From contig OY987242.1 in NCBI GenBank assembly GCA_963920765.1, forward strand, positions 29,846,002 to 29,910,001: 64,000 nucleotides of DNA. The letters are read 5' to 3'. Position 1 is the stretch's first letter. Each line of letters begins with the position of its first letter. The notes beneath the pieces were generated by a model. That model did no database searches. It had not been told where the DNA came from and was given only the letters and a program-made list of their open reading frames with translations. A program made the translations under genes and the position numbers. Positions 1 to 64,000 of this stretch are shown here, piece after piece. The stretch is from Ulota crispa (Eukaryota > Streptophyta > Bryopsida > Orthotrichales > Orthotrichaceae).

Positions 1-1302
1 TTTGAAGTCCTTTATTTTACTCAATCTTCAATATTTTGGAAAAGAAAATAAACCCAAGGAAGTAGATTGTTTATTACAACATTATGGCCGTTAGGATTTG
101 CATTTTTCATTTCAATAATTAAATTCTTAATAATTTAGTGTTGTGACTCATTCTCTACTTCTCCTTACTTAATATTTTTTCCCATGTGTTGTATAGTTCC
201 AAATGATTTGAAAATATTTTTCCACATATACATAACTTGATTTCCTATGTAGGAGATTGCAAGAAACATTTGTACTATTTTTTGTCCCCTTGGTCTTTGG
301 GGGGCGGTTTTTGGGCTATAACTTTTGCATCATAAACTTTTACTTATTGAAATTTGAAATGAAGGTACATGTAATAGTCACAAGTATTTAATGATTTTTT
401 GAATATTTATAAAACTAGTTTGCTATTTTTAAATAGCCCCCAATTAAGTGTCTACTTTGGCCATTTTGGGGGTCTTGAGTACTATTTCTGACCTTAAAAT
501 GCAAATCTGAAGGCAAAGATTTGCGAGTAAGTTCTTGTACTTGAGTTACACAATCTTACAAAATATTTTTCAAAAATAGTAAAATATCCACCTTCTACAT
601 GTGCTCAAAGTGCACTACTTTTGAGCAAGTGCACAGAACACAATTTATTCTTTCCAAAACTAATTTTGATGGAAAAGGAGCACCTTGAAGTTAGGAAAGT
701 TTTTGATTTTTAGTTTATTTTTTAAAAAAAATTACTATTTTCTAAATGTCAAAAAACAAAGTGTCCTTTTCCTTGGTGTTTTTGGTCTCCCTATTTTTGT
801 GCATCACTTTTAGAATTTTTTTTCAAGGTCTGAATTTTCACAAGTGTGCTATTTTAAGTGCTTTACAAATCATCCATATTTCATTTTATTCTTAAGAAAA
901 TTATTCCACAAGCTTATAGTACTACCAATACTAAGGCAATTTAAGGCTATTTGAGACAAAACTGGCAGGTGTTACTTGCAACGACCCTACATTGTAATTT
1001 AAAAGCACAACTTTGGGTAGAGCAATTGTTTCTCAAATTTTTTTCATGTAAGAGTGGTCAAAGGCTTCTAAAATTTACAAATTGCAAGAAAAAAACTTTT
1101 CTCTTCACTTCAAATGTAAATATCTCCCTCCTCTCCGTCTAGAATGACTAGTTCTTTGTCCCATAAGTACCTCTTCTAGTCTAAGGCAAGATCTTACTGT
1201 TGGATTTCCAAAAAAAAAACATCTACCTTCTTACTCAACCCTTAGAAGTGGCAATTTTCAATGATTTTGGCATAAAAAAGGGCTTGGTCCTTTAGGGGTG
1301 AA
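1..1302. mobile_element. TTAA-family element, right part (truncated by window start)
   Basis: Ends with CTTGGTCCTTTAGGGGTGAA at 1283-1302 (final TTAA mutated to TGAA). The interior matches other copies, for example 20921-21180 and 45240-45540 in reverse. A second element is inserted at about 252-988. Confidence 0.75.
252..988. mobile_element. MITE, 'GATTGCAAGAAACA' family, nested in the TTAA element
   Basis: Left end GATTGCAAGAAACATT and right end GTGTTACTTGCAACGACC are inverted. The flanks CCTATGTAG and CCTACATTG join to match the uninterrupted CTCCTACATGGG of the TTAA-element copy at 43876-44822. This shows the insertion and suggests an 8-9 bp target duplication that has decayed. Confidence 0.65.
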
Positions 1303-1745
1303 AGTAGTTTGATTTAAAAGGTTGTAACCAATCAAGGTTTAAAGTCTTTAGAAGAGTTTGTTCAATAATTTAATTTGTGTTTTTAAACCAAATTTCAATT
1401 TTAGAGCCAAATTTGGTCAATCGTAAACTTCAGTAATAATTTTGTCATCAAATTTAGATTTGATCCTTGTTGATTTTAGTCTACCTTTAGTATTAAAATT
1501 TATTATTGCACAATATAAAAACTATTGTTTGTAAACTTATTTTTATTTTGGTGGATGAATTTTGCTAAGCACAAAAAAAGGCCCAAATCTAGTTGACATG
1601 TATGTTAAGTCAAAATGGCAATGTAATTATACAATTCTAGTTGTTCTTCCATTTTTTACCATAATTTTGTTTTGAAACATTATAACATGACCAAAAAATT
1701 GCAACAATCTCTATTTTTTCATTCTATATACAAAGCAATGTGGTG
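1303..1745. other. AT-rich intergenic, nothing recognised
   Basis: No ORF, inverted repeat or match to the other repeats in the window was noticed here. Confidence 0.5.
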
Positions 1746-2486
1746 GTGGATAGTTGCAAGAAACACTTTTCTTGCTTTCTGTCCCCTTGTTGCATGGCAT
1801 GTGGTTTTAGGGGTGTATCTTTTGCTTACTAACTTCTTTTCACGTGAAAATTTAGAAGGTTCACTCCAAAGTTATAGACCTATTGTATTTTTTTGGGTTT
1901 TTTTAAAAAGGATTCACTAATTTTAAATGGACCCCAATGGCATGTCTACCTTAGTTGTTTTGTGGGTTTTCAATACTGCATTGAGGCAAAAAAAATAATT
2001 TAGGGTCACAAATTTGGGAAGTAGTCCATCATTCACCATTACATGGATTTGCCAAGGGGTTTTAAGAAAATGTAAATTATATGCCCTCCACTTTCCCTCA
2101 AAGTGGGCATCCATTGGACAAGCATTAGGGTTTGGAAACAAACATTCTTGAAAAACTATTTGCATCAATCAATGCCCCTCACAATGGTCCAAAATGGCTA
2201 CTTTTTGTTTTAGTTTTTTGAAATTTTTTACTATTTTCTAAAAAGAAGAAAGGAAATTGTCTTTTTGTTGGTAATTCTTGTCCCTCTATTTTTGTGCATA
2301 ACTTTTAGAATAAAATTTTTCAAGGTTTGAATTTTCACAAGTATGCTATTTTTAATGCTTTACAAATTTTCAATATTTTATTTTATTTATTAAAAAAAAA
2401 ATTCAAAAACTCATAGTACTACTTAGTACTACCAGTTTTAAAGGTGTTTGACACAAACCTATGAAGTGTTTCTTGCAATCGCCCCG
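1746..2486. mobile_element. MITE, 'GATTGCAAGAAACA' family, second copy
   Basis: Left end ATAGTTGCAAGAAACACTTT and right end AGTGTTTCTTGCAATCGCCC are inverted. Interior blocks such as CATAACTTTTAGAAT and TTCAAGG.TGAATTTTCACAAGT match 252-988. Length is 741 bp against 737 bp. Confidence 0.7.
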
Positions 2487-3837
2487 GTAAAGAAATAAAT
2501 AGCTACTTTTGTGGCTAATATAAAATTGGCTATGTCCTTGTATCCTTGGCTTGTTTCTTGAGTAAGGTAGTTATTCAATCTTCCTCACATCTCTTGAAAC
2601 AAAGCATCCTCTTGTCACAGTTGTCAGGTCTAATTGACTAAAGTTAGTAAAGCTAATTAGCCCCAATTGGATGGTTTTAAGTTTTTTATGAAGAAAATCC
2701 AAACATGCACCTATGGCCTATGGGATGCATTTGATGTTTTGAATCATTAATCATCCTTTATTTTGTTTCAAAAAAGAATCTCAAAATATCTTTATGAGTT
2801 CTACGATTGTATTTCTTGTAAACTCTACAAGTGGAAACAACCTCCAAGACCAACTTTGACTTTACATATGCATAGCAGCTAAGATGCATATTGTACGGTA
2901 TATGATAGTTAGGAAAATATCAAAAATGCCCCTCCATTATTTTGAAATATCAAATATATCTCTAACAAAGTAACAGCTAACACCATATTTGTTGAATCAG
3001 GAAAAATGTTATGTATTTGGATCTTTTAATTTTGTGTATGTGAGAATATATTTGGAGATTTCAAGTGAATTTATGATGGTTTCTTCAAAATCTTACATCA
3101 ATGATGTTGGATCTTGAAGGACTTATCATAAAATCTTGAAGAAATCATCTTAACCCTTATTTTAAATTGCCAAAATACTCTCTACACAAATACAAATTTT
3201 TGAAGTCCCAAAATGTATCTTTTTTCCCAATTTAATGAATATAGTGCTCCATACTTTCTTCTATTTTTACAAACTTTTCTTTTCTTAATTGTCACACTAC
3301 CCACAATGTGAAATATTTAATTAAATGTATAATTTTTACTTAATTTTGAATTTTGTGTGCAAAACATAGGAATTTTTTTCAATGTTGGAGGACATAAATC
3401 TCTCAATGTTTTGCATTCATCTCTTAATGTCCTACACAACTCTCCTCACGATTTGCATTCATGGTATGCAAAACATCAATAGATGTTTGCGTTTGAATCA
3501 TTATTTTGCATTTTACATATAATGCAGATTTGGTTAAACACGTCACACTTATTGTCAAATACGTCAATTATCAAAAGTAAGAAAGGATGTTACACTATAA
3601 AGAAATCTCTTATTTTATGATGGTTGTGTGTTATTTTGATTGCAATTTTTTTGGATTACAATGAATTTATTTTCAAATCTTTATATACTATATTAAAATA
3701 ATACAAGAATACCATTTAGCACTTACATCTTTTCACTGGTATGCTTTTTTTTCTTATTATTGCAGTCAACAATTTAAAATCGTTAACTTTAATCACACAA
3801 AAAAATTACTAGCATAACATGATGGTAATAGTCTATT
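2487..3837. other. AT-rich intergenic with one MITE at 2979-3249
   Basis: AACACCATATTTGTTGAATC at 2979 and its inverted partner ending ATATAGTGCTCC at 3249 mark a 271-bp MITE of the family also found in the LEA_2 intron. The remainder shows nothing recognisable. Confidence 0.55.
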
Positions 3838-4076
3838 ATTAGCAAAATTCTAAACCCTTCAAGAGGCCCCTAAAAAATTGTGCCGCCTTACATAACGGAG
3901 GTGCACAAAACACTAATAATAATAATAATACTAAAACCGCCGTGGCACATCATATGACACACTGCAAATGTTAAAAATGGCAAATTCTGACAGTTAGAAA
4001 TGGTAACGTTTTTCTCTATATGCACATCTCTCAAGTGGAGTTAGGGGCCTTCTAGACGGCTCAAAATTTTGCTAAT
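3838..4076. mobile_element. MITE with 36-bp imperfect TIRs (ATTAGCAAAATT..CCCCTAA)
   Basis: The left end ATTAGCAAAATTCTAAACCC and the reverse complement of the right end ATTAGCAAAATTTTGAGCCG run on for 36 bp to a shared GGCCCCTAA. Total 239 bp. The interior has a (ATA)n run near 3910. The target duplication is not clear. Confidence 0.7.
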
Positions 4077-4082
4077 GTTATC

Positions 4083-4998
4083 TAACCCCTAAAGGACCAA
4101 GCAAAGTTTTCACCAAAAACTCTGCAAAACTGCCATTTTTAGAGCATCAACTAAATTTGAAAACAAAAACATTTTTATGCATATGTCACCGTAGGATCTT
4201 GTAGAACAATGGTTTTAGAAGATGTGGAAAAAACTTCAGAGTTTTTCACCGCGTGGATTGGAAGTTAGAATGGTTTCAATATTCAAAAACGTCTTGTGAA
4301 AAACCGGGCAGATACCCTTCAAAAGGTGAAATTCTTAAGGAAAAAAGGCCATGTGGGTGCTGCTGATCTAAATTCCTTATTCCACCTAAGTAAAGTACAT
4401 GTCAAAAAAGTTTCAAATCATTTGGAGTTGTATAACATATGAATAAAAATTAGTAAGTAAAAAGTAGAGAATGATTCAAAACACTAAATTATTAAAAATT
4501 TATTTATGGAAATGAAAAATGCCAATTCCAATGGATGCAATGTTGTCATAAACAATATTTGTTTTTTCGTCTTGTTTTTTTTCCAAAATGTTGAAAATTG
4601 AGTAAAATAAAGGACTTCAAAGTTTATTTTGCAGTAGAGAATCCATTCTTGCCCACAAACAAAAAATCCTCATAACTTTCATCTTGTTGATCCAAACATA
4701 ATGAATCAAAGCTTCCTACATTCACATAAATCTCTTGAACCAATTTTAAAAATTTATTTTTGAAAAAAGTGTTTTTAAAATTCTGCCCAAGCTGCTCGCC
4801 AAACGTAAAAAACCACATATTAGGCTATAATTTTTTACTCATAGTTCCAAATGTCATGAAATTTAGTGCATGTGAAAGATAAACCCTATCCCCACATTTT
4901 GTTAAAATTTCAGCCTAAAATATGAAAAGCTCCAATCATAAATACCTACCCGAAATTGCTATGTTTCTAAAAAAGGAGGTCTGATCCTTTAGGAGTTA
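4083..4998. mobile_element. TTAA-family element
   Basis: Left end CTAACCCCTAAAGGACCAAG, right end GATCCTTTAGGAGTTAA. The interior is the reverse complement of the copy at 28522-29440. One outer T of the left TTAA is mutated. Confidence 0.8.
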
Positions 4999-6590
4999 AG
5001 ACAAGTCTTCTATATCTGTCATATAGACGGGGTGATATGGGATTAAGGATTCCAAAATCTTTCATAATAAGGTTAGGCTCTATTCAATATTACTTTGTAC
5101 CTTCCAATGCATCACTTATCCCCATGCTATTTCCCACCCATGGCCATCTCCATGCTATCTCAACCCATAGCCATCCCCATGCTATCCCCACCCACATGGC
5201 CATCCCCTCACCCCATGGCCATCCCCATTTTTGATTTGCAATTAGCCCTTGATCTTGATCATTAATCCCAATTCATAAAAACCTCAATTAAATTATAGAA
5301 GAGGTTTTTCATCCAATCAATCTTCATCCACATGACAAACCACCATAGATATAACGACCATCACATTCAATTGTATATTTAAGATAATTAAGGCTCTCTT
5401 ATACTTAATAATTGACAATTGGCACTTTTTCATATTTGACTAAATATGGATTTTTTGTATAAATATATACTTTCTATGTTCATAGACATTGGAGATTTCA
5501 CAACATTTTGCTTGTAAAATTTTCCCAAATTTTCATGTATCTTTTTCCCAAACTTTTGCAAGGTTCATGATTCAATAATAACTTTGGATGAATTGCAAAT
5601 ACTTCCCCATGGTTTGTTTGCACCAAATACTGTTTTGCAAATCAAAACCACTCAAGCACTATTACTTATGATATGTGGATATTTCATGTTTGGTTAGATG
5701 TAGCATTGAAGCTTGGAGAGCAAGGGCCACAAGGTTGCCAAATATGATGTCAAAACATATGCCTAAAAATTTGGCTAAATCAATATTTCCAACATATTTT
5801 TTCCATGAGAAGACTAAGTTTGTGGGATGTTTTATAGCTCTGGGATTTGCTATACGTACATACATGCTTACATTTCTGTTGACACAAGCCTATATTAAAA
5901 TTCAAAGGTAAGTAGAAAGCCAATTGTAGATTTTTTCAACTTGCGTAAATAATCAATCCACCAACCAAGGGGTAATTCTACTTTCTATGTCACATTGACA
6001 TTAGTAGCTATTGCTATCATTAACGTTTCCAACCTATAAAACTTTTGACATGGAGTCAAAGATGCACGGTGATCTCCTTATTATCACATTTATTCAATGT
6101 TATATTATAGTATGTTCTAGAAAGGGTTAAAATGGGATTGAACTTTATCTACATATCATGTTCAATTTTTTTCTGATAAGGAGTTTTTTATTATTCCTTT
6201 AGTGCCACATTAAAGAAGGAAAGGTTAGAAAGTCCTTGATTCAAAACTTGCCTGCAAAGCGACTTTGAGACTTTCTATTGGACCAAAATATTGATACTAG
6301 ATTTCAAAGAAGCTGGTGGGAGGGGTTGAGGTCCTCTTTTCTAACAACGGGTCTCGGTTGCTCTCTTCTATAAGTTTTAAGGGAACTTTCGGTTTTTTAC
6401 GTTGGAATTGAGTTTTGCCGAGTAAGCTGGTATTTGAGAGTTGACTCTGGTAATTACAACCATTCAGTGGGGTAGTTCAAAAGGGAAAGAGTTTTGTGGA
6501 AAAACTTGCCAGCAGCCAATTTTAGAGAATCTTTCTCATGTTGCGGTTGTGTGGAGAAAATATTGCTCCTCTTCTTCAACTATTCTGACT
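4999..6590. other. Intergenic; degenerate CCATGGCCATCCCC tandem repeat at 5112-5230
   Basis: Units of about 20-26 bp built on CCCATGCTAT / CCATGGCCAT recur five or six times. Flanking sequence is AT-rich without recognisable genes. Small opposite-strand ORFs at 5660-5910 lack domain features. Confidence 0.5.
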
Positions 6591-7523
6591 TTAACCCCTA
6601 AAGCACTAAGCTCATTTTTTCACCAAAACGGTTCCAAACTGCCACTCTAGTACAATTATCAAATTTTAGAAAAAACTTTTTTTTTGACAAATGCAACCAT
6701 AAAATCTTATATTGCACTAGTATCAAAAGATGTGAAAAAAATTCAGGAGCTTTCACCATGTAGATTGTTAGATATTTGAGCTTGAATTGACAAAAAGTCA
6801 TTTTTTATCTCTGCAAAAATCCGAGCAGCTGCACTTCACAAAATCATATTTGTACCAAAAAAAATTCCAAAATGGTTGTAATTTTTTGGATTTGTTCTTC
6901 AAAGCAAGTTGGTTACATACTTGAAAATTTTCAAATCATTTGGAATTGTAAAACGCATGGAAAAACAATAGTAAGTATAAAGAAGTAGAGGATGATTCAA
7001 ACCACTAAATTGTTAAGAACTTGATTATGGAAATGAAAAATTCCAATCCCAATGGTTGTAATGTTGTGATAAACAATGTACATCTTATGGTTTTGTTTGT
7101 TTTTCTAAAATATTAAAAATTGAGTAAATTAATGGACTTCAAAGTTTATTTTAGAGTAGAGAATCCATAACTGCCCGCAAACAAAATCTCCTCATAACTT
7201 TCATCTCATTGATCAAAATGAGATGATTCAAAGCTTCCCAAGTATACATAAATCTAAAGAACCAATTTCAAAAAACAAATTTCAAAAAATGTAATTTTGA
7301 AAAAAAAAGTTTTTTGGTTGCTCGCCGAGCAAGGAAAACTACATATCATGCAATAACTTTTGAACCATGAAGTAAAAAGTTATGAAAGTTGTTGGGCCTT
7401 AAAGCTACTCCTTGGACACATCATGTGTGGAAGTTTCAAAGAAAAAAATGAAAAACCCCATTGGTAGTGAGCTAACCAAAATTGCTATGTTGCCAAAAGG
7501 GTGTTCACTACTTTAGGGGTTAA
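6591..7523. mobile_element. TTAA-family element, TTAA intact on both sides
   Basis: TTAACCCCTAAAG at 6591 and CTTTAGGGGTTAA ending at 7523. 933 bp. The whole element is the inverted counterpart of 20535-21537, with the same two arm types in the opposite order. Confidence 0.9.
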
Positions 7524-7601
7524 GACCCAATTTTTAAAAACTCTGAAAAAAATTTAACGAGATAAATAATTTTATTCATAGTTTTTAGGGAATTTGTAGC
7601 T

Positions 7602-7927
7602 TCTAAGAACATCTCTACCAATCCAAGCTCCTTCAAAGTTTTTCATCTATTTTGGCTGGCCCCCAAGCACCTTGATCTCCACCCATGCTCTTCAAAAAGC
7701 CAAGAGCCCTGCACTCCAACACGCCCCATAAATAATCAATTGACCACTTATCAAGGAAAGTAGAGGACAAAGTTCACCAAACTTAGGGTGAATAGTGAAT
7801 GCATAATCTCTTGAAGGGCCCTTGCTAGATACAATAGGACAAAGTCTCTTGAGAGGGTTTTGAGAGGAGCCTCAACACTTTTCATCCACTTTGAGTGTGT
7901 TGGAGTCACCGGTGGAGCTGCTCTAAT
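7602..7927. mobile_element. MITE, GAGCATC-type termini
   Basis: CTAAGAACATCTCTACCAAT at the left; the reverse complement of the right end reads TTAGAGCAGCTCCACCGGTG. Similar to 41919-42270, sharing AATAGTCAATTGACCA-like and AATAGTGA.TGCA blocks. Confidence 0.6.
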
Positions 7928-8111
7928 ACTAAGGGGTATTCATCAGGCCTTGGCAAAGAGTGCAATATTGAATGCGTTTCAAGGTCAACAATAAAAACAA
8001 AAAAAAAATATTTGATTGTTTCATGCAAACCATTTTTGGTACCTTGCAAATGTGTTGGGTTGTCATTAACCAATTTGCTAAGTCCAACACTTGGAAAAAA
8101 TTTGTCATTTT

Positions 8112-8707
8112 CTAAGGGTGTCTTTAGTCCGGTCTAAATTAGGGTACAATGAAGGTGGGTTCAAGTGTAACAGGAGAAAATTATTCCCAATATGATCACC
8201 AAAACATGTGGGAAGCTTATGGTCTCAATACAATAGCAATTCCCAAACTACATCAAATAGTGCATTTTGATTGCCGCACATTAATTCTCATATCTTACAC
8301 TTTTATTGCTGTAAAAATGATTTTCATCACTAATTACTACAAGAATTTTTTTTTTAAAGGACCTTACAACCACTACAAAGCTGCTAAAAATTAAATTAAC
8401 AAAATTCAAAGTTGTAAATTATGTAAAATCCAATCATGATCAACCTTTAGTGTGGGGCAACCTAAATGCACTATTTGGTGTAGTTGGTAAGTGCAATTGC
8501 TTTTCCAATATCCCGTTTTTGTAATTATACCAACCCTCTTCCAATCACCCCAATCTCAAGCTCCCACATTCTCGAAGCTTCAAGGTTAGCCGCGTATTGG
8601 GGCTGCAAATTTCCCAAAAAGATTGCTACAAGAGTTGTACACGTAATGCGGCCCTGCGTTTACAGTCTCTAGAGCTCTTACCCGTGCGTCAATTGAGGAT
8701 GCCCCAA
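8112..8707. mobile_element. MITE, TAAGGGTGTCYTCAG family, with a nested MITE
   Basis: Left CTAAGGGTGTCTTTAGTCC and right CAATTGAGGATGCCCCAAG are inverted. Related to 42932-43577, with shared GAGGGTACA..GGAGGTGGGTTCAAG near the left end. A 236-bp element of another family interrupts it at 8248-8483. Confidence 0.65.
8248..8483. mobile_element. MITE, CTACACTRAATATTGC..GGTTGCC family (nested)
   Basis: Left CTACATCAAATAGTGCATTT and right AAATGCACTATTTGGTGTAG are inverted over about 32 bp, ending in a GGTTGCC-like block. Other copies are at 8975-10232, 21943-22237 and 57558-57844. Confidence 0.75.
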
Positions 8708-8735
8708 GTCAAATTCCCAAAAATGTTAGAACATG

Positions 8736-8975
8736 TACAGTGGGGGGACAAAAAGATTGAGAAATTTTAACCCAACAATTAATTCTAGTGCTCTCAAGTA
8801 TGGTTTTTAGTAGGTGAAAATACTACTAAAAAGCTAAATTTTCAAACTTAAAATTGTTAAGACTACAAGTTTTTTTAGTTACATAAAAAATTTGATAGCA
8901 ATCCTACAAAATTTAGCCAATCAAAAGACTGCTAGCTAATTCTCCATTTCCCAATATTTTTGTCCTCTTACCGTA
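8736..8975. mobile_element. TA-flanked Tc1/mariner-like MITE
   Basis: TA-CAGTGGGGGGACAAAAAG at the left and TTTTTGTCCTCTTACCG-TA at the right, with 22-bp TIRs. The motif CAGTG....CAAAAAGAT is typical of Tc1-type termini, and TA is the expected target duplication. The same type lies at 56973-57209. Confidence 0.75.
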
Positions 8976-10232
8976 CATTGAGTATTGCATTTAGATTGCC
9001 TTGACAATTGGGTTGCCTTACCTTGGTAAGTTACCTCATGATTCATCACTTTGCCACTTGTAGGTGCATGCAACTCTCTAGATACTTGAATTTCACATGA
9101 TTTACAACTTGAACATTGCTGATTTGTTTTTTTGGAGCTTCATTGATGTTATCATGCCCTTTAACCCCTAAAGGACCAAGTGGCTGTTCAATAGCCACTT
9201 GAAAACTTGGGTAGGGTCATATGGAGTTATTTTTTATTGGATGTTCTCAAAATTGTTACACAAGGTGCAAATATGTATCTCCCAAGTGCAAATCCAAATT
9301 TTTCCCAATTGGATGCCCGATTCAAAAGTTATGTTGCCCAAAAAAATTGGGCAATTTGGGTAGTTTGAGCATCTTTGGAGAATTTTATGCTAAAAATCTC
9401 ATTAGATTTTGAGATTTGGCACGTATGTTACTAATAAAACATGGTGTACAATTGTCAAAAAAAATTTAAACAAAAAATTGAGCTCTCACATCACATTTTG
9501 AAGGGAGTGAAACTTGGTTAACTATGTTTAGGCAGTTTCAAGAAAAAAAATTCCTCTAACTTCAAGCCCTATTATCTTTCAATCTATAAATCTAAAGCTC
9601 TTGAAACTTTTTTTCACATATTCCAAATGTTTGTCCAACATTTTACCTTTTAGTTTTCAAATAAAAGACTTCCACAAGATGTCATGAAAGAATGACTAAT
9701 GTATTGCCAACCTCCTTGCTTTGGAGGGTGATTTAGAATAAGCTAGACTCTATATTTGCATTTAAAAATTTTCATGAGTGAACCTAACATTATATACTTG
9801 TGAATGGTTAAAAAGCTCAAATTTGTATAGAGTAAAAATTTTACTCTAGGAAGGCTCAAGGTTTGTTGACCTTGATTTGCAAGAATTAAAAAAAGACATT
9901 TTTCTCACTTCAAACAATATAATCTTACAATCCACATGATCAAATAGGCTGAAAGTTTTTGCACACGTTGGTTTATTGATTTTAAAAACTTTTATACGAT
10001 TGAAATTGAGAAAAAATATTTTTATTTCTGATTTTGAGCAATGCACTAAAAGTTGGCATTTTCTCAGATTTTTTTTCAAAAAACACCCTTGGTCATTTAG
10101 GGGTTAAAATTATTTGTTGCAGAAAACTTTATAAAATTTACTGTAGCAGCAGTAAAATATTTATATAAAATATTTGTATAGTGTAGAATGCCGAGATTTG
10201 AATGTGGGGCAACCTAAACGTATTCAGAGTAG
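8975..10232. mobile_element. MITE of the CTACACTRAATATTGC family, split by a TTAA element
   Basis: Left ACATTGAGTATTGCATTTAG, right GGGCAACCTAAACGTATTC. When 9161-10107 is removed, the remainder aligns end to end with the intact copy at 57558-57844 (shared CTCATGAYTCATCACTT, GCATGCAACTCTCTA, TTTCACATG.ATTACAACTT). Confidence 0.85.
9161..10107. mobile_element. TTAA-family element with a demonstrable empty site
   Basis: TTAACCCCTAAAGGACCAAG at 9161 and CTTGGTCATTTAGGGGTTAA ending at 10107; 947 bp. Relatives of the host MITE at 57558-57844 and 21943-22237 have one TTAA (57728-57731; 22047-22050) at the equivalent point and no insert. Confidence 0.93.
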
Positions 10233-11712
10233 TTATTTTTGAGTGAGCTAGGACTTCGAACGTAACGTAAAGCGCACAATTTCCCGAATCCCAAGTCCCA
10301 AGTCCCGAATTTCAGCTCCTTAACTAACCACCAGAGTCTGGGAATTGGGTGGGACGTGGGGCAGATGTAACCCGCCCTTGAGACTTGCAGGGGATTTATT
10401 AAAGGGAATCAGTCTCAGTCTCTGCTGCGAGGTTGGGTGCAAAGGTCTTCTGCACCAACTAAACTGACAGCCATGATGTGAGCAGAACTGTTCCAGAGAC
10501 ATTTCAGAAGAAAAAGAAAAAGAAAAGCAACAGTAGCATGCCTTCTAAGGAAATTCTCTAATTTTTCACCAGCTAAAAATTGTAAGAATTCCGGTGTTTA
10601 TCCTCACGAGATTACATTTGGGAGTTTTGAATTCACATTGGTCCCCCTCATTGCCCCTTGTTTGGATGAATGGGGTTAGGATCTTTGTCAACAATTTAAG
10701 AGTTTATAGGACCAAGGTGAATTTTTTTTGCTTTTGCACATTTCAAAAATTGTGAGGGTTTCAAATTCACCATCAAGAGATTGAATTGGGGATTTCAATA
10801 TCACATTTAAATTCAAAAGTTCTAATTTTGTTTAGAACCATGGAAGAAGATACAATTGAACAACACCAAAATAAGGAACAAATTATTCCTTTTACCCTTG
10901 TCTATAGAAAAGCATAACTTTTTGACCCTGACCCAAAATCATGGATGAGAAGTAATCAGAACCTCTCAACCCCATTCATCTAGACGGGCGGCAATGAGGG
11001 GATCAACTGAATGCACCCAGGCCCTCCAATGTAAGGAGCAGATTATTACTTTGACCCTTGTTTGTAAGAAAAAGGCTGGGATTTTCCACCTTAGCGCCAC
11101 AAATACGTATGTGCAGTGCATTGAGTCTTTCCACTTTTGCTGCCACTTCGAAAAGTCATTTAGTATTTTCAGAACATTTAGTTCCGCATTATGATTTATC
11201 ATACGAATCTTTTGTTTTCATTTGCGTAAAAACTCTGAAGCTAAGCAACCGGCACTTGAACCACCTTTTCTTTTAAATATGTTTTTGGGAAGATGTGTTG
11301 TTTGTTTTTGCGTACGGTGGAGCCTACATCTCCAATTGTCCCCACTTTGCAGTTATTTTGCAGTCAATTTGCACTTGATGCAGATTTATTGTGTTGCAAA
11401 TTGGCATGGCTCTCCTTTCAAGTTTATATGAATATTATGTAAGTCTAAAGAAGTCAATCTTTGCAATGATTTCAATTTCTGAAGTGTTGTAATTTTTGAG
11501 AACTTTTTGAATATTTATCTTTTCACTGGCATCTCCCTTCAAATTTGATGTAAGCTTCATGTGAAATCAGCATCTAAGGTAGTATTGAATCTATGGTCAT
11601 GTGAGCTACATAGGACATGGACACGAAGCTACATTTTTTATGCAATACCTAACAATTTATCTTTTATATTAAAATGTTGTTATAGAATCCGACTTCTCGT
11701 ATTGATATTTCA
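10233..11712. other. Intergenic; remnants of the long-hairpin MITE family
   Basis: AACCATGGAAGAAGATACAA near 10840 and the blocks at 10872-10918 and 11026-11075 (ATTATT.CTTT.ACCCTTGT) resemble the interiors of 12629-13041 and 55359-55803. CCCGAATCCCAAGTCCCAAG near 10285 is a short tandem. No gene is recognised. Confidence 0.4.
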
Positions 11713-12617
11713 TTAACCCTTTACAGACCACCAAACCATATTTTGGTTCGGGAGAGTGGTTTTTGGCTTATATCATTCAACAATTTGGAAACCGGTCTTG
11801 AAGAACGCTTGTGCTCACAAGAACTTTGCATCCAATCAAATAAAAAACAATGAAATCAGGCATGTGAGTTAATAAATAATAATGTTTATACGGCAAGGCC
11901 TCAAAATACGTATCCATATTTGGTCAAAGATGGATCAAAGTAATAACGCAATACATCAAACATCCAAGAAGAATGTCAAATTTCAATTGTGCGGTCTTAA
12001 AAAATTTCAAATTGCTCAAGAAATACGCTTGTATTGTTTCTCTATATGATAGTAGTATAATTGTAATATTTGAAGATCTATTGAAATGGTGCTATCATTT
12101 CATATTAAAAATTTGTTATCTTACATTAAGGCCAATTCTTTATTGTTTTCACCAATTGGATTTTCCATAGCATTTATCAAGTTTCTTGTAAAATTGTTTT
12201 CAAGTAGTACATAAAGTGGGATTTTTGACCATTTTTGTCCACTTAGCTACACTTTGTGATTGCTATTTTTATATGTTTTGTGTGAAACTAGTCTTGTTGG
12301 AAAGTTGAGAAACCCTAGTTTTTAGAAATGTAAGGCTCTTCTTGAACAAAGCTTATATGAAGTAGTAAGATCCAAAACCACACAAGCACAAAAACTAGAG
12401 ATTTTCCACCTACTACTCACTCAATCATGATAATATTTCAACTCCAATGGTAAATCTAGTTGAAATTTTGATACTTTATAGTAAACAAGGTGTAGTTCCC
12501 ATTTGTATGGTTGGATTATTGAAATCAGGTCCACATTTGATTCAATTGCACATCCAAGTTTACTACCCCGGTTTCTAGTGGATTTTGTGAAAATGTGTGT
12601 GGTCTTTAAAGGGTTGA
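11713..12617. mobile_element. TTAA-type element, variant termini (TTAACCCTTTAMAGACCAC)
   Basis: Left TTAACCCTTTACAGACCACC; the reverse complement of the right end is TCAACCCTTTAAAGACCACA. 905 bp. The interior is not obviously related to the main group. Confidence 0.6.
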
Positions 12618-12628
12618 GTTGGTGTAAT

Positions 12629-13041
12629 AGGGAATTGATATTTGCACACTTGGGGTTTGATATATGCACACTAGGGGTGGGGTAAATTTTAGATATTTAT
12701 CATTAACAAGTTGAATTAGAAAGTTTGAATTTAGTTCTATATCTGTACACCTTGTTTTAATTTAAAATCACAAAGGAGGTTACAATTGAACATTGTCCAA
12801 TGGAAAAGATTAGCTAGGGGCACATAGTTATTTTTACCCTTATTTGCAAAAAAACTAAGTTTTTTCACTAGGCATTGTGCAATTGTAACCTCCTTTGTGG
12901 TTTTAGACTAAATCAAGGTCTCTAAATCTAAATCTAAATTCAAGCTTTCCAAATTCAACTTCTTGATGATAAATATTTAAAATTCACTCCTCCCCCTAGT
13001 GTGCATATATCAAACCTCGGTGTGCACATATCGGTTCCTTT
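12629..13041. mobile_element. Long-arm hairpin MITE with duplicated subterminal motif
   Basis: Each end has two copies of a GATATNTGCACAC-like motif (GATATTTGCACAC and GATATATGCACAC at the left; the inverted pair at the right). Arms continue inward for about 200 bp. Same family as 55359-55803. Confidence 0.7.
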
Positions 13042-13622
13042 AAATAAGGGAGATAATTAATAAAATAATCAACAATGAAAAAAAATCTAATTGTACCTAT
13101 TTCATTAAATTTTAAATATTGAGTTTTGGAGAAGGATTGATAACAAGAATGTAATACAAATGGTACTTTTTTTTGTCCCAACAATGACTTTGTTCTTGAC
13201 CAAGGAATGAACTACCTACCTACAAATACAATGCCACAAGCAATAAGTAGCAATTAGCATAAGCACAATTCTACTTCGAAACACTCTTTACATGATATGC
13301 AACATTACTTGTAAAAACATAGTTTGCATCAATTGTACGCAGCATTGACAAGGAATTGATATAGGCAAAAAAAAACACCTTCCTTTATAGTTTGCCTTTT
13401 AATAGTTGGAGATTTATGTTGAATTAGATCTTTTTTTTAAATTGAGCTTTTGACTTAATATCATTGATTGGTACTTACAACTCATCTATTTACTTTGACA
13501 AGGTAATTTTATTTAAGAATTACTACCCAGTTTTAATCAAACCATAGTAGGTAGTTTCTTAAGGGCCTACTTAAACTTTCTTCAATCATGTAATGTAGTT
13601 GCTATAAAGCCTTTCTTCCTTG
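13042..13622. other. AT-rich intergenic, nothing recognised
   Basis: No supported gene or repeat boundary seen. Confidence 0.5.
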
Positions 13623-14038
13623 TTAACCCTAAATGCCCTCATTATAGTAGTGCCTTTCTAGGATGAACCTCTGTAAGAAAGAGGCTTGGCTAAAACAACT
13701 GTCCTTGTCCCCTTTAGGCCCAAAACAAGTGTTATGTGCATACATAGCAAAAAATGCTTCCTTAAGAAAAACATGTCTTTTGCATAAATGCCCAAGTGGC
13801 TGCTTTCCAAACAAAACATGTTTAGATAAGAGAAAATTTTGTCTTCACCATTACATTTGCCTTGTCGCACGTACCCTTACTATCACTTGTTTGCCCAGCT
13901 ATTGCGGAGTTATGATGAATGTTATCCTAAGATTAAAAAAAAATCTGTCCGGACTCTTTTCACCTTAACAAAGCACTACTGTACTAAAGTCTAGCGTTAA
14001 AAATACCAAAATATGTTGCCTTGGGCATTCAGGGATTA
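13623..14038. mobile_element. Possible short TTAA-type element (TTAACCCTAAATGCCC)
   Basis: Left TTAACCCTAAATGCCC and right GGGCATTCAGGGATTAA form 16-bp imperfect TIRs of the CCCCTAAATGCCC subgroup. It contains a 101-codon, Cys-rich ORF (13663-13968, ten Cys) that I cannot assign and do not claim as a gene. Confidence 0.45.
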
Positions 14039-14570
14039 AAAAATATTCAAGCTCCGAAAACTACATCATCAACAAACAATTTTGCTTTTAAATTTCAACA
14101 CTCTTATTAACAAAAAAAAATAGTACAAAAAACCTAGTGCTAGTCCACAAACAAAAGGTTCAGGTAGTAGCTAAACAAAACTGTTACATTTTATTATATA
14201 TTGAATTTCGAAATCACTAATTTTTATATCGTGATTAATCATATAAACCGTACTGGCCTTTTTAGGGTATATTTAAGTATTCAGGGTCAAAAAGATTACA
14301 TTTATTAAAGAATGTTAAATCATGAAGTTTGATTTTGAGTCTATGCCATTTATTTAGCAATAAGCTTTATTAATGTAACATTCAAATGATCTTCCAAACT
14401 TTGTTTCTAATTCTTTGTGACCCATATCTAAGTTATAAACATAAAGGTTTTAGTTAGGAATAATTTTAGAGTTAAAATATAAAGACACAATGAAGCAGAA
14501 ACTATTTATATGAGATGCCACACTCTGCTTTGTATAACAATGACAGGGTTACAAGAAAATTTTAAGCACT

Positions 14571-15499
14571 AAACCCCTAAAATTCTTTTGTGTTTAGAGG
14601 CCCAAAATTGCTTCAAAATACTAATCAACAAACCAAGGTCAAAATCTTTGTTGAAACTTACTTTTAAACAAATCCAACCGTAGGATTCATTGGTTGACTT
14701 GCACAAGTACATTCATTTGTTTCAAAATTTCAGAATGAATATTCCCACCAATTGCAAGGTCAATGTGCGTAAACTTCAAAATGTAGGCTTTTTTAGTCCT
14801 TCAAGAAGGTGAAGTTTTGTTTTTCAAATTTGTTAAAAAAAACACATATGTTGTATTTCTTGTGCAATTTTGGCAATATGTTGAAAAATGGGTTGAAAGC
14901 ATACATAAAAAAAATTAACCAAAAAAAAAAATGGATCCATTTTTACAAAAATTCTAAAGTGAAAGGTATTAATGAATGAAAGATATAACTAATATGCTAA
15001 TAAGTTTTGGAAGAATTTGAAAATTGTTAATCCCAATGGTGAGAATGCCCTAACAGACAATTAGCAACTTTATTTTTCATTTTCATTTGTAATTTTTCAA
15101 AATTGAGAGTAAAAGATAACTTTACATGTTTTTTCTACCCTCTTCCTACCTTCATTGCCCACAAAAGAAAACTCCTTGTAACTCTTACCTCATAATTTGG
15201 AACTAAGTGATTCATATTTTTTTTTTGAGTAGGTATCAATCTATACAATTCTATAAAATTAAAAAAAAAAAAAAAAATAGAGTATATTTTTTACTGCTCG
15301 GTTTGACATTGAAATTGAAAAGACCTTCTAACTTTTGCGTTACTTATTGAAATGACATGAAATAAAGCTTCACATGTAAATTATGATGAGTAGCATTCAT
15401 CCTAAAAATTTCATGAAAAAGTTCCAAATTATGAAGTCAATAGAACCTGCCCAAGTTCTCATAAAATCCAAAGTGGGCTCCTTGGTCCTTTAGATCTCG
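14571..15499. mobile_element. Degenerate TTAA-family element
   Basis: TAAACCCCTAAAAT at the left and CCTTGGTCCTTTAGATCTCG at the right, about 929 bp apart. The interior shares CCGTAGGAT, ATTCTCAC-type and TCATAA blocks with other copies. Both terminal TTAAs are lost. Confidence 0.55.
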
Positions 15500-17590
15500 G
15501 CTACTATAACATTTTTTGTTGCATAACTAGCATCATTTATACTTTATTTTTTGTCATGTGTAATTTTCTCATGATTATATTTTTTTAATGAAAATCGTAC
15601 ATATAAAGAAGTTTTCTAACTAAAATTGATACATCAAAAGATCGTTAAACCATGATATATTCAGTTTTGCATTCAAGGCATTTTGACAATAGTTAGGGCA
15701 CCTTCATCGGTTTGCATCCTAACTTGGGCTACAATTCATTTTTATTGTTATTTTATATTGATGAAAATAAGGTATTATGTCTTTAAAGTTAGGTATCTTA
15801 TGTAAAATCTTGTAAAACCTTTAATGTGCACACAATATTTTCAACAACTTCTTAGCTATATCAAAAGAATTACAATTTTTGTTGGTGCAATAATAAATGG
15901 TGTACTTACCTCAATAAATATTCTACTCAAATATCAATTACTAATACTACATGAATTGTTGTTACAATAGTGATAATAAAACGTGAACTAAATTCTACAC
16001 CTGTAACTAATTCTTTGAGCTGGGATGTGTTGTTGCTACAATTCAGACCTTACACGTCATGGTTTTTTTTGGGCAATTAAAGGTCTAATTGTCCAAGGAA
16101 AAAAAAGCTGAGCTTTGAGCCTATACAAAAAAAAATCAAAAGATGCTAGATTGTAATAATGAAAATTGCATTGCAACCTAGGCTTTCATAAAAGTCTTAT
16201 TAAATTAAAAATTGATGTCATCGTTTTAAAATTATTTGAAATATTGTTTAATCCAATTCCATGCAATAAATACGTAATGTCAATGGTTATTTGGATGTTT
16301 TCAAAAAAAGGCCAATGTATACATTTTGCCTACAAAAAAAAGTCCCACGGTGCTACAAAAATCCATGCTTAGAGGCCACCTTCATCTCTGACCAAAAACA
16401 AGATGGAGCTTGCAAGCTACAAACTGTTTTCAAAGAATGCCACACAACCATTAGTCAGATAGCCAAAAAAAAAGAAAACCTTGTTACACGTTGGTGTGGT
16501 TTTTTAGTTTTTGGAGATATCCAATGAAGAAATAAAAACATCCTTGCCAACCTAATGCTTGTGGAGATGTTTAGTGCAACAATAAAAATAAAACTATTAT
16601 GTATTTTGATCCTTACAGGAGTCGCAGTTGTTAACATTTGAATAATAAGTGAACTTTCTAAGGAACACATTATTCATCCAACATTGGTTGACTTAAGTAT
16701 ATTTATTTTAGGATATTGTAGTTACACGGCTGCATACGTGGTTGGTCATATGCTCAGATATTACCTAGATAGCACAAAATACATTTATAAATAGATTGTT
16801 TGTGTCTCATAATTTGTAATGAAAGGCCATTTTACACATGTGGCATAAGCTTGGTTATACATAAGCATAAAATCATTCAGTTTACAATCGTATGTTTCTG
16901 AATCATATGAATGTCATCATAAAAGATAATGTAATCATTCATAACACCAAATTTGGTTAAAGTTCCTATGCCACTTTGAGAGAGCTCATGCGTCATATGT
17001 ATTTTTAATTCATGTCATAGTTAAGAAAAATGAATGAATTTTGCATGTATGTTGTACAAATGTCTAGATACCTTGAACAACAAAAATGAATAATAACCAA
17101 TCCAAATTGCCTCTTTATTGGTTTCTCACAAATGCAAAGACTCTCAAAACTAAAGTACACGTAGCAATAGAAATTCATATCAAATTTGGTGTTTAAACAA
17201 AAACATGTAACAAAAATCTAATTGAGGAGTTTGTCCTTAGTCAGTCCTCAGTTTAAATGAGATAGAGCCAAGAATAAACAATAAATCAATACAAATAAAA
17301 ATAAATAAAGAAACAAAAATAGAATAAAAATTTACTGTAATGGCCATCACATGAGACAAGATGGATAGATGGATTGCAAATATTGTACACTCCATACTTT
17401 GTGTATCTCAATGTTTAACGTTACTTACACTCACGTTCAAGCATCTATGACCTTGCAAAATTTAAAATTTAAACAATGGACGATTTCATATATGTTTCTG
17501 CTTAAAAGGGTTCACATCATTTGCCCATTAGTAAGTAAAAATAACCCTTTAGTTACGGCTTGCTCTACAAGGGATTATTATGTAGTGGTA
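15500..17590. other. AT-rich intergenic, nothing recognised
   Basis: About 2 kb without a supported gene or a repeat whose ends I can define. Confidence 0.5.
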
Positions 17591-18447
17591 CAGGGTACTT
17601 ACCAATTGTCAAATTCAGCCATTCAGTTCTTTTTGGTGAAATATGAAGTATAATTGGAAAATTTATGTTAAGAAAATTATCATTGCGTTCTTATGCAATA
17701 CCAAGCAAGTATACAAAATTTCAATTCTTAAAAATCAAAACTCTATTTTTGGTCTATTGTTTTGTAAGAAATTCATGGTTTTGTATGATAATTTATTGAA
17801 AAATATTGGTGATGAATTTTTGAGATTTGATTCCATGGGTATGTAGGAAACATCCATACGCACATCTTTCACACTAAAAACAACATCCTTAAGTAATAAA
17901 AAAATTGTCTACAAAAGATTCCATGAAATTTGTGATAGGCCCAAATTTTGTAAAATGTACATTTTTTTTAATAGCTTTTCATCAAGCAAACAATAAATTG
18001 TGTTTGGAGATATACAAACTTAGTTACCATGTTTGAATCAAACAACAAAGCTTGATTTTCATAGAAAAATATATATTTTACAAAATTTGAGCCCATCACA
18101 AGTTTCATTGAATCTTTTGTAGATAATTTTTTTGATACTAGAGGGGGTTATTTAGCATGGAAGATGTGTGTATGGATGTTTCCTACATATCCATGGAATC
18201 AAACCTCAAAAATTCATCACCAATGTTTTTCAATAAATTATCATACAAAACCATGAATTTCTTACAAAACAATAGACCAAAAATAGAGTTTTGGTTTTTA
18301 GGAACTAAAATTTGGTACACTTGCTTGGTATTGCATTAGGATGCAATGATAATGTTCTTAAAAGAAATATTCCAATTGTACCCCATGTTTCACCAAAAAA
18401 ATTGAATGGCTAAAATAGGCAATTGGTAAGCACCATGTATCCCATTG
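17591..18447. mobile_element. TA-flanked Tc1/mariner-like foldback element, about 857 bp
   Basis: The two halves are inverted repeats of about 400 bp (GGTGATGAATTTTTGAG, GATTCCATGGGTATGT.GGAAACAT, TTCATGGTTTTGTATGATAA and so on, mirrored). Ends are TA-CAGGGTAC...ACCAATTG and CAATTGG...CCCATTG-TA. Related to 19190-20031 and 38757-39958. Confidence 0.75.
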
Positions 18448-18518
18448 TACTATACAAAAAGTGTGTAAGTCACATGAAAGCTATAAATAACTTTTTTGGT
18501 AGATGTGGTGTAAACTTC

Positions 18519-20290
18519 TTGACCCCTAAAGGACCAAGCCCTTTTTTTCTCTGAAAGTCACTAAAAATTGCCATCTTTTGGGGAAATGAGTAGAAAGGTA
18601 GGAAATACAATTATTTTTGGAAATCCCCCCATAAGATCTTGCCCTAGACTATGGGAGGTACTTGTGGGGAAAAAAATCAGCTCACTCTAGATGTAGAAGA
18701 GTGAGATATTGACTCCTAAAGTGAAAAAAAAACTTTTTTTCCGTGCTGCCCAAAAATTTGAGAAGCCTTTAATTGCCCATAAATCAAAACTCTATGCAAA
18801 GTTGAGATTTATATTTTCCATGTAGAAGACCGAGTTAGGTAAGTGGAGGAGAATTTTCAAATGAATTGGAGGTGTGAAACATACTTTGTAAAATCTTGCA
18901 ATGCTGGAAGGTTATGAAATTTGAATATACACTAGGCCAAATTGGAGGATATGTGTGAAATTCAGAAATCTGAGTTACTTTGATCCAAATGGTGAAAACT
19001 AAGGAATCTTAGTCAACTACAACTTGGATAAAAAAATGTCAAAAAATAAATACTCAAAGAGCTCAAAAAAGTAAAGCACCAAAATTTGCAAGGATATAAG
19101 AAATGGAGGCTTGGAAGTCCCATACCTATGCGCACATGGAAACTTCTTACTCATCAATCAAAATTGAATGATTCCAAGCTTCCCACGTACAGTGACTCCC
19201 AAAATTGTCTCAATGTTTGCTTAGACACCAAGATTTTTTCAATATCTCCGCTATTTTGAAGTAACATTTTGTCCTTAGATTTTTTTTGTGTGATCCTCGT
19301 GCAATCATGATCAAGCATACCAAACTTCAATGACTAAAAACCAAAATCCTATTTTTGGTAAATTATTTTGTGTCAAAATCAAGAAAGCTGATCAAAAAAC
19401 ATTGGTGATGAATTTTTAGATTTGATTGCATGGGTATGTTGGAGACACCCATATGCACATCTTTGTTTCAAACAAATATTTCTAGAAATATTCTAAAAAT
19501 ATTTCCAAAAATATTCTAAAAAAATTCTAATTTTTTAAAATTTTAGGCCAAATTTAGTAAAATTGATCATTCTTCATGGAATCTATTTTTTGGCAAAATA
19601 ACTCATACCGTATGTTGTGAATAAGTTTGTAACTTTAAACATGATGATATGTTTATTTTGCCAAAAGATAGATTTCATGAAGAATGATCAATTTTACTAA
19701 ATTTAGCCTGAAATTAAAATATTTTTAGAATTTTTTTGGAAATATTTGTTTGAAGCAAAGATGTGCATATGGGTGTCTCCAACATACCCATGCAATCAAA
19801 TCTCAAAAATTCATCACCAATGTTTTTTGATCAACTTTCTTGATTTTGACACAAAACAATTTACCAAAAATAGGATTTTGGTTTTTAGTAATTGAAATTT
19901 GGTATGCTTGATCATGATTGCATGAGGATCACACACAAAAAATCTGAGGACAAAATGTCACTTATATATAGTGAAGATATTGACAAAAACTTGGCGTCTA
20001 AGCAAACATTGAGACAATTTTGGAAGTCACTGTGTATAAATCTAAAGAAACAATTTCAAAATTTTATTTAAAAAAATGCAATTGAAAACAAGTTTTGGGC
20101 TACCCACCCTCCCATTTTTCAAAAATTCCTGCAAAATTTCTTCAATAAATTTTGGAATGAAGAAATAATTAGATGCCCGTTCCCCATTGTCCATAAAAGT
20201 TTTGGATAACCACACAAAGTAGTTTAGTGATAGGTACATGGCCAAAATCCCCTTTGTCCCCCAAAGGGACAATGGTCCTTTAGGGGTTAA
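18519..20290. mobile_element. TTAA-family element interrupted by a foldback
   Basis: Left TTGACCCCTAAAGGACCAAG, right GGTCCTTTAGGGGTTAA. Removing the insert 19190-20031 and its TA leaves about 0.93 kb, the usual length. Arm types match 44976-45939. Confidence 0.85.
19190..20031. mobile_element. TA-flanked Tc1/mariner-like foldback nested in a TTAA element
   Basis: CAGTGACTCCCAAAATTGTC at 19190 and GACAATTTTGGAAGTCACTG ending at 20031. Arms of about 390 bp. The host reads TCCCACG-TA before and TG-TATAAATCTAAAGAAAC after. The intact host copy at 7235-7265 reads TCCCAAGTATACATAAATCT, so TA is the target, with the right TA mutated to TG. Confidence 0.85.
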
Positions 20291-20534
20291 GAATAGTGTT
20301 TATGTATGTTTCAATGTGTAGTACCCATTTAATTAAAACTTTGGAATATTCATGTTATTCTAAATTTTAAATGTACAACATAAAAAGAAATCCTAATGTT
20401 GAGGGACAAATTTTTTTGGATGTTTTGCACACAGTTCACAGCGTTCTAAAAAATCTCCCTATGTTGTGTACAAGTCTCCCATGATGTTTTGCAATTCCAT
20501 CTTAGTTTCCAAAAGTTTCATAATCTAGATTTAG

Positions 20535-21537
20535 TTAACCCCTAAAGGCCCAAACAATGTTTTTTGGCAACATAGCGATTTTGGGTAGCTCACTACAAAT
20601 GGGTTTTTCATTTTTTTCTTTGAAATTTTCACACATGATGGGTCTGAGGAGTAGCTTTAAGGCCCAACAAATTTCATAACTTTTGACTTCATGGTTCAAA
20701 AGTTATTGCATGATATGTAGTTTTCTTTGTTTGGGGGTAGCCCAGGCAGCTCAAAAAACTTTTTTAAAAATTACATTTTTTGAATTTTTTTTCAAATTGG
20801 TTTTTTAGATTTATATATACTTGGGAAGCTTTGAATCATCCAATTTTCATCAATGAGGTGAGAGTTATGAGGAGATTCTATTTGCAGGTAGTTATGGATT
20901 CCCTACTCTAAAAAAAACTTTTAAGTCCTATGTTTTACTCAATTTTTATTATTTTGGAAAAAATTAAATCAAAAGTAAGTAGATTGTTTATTAGAACATT
21001 TTGACCGTTGGGATTGGAATTTTTGTTTTTCATAATTAAATTCTTAACAATTTAGTGATTTTTATCATTCTCTACTTCTTTTTACTTAATGTTTTTTTCC
21101 TATGTGTTATACATTTTCAAATGATTTGAAATTTTTCAAGTATGTACTTGACTTGCCTTGAAGAATGAATTCAAAAAACTACAACCATTTTGAAACTTTT
21201 TTCATACAAATATGACCTTGTGAAGTGCAACTGCCCAGATTTTTGCAAGGACAAAAAACGACTTTTTGTCAATTCAAACTCAATCACCTAACAATCCACA
21301 TGATAGAAATTTCTAAATTTTTTTCCACATCTTTAGATACTAGTGTATTACAAGATCTTACGATTAGATGTGTAAATTTCTAAATTTAATTCCACATCTT
21401 TAGATACTAGTGTATTACAAGATCTTACGATTAGATGTGTCCAAAAATAATTTTTATCTAAATTTGATACTTGCACTACAAATGGCAGTTTTGGAACAGT
21501 TTTAATGAAAACATAGTCAAAAGCCTTTAGGGGTTAA
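20535..21537. mobile_element. TTAA-family element, TTAA intact on both sides
   Basis: TTAACCCCTAAAGGCCCAAA at 20535, GCCTTTAGGGGTTAA ending at 21537. A 66-bp direct duplication at about 21308-21440 explains its extra length against 6591-7523. Confidence 0.9.
21308..21440 (+). repeat. 66-bp tandem duplication
   Basis: TCCACATCTTTAGATACTAG through GATTAGATGTGT occurs twice in direct succession with almost no change. It is recent relative to the element that carries it. Confidence 0.85.
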
Positions 21538-21942
21538 ATGCTGCATGTATGGCAAATTCCTGAAACAAAAAGAGTTCTTATTACAACTTTCAATGACTCC
21601 ATTTGGTTCACAACCAAATGCAATACAAGTTGAACCGTATGTAATGCACTTTGCCATATTACCCCATTTTACAATTTTGTTTAATGTTTTTTGGTCTTGT
21701 ATATGTGACTCTTTTGTTATACGCCCTCTATTTAATAATTTAGAACGCAATTCAATGTAACATCAGTTGATACGATTTGTTTTAGTTTGATGTAAGTTTT
21801 ATTTTATTTTAATACTGTATATAGGAGATCTCAAAAAACTTAATTTTGAATCGAAAACCTGAATTGAAAAAGAAAAAGAAACCTTCAAACGGCTAAATTG
21901 TACAAGGTTTCATTCAATACAAATAGCTTAGAACCACCTTAC
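21538..21942. other. AT-rich intergenic, nothing recognised
   Basis: No supported gene or repeat. Confidence 0.5.
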
Positions 21943-22237
21943 CCACACTGAATATTGTGTTTAGGTTGCCCCCACATTAATTTTTTGACATTTTACTTAT
22001 TGATTTTGCAGTAATTTTCTCTAACAATAATTCCAATAAATAAGTTTTAAAAGTCAGGTAACAAAAACAAAGCTGCAAAAAAAAAGATTATTGGCACCCG
22101 GGTCATAAACTGTGTAAAATCTTAATATCTAGAAAGTTGCATGTGTTTCCAAGTGGGCAAGCCATAAGTCATAAAATAACTTCCCATGGTAAGGCAACCT
22201 AATTGTTAAGACAACCTAAGCTCAATATTCAGTGTAG
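21943..22237. mobile_element. MITE of the CTACACTRAATATTGC family (unoccupied at TTAA)
   Basis: CCACACTGAATATTGTGTTT left and AGCTCAATATTCAGTGTAG right are inverted. 295 bp, reverse orientation to 57558-57844. It carries a single TTAA at 22047-22050 at the point where the 9161-10107 element sits in its relative. Confidence 0.75.
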
Positions 22238-25122
22238 GGTTTTGAGCTTTTTATTGATTATACAGAAATCCTTCATATAAATAAAATGATGCAAGGACTT
22301 TTATCATTACTTTTATTATTCATTTCTGCAAACTAGTGATTTTGAAAGATAGGAAATGTACATAAAGAAAATGTAGTAAACTTGGTGCTTTGAGTAACGA
22401 TGAGATAGTTAAGCATAAGAAGGTTTTTCATGTGATAGAGCCTAGTCTAATGTTTACTTTAATTTTTTTAAATTTCATTTTCTAACTTATGATAGTCTTC
22501 CTACAAGCTGGATAGGTCAAGATATGGTAAGAAATTTACACTGATTTTTGTATTCCAAAAATTGATCAATTCTTGGGAAAAATATATGAGCATGTAGTTT
22601 TGCTTCATTTCCTAAGTGCTCCATATTGTATAGTTTCCTTTGCCTTTCTCAAAAATAAAAATTTGGGATTTCTTGTCTTTGCAAAAGTACACAAATGACT
22701 TAATAACCTGATTTACGGAATTTAAAACTATTTAACTATTTCAACATTCAATTTCTAAACTAAAGCTACATGCTCATTTATTTTTTTCAAAAATTTATCA
22801 AATTTTGAAATGACAAAATGAAGAAATGTGAAACCCAAACATGGTGAGTACTACCACAATGGGCTTAGTGAGTGCTAGATCATTGTGACCATACTCAATA
22901 AGTTGCAAATGTTGTTACTAGTTGTTAATTCAGCTATTCAATGATTACAATTTTGGGTTTGATATATTGCTAAAACATGACTTTGAGCCTTGGTGGAAAA
23001 ATTCAAAGATCTTCACTAGGAAACACACATTAGATTCTAGAATGTTTCCACCGAAAGATAAAGTTTGTTTTGAATTCATATTTGAGTTCAAAAACCCTCA
23101 TCATTTAGTCTAAAACCACGTAAAGGGATAAAACCAGCCAGCTCCAAACTAGGAGTAGCTTCTTACCTTTATCCTTGTACTTAAAGAATATAGGTTTTTT
23201 TAATCTTGAGCTCACTGAATACGTTTGATTAACAAATCCAAACCACAATATTGTTCAAATATGGGATCCTCAAACAACCAACACACTCAACTAACTTTGA
23301 AGGCCAAGCCACACCAAGACAAGGTAGCGTTTCAAAAAGGAATTTTGTAAAAGATAAATGGCAGCCCTTATTTTTTATTTACGTTAGAATAAATTCCTCA
23401 AATTTTTTCACTTTGTTTTCTGGGTTGTTTCAAATTTGAAGTTTTTAGTATTTAAAAACAACCGCCTCAAATCTGCTGCCCTTGAATGGTAAAGAGGTTA
23501 TTTTCAATAAAAGAAACACATATAGAACCTTGAGCAAAATGGTTATTTGTCAATACTCCAGGAACACAATTTATTGCTTCATCTGTTCAAAACAGACTGC
23601 TTTAGCCAATGCAAGTATGCAACCCTTGTATGAAAAGCCAAAAAAAATCTGTAAAAAACTTTTTCACAATTATTACCTTGTCTTGACCTATCCTATCTAA
23701 CTTTGTATGAAATTTATGGAACAGCGTGTGCAAAGCATTTGTGGATTGCAAAATTAAGTGCTGGTTGTAGCAACAAATACTATAAAGGATGTTTCTTAAA
23801 AATTTGTGCACGTGTTGCACCAACCTTGAGATGATCACATTATTAAGCTAATGCTTACGTCGTGTGAAGGGGGTATTTGAGCACGTCCGTCTCGGAGAAG
23901 TGGGAAACTGTGCGCAGTCCACTGGCACTTGGTGAGTGGTCTGACATGTGGAAACCGCCGTCACTGACACGTGGATCTTCTCTTACATGAATAATTAATT
24001 TGGGTGGTTTAGCACTCTCATCACTTTGTAGCCTTTCGTTTTTTCAACCTAGCTCCACATTGATAGTAGAGTTGAAAAATAAAAGTACAATGGTAACGTA
24101 CTTTGGCGCTGAAGTGAGTTCTATATGGGTTTTATGCATTAAGTGTAGGTTGTACCTCAAATTATTTGAATTTGAAAAATCTTTTCTTAGGAGAACCAAA
24201 CTACATGCACTAGCTTGGTACCCAAATGAGCATAAGAAACCAACATTTGACATAGTAGCTTGGTTACCAAGATTGTTTTTCTAATCCATTAATGGAGTCT
24301 TGAGCATTGTTGTTGCTCACATTTTTGGGTGATATAAAGTTAAAAACAAACTCAAATTTAACCACATCTAGAATAAAACTCAAATTTAGCTCTCTTGTAA
24401 TATATCCATCTTGTACTACACATGTTGCACTCCACTCAAATTTAATTTTTGAACAAATTTAAACAAAATTCTTTTATACTAGACAACCTACTATGCACTC
24501 CTTGGCTATGGTAATTAAAGATACTGAACATAATTCTCTTGAAACTTGAATATCATTTTTGAATTACTAACTAAAACATTAGCATGGTGGTTTTGGATTA
24601 GAGGTAGCATTTGAGTATCATCACCTAAAATGAATTCAAAGATTTACGTGATCCACATGTTTAAGATTTCTAAAAATACATTCACATCAATGCTGAAATC
24701 TTGATCTTGAGAGGGATAAATCTTGAGCCCTTTATAATTCATAGAAATTTGAAATTAGAGGGAGGTGCAGTACGGATGTTTTGAAACAATGTATTCTAAT
24801 TTAATTACATTTCATGTAATATATTTATAGGCAATTTCCCACAAACAAATCATGGATGGTCTTTTCTTCAAGGTTTCACCACCTCTCATTACAATTTACA
24901 TTTTTTTTGTTGGCAACACCTAGGTGATGCCAATTCAACTTTGGTTGTTTTGTCATTTTAAAAATCAAACCATTTTCCTTTTGTGTGGATGTAAACCAAA
25001 AGTACTAACATAGTACATAGAAGCCCTTACAAGCAAAATTTGGTAGCCATGCAGATATACACTAGTACCGCATGAAGTCAATACAACCAACAACTAGAAT
25101 TTTTATTGGATGCCGGAGGGTA
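22238..25122. other. Intergenic; isolated GC-rich patch with an ABRE-like motif at 23967
   Basis: Mostly AT-rich with nothing recognised. At 23870-23990 GC rises sharply and ACACGTGG (a G-box/ABRE core) lies at 23967-23974. No ORF follows that looks coding, so this may be a promoter relic. Confidence 0.4.
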
Positions 25123-26037
25123 TTAACCCCTAAAAGACCATGGCCTTTATTCTGTTAAAAGACACTCAAAACTGCCACTTCTATGGCAAAGAGTAAAAAA
25201 GTTTGAAGATTGGTCTTTTTGCATATCTAACCGTAGGATCTTATACTAGACTAGTATCAAAATGTGTCATACAAAACTCAAGAACTTTGATTGCACAAAT
25301 TGAAAGATATTTGCATTCAAAGTGTAAAAAACAAGCTTGTTTGCACCTTGTATGACTAGAATATTTAACTATGAACTTTTTTAACTTAAATTTTTTGCAC
25401 CACATAGTTTGGAATTTTAATTTTTTTTGGTGCAAAGTTGAGTTGAGAATCTTGGAAAAAAAAAAAAACTTAATTTTCATTCTTAAAAAAAACAATAGGT
25501 AGAAGAAGGTATGAAATTCAACAAAAACTTAAATTGTTAATAACCATGCAATGGATTTGAAACGCAATAATCCCAATGGTGAGATTGTTCTAGAAAGAAA
25601 ACTTCACCCTTTCCAACAATTTTTTTTGAATAAATGTTAAACTTGCATTCAAAAATGAAGTTTATAAGTTATTTTTTCAAAAAGATGTGTGAATTGCCCA
25701 AAAAACAAGATCATCCATAACTTTCTCATAACTAGTCCAAATGGAATGAATCAAAGTTCCAGATGTAGACAAAGATGTAATCTATGAGAAAAACAAATTA
25801 TAAAAAATTTGAGTTTTTGTAAAAAAAATTTGATGCCTGCTCTCCCCAAATTTGTGCTTATATGGGCATAACTTTTGCTCCCTAGCATCAATTGGTAAAA
25901 ATTACATTCCCTAAAAGCTAATATGTTTTCCTATCTTCAAAAAAAGTTTCAAAAAATTAGGACAAAAATTGAGGCCGTAGGTACCTGCCCAAAATCCCAT
26001 TTATCCCCTGTAGGGACAATGGTCCTTTAGGGATTAA
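25123..26037. mobile_element. TTAA-family element, TTAA intact on both sides
   Basis: TTAACCCCTAAAAGACCATG at 25123 and GGTCCTTTAGGGATTAA ending at 26037; 915 bp. Confidence 0.88.
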
Positions 26038-26076
26038 AATAGAGATAATTATTTCATATAGCCTTGCTTTGATAGT

Positions 26077-26831
26077 TTAACTCTTAAAAGCCCATTGCCC
26101 CTATGGGGGACAAATTGGATTTTGAGCAACTCACTAGAAATGGGTTTTTCATTTTTTTCTTTGAAATTTTCAAACATAGTGTGTCTGAGGAGTAGCTTTG
26201 CCCAACAATTTTCATAGCTTTTGACCACATGGTTCAAAATGTATTGCATGATATGTAGTTTTTTGTGAACACCAAATAGCCTAGGTAGTTCAGAGAACTT
26301 CTTAAAAAAACTCATGAATATATTTTATTTTTAAAAAATTGGTTCTTTGGATTTATATATAGGTGAGAATCTTTGAATCATTCAATTTCATTTAATGAGT
26401 TGAAAGTTATGAGAAGTTTTGGTTTGTTGGTAGGTATGGAGTCTCTCAAAGTCGTATTTTTAGGCAAACTAAAATTTCTTTTAAGTTTCATTTCATTAAT
26501 TAAAATTGAATGATTCAAAGCCTCTCACATATTCAAATATTCTCGCATATATAAATCTAAACAACCAATTCTTAAAAAATAGAAAACAGTAATTTTTAAA
26601 GAATTTGTTTGAGCAGCCTAGGCTGCCAAGAGTTTAAAGAAAACTACATATCATGCAATAACTTTTGAACCATGTGGTCAAAAACTATGAAAACTCTTGG
26701 GCCTTAAAGCTGTTCCTCAGACACATCATGTCTGATTATTTCAAAGAAAAAAAATGAAAAATCCATTTGCAATGAGCTGCCCAAAATTGCTACGTTGCCA
26801 AAAAAACGGAGCTTTTTACTTTAGGGGTTAA
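26077..26831. mobile_element. TTAA-family element, foldback form
   Basis: TTAACTCTTAAAAGCCCATT left and CTTTAGGGGTTAA right. Both halves are the same arm type in inverted orientation (TGCATGATATGTAGTTTT against AAAACTACATATCATGCA, and so on), about 360 bp each. Confidence 0.82.
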
Positions 26832-26920
26832 GAAATTCATCAAGAGTAAAAAACTAAAAGTGGTCAAGTTGAGTTTACATACCTTAGAGAGAATCATGGC
26901 CAACGTTTATAAATAACAAC

Positions 26921-27222
26921 TAAGGTAGCAACACCCATAACCATCACCTCTAAAATCTTGAAAAATTTGTGAAAGTGAATAGATGTAATTACAAGGATGT
27001 ATACAACATGTGAACATGAAACATTAGTGTTGGTATTAGGTGCAACTGCAGTCGGCTCTTTAAAAATTCACAACTTATTCTCACAGTATCCAAATAATAC
27101 ATTCAAAAGTGCAAATTCATCATTTTTCTCTTGCTAATAGGACCCTATAATTTGCTAGATCTTTATTAATAATAATTATGTTCAAAACCCTTAATTTGAC
27201 AGTTATGGGTGCTGCTACCTTA
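26921..27222. mobile_element. MITE with TAAGGTAGC..CACCCATAAC termini
   Basis: TAAGGTAGCAACACCCATAA left, TTATGGGTGCTGCTACCTTA right; 302 bp. The TAAGGTAG start is shared with elements at 31418, 43202, 56128, 57863 and 63723. Confidence 0.75.
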
Positions 27223-28521
27223 AGCACTAATGTTGTTTTCACAACAATATGTTGGATTGGTATACTAGGGTTATTCTAATGCATTTATTGTATTGTCTAA
27301 AATGTATTCATTTAGTCCTTCTTGCTCCATATGTTGTTCTAAGTTTGCTTGCTCTGGCTTCATTAGTGAGTTCTTCTATTCAATGAGATCGTATAATTTT
27401 TTTTGATGATTCTTCCTATCCATAGGAGGAATCTTTGTTGTGCACTCTCTAATGCTTCATTTTAATGAATGGAAGATATGGCTTTCCAAAACTCTTTTGG
27501 TAGGCTTCTCATGACTTAATTCATCAGAATTGTCAATAGACAACTTTGCATAGACATAGGACTTGCTACCTACTTCTTTTGTTTTTAAATAAAAAAATAT
27601 AGAATCAAGCCGCAAAGGAGTAGGAAAATTTTGATATTCAATAAAGAGCATGCGTTAGTTGTGATTCTGCCAAATATGAATCATATAACAAAATTTATAC
27701 AATGAATACACTCCTACCAAATGCATGATACGACTTACCTAATAAAGCTTTTATGATATGATTATCAGTTTCATGTGCAAGTTATTTTAATTACTAATAT
27801 TTAGTAAGATTTATCTTTAAGAACTTCGTAACATTAGTCAGCAATGTGGTCTAAATTTCATCTAAGCACATGCAAAGAAACCAATTCTCACTGTTGAAGA
27901 AATACCCACTTCTCATCTTGTGTAGTTTCACGGTCCGAATTCTTCCTCTAATATGTTTCCAATCTTTTCATAAATTCTTCTATAAGTTCACTTGTAGATA
28001 CTGGTTCTTCTTCCTTTCAAACATAATTGTTTAATCTTCATAATTACGATATTATACCCTCTACACTTGGATGAAAAGTTTGCAAATTTTTGGATTTAAT
28101 TTCAAATTCCTTTACATATTAAACGCATAAATTTACTAGATGGATTACTAACTTTTCTAAATACTCCTTTTCAAAAGCAAAATAATGAACCCAGTAGATG
28201 GCCCATCCATGCCCCTTTCAAGGAACCCCAACAAAGATCTTTATTTGTACATTGGCATATGGAAAATGTCTTACAACCTACTTTTCCTAATCCAAAGCTT
28301 TGATTGCTATGATGGCTAAAAGTCTTGAGTTCCAATGGAAACAAGGCAATCATTCAATCATGATTGTGCACAACACCAAGAAAATCATAGAGAAGTTGTG
28401 GCATGGTACTTAATTGTGCCAAATCAAGTTTGGAATACCATTTTATATACATACTTTTTGTGGCACTTAGTACTTCTACAATAGAAAAGTCATACAAGGT
28501 AACTACACTTCACGCACACTT
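27223..28521. other. AT-rich intergenic, nothing recognised
   Basis: No supported gene or bounded repeat. Confidence 0.5.
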
Positions 28522-29440
28522 TTAACTCCTAAAGGACCAAACCCTCTTTTTTAGAAACATCGTGATTTTGGGCAGGTACTTGTGGTTGGAAATTTTCATA
28601 TTTTAGGCTGAAATATCAACAAAATGTGGGGACGAGGTTCATCTTTCATATGCACTAAATTCCATGACATTTGGAGTTATGAGTAAAAAGTTATGGCCTA
28701 ATATGATGTTTTTTTACGTTTGTTGGGCAGCTTGGGCAGATTTTTAAAAGTCACTTTTTCAAAAACAATTTTTAAAAATTGGTTGAGGAGATTTATGTGA
28801 ATGTAGGAAGCTTTGAATCAATCCATTTTGAACAACAAGATGAAACTTATGAGGATTTTTTGTTTGCGGGCAAGAATGAATTAACTACTCTAAAATAAAC
28901 TCTAAAGTCCTTTATTTTACTCAATTTTCAACATTTTGGAAAAAAAACAAAACAAAAGAATGAATATTGTTTATGACAACATTGCAACTATTGGGATTGG
29001 CATTTTTTATTTCCATAAATAAATTCTTAACAATTTAGTGTTTTGATCATTCTCTACTTCTTTTTACTTACTAATTTTTTTCCATATGTTATACAATTCC
29101 AAATGATTTGAAACTTTTTTGACATGTACTTTACTTAGGTGGAATAAGGAATTTAGAGAAACACCACCCACATGGCCTTTTTCCTTAGGAATTTCACCTT
29201 CCTAAGGGTAGCTGCCCAGTTTTCATAAGATGTTTTTGAATATTGAAACCATTCTAACTTCCAATCCACTCAACGGAAAACTCTAAAGTTTTTTCCACAT
29301 CTTCTAAAACTATTCTTCTACAAGATCCTATGGTCACATATGCATAGTAATGTTTTTGTTTTCAAAATTGATTGATGCTCTAAAAATGGCAATTTTGGAG
29401 AGTTTTTGGTGAAAACTTTGCTTGGACCTTTAAGGGATAA
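28522..29440. mobile_element. TTAA-family element
   Basis: TTAACTCCTAAAGGACCAAA left, CTTGGACCTTTAAGGGATAA right. It is the inverted counterpart of 4083-4998. Confidence 0.82.
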
Positions 29441-31417
29441 TGTACCTGACCTAGGCTTGGTACATTTTAACAAAGTCAAAAATTAAGGAGCTCTTGGAGG
29501 GCTCATTATCCTACTCAAGTATCTTTTATAATTTGGATGTTCCTTTAACAAATAATACCTCATATTCTATGTCTAAAACTAGGAAACTTGCAAGTTTTAA
29601 AAAACTTCATGTAGTGAATCAATTTTGTGGAAAATAATAGTATCGTATCCTCTAAATGGGTCAAATACCAAATTTTGACCGTTGATTGGCTTTTTGGCAA
29701 GAGTGTTTACGTATATAGCACAAAGCTCTCAATTCGTGTCTCACAAAAAAGGTCATAAGTCGTTCCAAACAAATGTTTGATGCATTAAATTGATCTAGTA
29801 CCAAAGAATAATCTTCGCAATTATGAATATACGAAAATATAATTCTATTATTTTGTCATCCACTTAAAAAGTCCTTCAAAATTAAGGCATAATTCAAGAA
29901 CAACACCCAAATATCACACACAAAAATTTATGAGAGGAGAATATATGATTAGTAGATTTTTCCAAATCCATATCCTAATTTCAACATCTAAATATCACTC
30001 TACAATGAATAGTTATCAATAAACAAGAATATGAAATCATCCTTTTGGACGCATTTTTGATTTTTTACTTCATGCTTGACAACACGTGTATATGGCATTA
30101 TTCTTCCATGATATTGGAGTGTCTTTAGACACATTAGTTAAAACATGTGGAATGCACATTTACCGTATGAGTGCAACGAAAGTTGGTTTAGATTTTACTA
30201 AGGAAGAAATATCCAATACTAACAATGTACCTAATGTCGTTACTCTCTATACATGGTGGTTATTTTAAAACTTACATTTAAGTAAGTCATAAATATTTTA
30301 TCATTTTGGTCAACAACAATAAGTTCTAAATGGCTTAACTAAACTTAAAACAAGATATTTGTTAATTTGGTAAACAATGTACAAAGTGAGATTTTTGGCT
30401 TTTTTTTTAGAGAACGTTATATTCATTAAATTGGGACTCTATTGATTGTTTTCCAATGAAATGAGATATATATCATCCATATCATCCATAAATACATTCT
30501 TTTTGGACAGAAAGATCATTAACTTTTGAGATTTTGAAAAGAGTTCATACAATAGGATTCATGTGACCTCTTGAATTCAAATTTAGGAGGCCTTTTCAGA
30601 TTCAGGTGAGGTACAAAATGATACCCATGTTTTTACCAAATTAACGAATAACGCGTTTTAAGTTCTAGAATGATCACCATGTGTATGTAAAGAGTAACAA
30701 AAATTAGGTTCATTGTTGGTAATGAGTGTTTCTAACTTATATCTCAGCCATGTTCATACACAATGCTAATTGACACCAATGTTCACGACAGTGGCTAACC
30801 AACTTCAGAACAGCTTCGACCATCTTTGTTTTATGGCTACAAAATGTGAGAATATCATAGAGCTATGCAGTAGGCTGTTTTCTAGACAAATTTTAGCAGT
30901 GTTTTTTAGCCGCTTGAGATTATTTTGAAAACCACGTTGGGGAGCACTGGTTGACACACCGTGAGGCATGGAACACTTGAAGTAGAAGAGGACTGACTGA
31001 GGCTTTTGGCAGGTTGCACCAATGAAGAAGCGGGCAGAACTCGTCAACCCAAACTCAACATCCGTCCATCCAAAAGCTCCAATCAAAGCAAAGCAAAACA
31101 AACCGTGAAAGTGAAAGCGCAGCTCTCACCACACAGGCACACAAGGCAGGGCAGGGCAGGGCAGCGTTTCTTTTTTGGCAAATTTTTGCCTAAAGCTTGC
31201 CTCAAAATCCTTGTGGCTACCACTACGTCAAGAAATTAGGTTAAAAAAGTGGATGAAATAGCTAGATGTGTCCTTGAACAAACATACGATTTATCAGCTT
31301 TTGGATGAAAGTACTTTATATTAGTAAACTTGTTGGATGAACATGCACACATCATTTATTTCTTTCAATATTAGTCAAATTTTTCTTACCTGCATGCTCT
31401 TGAGGGTGCGAGTCGCT
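29441..31417. other. Intergenic; one MITE (30350-30658) and a GC-richer patch at 30.8-31.2 kb
   Basis: ACAAGATATTTGTTAATTTG and the inverted CAAATTAACGAATAACGCGT bound a 309-bp MITE of the LEA_2-intron family. 30780-31200 is GC-richer and ends with (GGGCA)n at about 31147-31163, but its ORFs show no domain. Confidence 0.45.
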
Positions 31418-31527
31418 CTAAGGTAGCACCACTCATTCGCGACCAAGTTACAAACCCGACCCCCCTGTACCCAGCGTTTTCATTTCAGAACCAAAATAAG
31501 AACTTTGGGTACGTAGGGTCAGGTCTG

Positions 31528-32171
31528 TTAACCCCCAAATGCCCAAGGCACCCAATTGGGTGTTTGCAAAACTTTGAAGACATATAAAATCTTATCAAAT
31601 TACTATTTTTGGTATTTTCTTTTGCACACAAGTTTTTTCTGAAGTCTATTTTCAACATCAAATATTTGATTTTGAAAATGAATGTTCATGATTTTTCTAT
31701 TCAAGATTTGTACAAGGGTGTCAACTGCAATCTTGAGTTTTTTAGTGTTGGAAGATCTTGAAAATGAGCCTCAAATACACTAGAGCTTGGAGAAAAATCC
31801 GCATTAGAAATCCATTTAAAAAAAATACAAGAGTAGATTTTGAAAGCCGTAAATTGGTTGAGGTTAAACAAGTAATGACCTTAAACCTCATATTTTTTTG
31901 ATGACCAACTTTTTAGGTTTGACATGTGAAATGAGGATTAGAAAACTTTAAGTCACTTTTGCAGTTTTAACACCCTCATGTTCAAACGTTATAATCTTTC
32001 AAACTATAAGTGATATTGTTATGTTTTCTTTTTCCATGTAATCTCTAACATGTCAAGTTTAAATTTTTAGGGTTACAATTTTAAAAAAATTGATGAGATT
32101 TATGAAAAGGTTGGTTAATTGTTCACTTTCCTGAAAATACCAAGAAGTTCAAAAAGGCCTTGGGCATTTAG
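31528..32171. mobile_element. TTAA-type element, CCCCTAAATGCCCAAGGC subgroup
   Basis: TTAACCCCCAAATGCCCAAG left and GCCTTGGGCATTTAG right. It is the inverted homologue of 48980-49633 along its whole length. Confidence 0.82.
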
Positions 32172-33081
32172 CCCCTAAATGCCCAAGAGTGTTTTTTCTT
32201 GTTTTTGGAAGGCAATTTTCAAGTTTTTGAATTGTCCTTGTAAGATCATTATCAAACATCAAAACAAAATTGTAACCGTTGAATCTTGAACTTCAAGGCT
32301 TCTAGATGGCGCTACCCAAAAAGAATCCAAAATGGCCGCTTGGATTTGAAGATATTTGCGATTGAATGATGGTGAGTATGGAATTTTTTGCTTATTTTGG
32401 AGCTGCCCAAAACTTCTAATGCAAATTGGTAACTTTTGGATACAAAATTGGAAAAAAATCATTTAGGATGCTTTAGTATTTATTGTTGTTACTTCAATAC
32501 CAATGGCCCCCCTTCCAAATCCATGACCACAATTTCACAAATGAGCCTGCAACGCAATTGTCAAAACCCAATTGTCTAATACAAAGAATTTTCAACTTCA
32601 ATTATTGACCAAAATCATTATGAATGAAAGAATTTTCAACGGTGAAAGGATTTTGATTTTTATAACAAAGACATTCCAAGTGAAATTAGTCCAAAAGCAC
32701 TTTTAGATTTAGTTAGATGTCAAAATTTCAGTAAAAAGGCCCTTATTGCCCAAGGGAGTGCCCAAAGGAAATCTTCACCTTTTGCTCAACTTGATGCCCA
32801 CCTTTTCAATGTAGCAACTTCTCATAGGCTTTGTGACACTATTCATGACACTATTCATGTCACCAAATGTATACTTGTAATCAACCTTCCACCAAAAACA
32901 ATTGGAATAAGATATGGAGGAAATTGAATTTGAACAATGAAGCTAATTTTAACGCGCAACTTTTCCAAGACAAAAAACCTAAAAATGATAAAATCGGCAC
33001 CATCAACAGGGTTTCAAAATTTCCTAAAATTTTTTGGACACCCAAATTGGGTGCCTAAGGCATTTAGGGGTTAGGGGTTAA
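32172..33081. mobile_element. TTAA-type element, same subgroup, joined to the previous one
   Basis: Begins CCCCTAAATGCCCAAGAG directly after the previous element's GGGCATTTAG. The expected shared GGGTTAA is missing. The right end is GGCATTTAGGGGTTAGGGGTTAA, with GGGGTTA doubled. Confidence 0.78.
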
Positions 33082-33789
33082 ATGGTCGGGTATGGGTGGT
33101 GCTACCTTACCTTGACAAAAACATAAAAAAAACCACAAGGGCAGGGGCAGAACGGCAGAAGGGAACGCACCCAAATCAAGGGGCCAGTCACCCAGAAGAA
33201 GGGGAATATCTGTCGGGCCGATATTTAATCTGCAGCCCTGCCCTCCTTGACAGCTGTCACCCCAAGAGACGTAGAAATTACGGATTCACGGCACCAGGGT
33301 CCCGCCACGGGCAGGCCCGCTGCAGGCAGGGAACCAACTGATCTCACGGTCATGGGCCCACCCCCCGGTCTCGGAGGGAGGACCGTTCTAGGTTCTTCGC
33401 TTCGCCCGTGACGCCACGGCTCTCTCCCTTGTACTGTTTGGTTTAGGCCTGGCTTCCCCCAAACCCAAGGCCTCCTCCTGCCTCGCGGCTCACCGCCACG
33501 CCGCTCCCTTCTCTCGTCCCAAGCCTCTCCTTGCCTTCCTGCTTGCCTGGGACCATCTGGAACGTGGCGCCAGGGGTTGCGTTGGATCGGTCACGTTGGT
33601 ACTAACTTATTCTCACGTTCAAACTAGTAGTGTTGGTCATGGCCGTCTCGGCGATGGCAGCAGCAGCAGCAACACGAACACACCAGTGATTGATTTCCTC
33701 TTTACTTACTCCATGCCGTCAACCCTCCCCTCCTGGAACTAGTCAAGCTTAACTGCCTCCTCCTGTCTCGCGTTCCATCTCATACGACG

Positions 33790-34020
33790 GCCGTGGTGTC
33801 TGCAGTGCCAACTGTGCTGTTCGATTAGTAGTAAGCTTTGAGAAGATGCGGTTGATAGTGTGTTGAATCGCCCAAGTTACTACCCTTTTGGCCGACTTGG
33901 TGGTAGTCTTTTTTGTGTCTGCAGTGAGTTCACGCGACGACTGTGCGTTGTTCGGTTCTCAGTGGGCCTTGTGAAGACGGAGTCGGCGATGAGTTGAATC
34001 GCTCAAGTTGCTCCCTTTGA
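33790..34020 (+). repeat. Diverged tandem duplication of about 110 bp in the leader
   Basis: GTGTCTGCAGTG occurs at about 33796 and again at 33917. GTTGAATCGCCCAAGTTACT at about 33863 is matched by GTTGAATCGCTCAAGTTGCT at about 33992. Order and spacing (121-129 bp) are kept between the copies. Confidence 0.6.
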
Positions 34021-34880
34021 TGTTCAGTTAGAATAGTTGTGAGAACAAGAGTGTCCGTTGGCGGGGTTTCCACTGTCTTGGCTTTCTGCTGTTTCTTGTA
34101 AGTGCCGACTAGTGAGTGTCTTTGTGTGTGTGGTGTTGAGGGTACTCTTTTTGTACAGTAGCAGGAGATAGTGGAAGTGAAGGGAGTGGACCACCGCAGT
34201 ATTGTATGCGTAACTTGAATGCTTTATGGTTTGGTGTGGCTGGACAATTGGACCGGTACTGCATGTCGATCATCGCATTGCGGGTGTCTGAACTTGAATT
34301 ATCAGACATGAGTCTAAGTTCTCGATTGGACAGTCGTAGTATTGTTCCTGTCCACAGTCGAAGTTGTAGCGTAGTCGCTGTGAATCAGGTGGGTGACAGA
34401 CACAGCCCAACTGGTCGGCGCAGCTAACCCTAAGTTGCGTGTTTTGCAAGCAGGTTTTGACCCGCTCACGAAGAAAGACGTTGGACATATATATGATATC
34501 GCTACATTACGGCTTTACTGAGACTTTTGCACTGGCGCCGCTCTTAAGCAAGGGAAACTGGAATTAGTTGAGACTACGCAGCGACCAAGTGTTGGCCAGC
34601 ACCAGTTCAGGTAGTTTCAGCAAACGTAAGTTAGTGACCAGGTAGTCGGATCTGTTGTGTATACCCAGTGACGTTAGACAGTGTGCCGCATTCAACTTCC
34701 ATATCACATCACACAGGCTTTGGCGAGGCCGTGGGTTCTTTAGTCAGTAGTAGTTCATGAAACCGCCTTGAGGAGTAGGAGAGCGGTTTCTGCAACAGTC
34801 ACCTTTCGCACGCAATATATCAACTTGGCTGAGGATTAAACCCCTCCTTATTTGGTAACTTACAGGTGCACAATCACAAC

Positions 34881-34895
34881 ATGACGGTGCAGTGA
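34881..34895 (+). promoter_or_regulatory. Four-codon upstream ORF (M-T-V-Q-stop)
   Basis: This minimal uORF lies 27 bases before the main ATG and just after the candidate leader-intron acceptor, so it should be in the mature leader. Short uORFs of this kind commonly lower translation of the main ORF. Use in vivo is untested. Confidence 0.4.
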
Positions 34896-34922
34896 TTGGG
34901 AGGTTTGTGATCATTCACGGGC

Positions 34923-36919
34923 ATGGAGCACTCCCGGAGTCACAGCGAAGTCCCAGAGCTGATAGATTTCTTCAAGTCTGAGATGCCTCTACGTCAGGAT
35001 CGCCACATGGGAAAGCAGGAGTATCTGTATAAACCAGGAAACCAGCAGTGGAGTCCCAATCCAACTCTACGACCTGCTTCACTGGAACGCGCCATCGCCG
35101 ACAGTGCAAAACTTCCGCCGGAGCCCATTCTAGTGGACTTCTTCAAGGGTGGGAATGGCGATGGCGACCCCCATTATGGTGGTGGTGGTGGTGGTGATGA
35201 AGTTGATCATCGTCATCATCATCAACAACTTCATCTTGGAGTTGACGCCGCAGTATTCAACAGGTATCCATTTGAAGTTTTTTTCGAGGTTCTTTACAGG
35301 AATGGTTTGGGTGCACAGACTAGCTTGGCTTCATTCAAGTTCTGGCCTATTTGTTCAGTTTGTTGGCAGCACCTGGTTTCTGTCTGTACAGTTATGGTCA
35401 AGTCTGTGGGGGCGTCGTGAATGCCAGTTGTTCCGATGTTTCCCTTTGATTCTTTCTCTGGAAGAAGATGCAGTTAACAGTTACCACTCCATGTGGGGTT
35501 GCAAGCATTCCGGCTTTCCGAGTACCAACTTTACCGTTGCTGTTTCACACGGTGAAGATTCACATTGTGTGCACTGTTCACAGCGTGACTCTTACCAGTT
35601 ATTGGTATGGGTAGTCTAATTTTAGTTTCGGATTACTCCTGCAAACTTACTATAATTAGATGCACGGTGCCGACTTAACCGAGTCAAGTAATGCGTGCGC
35701 GTCGCGTGACGCCAACGTAAGTTCGTACTTGTAGTGCAGACCTGAAGATCGATGCAATCACTTTGTTATAGCAAAGCGATTCGTCCATCACATCACTGCA
35801 TCCGTCGAGATCGAAAGCACAGCTTAGACTATTTGCTTTTTTAGTTACAAGATATCAATTGCGGCGGCCATTGATCTTTCTCGTACGGGGGATATATCTG
35901 GATTGTTTCGTAATGGTGTTTGGTCTGAACACGTTTCCAAGACTGTTGTTTTAGTTCACCGTCAACGGACTCGTAGAACAATTCGACCAGTTCGTCACAA
36001 GCTTGCTACCCCATCGAGATTGCAAACAAGCTCAGATAACCATTTTTTTTTGGTTTCGAGAATTGCGACGGGCATTGATTGGTCTCTTCGCCAGTTCATC
36101 ATGGTGTATAATTTTCGAGCTGTTGGACCACATTGCAGATCTTTTTCTGCCGTAGAGGCCAAGCATCATCCAATGGCGAAGTTGAAAGAGGCGGTGGGGG
36201 AGCAGTGGAGCTTACAGGTGGCAAACCCGCCCACAGTTCTGAAGATTGTGTCACCCACTTCGACAGGAACCGAGGAGTCTGGTACCGCGGCGCCGAAGAC
36301 ACCGACATGCGACATGGAGATCGCGTATAGGCGACACAACGAGTACTCAGCCCAGCAAGGATCGACATTTTCTCCTGACTCCGGCCAAATCCGCGTGGAC
36401 GCGCATGATGACGGACATGCTAGGAGGCATGGAGAGATGATGATCAGGAACCTTGTTTCTAACGGCGAAGAAGTCTGCGCAGAGAGCGGTACTACCAGCC
36501 ATGGCTGGAAGCGGCTGCGAAGAATCACCCCGGCTCACATTGCGCCACCGCTGATGCGATCAGAGCCGCTGGATAAAACCCCGACGTCTCGCTTCTGCGA
36601 TGCGTCCACGCAAACGCACTTCTCGGATTCATCGCCACTGCGCAGTCTTCGGGAAGTAGAAAACGAAGAGGCGGAGGCTGTCGTGCAGGCAGCCACTTCC
36701 CTCTTGAGTCTAGCGTCCAACGAGGGAATCTGTCACCGTCGCCCTCTGGCTTCTTCTTCGTCCATGGGTCCGTCGGAAAGTGAACGAGAAGTGGACGAAG
36801 TGGACGGAGCTGGACGCAGCTCCGTCGGGGCTTGCTCCTCCGTTCTGTCCAGGCCTAGCAACAAGCGTCGATACAGGCTTGTCGTTGATCTCCTGGAGGA
36901 AAGTCCAAATGTCAGGTAG
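34923..36919 (+). CDS. Unrecognised 373-residue protein, two exons, probably nuclear
   Basis: I model exon 1 as 34923-35263 (donor ACAG|GTATCC) and exon 2 as 36139-36919 (acceptor TTGCAG). The donor leaves two bases (AG) and the acceptor supplies one, so the frame is kept (AGA). An in-frame TGA at 34908 fixes the first ATG. Visible parts are two copies of a short hydrophobic-acidic motif, LIDFFK (13-18) and LVDFFK (70-75); Gly6 (86-91) followed by a His-rich stretch; a basic patch KRLRR (238-242); an acidic, Ala/Leu-rich segment (286-307); and a basic C-terminus NKRRYRLVVDLLEES. Low complexity with basic clusters suggests a nuclear regulator. I do not recognise a family and assign no function. 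The acceptor's pyrimidine tract is weak. The last codons overlap a possible donor (CAG|GTAGAA at 36916/36917), so a further 3' exon is possible. Confidence 0.6.
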
Positions 36920-37640
36920 AAAGCCTGGCAAACGAACGAAGGCATTCGTTGGTCACCTGAATCGGAGAGTCCGTTGAAATCAGTACGAGACGTCGACAAA
37001 AGCTGGACTACTTTTCTTCCGTCCAGTAGCCTCTGTCAATACCATCTAGCTTAACGTTAAACTCGGTGTCCAGGCAACCAGCTCCTTTCTAGGCATGCTT
37101 TTAGTGCAACGAGCGTGAGGAGCTACTGAACGGAGCATTAGGGCTTCCTGCAATCCCCCTCCCTATTGCTGGACACCATGTTTAAAACACGTCCCATAGT
37201 AATTGGACAATTCACGCTGCAGAGGATTCTGCTAATGAAGTGGGCTTTGCAAAGGACTGGATAGACTTGAGCCCTGAGGTGCTCTTAGCCTGCTTTTCGG
37301 AGCAATCTAGTGCAATTCCAAAAGCAAGGATTTTGCCAACTCTGCGTCCACCGATGCAGGATCACGCACTCACGTATCCGGTGACGTCGTGCGACCCGTT
37401 GCAATGATCGGTACAGTCATTGTTAGTAGGGCTTGCTCTTGCAGACCGGTGGTAGATTTGCTGGCGGAGGAGTCCAAGAGTTAGGTAGAGGATCATGCCA
37501 TAGCCATGGTTGTTGAGAACAGCGGAGGGGCTGAGTTTTTGGAGAGGACGACTACTACTGTACACATGATGAGAACTTGTACATGATTAATGTCCCACTG
37601 TATATATTTTGTCAAATATTGCAATGAAAAAGCGGAGCAT
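36920..37640 (+). other. Probable 3' UTR of the 34.9-kb gene, holding a partial duplicate of the CDS end
   Basis: GC stays raised to about 37.57 kb. TATATATTTTGTCAAATATTG at 37600-37620 is a plausible poly(A) region. At 37427-37490 the sequence resembles 36830-36922, the end of the coding region (GGGCTTGCTC, then GAT.T.CTGG..GAGG..AGTCCAA..GT.AGGTAGA), with about 37 bases missing from the second copy. In one frame it reads VVDLLAEES, against VVDLLEES in the protein. Confidence 0.45.
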
Positions 37641-38065
37641 TTTTGCGGTCAACGTCGGGGAGCCCAGCCACATGTGAACATGAATGATCGGCTCTTGTTG
37701 GTCTTTTCATGATTTGTTTGTACGAAAATGGTGTCGATTGGCGTGAAGTCCAATTTTCATTGAGCTAAGACTTTTTCTTTGGTTGGAGAAGTGTGAATTA
37801 ATTTCTCCAAAATATGTCGTTTCACTTAACCCCTGAATGTCTAAAATCGCCTTTGTTGCCAGTACAATGCAACATACTTTTCTTCTATATGGAATGGATT
37901 TACACTTACACTTCATTTGAGATCAACAAAAAAGTTGGAATATTGATCAATGTAATTATGGCTAGCTATTTTGGAGATCCTAAATTAAAACTTCTAAATA
38001 AAAACATCTTGTTAGTAGTAAATGTCGATTATACAACAACGTTTCTATTTGTGTCCACGGGATGT
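37641..38065. other. Intergenic; lone TTAACCCCTGAATG end at 37826
   Basis: TTAACCCCTGAATGTC at 37826 looks like one end of a TTAA-type element, but no inverted partner was found before 38066. Confidence 0.35.
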
Positions 38066-38756
38066 TTAACCCCTAAAAGCCCAAGTAGTGTTTTTTTTGG
38101 CAACATAGTGATTTTGGGCAGCTCACCACAAATGGATTTCTCATCATTTTTTTGTGAAATTTTCACACATGATGTGCCCAAGGAGTAGTTTTAATGTCCA
38201 ACAATTTTCATAACTTTTGACTACATGGTTCAAAAGTTATTGCATGATATGTAGTTTTTATCAAACTCTATGTAAAATGGGCAGCTCAAGACTATTCTTT
38301 AAAAATTACATTTTTTAATTTATAATTTTTGAAATTGGTTCTTTAGATTTACATATATGTGGGAAGTTTTGAATTATTCTATTTTAATAAATCCAATGAA
38401 AGTTATGAGATGTATTAGTTTGGAGTAGGTATGGATTTGAGAGACTCCATACCTAACAACAAACTAAAACTTCTCATAACTTTCATTTCATTAATTGAAA
38501 TTGAATGATTCAAAGCTTCTCACACATATGTAAGCTGAAAAAACCAATTTCTAATTTTAAAAATAGTTTTTTGAGCTACCGTGCTTGCCCACATTGCCCA
38601 TAGTTCAATAAAAACTCCATATCATGCAGTAACTTTTGAACCATGTAGTCAAAAGTTATGAAAATTGCTGGACCTTAAAGCTACTCTTTGGACACATCAT
38701 GTGTGAAAATTTCAAAGAAAAAAGATGAAAAATCCATATGTGGTGAATTGTATTTG
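38066..38756. mobile_element. TTAA-family element, foldback form, right tip missing
   Basis: TTAACCCCTAAAAGCCCAAG at 38066. Halves are inverted copies of the arm type used twice in 26077-26831. The sequence stops about 50 bp short of the expected right terminus, at the junction with the next foldback. Confidence 0.75.
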
Positions 38757-38953
38757 TCAAAAAAATTATCATTGCATTATTATGCATTCCTAGTCAAACA
38801 CACCTAATTTTAGGTTATAAAAACCAAAACTCCATTTTTAGTGAATTATTTTGTAAGAAATTCATGGTTTTACATGATAATTGTTTGAAAAACATTGGTG
38901 ATGAATTTTTGAAATTTGATTCCATGGGGATGTTGGAAACATTTGTTAGCACA

Positions 38954-39113
38954 CACTACAAGAAAAATTGTCCGCAATGACACTTTCAAATTGACGAATA
39001 TGTCCAAATTGACAAAATTTTGACAAAACCATGTCTGAATTGACAAAAAGTGTTTGAATTAGCATGACCTAATTGTCAAAAAATGTCCAAATTGACGCTG
39101 CTCCCTTGTAGTG
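38954..39113. mobile_element. 160-bp CACTA-type non-autonomous element, TSD ACA
   Basis: Starts CACTACAAGAAAAATTGTCC and ends CCCTTGTAGTG. ACA flanks both sides. The uninterrupted equivalent is the foldback's own right arm (39670-39690, reverse complement GCACATCATCC). Confidence 0.93.
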
Positions 39114-39243
39114 ACATCATCCAAGCTAAAAAATACCAATTTAAGTAACAAATTTTCTCTACAAAGGATTCAATGAAACTTATGATATGCCTAAAATTTG
39201 GAAAGTATATATTTTAAGTTTTTAACTAGCTTTTCATCAAGTA

Positions 39244-39502
39244 AACACCATATTCGTTAAATTGGGAAAAACGGTACATTTTGGGACTTTTGAAAGTTTT
39301 AGGTGGCCACCTAAAACTGAGCTCGCAACTTTTTTTTTGGTACACTTGCCCTCACCTAAGAGGAGGAATTTACAAGGGAAAAAATCTTAGTGGCTCAAAT
39401 TGAATCTAATACCTTCAAATCTAGTTTTTAGGTAACTTTTTGGGTGTAAGGTGGAGTACAAAAAGGTACCTTTGTTTTTCCCAATTTAACAAATATGGTG
39501 TT
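39244..39502. mobile_element. MITE, CACCATATTYGTTAAATTGGG family
   Basis: AACACCATATTCGTTAAATT left and AATTTAACAAATATGGTGTT right; 259 bp, nested near the foldback centre. Confidence 0.85.
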
Positions 39503-39958
39503 GTAAAAAAAATATTATGTTTAGAGATACAAACTTAGTTACAATATTTGAGTCAAACAATAAAATTTGATCTTCATAATTTTTTTTCTTACAAAATTTG
39601 GGCATGTCACAAGTTTCCTTGATTATTTTTGTAGAGCAAAGTTATGTTACTTAAGGGATTTTCTTAACATGGATGATGTGCATATAGGTGTTTCCTACAT
39701 CCACATGGAATAAAATTTCAAAAATTCATCACCAATGTTTTTCAATTAATTATCATATAAAACCATGAATTTCTTACAAAATAATTCACCAAAAACTAAG
39801 TTTTGATATTTAGGGATTGAAATTTGGCATGCTTGATTGGGATTAAATAAGAATGCAATGATAATTTTTTTGACAAAAATGTACCAATTATACTCCACAT
39901 TTCACCAAAAAATTGAATGGCTGAAATAGTTATTTGGTACGATTAGTGTACTCCATTG

Positions 39959-41918
39959 TACACAACAAGTTACAACAAGTTGTTGGCAGTTTAGGATTGC
40001 TTATAATTTGTAATTCATAATTTCGTTTAGCAAGAATTATAATCGTATGTTTCGAGAATGTTCTTCTGGTCATTTTCATCTATTAGCTTTTAAGGGCAAA
40101 TAAGTAATGTTATATGTCACACAAGAAAGTAAAAATGGGCCGAAATCGTTTTGAATAGACTAATTTGTTTTAAAACAATCAAAAGTATAAAAAAATACAA
40201 GATAAGAATGGCTTTCAAAAGTTGATGATCAATAATCCTTAGAAATTCTGCTTAGTTTGAGTTAGTGTGAACATCTCAATAGATTGTAAACGTGACAAAC
40301 TTGAATACATTATATGATGGTTACGCAATTTGAAGAATCAAACTTTGCTCGTTGTTTGGCAACCTAGAAAACTCACTCTTTTCTATCATAAATAGAAATT
40401 GAAAAAAAAAAACTCCGCAACTTCTCATTGCAGAGAAAATGCACCGTGTTTAGGAAATGTCTCATTTGTTATTTTAGCGTACGTCACATTGAAAACACAA
40501 AGATTATGATTCATGAGCTTGTCAAAACTTCACATTGTTATGTCACATGTGACATTTTTTTTAAGGGCAACCAAACTTCAAGCTATACCAATGGATTAAT
40601 TTCTGCGTGTAAAATTTAAATTTTCATTAGTTCTGAGCATGAACAGTATTATGAACATTATTGACAAACAATGGCATGGTGAATAGTCTATAGGGCCGCG
40701 CACATGCTGTGAGCCCACTCCACCATCTGTCACCTGTAATCATCCGTCATTCATCTGCCACAACACATGGGGACGCAAGAGTGGGAGAGCATTCTTGCTG
40801 CCTAGCGGAGTAGAGTGGCGGACTAGCAGTTGCAAAATCCGCCAAGGCCAACTCTGCTGCTGCGCCACACTACGCCAGGCGGTGCCAGATGATTTTCATT
40901 GGAAACCGCTAGCACCCGCCACAAAAACAAAGCATGTGCGTGGCCCTTTTGCAAGGGTGGTTTCATCGGTTTCTTCATGGCACATTATGTTAACATCCAT
41001 AAGCAGTGAAGGAACATTTGAGTGCAAGGTAGTTTGCTCTTAAGTTGACACCTTAAGGGCTAGTTGGCCTTTTCATGGGCTTTTTGAGATAGGAAGTTTT
41101 TTGTAAAATTTTTAGATAAAGAAATATAGATGCCAAATGTAACACAATTTTTTGAAGCATTTTAGAATTGTTAATAAATTTTCAAAATAATTTGTAGTAG
41201 GTACCTATTTATGACCCAAAGGTCTCCCATAAACCGTTCTCTACAATTTGTATAGAGATGAGGTGAAACCAAGGAGTATGATTGCCTTTCCAATAGAATA
41301 CACATTTTCTTCTATGATTAAAGAGGTTCATTCAAGGACCAATTCATATTCATTCTTGAGCTACTTAGAGGGACGCTTTATATGAGAGCGTTGCAATTCA
41401 AGCACACTACCTTAATGCATGCTTGTGGTGATATTTTGTTGAAATCTTGAAATTGCAAAAGAGTCACTAACAAATTTTTTATGTACCTAGTGTTGTTTCT
41501 AAAAATACTAATTTGGACTTACAATTTCAAACTCTCATGGGGTGTTTGCACTTTAATTTGCACCAAGGGATCTACTTCTAACCTTAATCCAATGGAGCAT
41601 ATGGCTTGGCAAGTGGGTTATTATATCTCAAACTCATGAGGGTAAGTTATAGTTTTCTCCCATAAGATTATATATTTTCTAGAAATTTTAAATGTTGGGA
41701 GGGAATTAGTGAGGGCATTTAAGCCCCACACAAATGGTGGGATCTTTTTGTTTCATGCTCACCCTTGAAGGTTATCTTTCCCCCTTTTATACAAATGAGC
41801 TCTCAATTATGGATGTTATGTTTTTTGTCACATGGGAAGGTAATTTAAACTACTCTAGAACCTAAAAGGTTATGATTTATACCTCATGTCTTCATCACCT
41901 TTGGTATGAATGCATCCT
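39959..41918. other. Intergenic with an isolated GC-rich patch at 40690-41040
   Basis: Only the 350-bp patch stands out. It has an 82-codon ORF (40795-41043) with no recognisable domain. It could be a gene relic. Confidence 0.4.
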
Positions 41919-42270
41919 TAGAGCATCCACACCCTTGCATGCAACATATGACTTACCAAGAGTTTCCATTTACTTTTGGAGAGCCCTCAAAATTTTTATC
42001 CCCCACCCTTACTCTTCAAGCATGTTCCACAAATAGTCAATCAGCCCCACAAATAGTCAATCAACCACACAAATAGTCAATTGACCAATCATCAAGTGGA
42101 GTAGAAGGTAGGACTCACTAAACATAGAATGAATAGTGATTGCAAAGACCATTGTTTGACACACTCAATTTGAGTGTCAAGAGGACATTTTTAGGGGTTT
42201 TGAGCAATTGAGCAATTTTCATCCAATTATTACATGCACAATTCCCTGTGTGTGGGTGCGGATGCTCTTA
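41919..42270. mobile_element. MITE with TTAGAGCATCCRCACCC termini
   Basis: TTAGAGCATCCACACCC left, GGGTGCGGATGCTCTTA right. Inside, CCACAAATAGTCAATC is repeated three times at about 42028-42083. Confidence 0.75.
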
Positions 42271-42931
42271 TGGGTGTGGATGCTCCTTCAAAATATTCCA
42301 AACAATTATTTTATGTATTGACAGCACTAAGTTCAAAAAAATTGCAACCATTTTAAAATCTTGCATGTTTTAACAAGGTGGTACATCATTAGACTATTCA
42401 TCGAAAGAACTTGGATCTTTTCAAGTTCGAAACATGAATCCAAAAGCAATAACAGCAAGTGGTGTTCTTAAAATGTAGAGAACTTAGGTGAGTTTATGCT
42501 AGTGATTATGGAGTCCTAATGTAGACTCTGTTTGTGCTTAGGAAGCCTTTTTTTTTCATTAGCTCCAAATGAAGTAGACTCCACCTCATGCGAAAGGAAG
42601 GGCAAATGAATCCATCCCTATTGGACCCCATTCACAGGGGTGGTTCTCCTATGGAGTTGAAAAGTCACCAATTTTCCAATATTCTTTACAAGTAGAATCG
42701 AGGCTTATTTTATTGTGGTACACATGGCTTTCAAAGGTTCGTCCTCCATTACTATCAAAGCTTCAACTTGCACATTCATGGCCTTGTCGCATTTCTTGTA
42801 CCAATTTGGCAGAAAATTTGCAGGATCAATCACTTTGGAGAATCTATAGATACCCCCACGTATTGAGCATGACTATGCGTAAAAGGCTCTCAAATTTCAG
42901 CACTAAGCTTAGTAGAGAGAAGGCACTGAAA
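42271..42931. other. Intergenic, nothing recognised
   Basis: No supported gene or bounded repeat. Confidence 0.45.
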
Positions 42932-43577
42932 CTTAGGGCCTCTTCAGTCCAGCCAGGATGAGGGTACAGTAATTGTATAATGGAGGTGGGTCCAAGGGTA
43001 AAGGGGAAAAATTGCCTTCAATTTGGTTGCAAAGAAAAACGGGAAGCTCACAAACTTGGCATAAGACTGATCCTAGCTAACATTTAGAAGAAACGTGCAA
43101 AGTCTAGCAAGCTGATTGCTATCAAGCTAAGTGACAAGTGTAACTAATTCTCCAACAGTTCATTTTGCAACTCTTCCATCCCTTTTGCAATCAATCTCCC
43201 TTAAGGTAGTGTGTTCTAATTGTGTTCATGCTCTAATTACATTTGGTTTTAAGAACAAGAGACATTTTAGATTAAATATCTATGACTGTCATTGATGAGT
43301 TAGATGGGATTAGCTTTATACCTAGTCTCACCTAACTCATCAATGACAGTCATAGATATTTAATCTAAAATGTCTCTTGTTACTAGAACCGAATGCAATC
43401 AGAAAACACTACCTTACTATGCTCTCCTACGTCCAGTCACCCCTCACAGTTTAGAGCCAATTGTGTATACGGGCTAAAAGCTCCTCTTGGAATTTTTACA
43501 AGAACTGCATGTGTAGTAAGGCCCTCCTTTTGCTATTTTGGGGTTCTTACCCAAGCCTCAATTGAGGACACCCTTAG
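42932..43577. mobile_element. MITE, TAAGGGTGTCYTCAG family, with nested hairpin MITE
   Basis: CTTAGGGCCTCTTCAGTCC left, TCAATTGAGGACACCCTTAG right. Related to 8112-8707. Interrupted by 43202-43416. Confidence 0.65.
43202..43416. mobile_element. Hairpin MITE, 50-bp perfect inner arms
   Basis: TAAGGTAGTGTGTTCTAATT left, CACTACCTTA right. 43254-43303 and 43332-43381 are perfect inverted repeats around a 28-base centre. Confidence 0.9.
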
Positions 43578-43875
43578 ATGGCAAGAAAAATCTAAAAAAA
43601 AAGGAATTTTGGAACAAGAGGGAAGTAACAAGCAGATCACCACTTTGAACTTGTGTCCAAAATAATTCTTTCACCTTCACATTTGGAAGCAAAGGTTCAC
43701 GATATTTTTGTATGTTGTACTCAACAAACGAGGAGATCGAAAATAATAGAATGTTAGCCAAGTGAAATACCAAATCGACCAGTTTGAAATTGAATTAACT
43801 GGATTAAAACCAGCTAAACTTTTGGGAAATTTCTAATTATAATACAAGTATATAGGCAATATTTAGGCACATGCA

Positions 43876-44822
43876 TTAACCCCTAAAGGCCCATTGTTCC
43901 TTGAGGGACAAATGGGATTTTGGGTAGGTACATATGGCTAAACTACTTTGCGAGATTTTCTGAAATTTTTATTGAAGATGGGGAATTATAAGATCTGCAT
44001 GGGAATTTAATTTTTCCTTCATTTTGATAATAATTGAAGAAGTAATCCATGAATAATTGAAAAACAAGGGAGAATTGGGTAGCAAAAAACAATTGCAATT
44101 TTTTTAAATAAAAAATTGAAATTGGTTCTTTAAATTTTTATGTATTTGGGAAGCTTTGAATCATTCAATTTTGATAAATGAGATGAAAGCTATGAGAATT
44201 TTTAGTTTGTGGGTAGGTATGGGACTCCCAAACCTCCATTCCTTTATCCCCTTGTGAAACTTGTTGCTTTACTTTTTTGAGCTCTTTGTGTATTTGTTTT
44301 TTGACTTTTTTTTTTGCAAGTTGTAGTAGACTAAGATTCCTTGGTTTTCACCATTTGGATCAAAGTAAATTGGATATTTGAATTTTACATAAATCCTCCA
44401 ATTTTGCCTAGTGTATATGCAAATTTCATGACCTTACGGCATTGTAGGATTTTACAAAGTATGATCCACACCTCCATTTCATTTGAAAATTCTCCCACAT
44501 TTACCTAACTTGGTCTTCTACATGGGAAAAATAAACCTCAACTTTGCCTAGAGCAATTTTTTTGATATAGGAGCTGTCAAATGCTTCTGAAAATTTTCAG
44601 CAGCATGGAAAAAAGCTTTTGTTTTCATTTTAGATGTCAATATCTCACTCCTCTACAACTAGAATGAGCTGATTTTTTTCCCACAAGTACCTCCCATAGT
44701 CTAGGGCAAGATCTTATGGTTGGATTTCCAAAAAAAAAAAAAATTACATTTCTCCTCACTCCCCCAAAAGTAACAGTTTTGAGTGATTTTCACAAAAAAT
44801 GGGCTTGGGCCTTTAGGGTTAA
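43876..44822. mobile_element. TTAA-family element, TTAA intact on both sides
   Basis: TTAACCCCTAAAGGCCCATT left, GGGCCTTTAGGGTTAA right; 947 bp. Its arms are those of 44976-45939 in reverse order. Confidence 0.9.
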
Positions 44823-44975
44823 GAAATAATGGTTGAAAGTCAGAAAGTGAGAATGGTAAGATTTTTACCAAGGAAGCTAGTTCTGCACAGCTAGTTCAGT
44901 TGAACTTAGATAAGCAGAACTATCCGGTTTTCTTCCCACACTGGATTTCTGGGTTTTTCCCCAAGCACGGTTTTT

Positions 44976-45939
44976 TTAACCCCTAAAGGACTGAGCCATT
45001 CAGTGAAAATTCCCTAAAGGACTGAGCCATTTAGTGAAAATCACTCAAAATTGCCATTTTTGGGGGTTAGTAAGAAGGTAGTTTTTTTTGAAAATTTGGG
45101 AAATTCAACTGTAGGATCTTGCCCTAGATTGGAATAGGTACTTGTGGAAAAAAAATCAGGTCATTCCAGATGGATATGAGTGAAATATTTACATTAAATT
45201 GAAAAGAAAAGTTTTTTTTCATGCTGCCGCAAAATTTCAAAAGCCTTTGACCATTCTTACATGAAAATAATTGCTCTATGCAACTTTGCGCTTTATTTTT
45301 CCCATGTAGGAGATCAAGTTAGCTATGTGTGGGAGAATTTTCAAATCAATTGGAATTACACAACACATGAGAAAAATCAGTAAGTAAAAAGAAGTAGAGA
45401 ATGAGTCAACTCACTAAATAGTTAAGAATTTAATTATTGAAATGAAAAATGCAAATCCCAACGGTCATAATGTTGTGATAAACAATCTACATCCTTTGGT
45501 TTTGTTTTTTTTCCAAAATAATAAAAATTGAGTAAAATAAAGGACTTCAAAGTTTATTTTAGAGTAGAGATTCCATAACTAACCGCAAACAAAAACTCCT
45601 CATAACTTTCATGTCATTGATTGAAATTGAATGATTCAAAGTTCCTCACCTATAAAAAAAATCTAAAGAACCAATTTTGAATTCTAAATTTAAAAAAAAT
45701 TAAATTTTAAAGAAGATTTTGGACTGCCCAAGCGGGCATTCCTCCCTTGCTTTTCAGATTTTCAAGCATAACTTCTTCAATAATTGTCATAATGAGGAAG
45801 AAATTAGATGCCCGCTTAAATCTTTGAAATCCCCACCTTCAATAAAAGTTTCAGAAAATCACACAAAATAGCTTATCCAAAGGTACATGCCCACACTCCC
45901 ACCTGTCCCTCAAAGGGACAACAATCCTTTAGGGGTTAA
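44976..45939. mobile_element. TTAA-family element, TTAA intact on both sides
   Basis: TTAACCCCTAAAGGACTGAG left, ATCCTTTAGGGGTTAA right. A 30-bp tip duplication (CCTAAAGGACTGAGCCATT, twice, 44980-45040) occurs at the left end. Confidence 0.9.
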
Positions 45940-48900
45940 TGTAATCCATTCCACACTAATGAAACAAATCTCAGGACGACCCTGGTTTTTCCCGTAAGGA
46001 GGTTTTTCAAAATCTCCTTGGACACTGAGTGTACATGTATGATTGATATGGATTTGGAGCTTTTGACTTGCATGAACATCCTTCCTGCTTGCAATCAATG
46101 CTTAATTCCTCCATTATTCTTTAAAACTACTCACAACCAGTGTCCGGGGAGATTCAAGCTTCATATGCAAAAATCTCACATTTCTCATTATTGACCAATT
46201 TTTGGAGTGCATGTATAAATATCTATATAATAATTAGACATTTTTAGAATATCTAGACGATTCTTATCCGGTAGATTTGTACAGTTATCGCTTCCTTTTT
46301 TTGTTATTTGAGTTGGTTGACTTCCTAAAGTTTTCAAATCTTTGCACACATTGCTCATAACAGCTTTTAAATTTGTAAATATGGCTTCAAACACGATATT
46401 CATTAATTTGGGAAACGGCAATTCCCAATTTGTATCTCCTTAATCTGAAACTCTCATCTTAATCTTGTTTGGTATACCTGTGAGAAAACAATTGATACTT
46501 TACAGATAATAGATGTTTAAATTTGAATTAGTCATGAAGAAGTGGAAATAAAATAGGCATGGTATGAAATGAAAATGTGGCTAGAAGTCCCAAAATGTGT
46601 TGGAATTCCCAAATTAATGAATATTGTGTTTTCAACAAAATCCTTTGCAGTTTTAATACCCTCATACTAGTGAACCCTAATTACTTCCCCCAAGCAAGTG
46701 AATTATGCAATGGATTGTAATTGGAAATTCTGGAGTGGTGTCACACTAAGTAATTTCACTTCTGCTTGATTGCTCTTAAAGAAAAGGGCATGTGACAATA
46801 TTTTGTTTAAGCAACATATTTGCAAGCTAAGATCCTCATGCACAAGCAATCTCATGTTTGCACCATTGATTACTTGGGCTTCACCCTTGTTGTAAGAAAG
46901 TCCTTGCATGAGACCCTAGGTGAAACCCTTGGTGAGACCCTTAAGGTAGACAAACCCATTCCCAATTGCTCCTCAATTTTGCACCCTACTTTTGAGGTGT
47001 TCACTGTCCACTCTTGACCCAAAGTGGAGCAATGAACATTGCTTGCACAAGCAAATTTTGCCACATGTCAATTGCTGAGTTGCTATGAGGTAGTTGGGAT
47101 TGGAACAAATAAGTGCCATTATAGAAACACATCCAAGCAATTTCAAGGTTAGTTTAGAGTTGCTAATAGGGACCCTATGAATTGCAACTCTGCCTTTTAA
47201 TATAAAATAATTTACAATACGTTTTTCCACAAAAATTATGTTCTATGATAGCTTGTTGAAAGACTAACCTAAAGATTTTTTCCTGAATTTTCCAAAACCT
47301 TCAGGTACCCCAAACCCTTAAACGGTCGGGTATGGGTCGGGTATGGGTCTGTCTACCTTACCCTACACATTTTGTTAGTGCCACATCAAAAAGGACTCAA
47401 TTTAATGTTCATAAAAAAGTAAGGGCGTTACAACCCTATCCAGGCACGCAAAATCAGGTTTTTTCTCCCATCCCAGAGTAGATTGTTCCCCACCGGACCT
47501 AGCCATGGGACTAAAATTGTGTCTCCTGTTTTTTTTACTTTTTTCGTAAGGTGTGGTAAGGGAGTTCAGAACTACTTTCCATTAGAGCAAACGTCATCAA
47601 AATCTGGGTCCTTTCTACCAAAATTTCAGCACATATGATTCCAAGAGCAATTTTAAGTACTCAATGAAAATTAAAAAAGGAAGCATAAAATGGCATCTTT
47701 TCTTTAGTTCAATGGCCTTGAGGCCTACTGTTAATAAATATAAAACATGAAGAACGAAGGAGAACAAGTAGAGTCATTAAGATTTTATATACTATCTTGG
47801 TTATAAATTTTTAGGAAAATATTTTAAATAAAAAGAAAATGCATTTTGATGTAATTTGAGAGTGTGCTTTAAGGTTATGAATTGGCCTTCCATTTTTGGT
47901 GAGTTCATCTGTAGGTGGTGATACTATGTTTAATTTTTGTTTTTGAGTCCAAGAAGAATTTTCAAAACTCAAGTCTTGATTCTTAATGAAAAGGTTGGGA
48001 AACTTATTTTAGAAATTGGACTTCCAGAAAGCAAGAATTGATCATTAGGTGGCTTCAAAACAACCTCATAGTAGCGTAGAGTGTCCTAGCTAATTATTTT
48101 GAGGTGCAGAATTGCCATGTGTCAAACTTGTCCAATTCCGTGTTTTTTTTAATGTTCCCACAAAGTTTGTTGGTCTTCTAGGACTTCATACAATGTTCTT
48201 TTCTTAAAAATCTAACAAAAAAATGTTGATTCTAAGGTGCTTGAGTTGATGCCACTTGGATTCATGGAAGTTTTGGGTTGATGCCACTTGGATCCATGGA
48301 AGTTTTGGGAACAATTGATTAGTAAAAATCTATGAAATATTGTCTCTCACCACTATCCACTCAAAATCTATAGCAAAAGCATAGGGCACCACTTCCATCA
48401 AGACCACATGGAATGAAAAATAAAGATTTTTCTTCTTTGAATTTTGTGGAATTTGTATGGACAAACAACTCATTGTTGCCACTTTGGTCAATGCAAATAG
48501 TTGAGTTGAAGAATCATGGACTGTTCAAAATGTTGTATACATTTGCAAGAACAAGAATTGAAGAGAGTTCAAATTCTCTAATTAATTCAATATAATAAAA
48601 GAAAGGTACCTATAGGAGAGTTGAAGCAAAGCACATGGATTTTTCTTGTGAAAATTAGAGATATTTTTCTTGCTCTTTTTTTGTTGTATTTGCTAACTTG
48701 ATGTTTTTAATGACCAAAATGATTATCTGTAATTGCTATTTCCAAATATAAGACAAAGTAAAATCTACCTTCAATGGACAATGATAATCAAACATTTCAA
48801 ACCACTACTCTACTCTAATGCCAATACTAAGAGCTCTATTGTAATTGTATCATTATGTTGTGTCTTATTGCATCACTTTACACTCTTGTTTGCAAAATTT

Positions 48901-48979
48901 GCAATTTTGGCTACACCATTTGCACATTTGGCTATATCATTAGTACTTTTAACAAATTTTCTTTACACATTTGACTACT
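45940..48979. other. Intergenic; one MITE (46389-46631) and a 33-bp tandem duplication at 48245-48309
   Basis: AAACACGATATTCATTAATT and the inverted AAATTAATGAATATTGTGTT bound a 243-bp MITE. GTTGATGCCACTTGGAT..ATGGAAGTTTTGGG is doubled at 48245-48309. GGTCGGGTATGG is doubled at about 47325. No gene is recognised. Confidence 0.5.
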
Positions 48980-49633
48980 TTAACCCCTAAATGCCCAAGG
49001 CCTTTCTGAACTTCTAAGCATTTTTAGGAAAGTGAACAATCAACCAACCTTTTCATAAATCTCATAAAGTTTTTTTTAAACTGTAACCCTACAAATTTAA
49101 ACTTGACATGTTAGAGATTACATGGAAGAAAAAAACACAACAATATCACTTATAGTTTGAAAGATTATAACGTTTGAACATGAGGGTGTTAAAACTGCAA
49201 AAGTGACTTGAAGTTTTCTAATCCTCATTTCACATGTCAAATCTAAAAAGTTGGTCATCAAAAAAATATGAGGTTTAAGGTCATTACATATTTAACCTCA
49301 ACCAATTTACAGCTTTCAAAATCTACTCTTGTATTTTTTTTAAATGGATTTCTAATGCGGATTTTTCTCCAAGCTCTAGTGTAATTGAGGCTCATTTTCA
49401 AGATCTTCCAACACTAGAAAACTCAAGATTGCAGTGGACACCCTTGTACAAAATCTTGAATAGAAAAATCATGAATATTCATTTTCAAAATCAGATTTTT
49501 GATACTGAAAATAGACTTCAAAACAAATTTGTGTTCAAAAGAAAATACCAAAAATAGTGATTTGTTAAGATTTTATTTGTCTTCAAAATTTTGCAGACAT
49601 CCAAATTGGGTGCCTTGGGCAATTAGGGGTTAA
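48980..49633. mobile_element. TTAA-type element, CCCCTAAATGCCCAAGGC subgroup
   Basis: TTAACCCCTAAATGCCCAAG left, CTTGGGCAATTAGGGGTTAA right; 654 bp with TTAA on both sides. Confidence 0.9.
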
Positions 49634-50317
49634 CATATGTAAAAGTGCTATAGGAAAATTTAGCATTTAGTAAGTTTCTCAAATGGAAGGTTTTACAACA
49701 ACTAATCCATCTATCTAGAAGGTTTAGCTCTTTAGCTCTTGTATTACGATTGCTCTAGTTTTAAATTAGGAATATAGCCAAAAAAGAGAAGGTGAATAAT
49801 AAAATCTTTTAGAAGTATAATATTTGTTATTAGTGGATTTTCCCTAAGCCTTGTCTCAAGAGAAGAAGACCTAGATGTTTATTAATTCACCCAAAAACTA
49901 AAAGCCAAGATTATACTAAAACAATTCTAGTAAAAGCTTCATGTATAAAATGTGCTAACCATGACCTTTTTGAAGAATTTCAATAGTAGGTTGTAATACT
50001 ATGACTTGGATTTGGAACTCACATGCTGCTTGTAGTTTTGGTAGTAACACAAATGATTTGAAAAGTTCTTGTAAAACATTTAATACCTACTTATATCGAT
50101 TAGCTTAATACTTTTATTTGGTTAAATGATATGTTTTTATGGGGCTAGTTTAATGCTTACAACAACAACAAACAATTCCTCTAATTGACCTCCTACTTGG
50201 AGAGATTTTTGCAACTAACAATTCTACCTCAAAAATGGTGTACAATAGTGTACAATATTGTAATTCAGCTATTTAATGATAACTCAATTAGCTTGTAACA
50301 TTTTAACTACCAATGTT
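49634..50317. other. AT-rich intergenic, nothing recognised
   Basis: No supported gene or bounded repeat. Confidence 0.45.
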
Positions 50318-50671
50318 TTAACCTTTAAAGGTCAAGATGGTCCTTATGGTACCCTATATAGTATGTGGCAAGTGCTCACATATTATAGTATTTTTTCAAA
50401 AAGTTGCAATAGTCAATGATGCATGCATGCATGAAGATTGCAAGAAGGGCAACACAAGACCCAACACCATGTTTGTGAATCTTCTCATAATTTGGATTAC
50501 CTAAAAAGGTGAATGCATTCAATGAGGTTGTTTTTTGCCTTCCATAATGAACCATGTCTCCAGGATCACTTCTAAAAAAAATCAGACGGAAAACAGCTTT
50601 CTTCTATCCCACAAAGTAATTTTGTGGCAAGCATTGGACAAAACCAGTCCGCCTTGGCGTTGAAGGGTTGA
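50318..50671. mobile_element. Possible TTAA-type element, degenerate
   Basis: TTAACCTTTAAAGGTCAAGA left and CGTTGAAGGGTTGAA right give weak 14/20 inverted ends; 354 bp. Confidence 0.4.
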
Positions 50672-51218
50672 AGTCAAAATTAATATACTTTATGACATTA
50701 ATAATGGGAAGATTAACAGCCTACACCACTAGCAAATGCAAAACCAATAGTCCCATCAATACATAAAAAGACTTCCAATCAACAAGTGAAGTAGCTCACA
50801 AGGTGAAAGAAATATAGTTGAGGTGACAAATTTCTTAGTATCTCATTTCTATGATTGGGTGTCGAAGTTCAACCCTCATATCAATAAAAATTTCACCTAG
50901 AAGAACAATTGATTCTTCATAGCCACATAAGATGCCAGAAGCATGTCCCAGTGAAAAACAGGACTCCACAAATTTCCTTCCCGTTCTCCTAATCTTGATC
51001 AATGACATGCTTGCATTTCATTACCATTTTTCCAACGTGGTACCCTCTAAATCTGGCTGCTCAAATTACACAGCATTGACCTGGCAAACAGTCCTAGTTC
51101 ACATGTCATTCTCATTTTTTGCATTTTCAAGGCATGCTCTTGGCAGGGTGTCACATTGTCAAGCGACGTAAAAGAATGTCTATTGGAAGTAATAAATCAG
51201 AAATAGCCTTACTCTTTT
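50672..51218. other. Downstream of the serine decarboxylase gene; part is likely its 3' UTR
   Basis: Sequence next to the stop codon at 51219 should hold the 3' UTR on the minus strand. No clear AATAAA was found in the first 150 bases; plant signals are often degenerate. Confidence 0.4.
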
Positions 51219-54200
51219 TCATTCGTTCTTTGGAGGGCTGGTGATGTGTTGGTGAAGCGAGCAAGCGCAATTCTCAGGACCAACGTCCTCCACGATGCAT
51301 GGAACCACCACATTTCCATCTGGAAAAGCATGCTTCCGCACCTCAATCAACTCTTCCACAAAATCATCCAGTTTCTCAATAGTCACGCTTGGCATAACAA
51401 CTGCATGCGCAATTTTACCCTGCAGCAAAAAAAAGCAGAAAAACAAATCACCAACTTAGTTACTGCCAAATACTGCAGAAAACGCAATCAGATACTAGCC
51501 ATGAAGAAGCCTGTAACAAAAAACTACCGCATTTCTGCCCAGATATGACCAAAACCACCAATGATGAAGAACCTTACTATCTCCTCAAGACATGAAACCA
51601 AAATTTTCAATAAAATTAGGTTGTTTCAGGGACCTTCCAAAAACATCAGACAAAATATCATCTCTCCTCGCTAGTCACAGTGATCACAAGGAGGCTTCTG
51701 TATGATCGCTGTAATGAGAACTCTCCATGAATAAAAACGAATATTCTCTTTATGATGCTTTCTAGAAGCACTGAATTGTTCTCTCTTTTATTTAAATGAA
51801 AACTCCGTTTTTTAATGAACTACGACCAGAGCTTGGTTAAACTCATCAAACTGCGTGACTTTTGGAATGGTTGTGAGGTGGAAAAGAGAGCAAACCTGGC
51901 AAGCTAGCTGCCATTTTAGAATGAAAGTTTCGTTCAAGGGCCTTTCAAACACAACAGTACTACTGAGCTCGTTCAAGAGCACGCCAAAGTGAGCGTGTCG
52001 CAGGCGTTCTTTGAGGTAGTGAGCATTTCGGAGACACCGCTGCACCTCTTTCTGGAAACCCCGGTACCCTTTCCGGTTGAGGGTATACCACAGAAATATC
52101 GGTGCGTGGCCATTGCGACTTCCCATGATGGTTGCATCTCGAGATGCCAAGTATTCCACATTTCGTGATAGGCAGTTGATATGCTTCATTCTGGTGATCT
52201 GGACTCCACAGGGCATTGGGCATCCCACGAACTTATGGCCTGATACACTGCAACTACCGATGGGTTTCTTGAACGTCACTTTGGGAGCCTGCATAACATT
52301 TCCAGTTTACAATTGTACAAGAAAAATACAAAAAAGTTATAAGAAAGTGCATGTCTGTCATTACAGGATCAAGACGAGCTAATCACAAGTGCCTCTATCC
52401 CCAAATAAAAAACGTAAAACTTATCGTGTCTACTCTCATATGATCTTCAGCACAAATTTCACTACTATTCAACACTCTTAAAATACTACTGTTGCAGTTA
52501 AAACAAGTCAAGATTCTACTAGACATGCAAAATTCATTCTTTGAAATGATGGACCCTAGCATAGTACTATTGCTTTTAGCATGTCTCGTTATTTTCATTA
52601 GGTAGCATAGCTTCTTGAGTATGGAATCATTGTTTGGTCTCTTCCCTTCGGGTATAATAGACAACAAAGAAGCCAAGGTACGAATGTAAAACATGTGTAA
52701 GGTTCACGTTGTCCGCTATGGAATAAAAGCTTTGGAAAGAGAAATAGCAATAAGACTGGATTTCTAAATCAATGATTAGGTTTACAATAAAGTAGTCACA
52801 CTCATTTTCGATGTTTTCGGCTGTAAAGTACACCTTATCAGAAATGAGCCTTCTACCATAATTCCAGATGCAACAAGATGAAGATAAGTACACGAAATTC
52901 TCAGATCCCAAGCAATCAAGAGTGTTGCTTACCCTTCTAACAAAAGGCATCATCAGACCAAACAATGCACCATCAACATGGATGTAAAAACGATCCTCCG
53001 TGTAGCCTACTTTTTCCAAGGTCTGCAATACTAAATCGAGGTCATCCACAGCCCCCTTCACTGTTGTGCCTGTAAAAAACAACGCAGAAAGGTCACAAAT
53101 GTTAGCCAATGGATCAAAGCCTGAAGGTGCACACAACCGAAACAACAAAATAATCACAAAAGAAATGTCAACAGGGATCTCAAAAGTTACCTCCACATCT
53201 AGAACATGAGTAAGAGAGGAATTGTAAATATTATCACATACCAATATTGACATTCAAAATAGCAGGTTTGTCCTTCCGTTCCGCTAGCTTGCGTTCAAAG
53301 TCAGCACAGTCTATCTCTCCAGATAACAAGGTGTCAATCTTCACTGCTTCCATACGGTACATGCGTGCAGCTTTAAATACAGAGTAGTGTGAATCTTTTG
53401 AAGCGTACAGGATCCCGTCTGGAAAAACTTCTCTCCTGCAAGTACAAGCAGTGTCAGATTAGAGGTGCAACCTAACTGACAACTCCAAGCCTTAATGTCT
53501 ACAGACTTGGAATACCTTAAGGACGGCAATTTGTAAAGATTTTTGCATAAGAACTTATGGTTCAAGGGTAGCTTAAACCATACTACTTCAAACATTGATA
53601 ATTCCTAACCACATCCAAATAATACATGTTTTAGTGCATTGGAGTTTCTCTCACATAAAAACAAAAATTTCCTGAGTGAATGGAAAGCACTCAAATCAGC
53701 TGAAAGCCACAACAATTTGAGTTCTTTACCTTTTGTGAATATAAAATATGTTCAGACGAAAGTCGAAGGTTGGAAACCTACTCACCCTACAAGAATGCCG
53801 TGGAGGTTGCCTTCAGTACCACAATTAGTAATATAACCCCAGTACTCGTCTTTCTCCAGTTCCCACAACCTCGCAAACCAATCCAACACCCCAACCTCAA
53901 ATTGCCTTGAATGCACGCCATAGTTACTTTCGATGAACGGATCACCCAAGTTATTAATGGAAAAATGTTGCAGCTGCGACAATGCTCCATAATCGAAGTC
54001 CAGATTATACGGGTACCCTAGAAAAAAAAAATCATTGACGTGAGCACCACGGCATTCAAAGTGCAAACAAGAACAGCCAAATCCATAGTTCCGAGAGTTC
54101 GAAGAGAAACAGAAGAAACCCTAACACAAATCAACCACCACAAAATTTCAAAGAAATCGTCCGGATTGCAAGAATCTCTCGACTGGAGCTTTTCAGAGCC

Positions 54201-54602
54201 AGACAGACACGACACTATTAGGGTTAGCCCACGGCAAAATGGCAAATCCAAGACACAGGAGGATCGATCGTGCACCGGCGCACCTAAATGGTACTTGGTC
54301 CTCTCGACGAGGGTTTTGCGATAACGAGCGAGCACGCCCGCCATGTACGCGTCGCGATCGCCCGTGACCTCATCATCCACTTCAGGCTCTGTGATTTCTA
54401 AGCACGTCCCGTGGACGTTCTTCCCCAGGACGAACATCTTCTGGGTATCCTCCAAGAGCACATCGTCCCCGTCTGGGTCACTCACCAACGCCGGCAGCAC
54501 CGTCTTCAAGCTGTGGAGCGGGATCTCCTCAGGCAGTGGCACCACCGCCGGCGCTTTCTGTTTAAACACACCGTTGTAGTCCACGTCCATTGCTTCCAAC
54601 AT
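51219..54602 (-). CDS. SDC: Serine decarboxylase (PLP-dependent group II decarboxylase), complete, six exons
   Basis: This enzyme decarboxylates L-serine to ethanolamine, the head-group precursor for phosphatidylethanolamine and choline in plants. I place the exons at 54602-54284, 54017-53786, 53435-53242, 53069-52933, 52288-51896 and 51419-51219. Every junction is GT..AG, phases match, and the sum is 1476 nt, giving 491 residues, close to the roughly 480 usual for plant SDC. Visible landmarks are the conserved run [14 protein letters not shown] before intron 1, [10 protein letters not shown] (171-180, phosphate binding), His199 in DSHYS (expected to stack on PLP), Asp281 in HVDGALFG (pyridine nitrogen), and SGHKF with the Schiff-base lysine at Lys313. 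The first 65 or so residues are acidic and variable, as is usual here. An in-frame second Met lies four codons in. The C-terminus ends in a Cys-containing tail (NCACSLHQH). No frameshift is seen. It is a single gene with no operon-like partner. Confidence 0.96.
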
Positions 54603-55037
54603 TTTGGATCGATCTCACAAGCGCAACGCTGTGATCTGTGAGAGGGAAGAGATGTGTGTGAGAGAGTGAGAGGGAATTGTTGGTGATGCGAGATGGGGAG
54701 GAGCAATCATGTATGCTTGGAGTGGGTCCGTGTCCCCGAAGTACGACAAAAGAATTCCGGGGAGAAGATTCTCTCTGCTTTTTGTTCAAGGACTTTTCTG
54801 GTTACAGTTATGGGACTGGATACTGGAATATTCAGCATTTGTTCAGAACTGTAGAAAACCATATGAGCCTGAGTTCGCTTTACTGCGCGGGAGGCGGGAC
54901 CACAAAAGTGACAAAACGCCCACTGCCGATACCTGCCGAATCGCCGCTGGCCCTGCCAATGCCTGTTGGAATCAAGGTCCGGGAAGAACCGACCCATAGT
55001 TCAAAGCTTGAAATGAGAAAAAACAGTTTGCAATTCA
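54603..55037 (-). promoter_or_regulatory. Probable promoter and 5' UTR of the serine decarboxylase gene
   Basis: Upstream of the ATG (minus strand) the first 100 or so bases are strongly CT-rich, with CTCTCAC/CACACA runs at about 54640-54690. This is a common look for plant leaders. GC content stays raised to about 55010 and then drops abruptly at the TTAA element that starts at 55038. No convincing TATA box was found. The boundaries are inferred from composition only. ORFs on either strand here do not resemble known proteins. Confidence 0.5.
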
Positions 55038-55286
55038 TTAACCCCTGAGCACCCAGACCAAATTCATGAAGTGTTAGATCTCATTGTAAACAATTTGGTA
55101 CCACAAGTTCAAAAACAACATCTGGAAGAGTTAGCCGTTGATATTGCACGAGGCTTAGGGTCCGCATAGGTATGAAAATTTTGGTAAGTTTTTGTAGTAT
55201 GGATTAAAAGATTATAACGGTCAAAGACAACAAACCGTCAAATATGGAGAGGCCACATTTAGGCATGTGGGGCGCTCAAGGGTTAA
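55038..55286. mobile_element. Short TTAA-type element, CCCCTGAGCACCC subgroup
   Basis: TTAACCCCTGAGCACCCAG left, GGGGCGCTCAAGGGTTAA right; 249 bp, TTAA on both sides. It lies at the upstream edge of the serine decarboxylase promoter. Confidence 0.82.
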
Positions 55287-55358
55287 CATTGGCTAAAAAT
55301 TGGTTTACAATCTAATTTTTTTTCAATTATAGTATGAAATAGAAAAAACAATCAAAAG

Positions 55359-55803
55359 AAGGGCATTGATATTTGTACCACACCCTTTGAACTACTATAC
55401 CACACCCTTGGGGTAAGTTTTAGATTTCTACCATCAAAAAGTTGAATTTGAGAATTTAGAATTTAGATTTGGACTTAGAGACCATGATTTTGTCTAGAAC
55501 CATAAAAAAAGTTGCAATTCAACAACACACAATGAAAAAGCAAGTTTTTTTTGTTATACAAACAAAAGTAAAAGTAACACTTTTCTCCCCTAGCTAAACA
55601 TTTTTCATTGGGTGTTGTTGAGTTGCAAATTTTTCTATGGTTCTTGACTAAATCATGGTCTCTAAGTCCAAATCTGAATTCCAAATTCTCAAATTCAACT
55701 TTTTGATGGTAGAAATCTAAAACTTACCCTAGAGGTGTGGTACAGTAGTTCAAAGGGTGTGGTACAGTAGTTCAAAGGGTGTGGTACACATATTAGTTCC
55801 CTT
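55359..55803. mobile_element. Long-arm hairpin MITE with terminal minisatellite
   Basis: AAGGGCATTGATATTTGTAC left, ATATTAGTTCCCTT right. GTGTGGTACAGTAGTTCAAAG is repeated at the right end (55733-55796), with inverted units at the left. Same family as 12629-13041. Confidence 0.82.
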
Positions 55804-56127
55804 GAAAGAATTCCATAACAAAGTTAACTTGCATTGGGGGTCCCTTTTGCTCCCCCAATATGAGGATCTCCCAATGAATGCCATTTGCTAGCTCTGGCCC
55901 TCACCAATCAGCTTTGAGGATTTATAACTAAAATCTCCCCTTTAGGTTTATAGGGGGAATATCCCTCCATGACTAGGGGAGGAATAAAACTAGGTGAACA
56001 ATGTTATGTCCTTGATAAACCAAGAACTGAAGGAAAACAACTGAAAATTTTCAAATATTTCCTAGACCCTGGTTGGAATGTTTTGGTTTGATTAGTGGGA
56101 TGCCAAATTTGGCTTTGAGAATTTCGG
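55804..56127. other. Intergenic, nothing recognised
   Basis: No supported gene or bounded repeat. Confidence 0.45.
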
Positions 56128-56325
56128 TAAGGTAGTGTGCTCTAATTGCGTTTGACTTTAGGAATGAGAGATATTTTAGATGAAATATCTATGACCGTCA
56201 TTGATGAGTTAGGTAGGCTTAGCAAATATGCTAAGCCTACCAAACTCATCAATGACGGTCATAGATATTTCATCTAAAATATCTCTCATTCCTAAAGTCA
56301 AACACAATTAGAGCACACTACCTTA
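56128..56325. mobile_element. Near-perfect hairpin MITE (198 bp)
   Basis: TAAGGTAGTGTGCTCTAATT left and its inverted copy right. The arms pair over about 98 bp each with about two mismatches and almost no loop (centre near GCTTAGCAAATATGCTAAGC). Confidence 0.95.
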
Positions 56326-56972
56326 TTGTTCCATTTTGTGGTGCTTCCTTATCTATTCTGGACAATGCCGGCAGCAGCATTTGGGGAGTTCTTGAAGCTC
56401 AGCATGTTATTGTTTCCAAAACCTACCAGTTTCATCCATTGACATCCAAAACATTCCGACTTCTTCCTACTACAGTGATGCCTTGATAAGATGAAAGTAT
56501 CCAGATAACATGTTCATTTTGTGTAAGGAAAGCGTTCATTGTAACCAAACACATCTTTTGTAGCTCCCCAACCACTAGGGATAGTCATCTCCTTCATCTT
56601 AACTAAACGTTTTTTCTTATAAAGGTTCATATTAAAGAGGCAGTACTGTACCGCTCACGGGTTTCATCCGCTAACATCCATAATCTTTCGGTTTTTTCCC
56701 TCTAGTATCATTGCTTTTACAACAGCCAATTACATTTGGATGGAAAAATTCCCTATGTACAATCCTCTAATATCATATTGTTGCTTGTTAGAAGCCAGAA
56801 TAATACGTTTTGTTGCATCTGACAATGCAATTTTTGTGAATGTAAAATGGTGAGTCATGGCGATGAGCCAAGATTTTGGGAGCGATGTCGATTTTGAGCT
56901 CAAAACTAATGTAAAAATTAAAATTTACAAGGTTTTCAACAGATGAAATTTCAGAGTGTATAAGATCCTATG
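56326..56972. other. Intergenic, nothing recognised
   Basis: No supported gene or bounded repeat. Confidence 0.45.
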
Positions 56973-57209
56973 TACAGTGGCCTACCAAAAAGATTGCCGC
57001 ATTTTCTTCTTATCACCCTCCTCTTGCAGCGTAGGGTAGCTTTTTATAGCCAAAAATAAAACATGAAACCATCACTAGGACCATGATACTTCTCAATAAG
57101 CACCTTGATAAACAAAAGAAGCAACGTTTTAGCTATTTTTGTTGCCAAAGATGACCTTGAAAAAGGTGTAAAATTGGAGAAGCGACAATCTTTTTGGTAG
57201 GGCACTATA
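56973..57209. mobile_element. TA-flanked Tc1/mariner-like MITE
   Basis: TA-CAGTGGCCTACCAAAAAG left, CTTTTTGGTAGGGCACTA-TA right; 237 bp with TIRs of about 26 bp. The termini resemble Tc1-type CAGTG...CCAAAAAGAT. Confidence 0.82.
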
Positions 57210-57557
57210 CATGGTTATAGGTGAAATTTAATATTCTGACAAAAAACCCAAACTTGTGACTCATGGTTCATGACTTATGAATTCTTGCTATAGCATTCCC
57301 CAATTAGTAAATGTTGTTTTATTGTTTCATTGATCAAACCACATGCACTTTTTGAAGGCTCGTGAGAATTGAATTAGGGGATCATGGCTTAGTGAGTGGT
57401 TTTAGTTGTGAAAATCCATGAAGTTTATGAGAGCAGCAAAGTGCCAAGAGCTATTGCCCCTAGAGTAGAAAAGAGGGGATCACTCCTCTTGGAGGGCTAA
57501 TTCTAGTGTGATTTAGGCTTCTATTTCCTTGCTAAATGCATGTGTTGCTTTGTAAGT
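57210..57557. other. Intergenic, nothing recognised
   Basis: No supported gene or bounded repeat. Confidence 0.45.
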
Positions 57558-57844
57558 GCAGTGAACATTACATTTAGGTTGCCTTACCTTGGGAAGTTAC
57601 CTCATGACTCATCACTTGGCCACTTGGAGATGCATGCAACTCTCTATATAATTGGATTTCACATGGATTACAACTTGGATACTTTTATTTTGTTTTTCCA
57701 TAGCGTCATTGTTGTTGCTAGACCCTTTTAAAAAATTGTTGCAATAATTTTTGATGAAAACTATTGTAGCAATAGTAAATATTTATTTGGTGTAAAATGT
57801 CAAGAAATCATTCTTGGGCAACGTAAACGCAATATTTAGTGTAG
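57558..57844. mobile_element. MITE of the CTACACTRAATATTGC family, intact reference copy
   Basis: GCAGTGAACATTACATTTAG left and GCAATATTTAGTGTAG right are inverted. It is the uninterrupted counterpart of 8975-10232, with one TTAA at 57728-57731. Confidence 0.85.
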
Positions 57845-57862
57845 CTATCTTGCCCATAGCAT

Positions 57863-58194
57863 TAAGGTAGGAGGCTCATAAACTGAGCATCTAGGGGCTA
57901 AAACTAAATTTTGGGTAGGTGAATCTCCTTGAAATGATTTTTAGTAAACTTTCTTCTGAAAAACAAGAAGAATTGGCATCTAACCCAAGTTGTTTCATAT
58001 TTTTTGAAACTTTGTGGAATTAGTTATGAACATTTGAAGTGAAAAGGCCATAGGACTCTAAAATGGAGCACCTCCTCAAATGTACATGACCTGTACATTG
58101 TTGAAGGGCTATAATAAACAACACTTACAAAAAGAGTACATTTGAAGAGGTGCTCCATTTTAAAGCCTGCTCCAAACTAGAGCCTCCTACCTTA
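57863..58194. mobile_element. MITE with TAAGGTAGGAGGCT termini
   Basis: TAAGGTAGGAGGCTC left, AGAGCCTCCTACCTTA right; 332 bp, with an inner hairpin (AATGGAGCACCTC / GAGGTGCTCCATT). Confidence 0.82.
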
Positions 58195-59639
58195 GTCTCC
58201 AAACATTTTGTAAAGCTATTTCTCCATTAATCAATGTATCGGTCAACTCATGTGCACTCTAAAATGCATGCAAGCTAGGATAAATGATTATATAATAATC
58301 CAATTTTAAGCATTCATCCATAAAACCAGCTAATATTAAAAAAAATCTAAGATTTGGCTCAACAGAAAGTTTGCTAGAAGGATTTGACAATTTCATCCAT
58401 TTTTCACCAGATTCTTTGTTAGAATGTAGCTAGTGTCAAAAACAGGTAAGATTCTGGCAAAAACAAACAAAAAATATCATGTAATACTTTCCAAGGCTTG
58501 CTTAGCTTTGAGTTAACTTACATGAGGTTTCAACAATTGAGAAGTTATTGACCATAAACTTGAATTACTTGAATTTGCTGCAAACTAATGGAATCTTACC
58601 ACTGTAAACACAACATAATACCTGAATAGTGTTCTCCCTCTTTGATATGGCATGTTTGGAAAATTACAAATATTTTCTTTTTTGAAATATTTTATCATGA
58701 TGAATTTTTTTTGAAAACATCCTACTTAAACACAATTTAAAATTGTATGCACAAAATGGAGACATACTAGTTTGGAAGAACATTAATTTTGAAGAATCCA
58801 ATCAAATTTTTACACCATGAAAATATAAATCATATAAATCCAATGACAATTCATTAAGGTTGATTATGAGTATTTTGTTGAATTTGTTAATAAGATGTTG
58901 CAACTTCTTAATAGGTACTAATAAAAATTGTGAAGATTCTTTTTACTCAAATTTGATTTATAACTGAGCAAAAATGATAGAGCCTAGCAAGCTTGACAAT
59001 AGGTGGCAATACTTCATCTACATCAACTCCAATTTGATGGTTGCTTGTTCTTGTAAAGATCCAAAAACTTGATTTGCTCCATGCCATATCTACCATCTCA
59101 ACCATGGTGTACTTTGTCACAACTATTTATTTATTGTCCAATTGTATGTAATGTTGTATGAATTTATTTCACTTCCAAGCTTTAACCTTAGAATAAGACT
59201 TGAAAGCTTGTTTATTGCATGTTACTTTTTTTTATTTCTTATGATCATCACTCATGGCAAAATTTGCATTATAATCTATCAACAAATGCTATGGCATTCT
59301 ACAACTATTACATGCTCATTAAATATTTGGATATTTGGATTATTCCATTTTCACAATTTTGCTCTAAAGCATTTTTTTTGTGTGTATACATTATGATTAG
59401 GTTCTATTTGCATGTTTTCAAGATCAAGTCCCATGTACCCTAGCACTTTTAATTTTTATGCAAATGTCACCATATATGTCTACTAATTACATGTTGGTAC
59501 ATACAAATTTGGACCTTGACAATGTTGTATGTAGGACATCTCCATCCCACCTCAAAAACTTCATCATTGGGGAACATAGTTTTTCTAGTTACCAATATGT
59601 TGATTGGTTGTTACACCCAATAGTGTAGTTAGGTGGACT
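58195..59639. other. AT-rich intergenic, nothing recognised
   Basis: ORFs at 59142-59443 are hydrophobic by composition only. No supported gene. Confidence 0.45.
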
Positions 59640-60727
59640 ACTGTTCAACTAATGCCAAGTCTGCTGGTCTGCAAAAGCAAATAAGTTCATCATTGGTGAG
59701 ACCATGCATTGATTGTTTCCTTTTCATCCTTCTGATCCAAAGTCTCCCCAGTCTCCACTTCCCAGCCTGTTGTTCTACCATACAGGTGCAGAACTGCAGA
59801 TGCTCTCAAGGGACAAATTTTGTACGCAGCAACTGGTCTGAATTACAGATTTTGTTGCACAGTAGTGAAGGCTTCTGTACGTGTACAGTGTCAGGAAAAG
59901 CCTGGGAAAGGCGAGCACAAAATGTGTGCATTGCTTGAAGTACAAGATGTACAAATTCAACAACGTCTCTAGTATCTCTACTGCTCCCAGGAGACGGTAC
60001 ATGAAATCATGGGGGTTTGCATGCCCGTCAAGGTCATCTCCTCTGCTGGCATGTGCAGCACTGCAGCCTGTCGCTACTCTTACTAAAGTACGAAGAATGA
60101 ACCTACACGATGAGTCATCACAAAATTGGTAGATTCATGCCGTAATCTATCAAAGCTCCAAAAACTGAGTAACCGACCCAAGCCTGCAGTTCTACGAAGC
60201 AACGAGTATCACAAGCATGACCTGCCACGTCACACTCCGAAAAGTCCCTTCGCCCAGTAAATCTCGAACGTCCGAAAACACCTCCCCAGAAATCTTGTAC
60301 AGATCAGAAACCGGCACCTGAAGGAGTTCTAGTAACTCTTATCTCCAATGTAGATGGAATAAAAAGGAAGAAAAACTAAAAAATCTAATGATCAAGTGAA
60401 GGAAATGCATGGTGAGGGTAGCACTGCAGCTTAGGTACCTTCCATTCAATACAAGCTCAAGTTTCTGCACAAAAGGAACAAATAATCCTTTGCAACTTGA
60501 GCTGTATGGAAGGTAGCCATATTGAAAAGCCCGCTCTGGGTGACGAAGAGAAAAGAGGGGTTTGTCTTTGCCACCCGTGACATGGTTCAGTAGGACTCTC
60601 AGTAACCAGTAAGTCCTTCCAGTGACCTCCATCATCTCACTCTGGGCTAACCATATGGGCATGATGTGAAGCACATGGCAGGCTGCCCTTGCAGGTAACT
60701 CGCAGCTGCACAACATTTCAAAACTCT
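59640..60727 (-). other. Probable 3' UTR / downstream region of the LEA_2 gene
   Basis: GC content stays at gene level for about 1.1 kb past the stop codon. On the minus strand, TTTGTACATCTTGTAC at about 59940-59960 resembles the UGUA-type far-upstream elements of plant poly(A) sites, so the transcript may end near 59.9 kb. Short ORFs on both strands lack any recognisable domain. A separate small non-coding gene cannot be excluded. Confidence 0.4.
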
Positions 60728-61917
60728 TCACCGCAGCCACTTGCAAGATTTCGACAAGAGCTTGGCTCCTTGAGGAGCAGAAGGGGGGCTAGCCCTCAAA
60801 TCACATGCAACTTGGACATGAATTGGAGGCACCACCCACGAACCAATTTGAAGTGCAGCTCCAACTTTCACCTTCGCAAGGAGAGGAATGTCGAACTTTG
60901 CAATGGCAGCCTGCAACTCTTTCCCTTCGCTCTCAGTCAACGGAGAACTGGAGGCATTCAACTCAGCCACCACGAGTGAGGTCGTCTTCTTCTCTTGAAA
61001 AAAAGGCGCCACAACACTACGCGCAAATTTCGTGCCATTGTAGGAGACCACCACGCTCACATCCTTGAAGTGAATCCCCAGCTTCTCATTAGGGTTCTCC
61101 ACCTGAAAAAAAATTCATCAAACTCACAATTTCAGTATCATACCGCATATTAGGCAAATTGGGAAAAACAGAGGGACCGTTTTGTACTCCACCTTAATCT
61201 TACAAACAATAAATGTAGGCATAGCTATTGCTCAAAGTTGTAATTATTTGAAATTCTTGGAGGCAATCACTGAGACTTCACTATTGTATAAGAAATGCAC
61301 GTTTGTTTTTCTGTTATACGCTAAATTGTACATAATGACAGAAATAGCGAAAGTCCCAAAATGTACTATTTTCCCCAGTTCACCTAATTACCATACAAAA
61401 GAAAAGCGCTGTTTCTGGCAATGGGAAAGTGGTTGAAGAGAATTGCAAGTGGCATTACCTGGATTGTGAAGGCGATGTTGGCGTTCAGAACGGGGTTTTG
61501 TAGATCATCCAGAGAGGTGATGATCCCACCGGCTCGGTTGGTAACGTTGAACCTCGTGATTGCAACGTTGGTGATGCTAGCTTTTGGAAGCTTGGGTTGG
61601 AACGCAACATAAATGATCAATATGGTAAGCCCTGAAAGGATGATGAGGATGACGAGGAAGGAGAAGAAGGCAGAGAGGCAGTAGCAGAACGAACTAGAGG
61701 ACGAGCTTCGCCGTGGTCTGCCATAAGTAGCTGGAGGCGGCAATGGCGCCTCCGGATAGCCCCCCGCTTTGTGCCATCCCATGGGTCCTGAGGATTCCTT
61801 CTTGTGAGTTTTGGAAGGTGTGCCGAATGTCGCGGTGGAAGAAGTCACAGGATGCACCTTGTCGCCGCTTTGGTGCTTCATGGCGCGGCTCAGCTTGAAG
61901 TGATCCAGCAAACCCAT
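60728..61917 (-). CDS. LEA_2 / NDR1-HIN1-like (NHL) membrane protein, two exons
   Basis: Exon 1 is 61917-61459 and exon 2 is 61102-60728. The intron (61458-61103) has CAG|GTAATG and a T-rich acceptor, in phase 0. The product is 277 residues. Order of parts: a basic, Ser/Pro-rich cytosolic N-terminus (1-76, including RRSSSSSS), one transmembrane segment (about 78-105, FCYCLSAFFSFLVILIILSG and onward), the FQPKLPKASI motif that follows the membrane segment in this family, then a LEA_2 beta-sandwich (about 115-250) with NPN and YNGTKFA. NVT at 124-126 is a possible N-glycosylation site. Relatives sit in the plasma membrane and take part in pathogen and stress responses; the exact role here is unknown. 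I chose the ATG at 61917 because it begins MGLLDHFKLS seven bases after a good acceptor (TTTTGCAG at 61925). Upstream codons in that frame are probably intronic. Confidence 0.9.
61141..61393. mobile_element. MITE filling most of the LEA_2 intron (CATATT...GGGAAAAA family)
   Basis: The ends are inverted: TACCGCATATTAGGCAAATT at the left, and the reverse complement of the right end reads GGTAATTAGGTGAACTGG; both lead into a GGGAAAA tract. The element is 253 bp inside a 356-bp intron. Relatives with the same termini are at 2979-3249, 30350-30658, 39244-39502 and 46389-46631. Confidence 0.7.
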
Positions 61918-61924
61918 TGCAACC

Positions 61925-62837
61925 CTGCAAAATCCACCATAAAAGTGTGAACAAAGTAGCGTATACCAAACGTCAAGCCCCGAGTGATGAATGCACACAA
62001 CCTTTAATCACCCCTTCGAGAGAGAAGAATGTCAACAAGCTATTGCTAAATGCCTTTTAGGGCTTGGTGGGTTTGCGTGCCCAGACCCGCCATAGGCAAT
62101 GTCATTAGTACGCAAAATTGGTAAAATGTGGTGGGAGTGCATAATAATATACTCCTCCTCCTGATGTACAAAAGTGGGGTGACCATTCCCCAATGAAAAG
62201 GACAACAAGCTATTGAATTGCGACAAAGTGGAGACACAGCATGTACAACAGTCCGAGTAAGGTCGAAGGGCCTTGCACACGCCTGTAACATCGACCTCCA
62301 TTAGCTACAGCAACTCATAAATTCATACTCTTGTTTCGAAGCCCTAGCCAATGGTGTAAGCAAGTAAAAAATTCTCTTCTACGAGTGCTTAAGTGACGCT
62401 GGTAACATCGCCAACCTGGAATGAGGAGAACGCAATGATCAAAGAAAGGCAGTGCGATACTAAAGCTATGGCGATAAATTACGAAGCTCCGTAATCAAAC
62501 ATTCACCATAGCCTACCATGAATCCAGTTAATAAAGAGCTGCGAGGTCTACTGCAAGCGAGGCGCAAGAACTAAGCAGATGTGCAAAACTCTGGAAGCTC
62601 AAGCTTTCTATTGACGTTATCAAGCATTAACATCAACCTCGAATATCAACCTCAGACGCAAGCATCACCATTAAGTACCGTCACGCAACATTTCACATGC
62701 GAGAGACAGCCCATGTCAGAGATTTAGACTCCGTACCACACGCAGTGCTCCATCATTCTGAAACTTTATACAAGAAAAGAAATTTGACTCTTAGGAAGAG
62801 CAATTGACACCGACAGCTTAGTCGCAGAAATCAGTAC
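61925..62837 (-). other. Candidate 5'-UTR intron of the LEA_2 gene
   Basis: On the minus strand a CAG|GTACTG donor at 62838/62837 and a TTTTGCAG acceptor ending at 61925 would remove 913 nt just before the start codon. The acceptor is convincing because it lies seven bases from the ATG. The donor choice is one of several possibilities. Within it, a 16-bp direct repeat (ACAAGCTATTG...) occurs near 62035 and 62205. Confidence 0.5.
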
Positions 62838-63240
62838 CTGAGGAAATGGACTCCGAAATCGCTTGAAACAATGTGCTGCGTGATCACTTGGAATTAGCAA
62901 TGCAAGAATAAGCTTAGGAGCGTTCTCGGGTTGCGAATTGCTTGGTAAAGGGGGACTGGAGGTGGGAGAGTGTGGGCAGGGGAGCTGGTTGAGTGAGTGA
63001 GTGCCGGGCGGGGAAGTGCCGGGCCATTGTAGCTGTTCCGGCTGCAACGGCTTCAACTCCAACGGACACTGAAAGGGGTCGAACTCCAACGGTTGTTGGA
63101 TGAAGTTTCTCGTCAGATGGGATGAATGTTAGAAACGGTCGGATGTGCTGACGAGGAACGAAGCAGTGCTGACATGCGGATGAATGTGCCCTACTTCTTC
63201 TCATAAACCACATCGGGAAAACACCGCACAGCTGAGATAT
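62838..63240 (-). promoter_or_regulatory. Probable leader exon and promoter of the LEA_2 gene
   Basis: GC-rich sequence whose minus strand is rich in CT and CACTCA repeats (about 62940-63005), like plant 5' leaders. It ends where a MITE begins at 63267. No TATA box is evident. The assignment rests on composition and position. Confidence 0.4.
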
Positions 63241-63266
63241 CTCCTGTTCAATATCAGGGCATGTTA

Positions 63267-63698
63267 TTAGGGCATCCCCAATGCAGCCGGGATTTGAGCT
63301 ACGGAAAGTACGGAAAGTGTGTCAGCTCGTGCCTGACTTGGAGTCAGGTACAAAGCAGGGTCATTTTCAGTACATTAGCTTCAAAGTAAATTAGATTTGA
63401 CACACATTAAACATGAGTTTCTAATAATTTATGTATTTTTCAAGTACTTATGTGTGGTTAATTCATGTCAGAAGTATCTAAAAATCTCTAAAATTAGGTC
63501 AGTGTCAAAACTAGAATGGTATGCAGGACATTCCAAATAATGAAAATTTGCAAGGCAGGGGTTCTTATGTGGGGAGCCCTGAAAAATGCAATATAGTTTA
63601 CATGCTACATTGGAGCCCATGTTTTTGCTCAAGTCCGGTTTAAAGCACTGCACAAGCTTCTATCTGCCTCTTTTACGGCTGCATTAGGGATGCCCTTA
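63267..63698. mobile_element. MITE with TTAGGGCATCCCYAATGCAGCC termini
   Basis: TTAGGGCATCCCCAATGCAG left, CTGCATTAGGGATGCCCTTA right; 432 bp. GGGCATC ends with TTA flanks suggest a PIF/Harbinger-type element. Confidence 0.75.
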
Positions 63699-63722
63699 TG
63701 TAAAACTAGGGTTTGGGAGTAC

Positions 63723-64000
63723 TAAGGTAGGAGGCTTGAAAACCGTTTAGTCATTAATTAAGGTCCGTGGTCAATTCTAGGGGTGAGCAATTCTTTGTAT
63801 GGCCATATGGGGGAAATTTTAAAACTATTGAATGTAGCTATCTACCACAGATCTGACCTTATTGATGGAAGTATCTTGCAAGGTTTAGTGTTATGCATCA
63901 TGAATATGCTCACTCTTTAGTTGTTAAAGCCATCTTTTTTAATTTATTGGTGTATTTTCAGCCGGTACTCTTTTAGTTTTTCAACCCTCTAGCCACATGC
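63723..64000. mobile_element. Left part of a TAAGGTAGGAGGCT element (runs off the window)
   Basis: TAAGGTAGGAGGCTTGAAAA at 63723 matches the start of 57863-58194. The right end is outside the window. Confidence 0.5.

Follow-up and report, generated by a model that had tools for sequence, protein, structure and literature searches.

What are the repeats that dominate the 64,000-nucleotide stretch of Ulota crispa DNA analyzed here (the window), and what kind of enzyme moved them? Our answer, with a probability of about 0.93, is that they belong to the piggyBac superfamily as non-autonomous cut-and-paste transposons. Each element would be a gene-less stretch, mostly ~0.64 or 0.9-1.0 kb long, between short inverted ends of the form TTAA-CCCCTAAANGNCC. 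Their movement would have relied on a DDD transposase of the piggyBac type, the product of a gene elsewhere in the genome, that recognized these ends and, in some groups, probably also a box ~175 bp inside one end. This enzyme would have excised the element at TTAA and moved it to another TTAA, with one TTAA left on each side.

The end motif TTAACCCCTAAANG (at most 2 mismatches) occurs 32 times in the window, compared with a mean of 2.7 and a largest count of 9 in 100 shuffles. Family-matching stretches longer than 80 bp number 17, one of which is two adjacent copies, a count near the "about 20 elements" with shared ends given in an earlier note on this DNA. They make up 21.1% of the window (21.0% with only copies from outside the window as reference), a little under the quarter that the same note had estimated. 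The eight elements that it named as having TTAA on both sides were all checked, and TTAA bounds each of them at its start and finish (8/8), with no repetition in the 4 bp beyond.

These eight predicted non-autonomous elements (strand is given where one is assigned) lie at 6591..7523, 9161..10107 (minus strand, group D), 20535..21537 (group F, with a 67-bp tandem duplication at 21307-21440), 25123..26037 (group C), 26077..26831, 43876..44822 (group A), 44976..45939 (group A, with a 31-bp tandem duplication at its left end), and 48980..49633 (plus strand, 640-bp group B). Outer sites have mutated in other elements of this kind: a piggyBac-type member of the ~0.9-kb group A at 4082..4999 has CTAA for its left TTAA, a second group A element at 28522..29440 has TTAA on the left and ATAA on the right, and an element of the TTAACCCCTAAATGCCCAAG group at 32168..33074 has TTAG on both sides (read inward, TTAG and CTAA). 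The last of these is adjoined by a family copy at 31528..32167, and a copy with degraded ends occupies 14572..15493. Partial copies are present at 1..247 (cut by the window start and recognized by family similarity), 1033..1299 (one end, recognized by end motif and family similarity), 18519..19191, 20033..20290 (one intact end), and 38066..38746. No open frame of at least 110 amino acids is fully contained in any window copy; the frame at 37802-38188 extends over the start of the copy at 38066. Rfam and tRNA scans of the window returned nothing. Its genes include pieces of a pyridoxal-dependent decarboxylase and an LEA_2 domain, at 51812-52303 and 60728-61111, both on the minus strand.

The same ends are abundant throughout the genome, of which 275 Mb in 157 contigs were searched. 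The core CCCCTAAANGNCC, taken as an exact 13-mer without requiring TTAA, occurs 19,962 times (9939 + 10023), and its reversed control 41 times (17 + 24). The exact 17-mer composed of TTAA and this core occurs 16,751 times (8386 + 8365), and its reversed control is absent. The earlier note had allowed that flanks genome-wide might show no TTAA beyond the copies, which is not what is found: TTAA precedes 16,751 of the 19,962 exact cores (84%). The window holds 8 exact ends against 3.9 expected from the genome count, about twice the average density, and by a rough inference the family takes up near a tenth of the genome. Looser matches were studied in a 264-kb sample, which consists of the window and 20 stretches picked around listed matches and is not random. 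TTAA precedes 133 of the 202 13-mer matches found there with at most 2 mismatches. Upstream of these matches, base composition is near background from -6 to -12 and slightly skewed at -5. The reversed 13-mer gave 51 matches on the same 264 kb, so many of the 69 loose matches without TTAA are chance occurrences.

Fifty-nine inward-facing pairs of ends occur in this sample, 36 of them with exact TTAA on both sides, and their lengths cluster at 638-647 bp (7/59) and 899-950 bp (26/59). The copies align end to end as several groups, within which nearest-neighbor identity is mostly 80-93% (73-77% in the smallest groups), and most copies therefore look old. One identical pair in opposite orientation inside a single 10-kb stretch may be a local duplication. 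The two ends of one copy agree over ~17-21 bp, and the deeper sequence is specific to each end. Being short, gene-less, high in copy number, and of preferred sizes, the copies resemble MITEs, a label that is loose here because paired copies are mostly 0.64 or 0.9-1.0 kb long with an inverted repeat of only ~17-21 bp. Lengths near 0.9-1.0 kb are common to gene-less groups that hardly align with one another (in the 264-kb sample and loci L043 and L044). At L022:4863-6357, two further insertions interrupt a copy of the 640-bp group, and one of them, with an apparent ~9-bp duplication judged from alignment coordinates, is probably another transposon type.

The genome also contains candidate enzymes. 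A profile search with PF13843, the piggyBac transposase domain, in which 116 of 528 first-look candidates were scored, gave at least 120 matches (best E = 1.3e-73) and none in 14 control genomes. Stops fall inside 110 of the 120 matches listed, and introns could be the source of some of them; open stretches from six loci all match the profile (6/6). One encoded protein matches the piggyBac transposase 6x67 (E = 4.1e-20) and piggyBat 9c0f (E = 5.8e-17) in sequence. Seven proteins from seven loci are 24-61% identical to the first, which implies that several transposase lineages coexist. Two equally scoring PF13843 matches in opposite orientation, ~14 kb apart at C2:36765124-36766008 (plus) and C2:36779670-36780554 (minus), are an inverted duplication or an assembly feature, and a similar pair occurs at C7:18203169 and C7:18223004.

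Some of these genes lie within delimited elements. In the region C3:13129500-13137499, a transposase gene is enclosed by TTAA...TTAA in a 5,027-bp element with the ends TTAACCCCTCATCGCCAA and TTAACCCTTCATTGCCAA. Copies of this ~5.0-kb element, each with a PF13843 match, are located at C3:13130262-13135288, C10:11524996-11530022, and C8:14764131-14769128; a fourth, on C11, agrees at 72-73% and has no listed PF13843 match. Over its terminal 450 bp, the C3 element agrees with the C10 and C8 copies at 93-94% on the 3' side and 88-90% on the 5' side. When 150 bp of flank is added, the matches to these two copies open at query base 151 on the 5' side; on the 3' side they open at 150 or 151. Either boundary is thus no more than 1 bp away from the first T of TTAA. 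The 3' flank query produced six further matches (72-75%) within the added flank, which contains a repeat.

In a second lineage (L033 and L036), DNA similarity stops no more than 5 bp away from a TTAA-type site (TTAATCCTTTAACGACC and TTGACCCTTTAAGGACC). Among 100 listed places (of 210) with an end of this type, 3 are correctly oriented and lie at a distance of 1.1-2.4 kb on the 3' side of a listed PF13843 match; none lies on the 5' side. Random placement gave a mean of 0.15 and a maximum of 3 in 2000 trials, in a test that used guessed lengths for C9-C11 and 116 PF13843 rows out of 120, the other four being second pieces of genes already in the list. At L036:5346-6314, a gene-less copy of the TTAACCCC type sits directly at the terminal TTAA-type site of the transposase element, whose end is at 5349, as if it had inserted into that site. 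Thirteen transposase loci were looked at, five of them only as downstream slices of 2.0-2.5 kb, and L029, L039, and L040 displayed no clear end.

The ends of the transposase elements connect them to gene-less families. A 16-bp end of the ~5.0-kb element, TTAACCCCTCATYGCC, is common to a gene-less family of ~970 bp, the only one shown to have the same end; the 5' end shared with this family reads TTAACCCCTCATCGCC. The sequence TTAACCCYTCATYGCCAA (at most 1 mismatch) occurs at 197 + 224 places genome-wide, compared with 3 + 5 for the control, and forms 7 inward pairs 952-982 bp apart among the 100 places listed. Two of these pairs were read, and they are gene-less family copies 81% identical to each other; at their ends, 21-36 bp can be aligned with the 5' end of the transposase element. 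For one of the listed ends, the alignment to this 5' end spans 36 bp at 94%. Beyond the ends, the two copies have no match to the transposase element at E <= 0.01.

The earlier note had proposed looking for a DDD transposase (DDE_Tnp_1_7) bounded by the termini of the window copies. Such transposases exist with closely related ends; with the exact main-family ends TTAACCCCTAAANGNCC, none was found among the 13 loci, five of which were seen only downstream. The source of the main families may thus be extinct or not yet seen, and the PF13843 link for the window copies runs through related ends only. The gene at C2:36765124 has a main-family-type end 1.95 kb downstream that continues into 586 of the 899 bp of a gene-less copy. 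No matching 5' end was found upstream, where two alignments scored 36 (shuffled maximum 33) and 32 (shuffled maximum 26). Because only these 586/899 bp are shared and the other end is little above shuffles, we did not accept this gene as the parent of the 32168-33074 type. Nonetheless, the TTAA duplication and the PF13843 elements with closely related ends together support the superfamily assignment that the note had made. Neither outcome that the note had named as refuting came about: TTAA holds genome-wide, and the related-end elements located through PF13843 encode DDE_Tnp_1_7. The resident piggyBac genes are probably of the kind that moved the gene-less copies, and we infer that resident transposases moved those in the window.

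The alternative that survives best, though it is an improbable one, assigns the elements to another TTAA-duplicating superfamily and treats the piggyBac genes as unrelated residents. Sola3 and Kolobok both create TTAA target duplications, so that this duplication alone cannot tell the superfamilies apart, and the missing transposase between exact main-family ends is as such a reading would have it. Against this, elements with piggyBac genes occur in the same genome with the same end pattern, the same TTAA boundary, and, in one lineage, the positioned box, and the 16-bp end of one of them is identical in a gene-less family. The weak points of the piggyBac assignment are the missing autonomous element with exact ends, the CCCC start, and the fact that other transposase loci, like the majority of group A and C copies, lack the box. 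Short inverted ends are present. PMC2872659 quotes, for the superfamily, inverted ends of 12-19 bp with a CC[C/T]T motif. The main families start with CCCCT and differ from this motif in their fourth base, C; CCCT is found in L030 and at one end of L031.

That TTAA is the target duplication is indicated by uninterrupted sites. Element flanks were joined with one TTAA and searched against the 264-kb sample. Four elements gave a total of six alignments that extend 30 bp or more across the junction; the subjects are diverged repeat copies, not alleles, and the number of joined flanks searched was not recorded. In all six the 4-bp site is single (TTAA twice, CTAA, TTTA, and CCAA twice), and since uninterrupted repeat copies hold the site once, TTAA is read as the duplicated target, as the earlier note had supposed. 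Two of the four elements have TTAA on both sides and two have a decayed right copy (TTGA and ATAA), and the two clean TTAA empty sites come from the latter. The joined flanks of 9161..10107 match window positions 57570-57851, where the site, now TTTA, is single, and those of 28522..29440 match two repeat copies with a single site in each. Five own-locus matches, one match in L015 (16 bp across the junction), and two further matches for element E12 were left out of this evidence. A target duplication other than TTAA was rejected, as none appears in the joined-flank alignments or outside the named copies.

The same alignments bear on a still less probable reading, in which the inverted repeat includes TTAA and the target is not duplicated. 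It would account for the named copies having no further direct repeat outside TTAA, but uninterrupted sites hold the 4 bp once, as TTAA in two and as diverged 4-mers in four. Least probable of all is that the ends are scattered telomere-like sequence, for although CCCTAAA is the telomere unit of this genome (arrays of it within 2.7 kb of the end of contig C1 fit the plant origin that the earlier note had supposed), each end carries a single unit followed by family-specific sequence, the ends pair inward at two preferred lengths, and the copies align end to end as groups.

The transposon reading is extended by a 23-bp box, GATTGAAAGATTATAATGTTTGA, located ~175 bp from one end and common to several gene-less groups that otherwise hardly align and to one transposase element. 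It has 23 matches in 158 ends (one end, which lacks the box, is counted twice through overlapping loci); all point inward, 22 of them 163-177 bp from TTAA and one at 156. In reverse it occurs once, the 400 bp outside the ends gave none on the forward strand, and shuffles gave a mean of 0.6 and a maximum of 2. In the window, the box occurs at 9910..9932 (minus strand), 175 bp inside the right end of the 9161..10107 element, and at 49155..49177 (plus strand), 175 bp inside the left end of the 48980..49633 element.

With a matrix built from the 640-bp family alone, the box is found in the 5.0-kb transposase element, at a distance of 173 bp from its 3' end, and in L034 at 174 bp, measured there from a presumed end not established by comparison. 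Near the same distance, and at just one end of a copy, the matrix also scores above the shuffled level in group D, in group F, in some small groups, in the ~970-bp family, and in a single copy of group A. In groups A and C, no box exceeds this level in most copies, and the box is lacking at that distance in transposase loci L030/L033/L036 and L032 and at the 5' end of L031. The best matrix match falls at 155-182 bp in 20 of 57 left ends (8 of them in the training family) and 13 of 57 right ends, with ~4.2 expected for each. When those 8 elements are set aside, 98 ends remain, of which 16 pass the shuffled 95% level inside this zone and 10 outside it; the 67-bp duplication has displaced one of the ten, found at 241 in the right end of 20535-21537. 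The 57 rows include related copies, pairings that are probably not true elements, and, for L034, a 3-kb slice with an end on one side only; in no element do both ends pass that level within the zone. A separate matrix was trained on its own scored zone, and the box counts and the 640-bp-family matrix weigh more.

Genome-wide, an end followed by the box core after a gap of 145-170 occurs at 767 exact places (367 + 400), compared with 0 for the reversed control; the pattern was chosen after box matches in the ~970-bp copies had been seen. Among the 100 places listed, all on C1, 93 fall in 10 of the 26 allowed spacings, and the 21 places displayed with letters include ends reading CTAAATG, CTAAAGG, CTCATTG, and CTCAATG. 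Because it is kept at a fixed distance in groups that hardly align, we read the box as a putative binding or recognition site for the transposase. We give slightly better than even odds to a broader model in which piggyBac is a dominant DNA transposon group of this genome, with many co-resident lineages, and one lineage group has polar ends. These would combine short ends with the 23-bp box at a fixed distance of ~175 bp from the 3' end only. The persistence of the box in gene-less groups that can otherwise hardly be aligned would be due to its role as a long-range recognition site, used by the transposase or by a host factor.

Insects are the best-known hosts of the piggyBac group, and piggyBac itself, which comes from animals, serves as a standard tool in genetics. 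A piggyBac-rich plant with many readable transposase lineages is a natural source of plant-adapted ends and enzymes, and this genome offers a case for studying the success of the superfamily in plants. The one-sided box at a fixed distance makes a concrete, testable claim about what piggyBac ends require.

Several known systems invite comparison. The elements considered here are like those of the piggyBac superfamily (T. ni piggyBac, 6x67; piggyBat, 9c0f) in their TTAA duplication, short inverted ends starting with C, and PF13843 in resident elements; they differ in the plant host, the CCCC start of the main ends, the box ~175 bp inside one end in several groups, and the gene-less state of the window copies. 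Wuneng and Microuli are rice elements. A passage of PMC2872659 treats these two as TTAA-duplicating; they are also short, the comparison being one of descriptions, whereas here piggyBac transposase genes reside in the same genome. Coral CMITEs, as portrayed in part of the same paper, are likewise gene-less, with TTAA duplications, ends starting with C, and similar-ended piggyBac-like genes in the same genome. Those elements are ~100 bp long, and for one species the family sizes are estimated at 18 to 737 (PMC2872659), whereas copies here are mostly 640-950 bp and exact ends exceed 16,000.

The earlier note knew of no well-described, abundant piggyBac-type MITE group in land plants. This holds for abundance, since no abundant land-plant piggyBac elements appear in the titles and abstract openings of the literature matches listed (one of these, PMC10619864, was dismissed because the part at hand contains only the word "piggybacking"). 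It does not hold for plant piggyBac MITEs as such, given Wuneng and Microuli (PMC2872659) and the excerpt of PMC10004981 that counts PiggyBac among seven MITE superfamilies of angiosperms. Repeats annotated as PiggyBac also occur in another land plant, the fern Ceratopteris, where an extract of PMC6890710 gives 1,230 copies and 122,417 bases, or 0.00% of the assembly, in contrast to 21% of the window here. What is new in the present elements is their abundance, the resident transposases, and the one-sided box.
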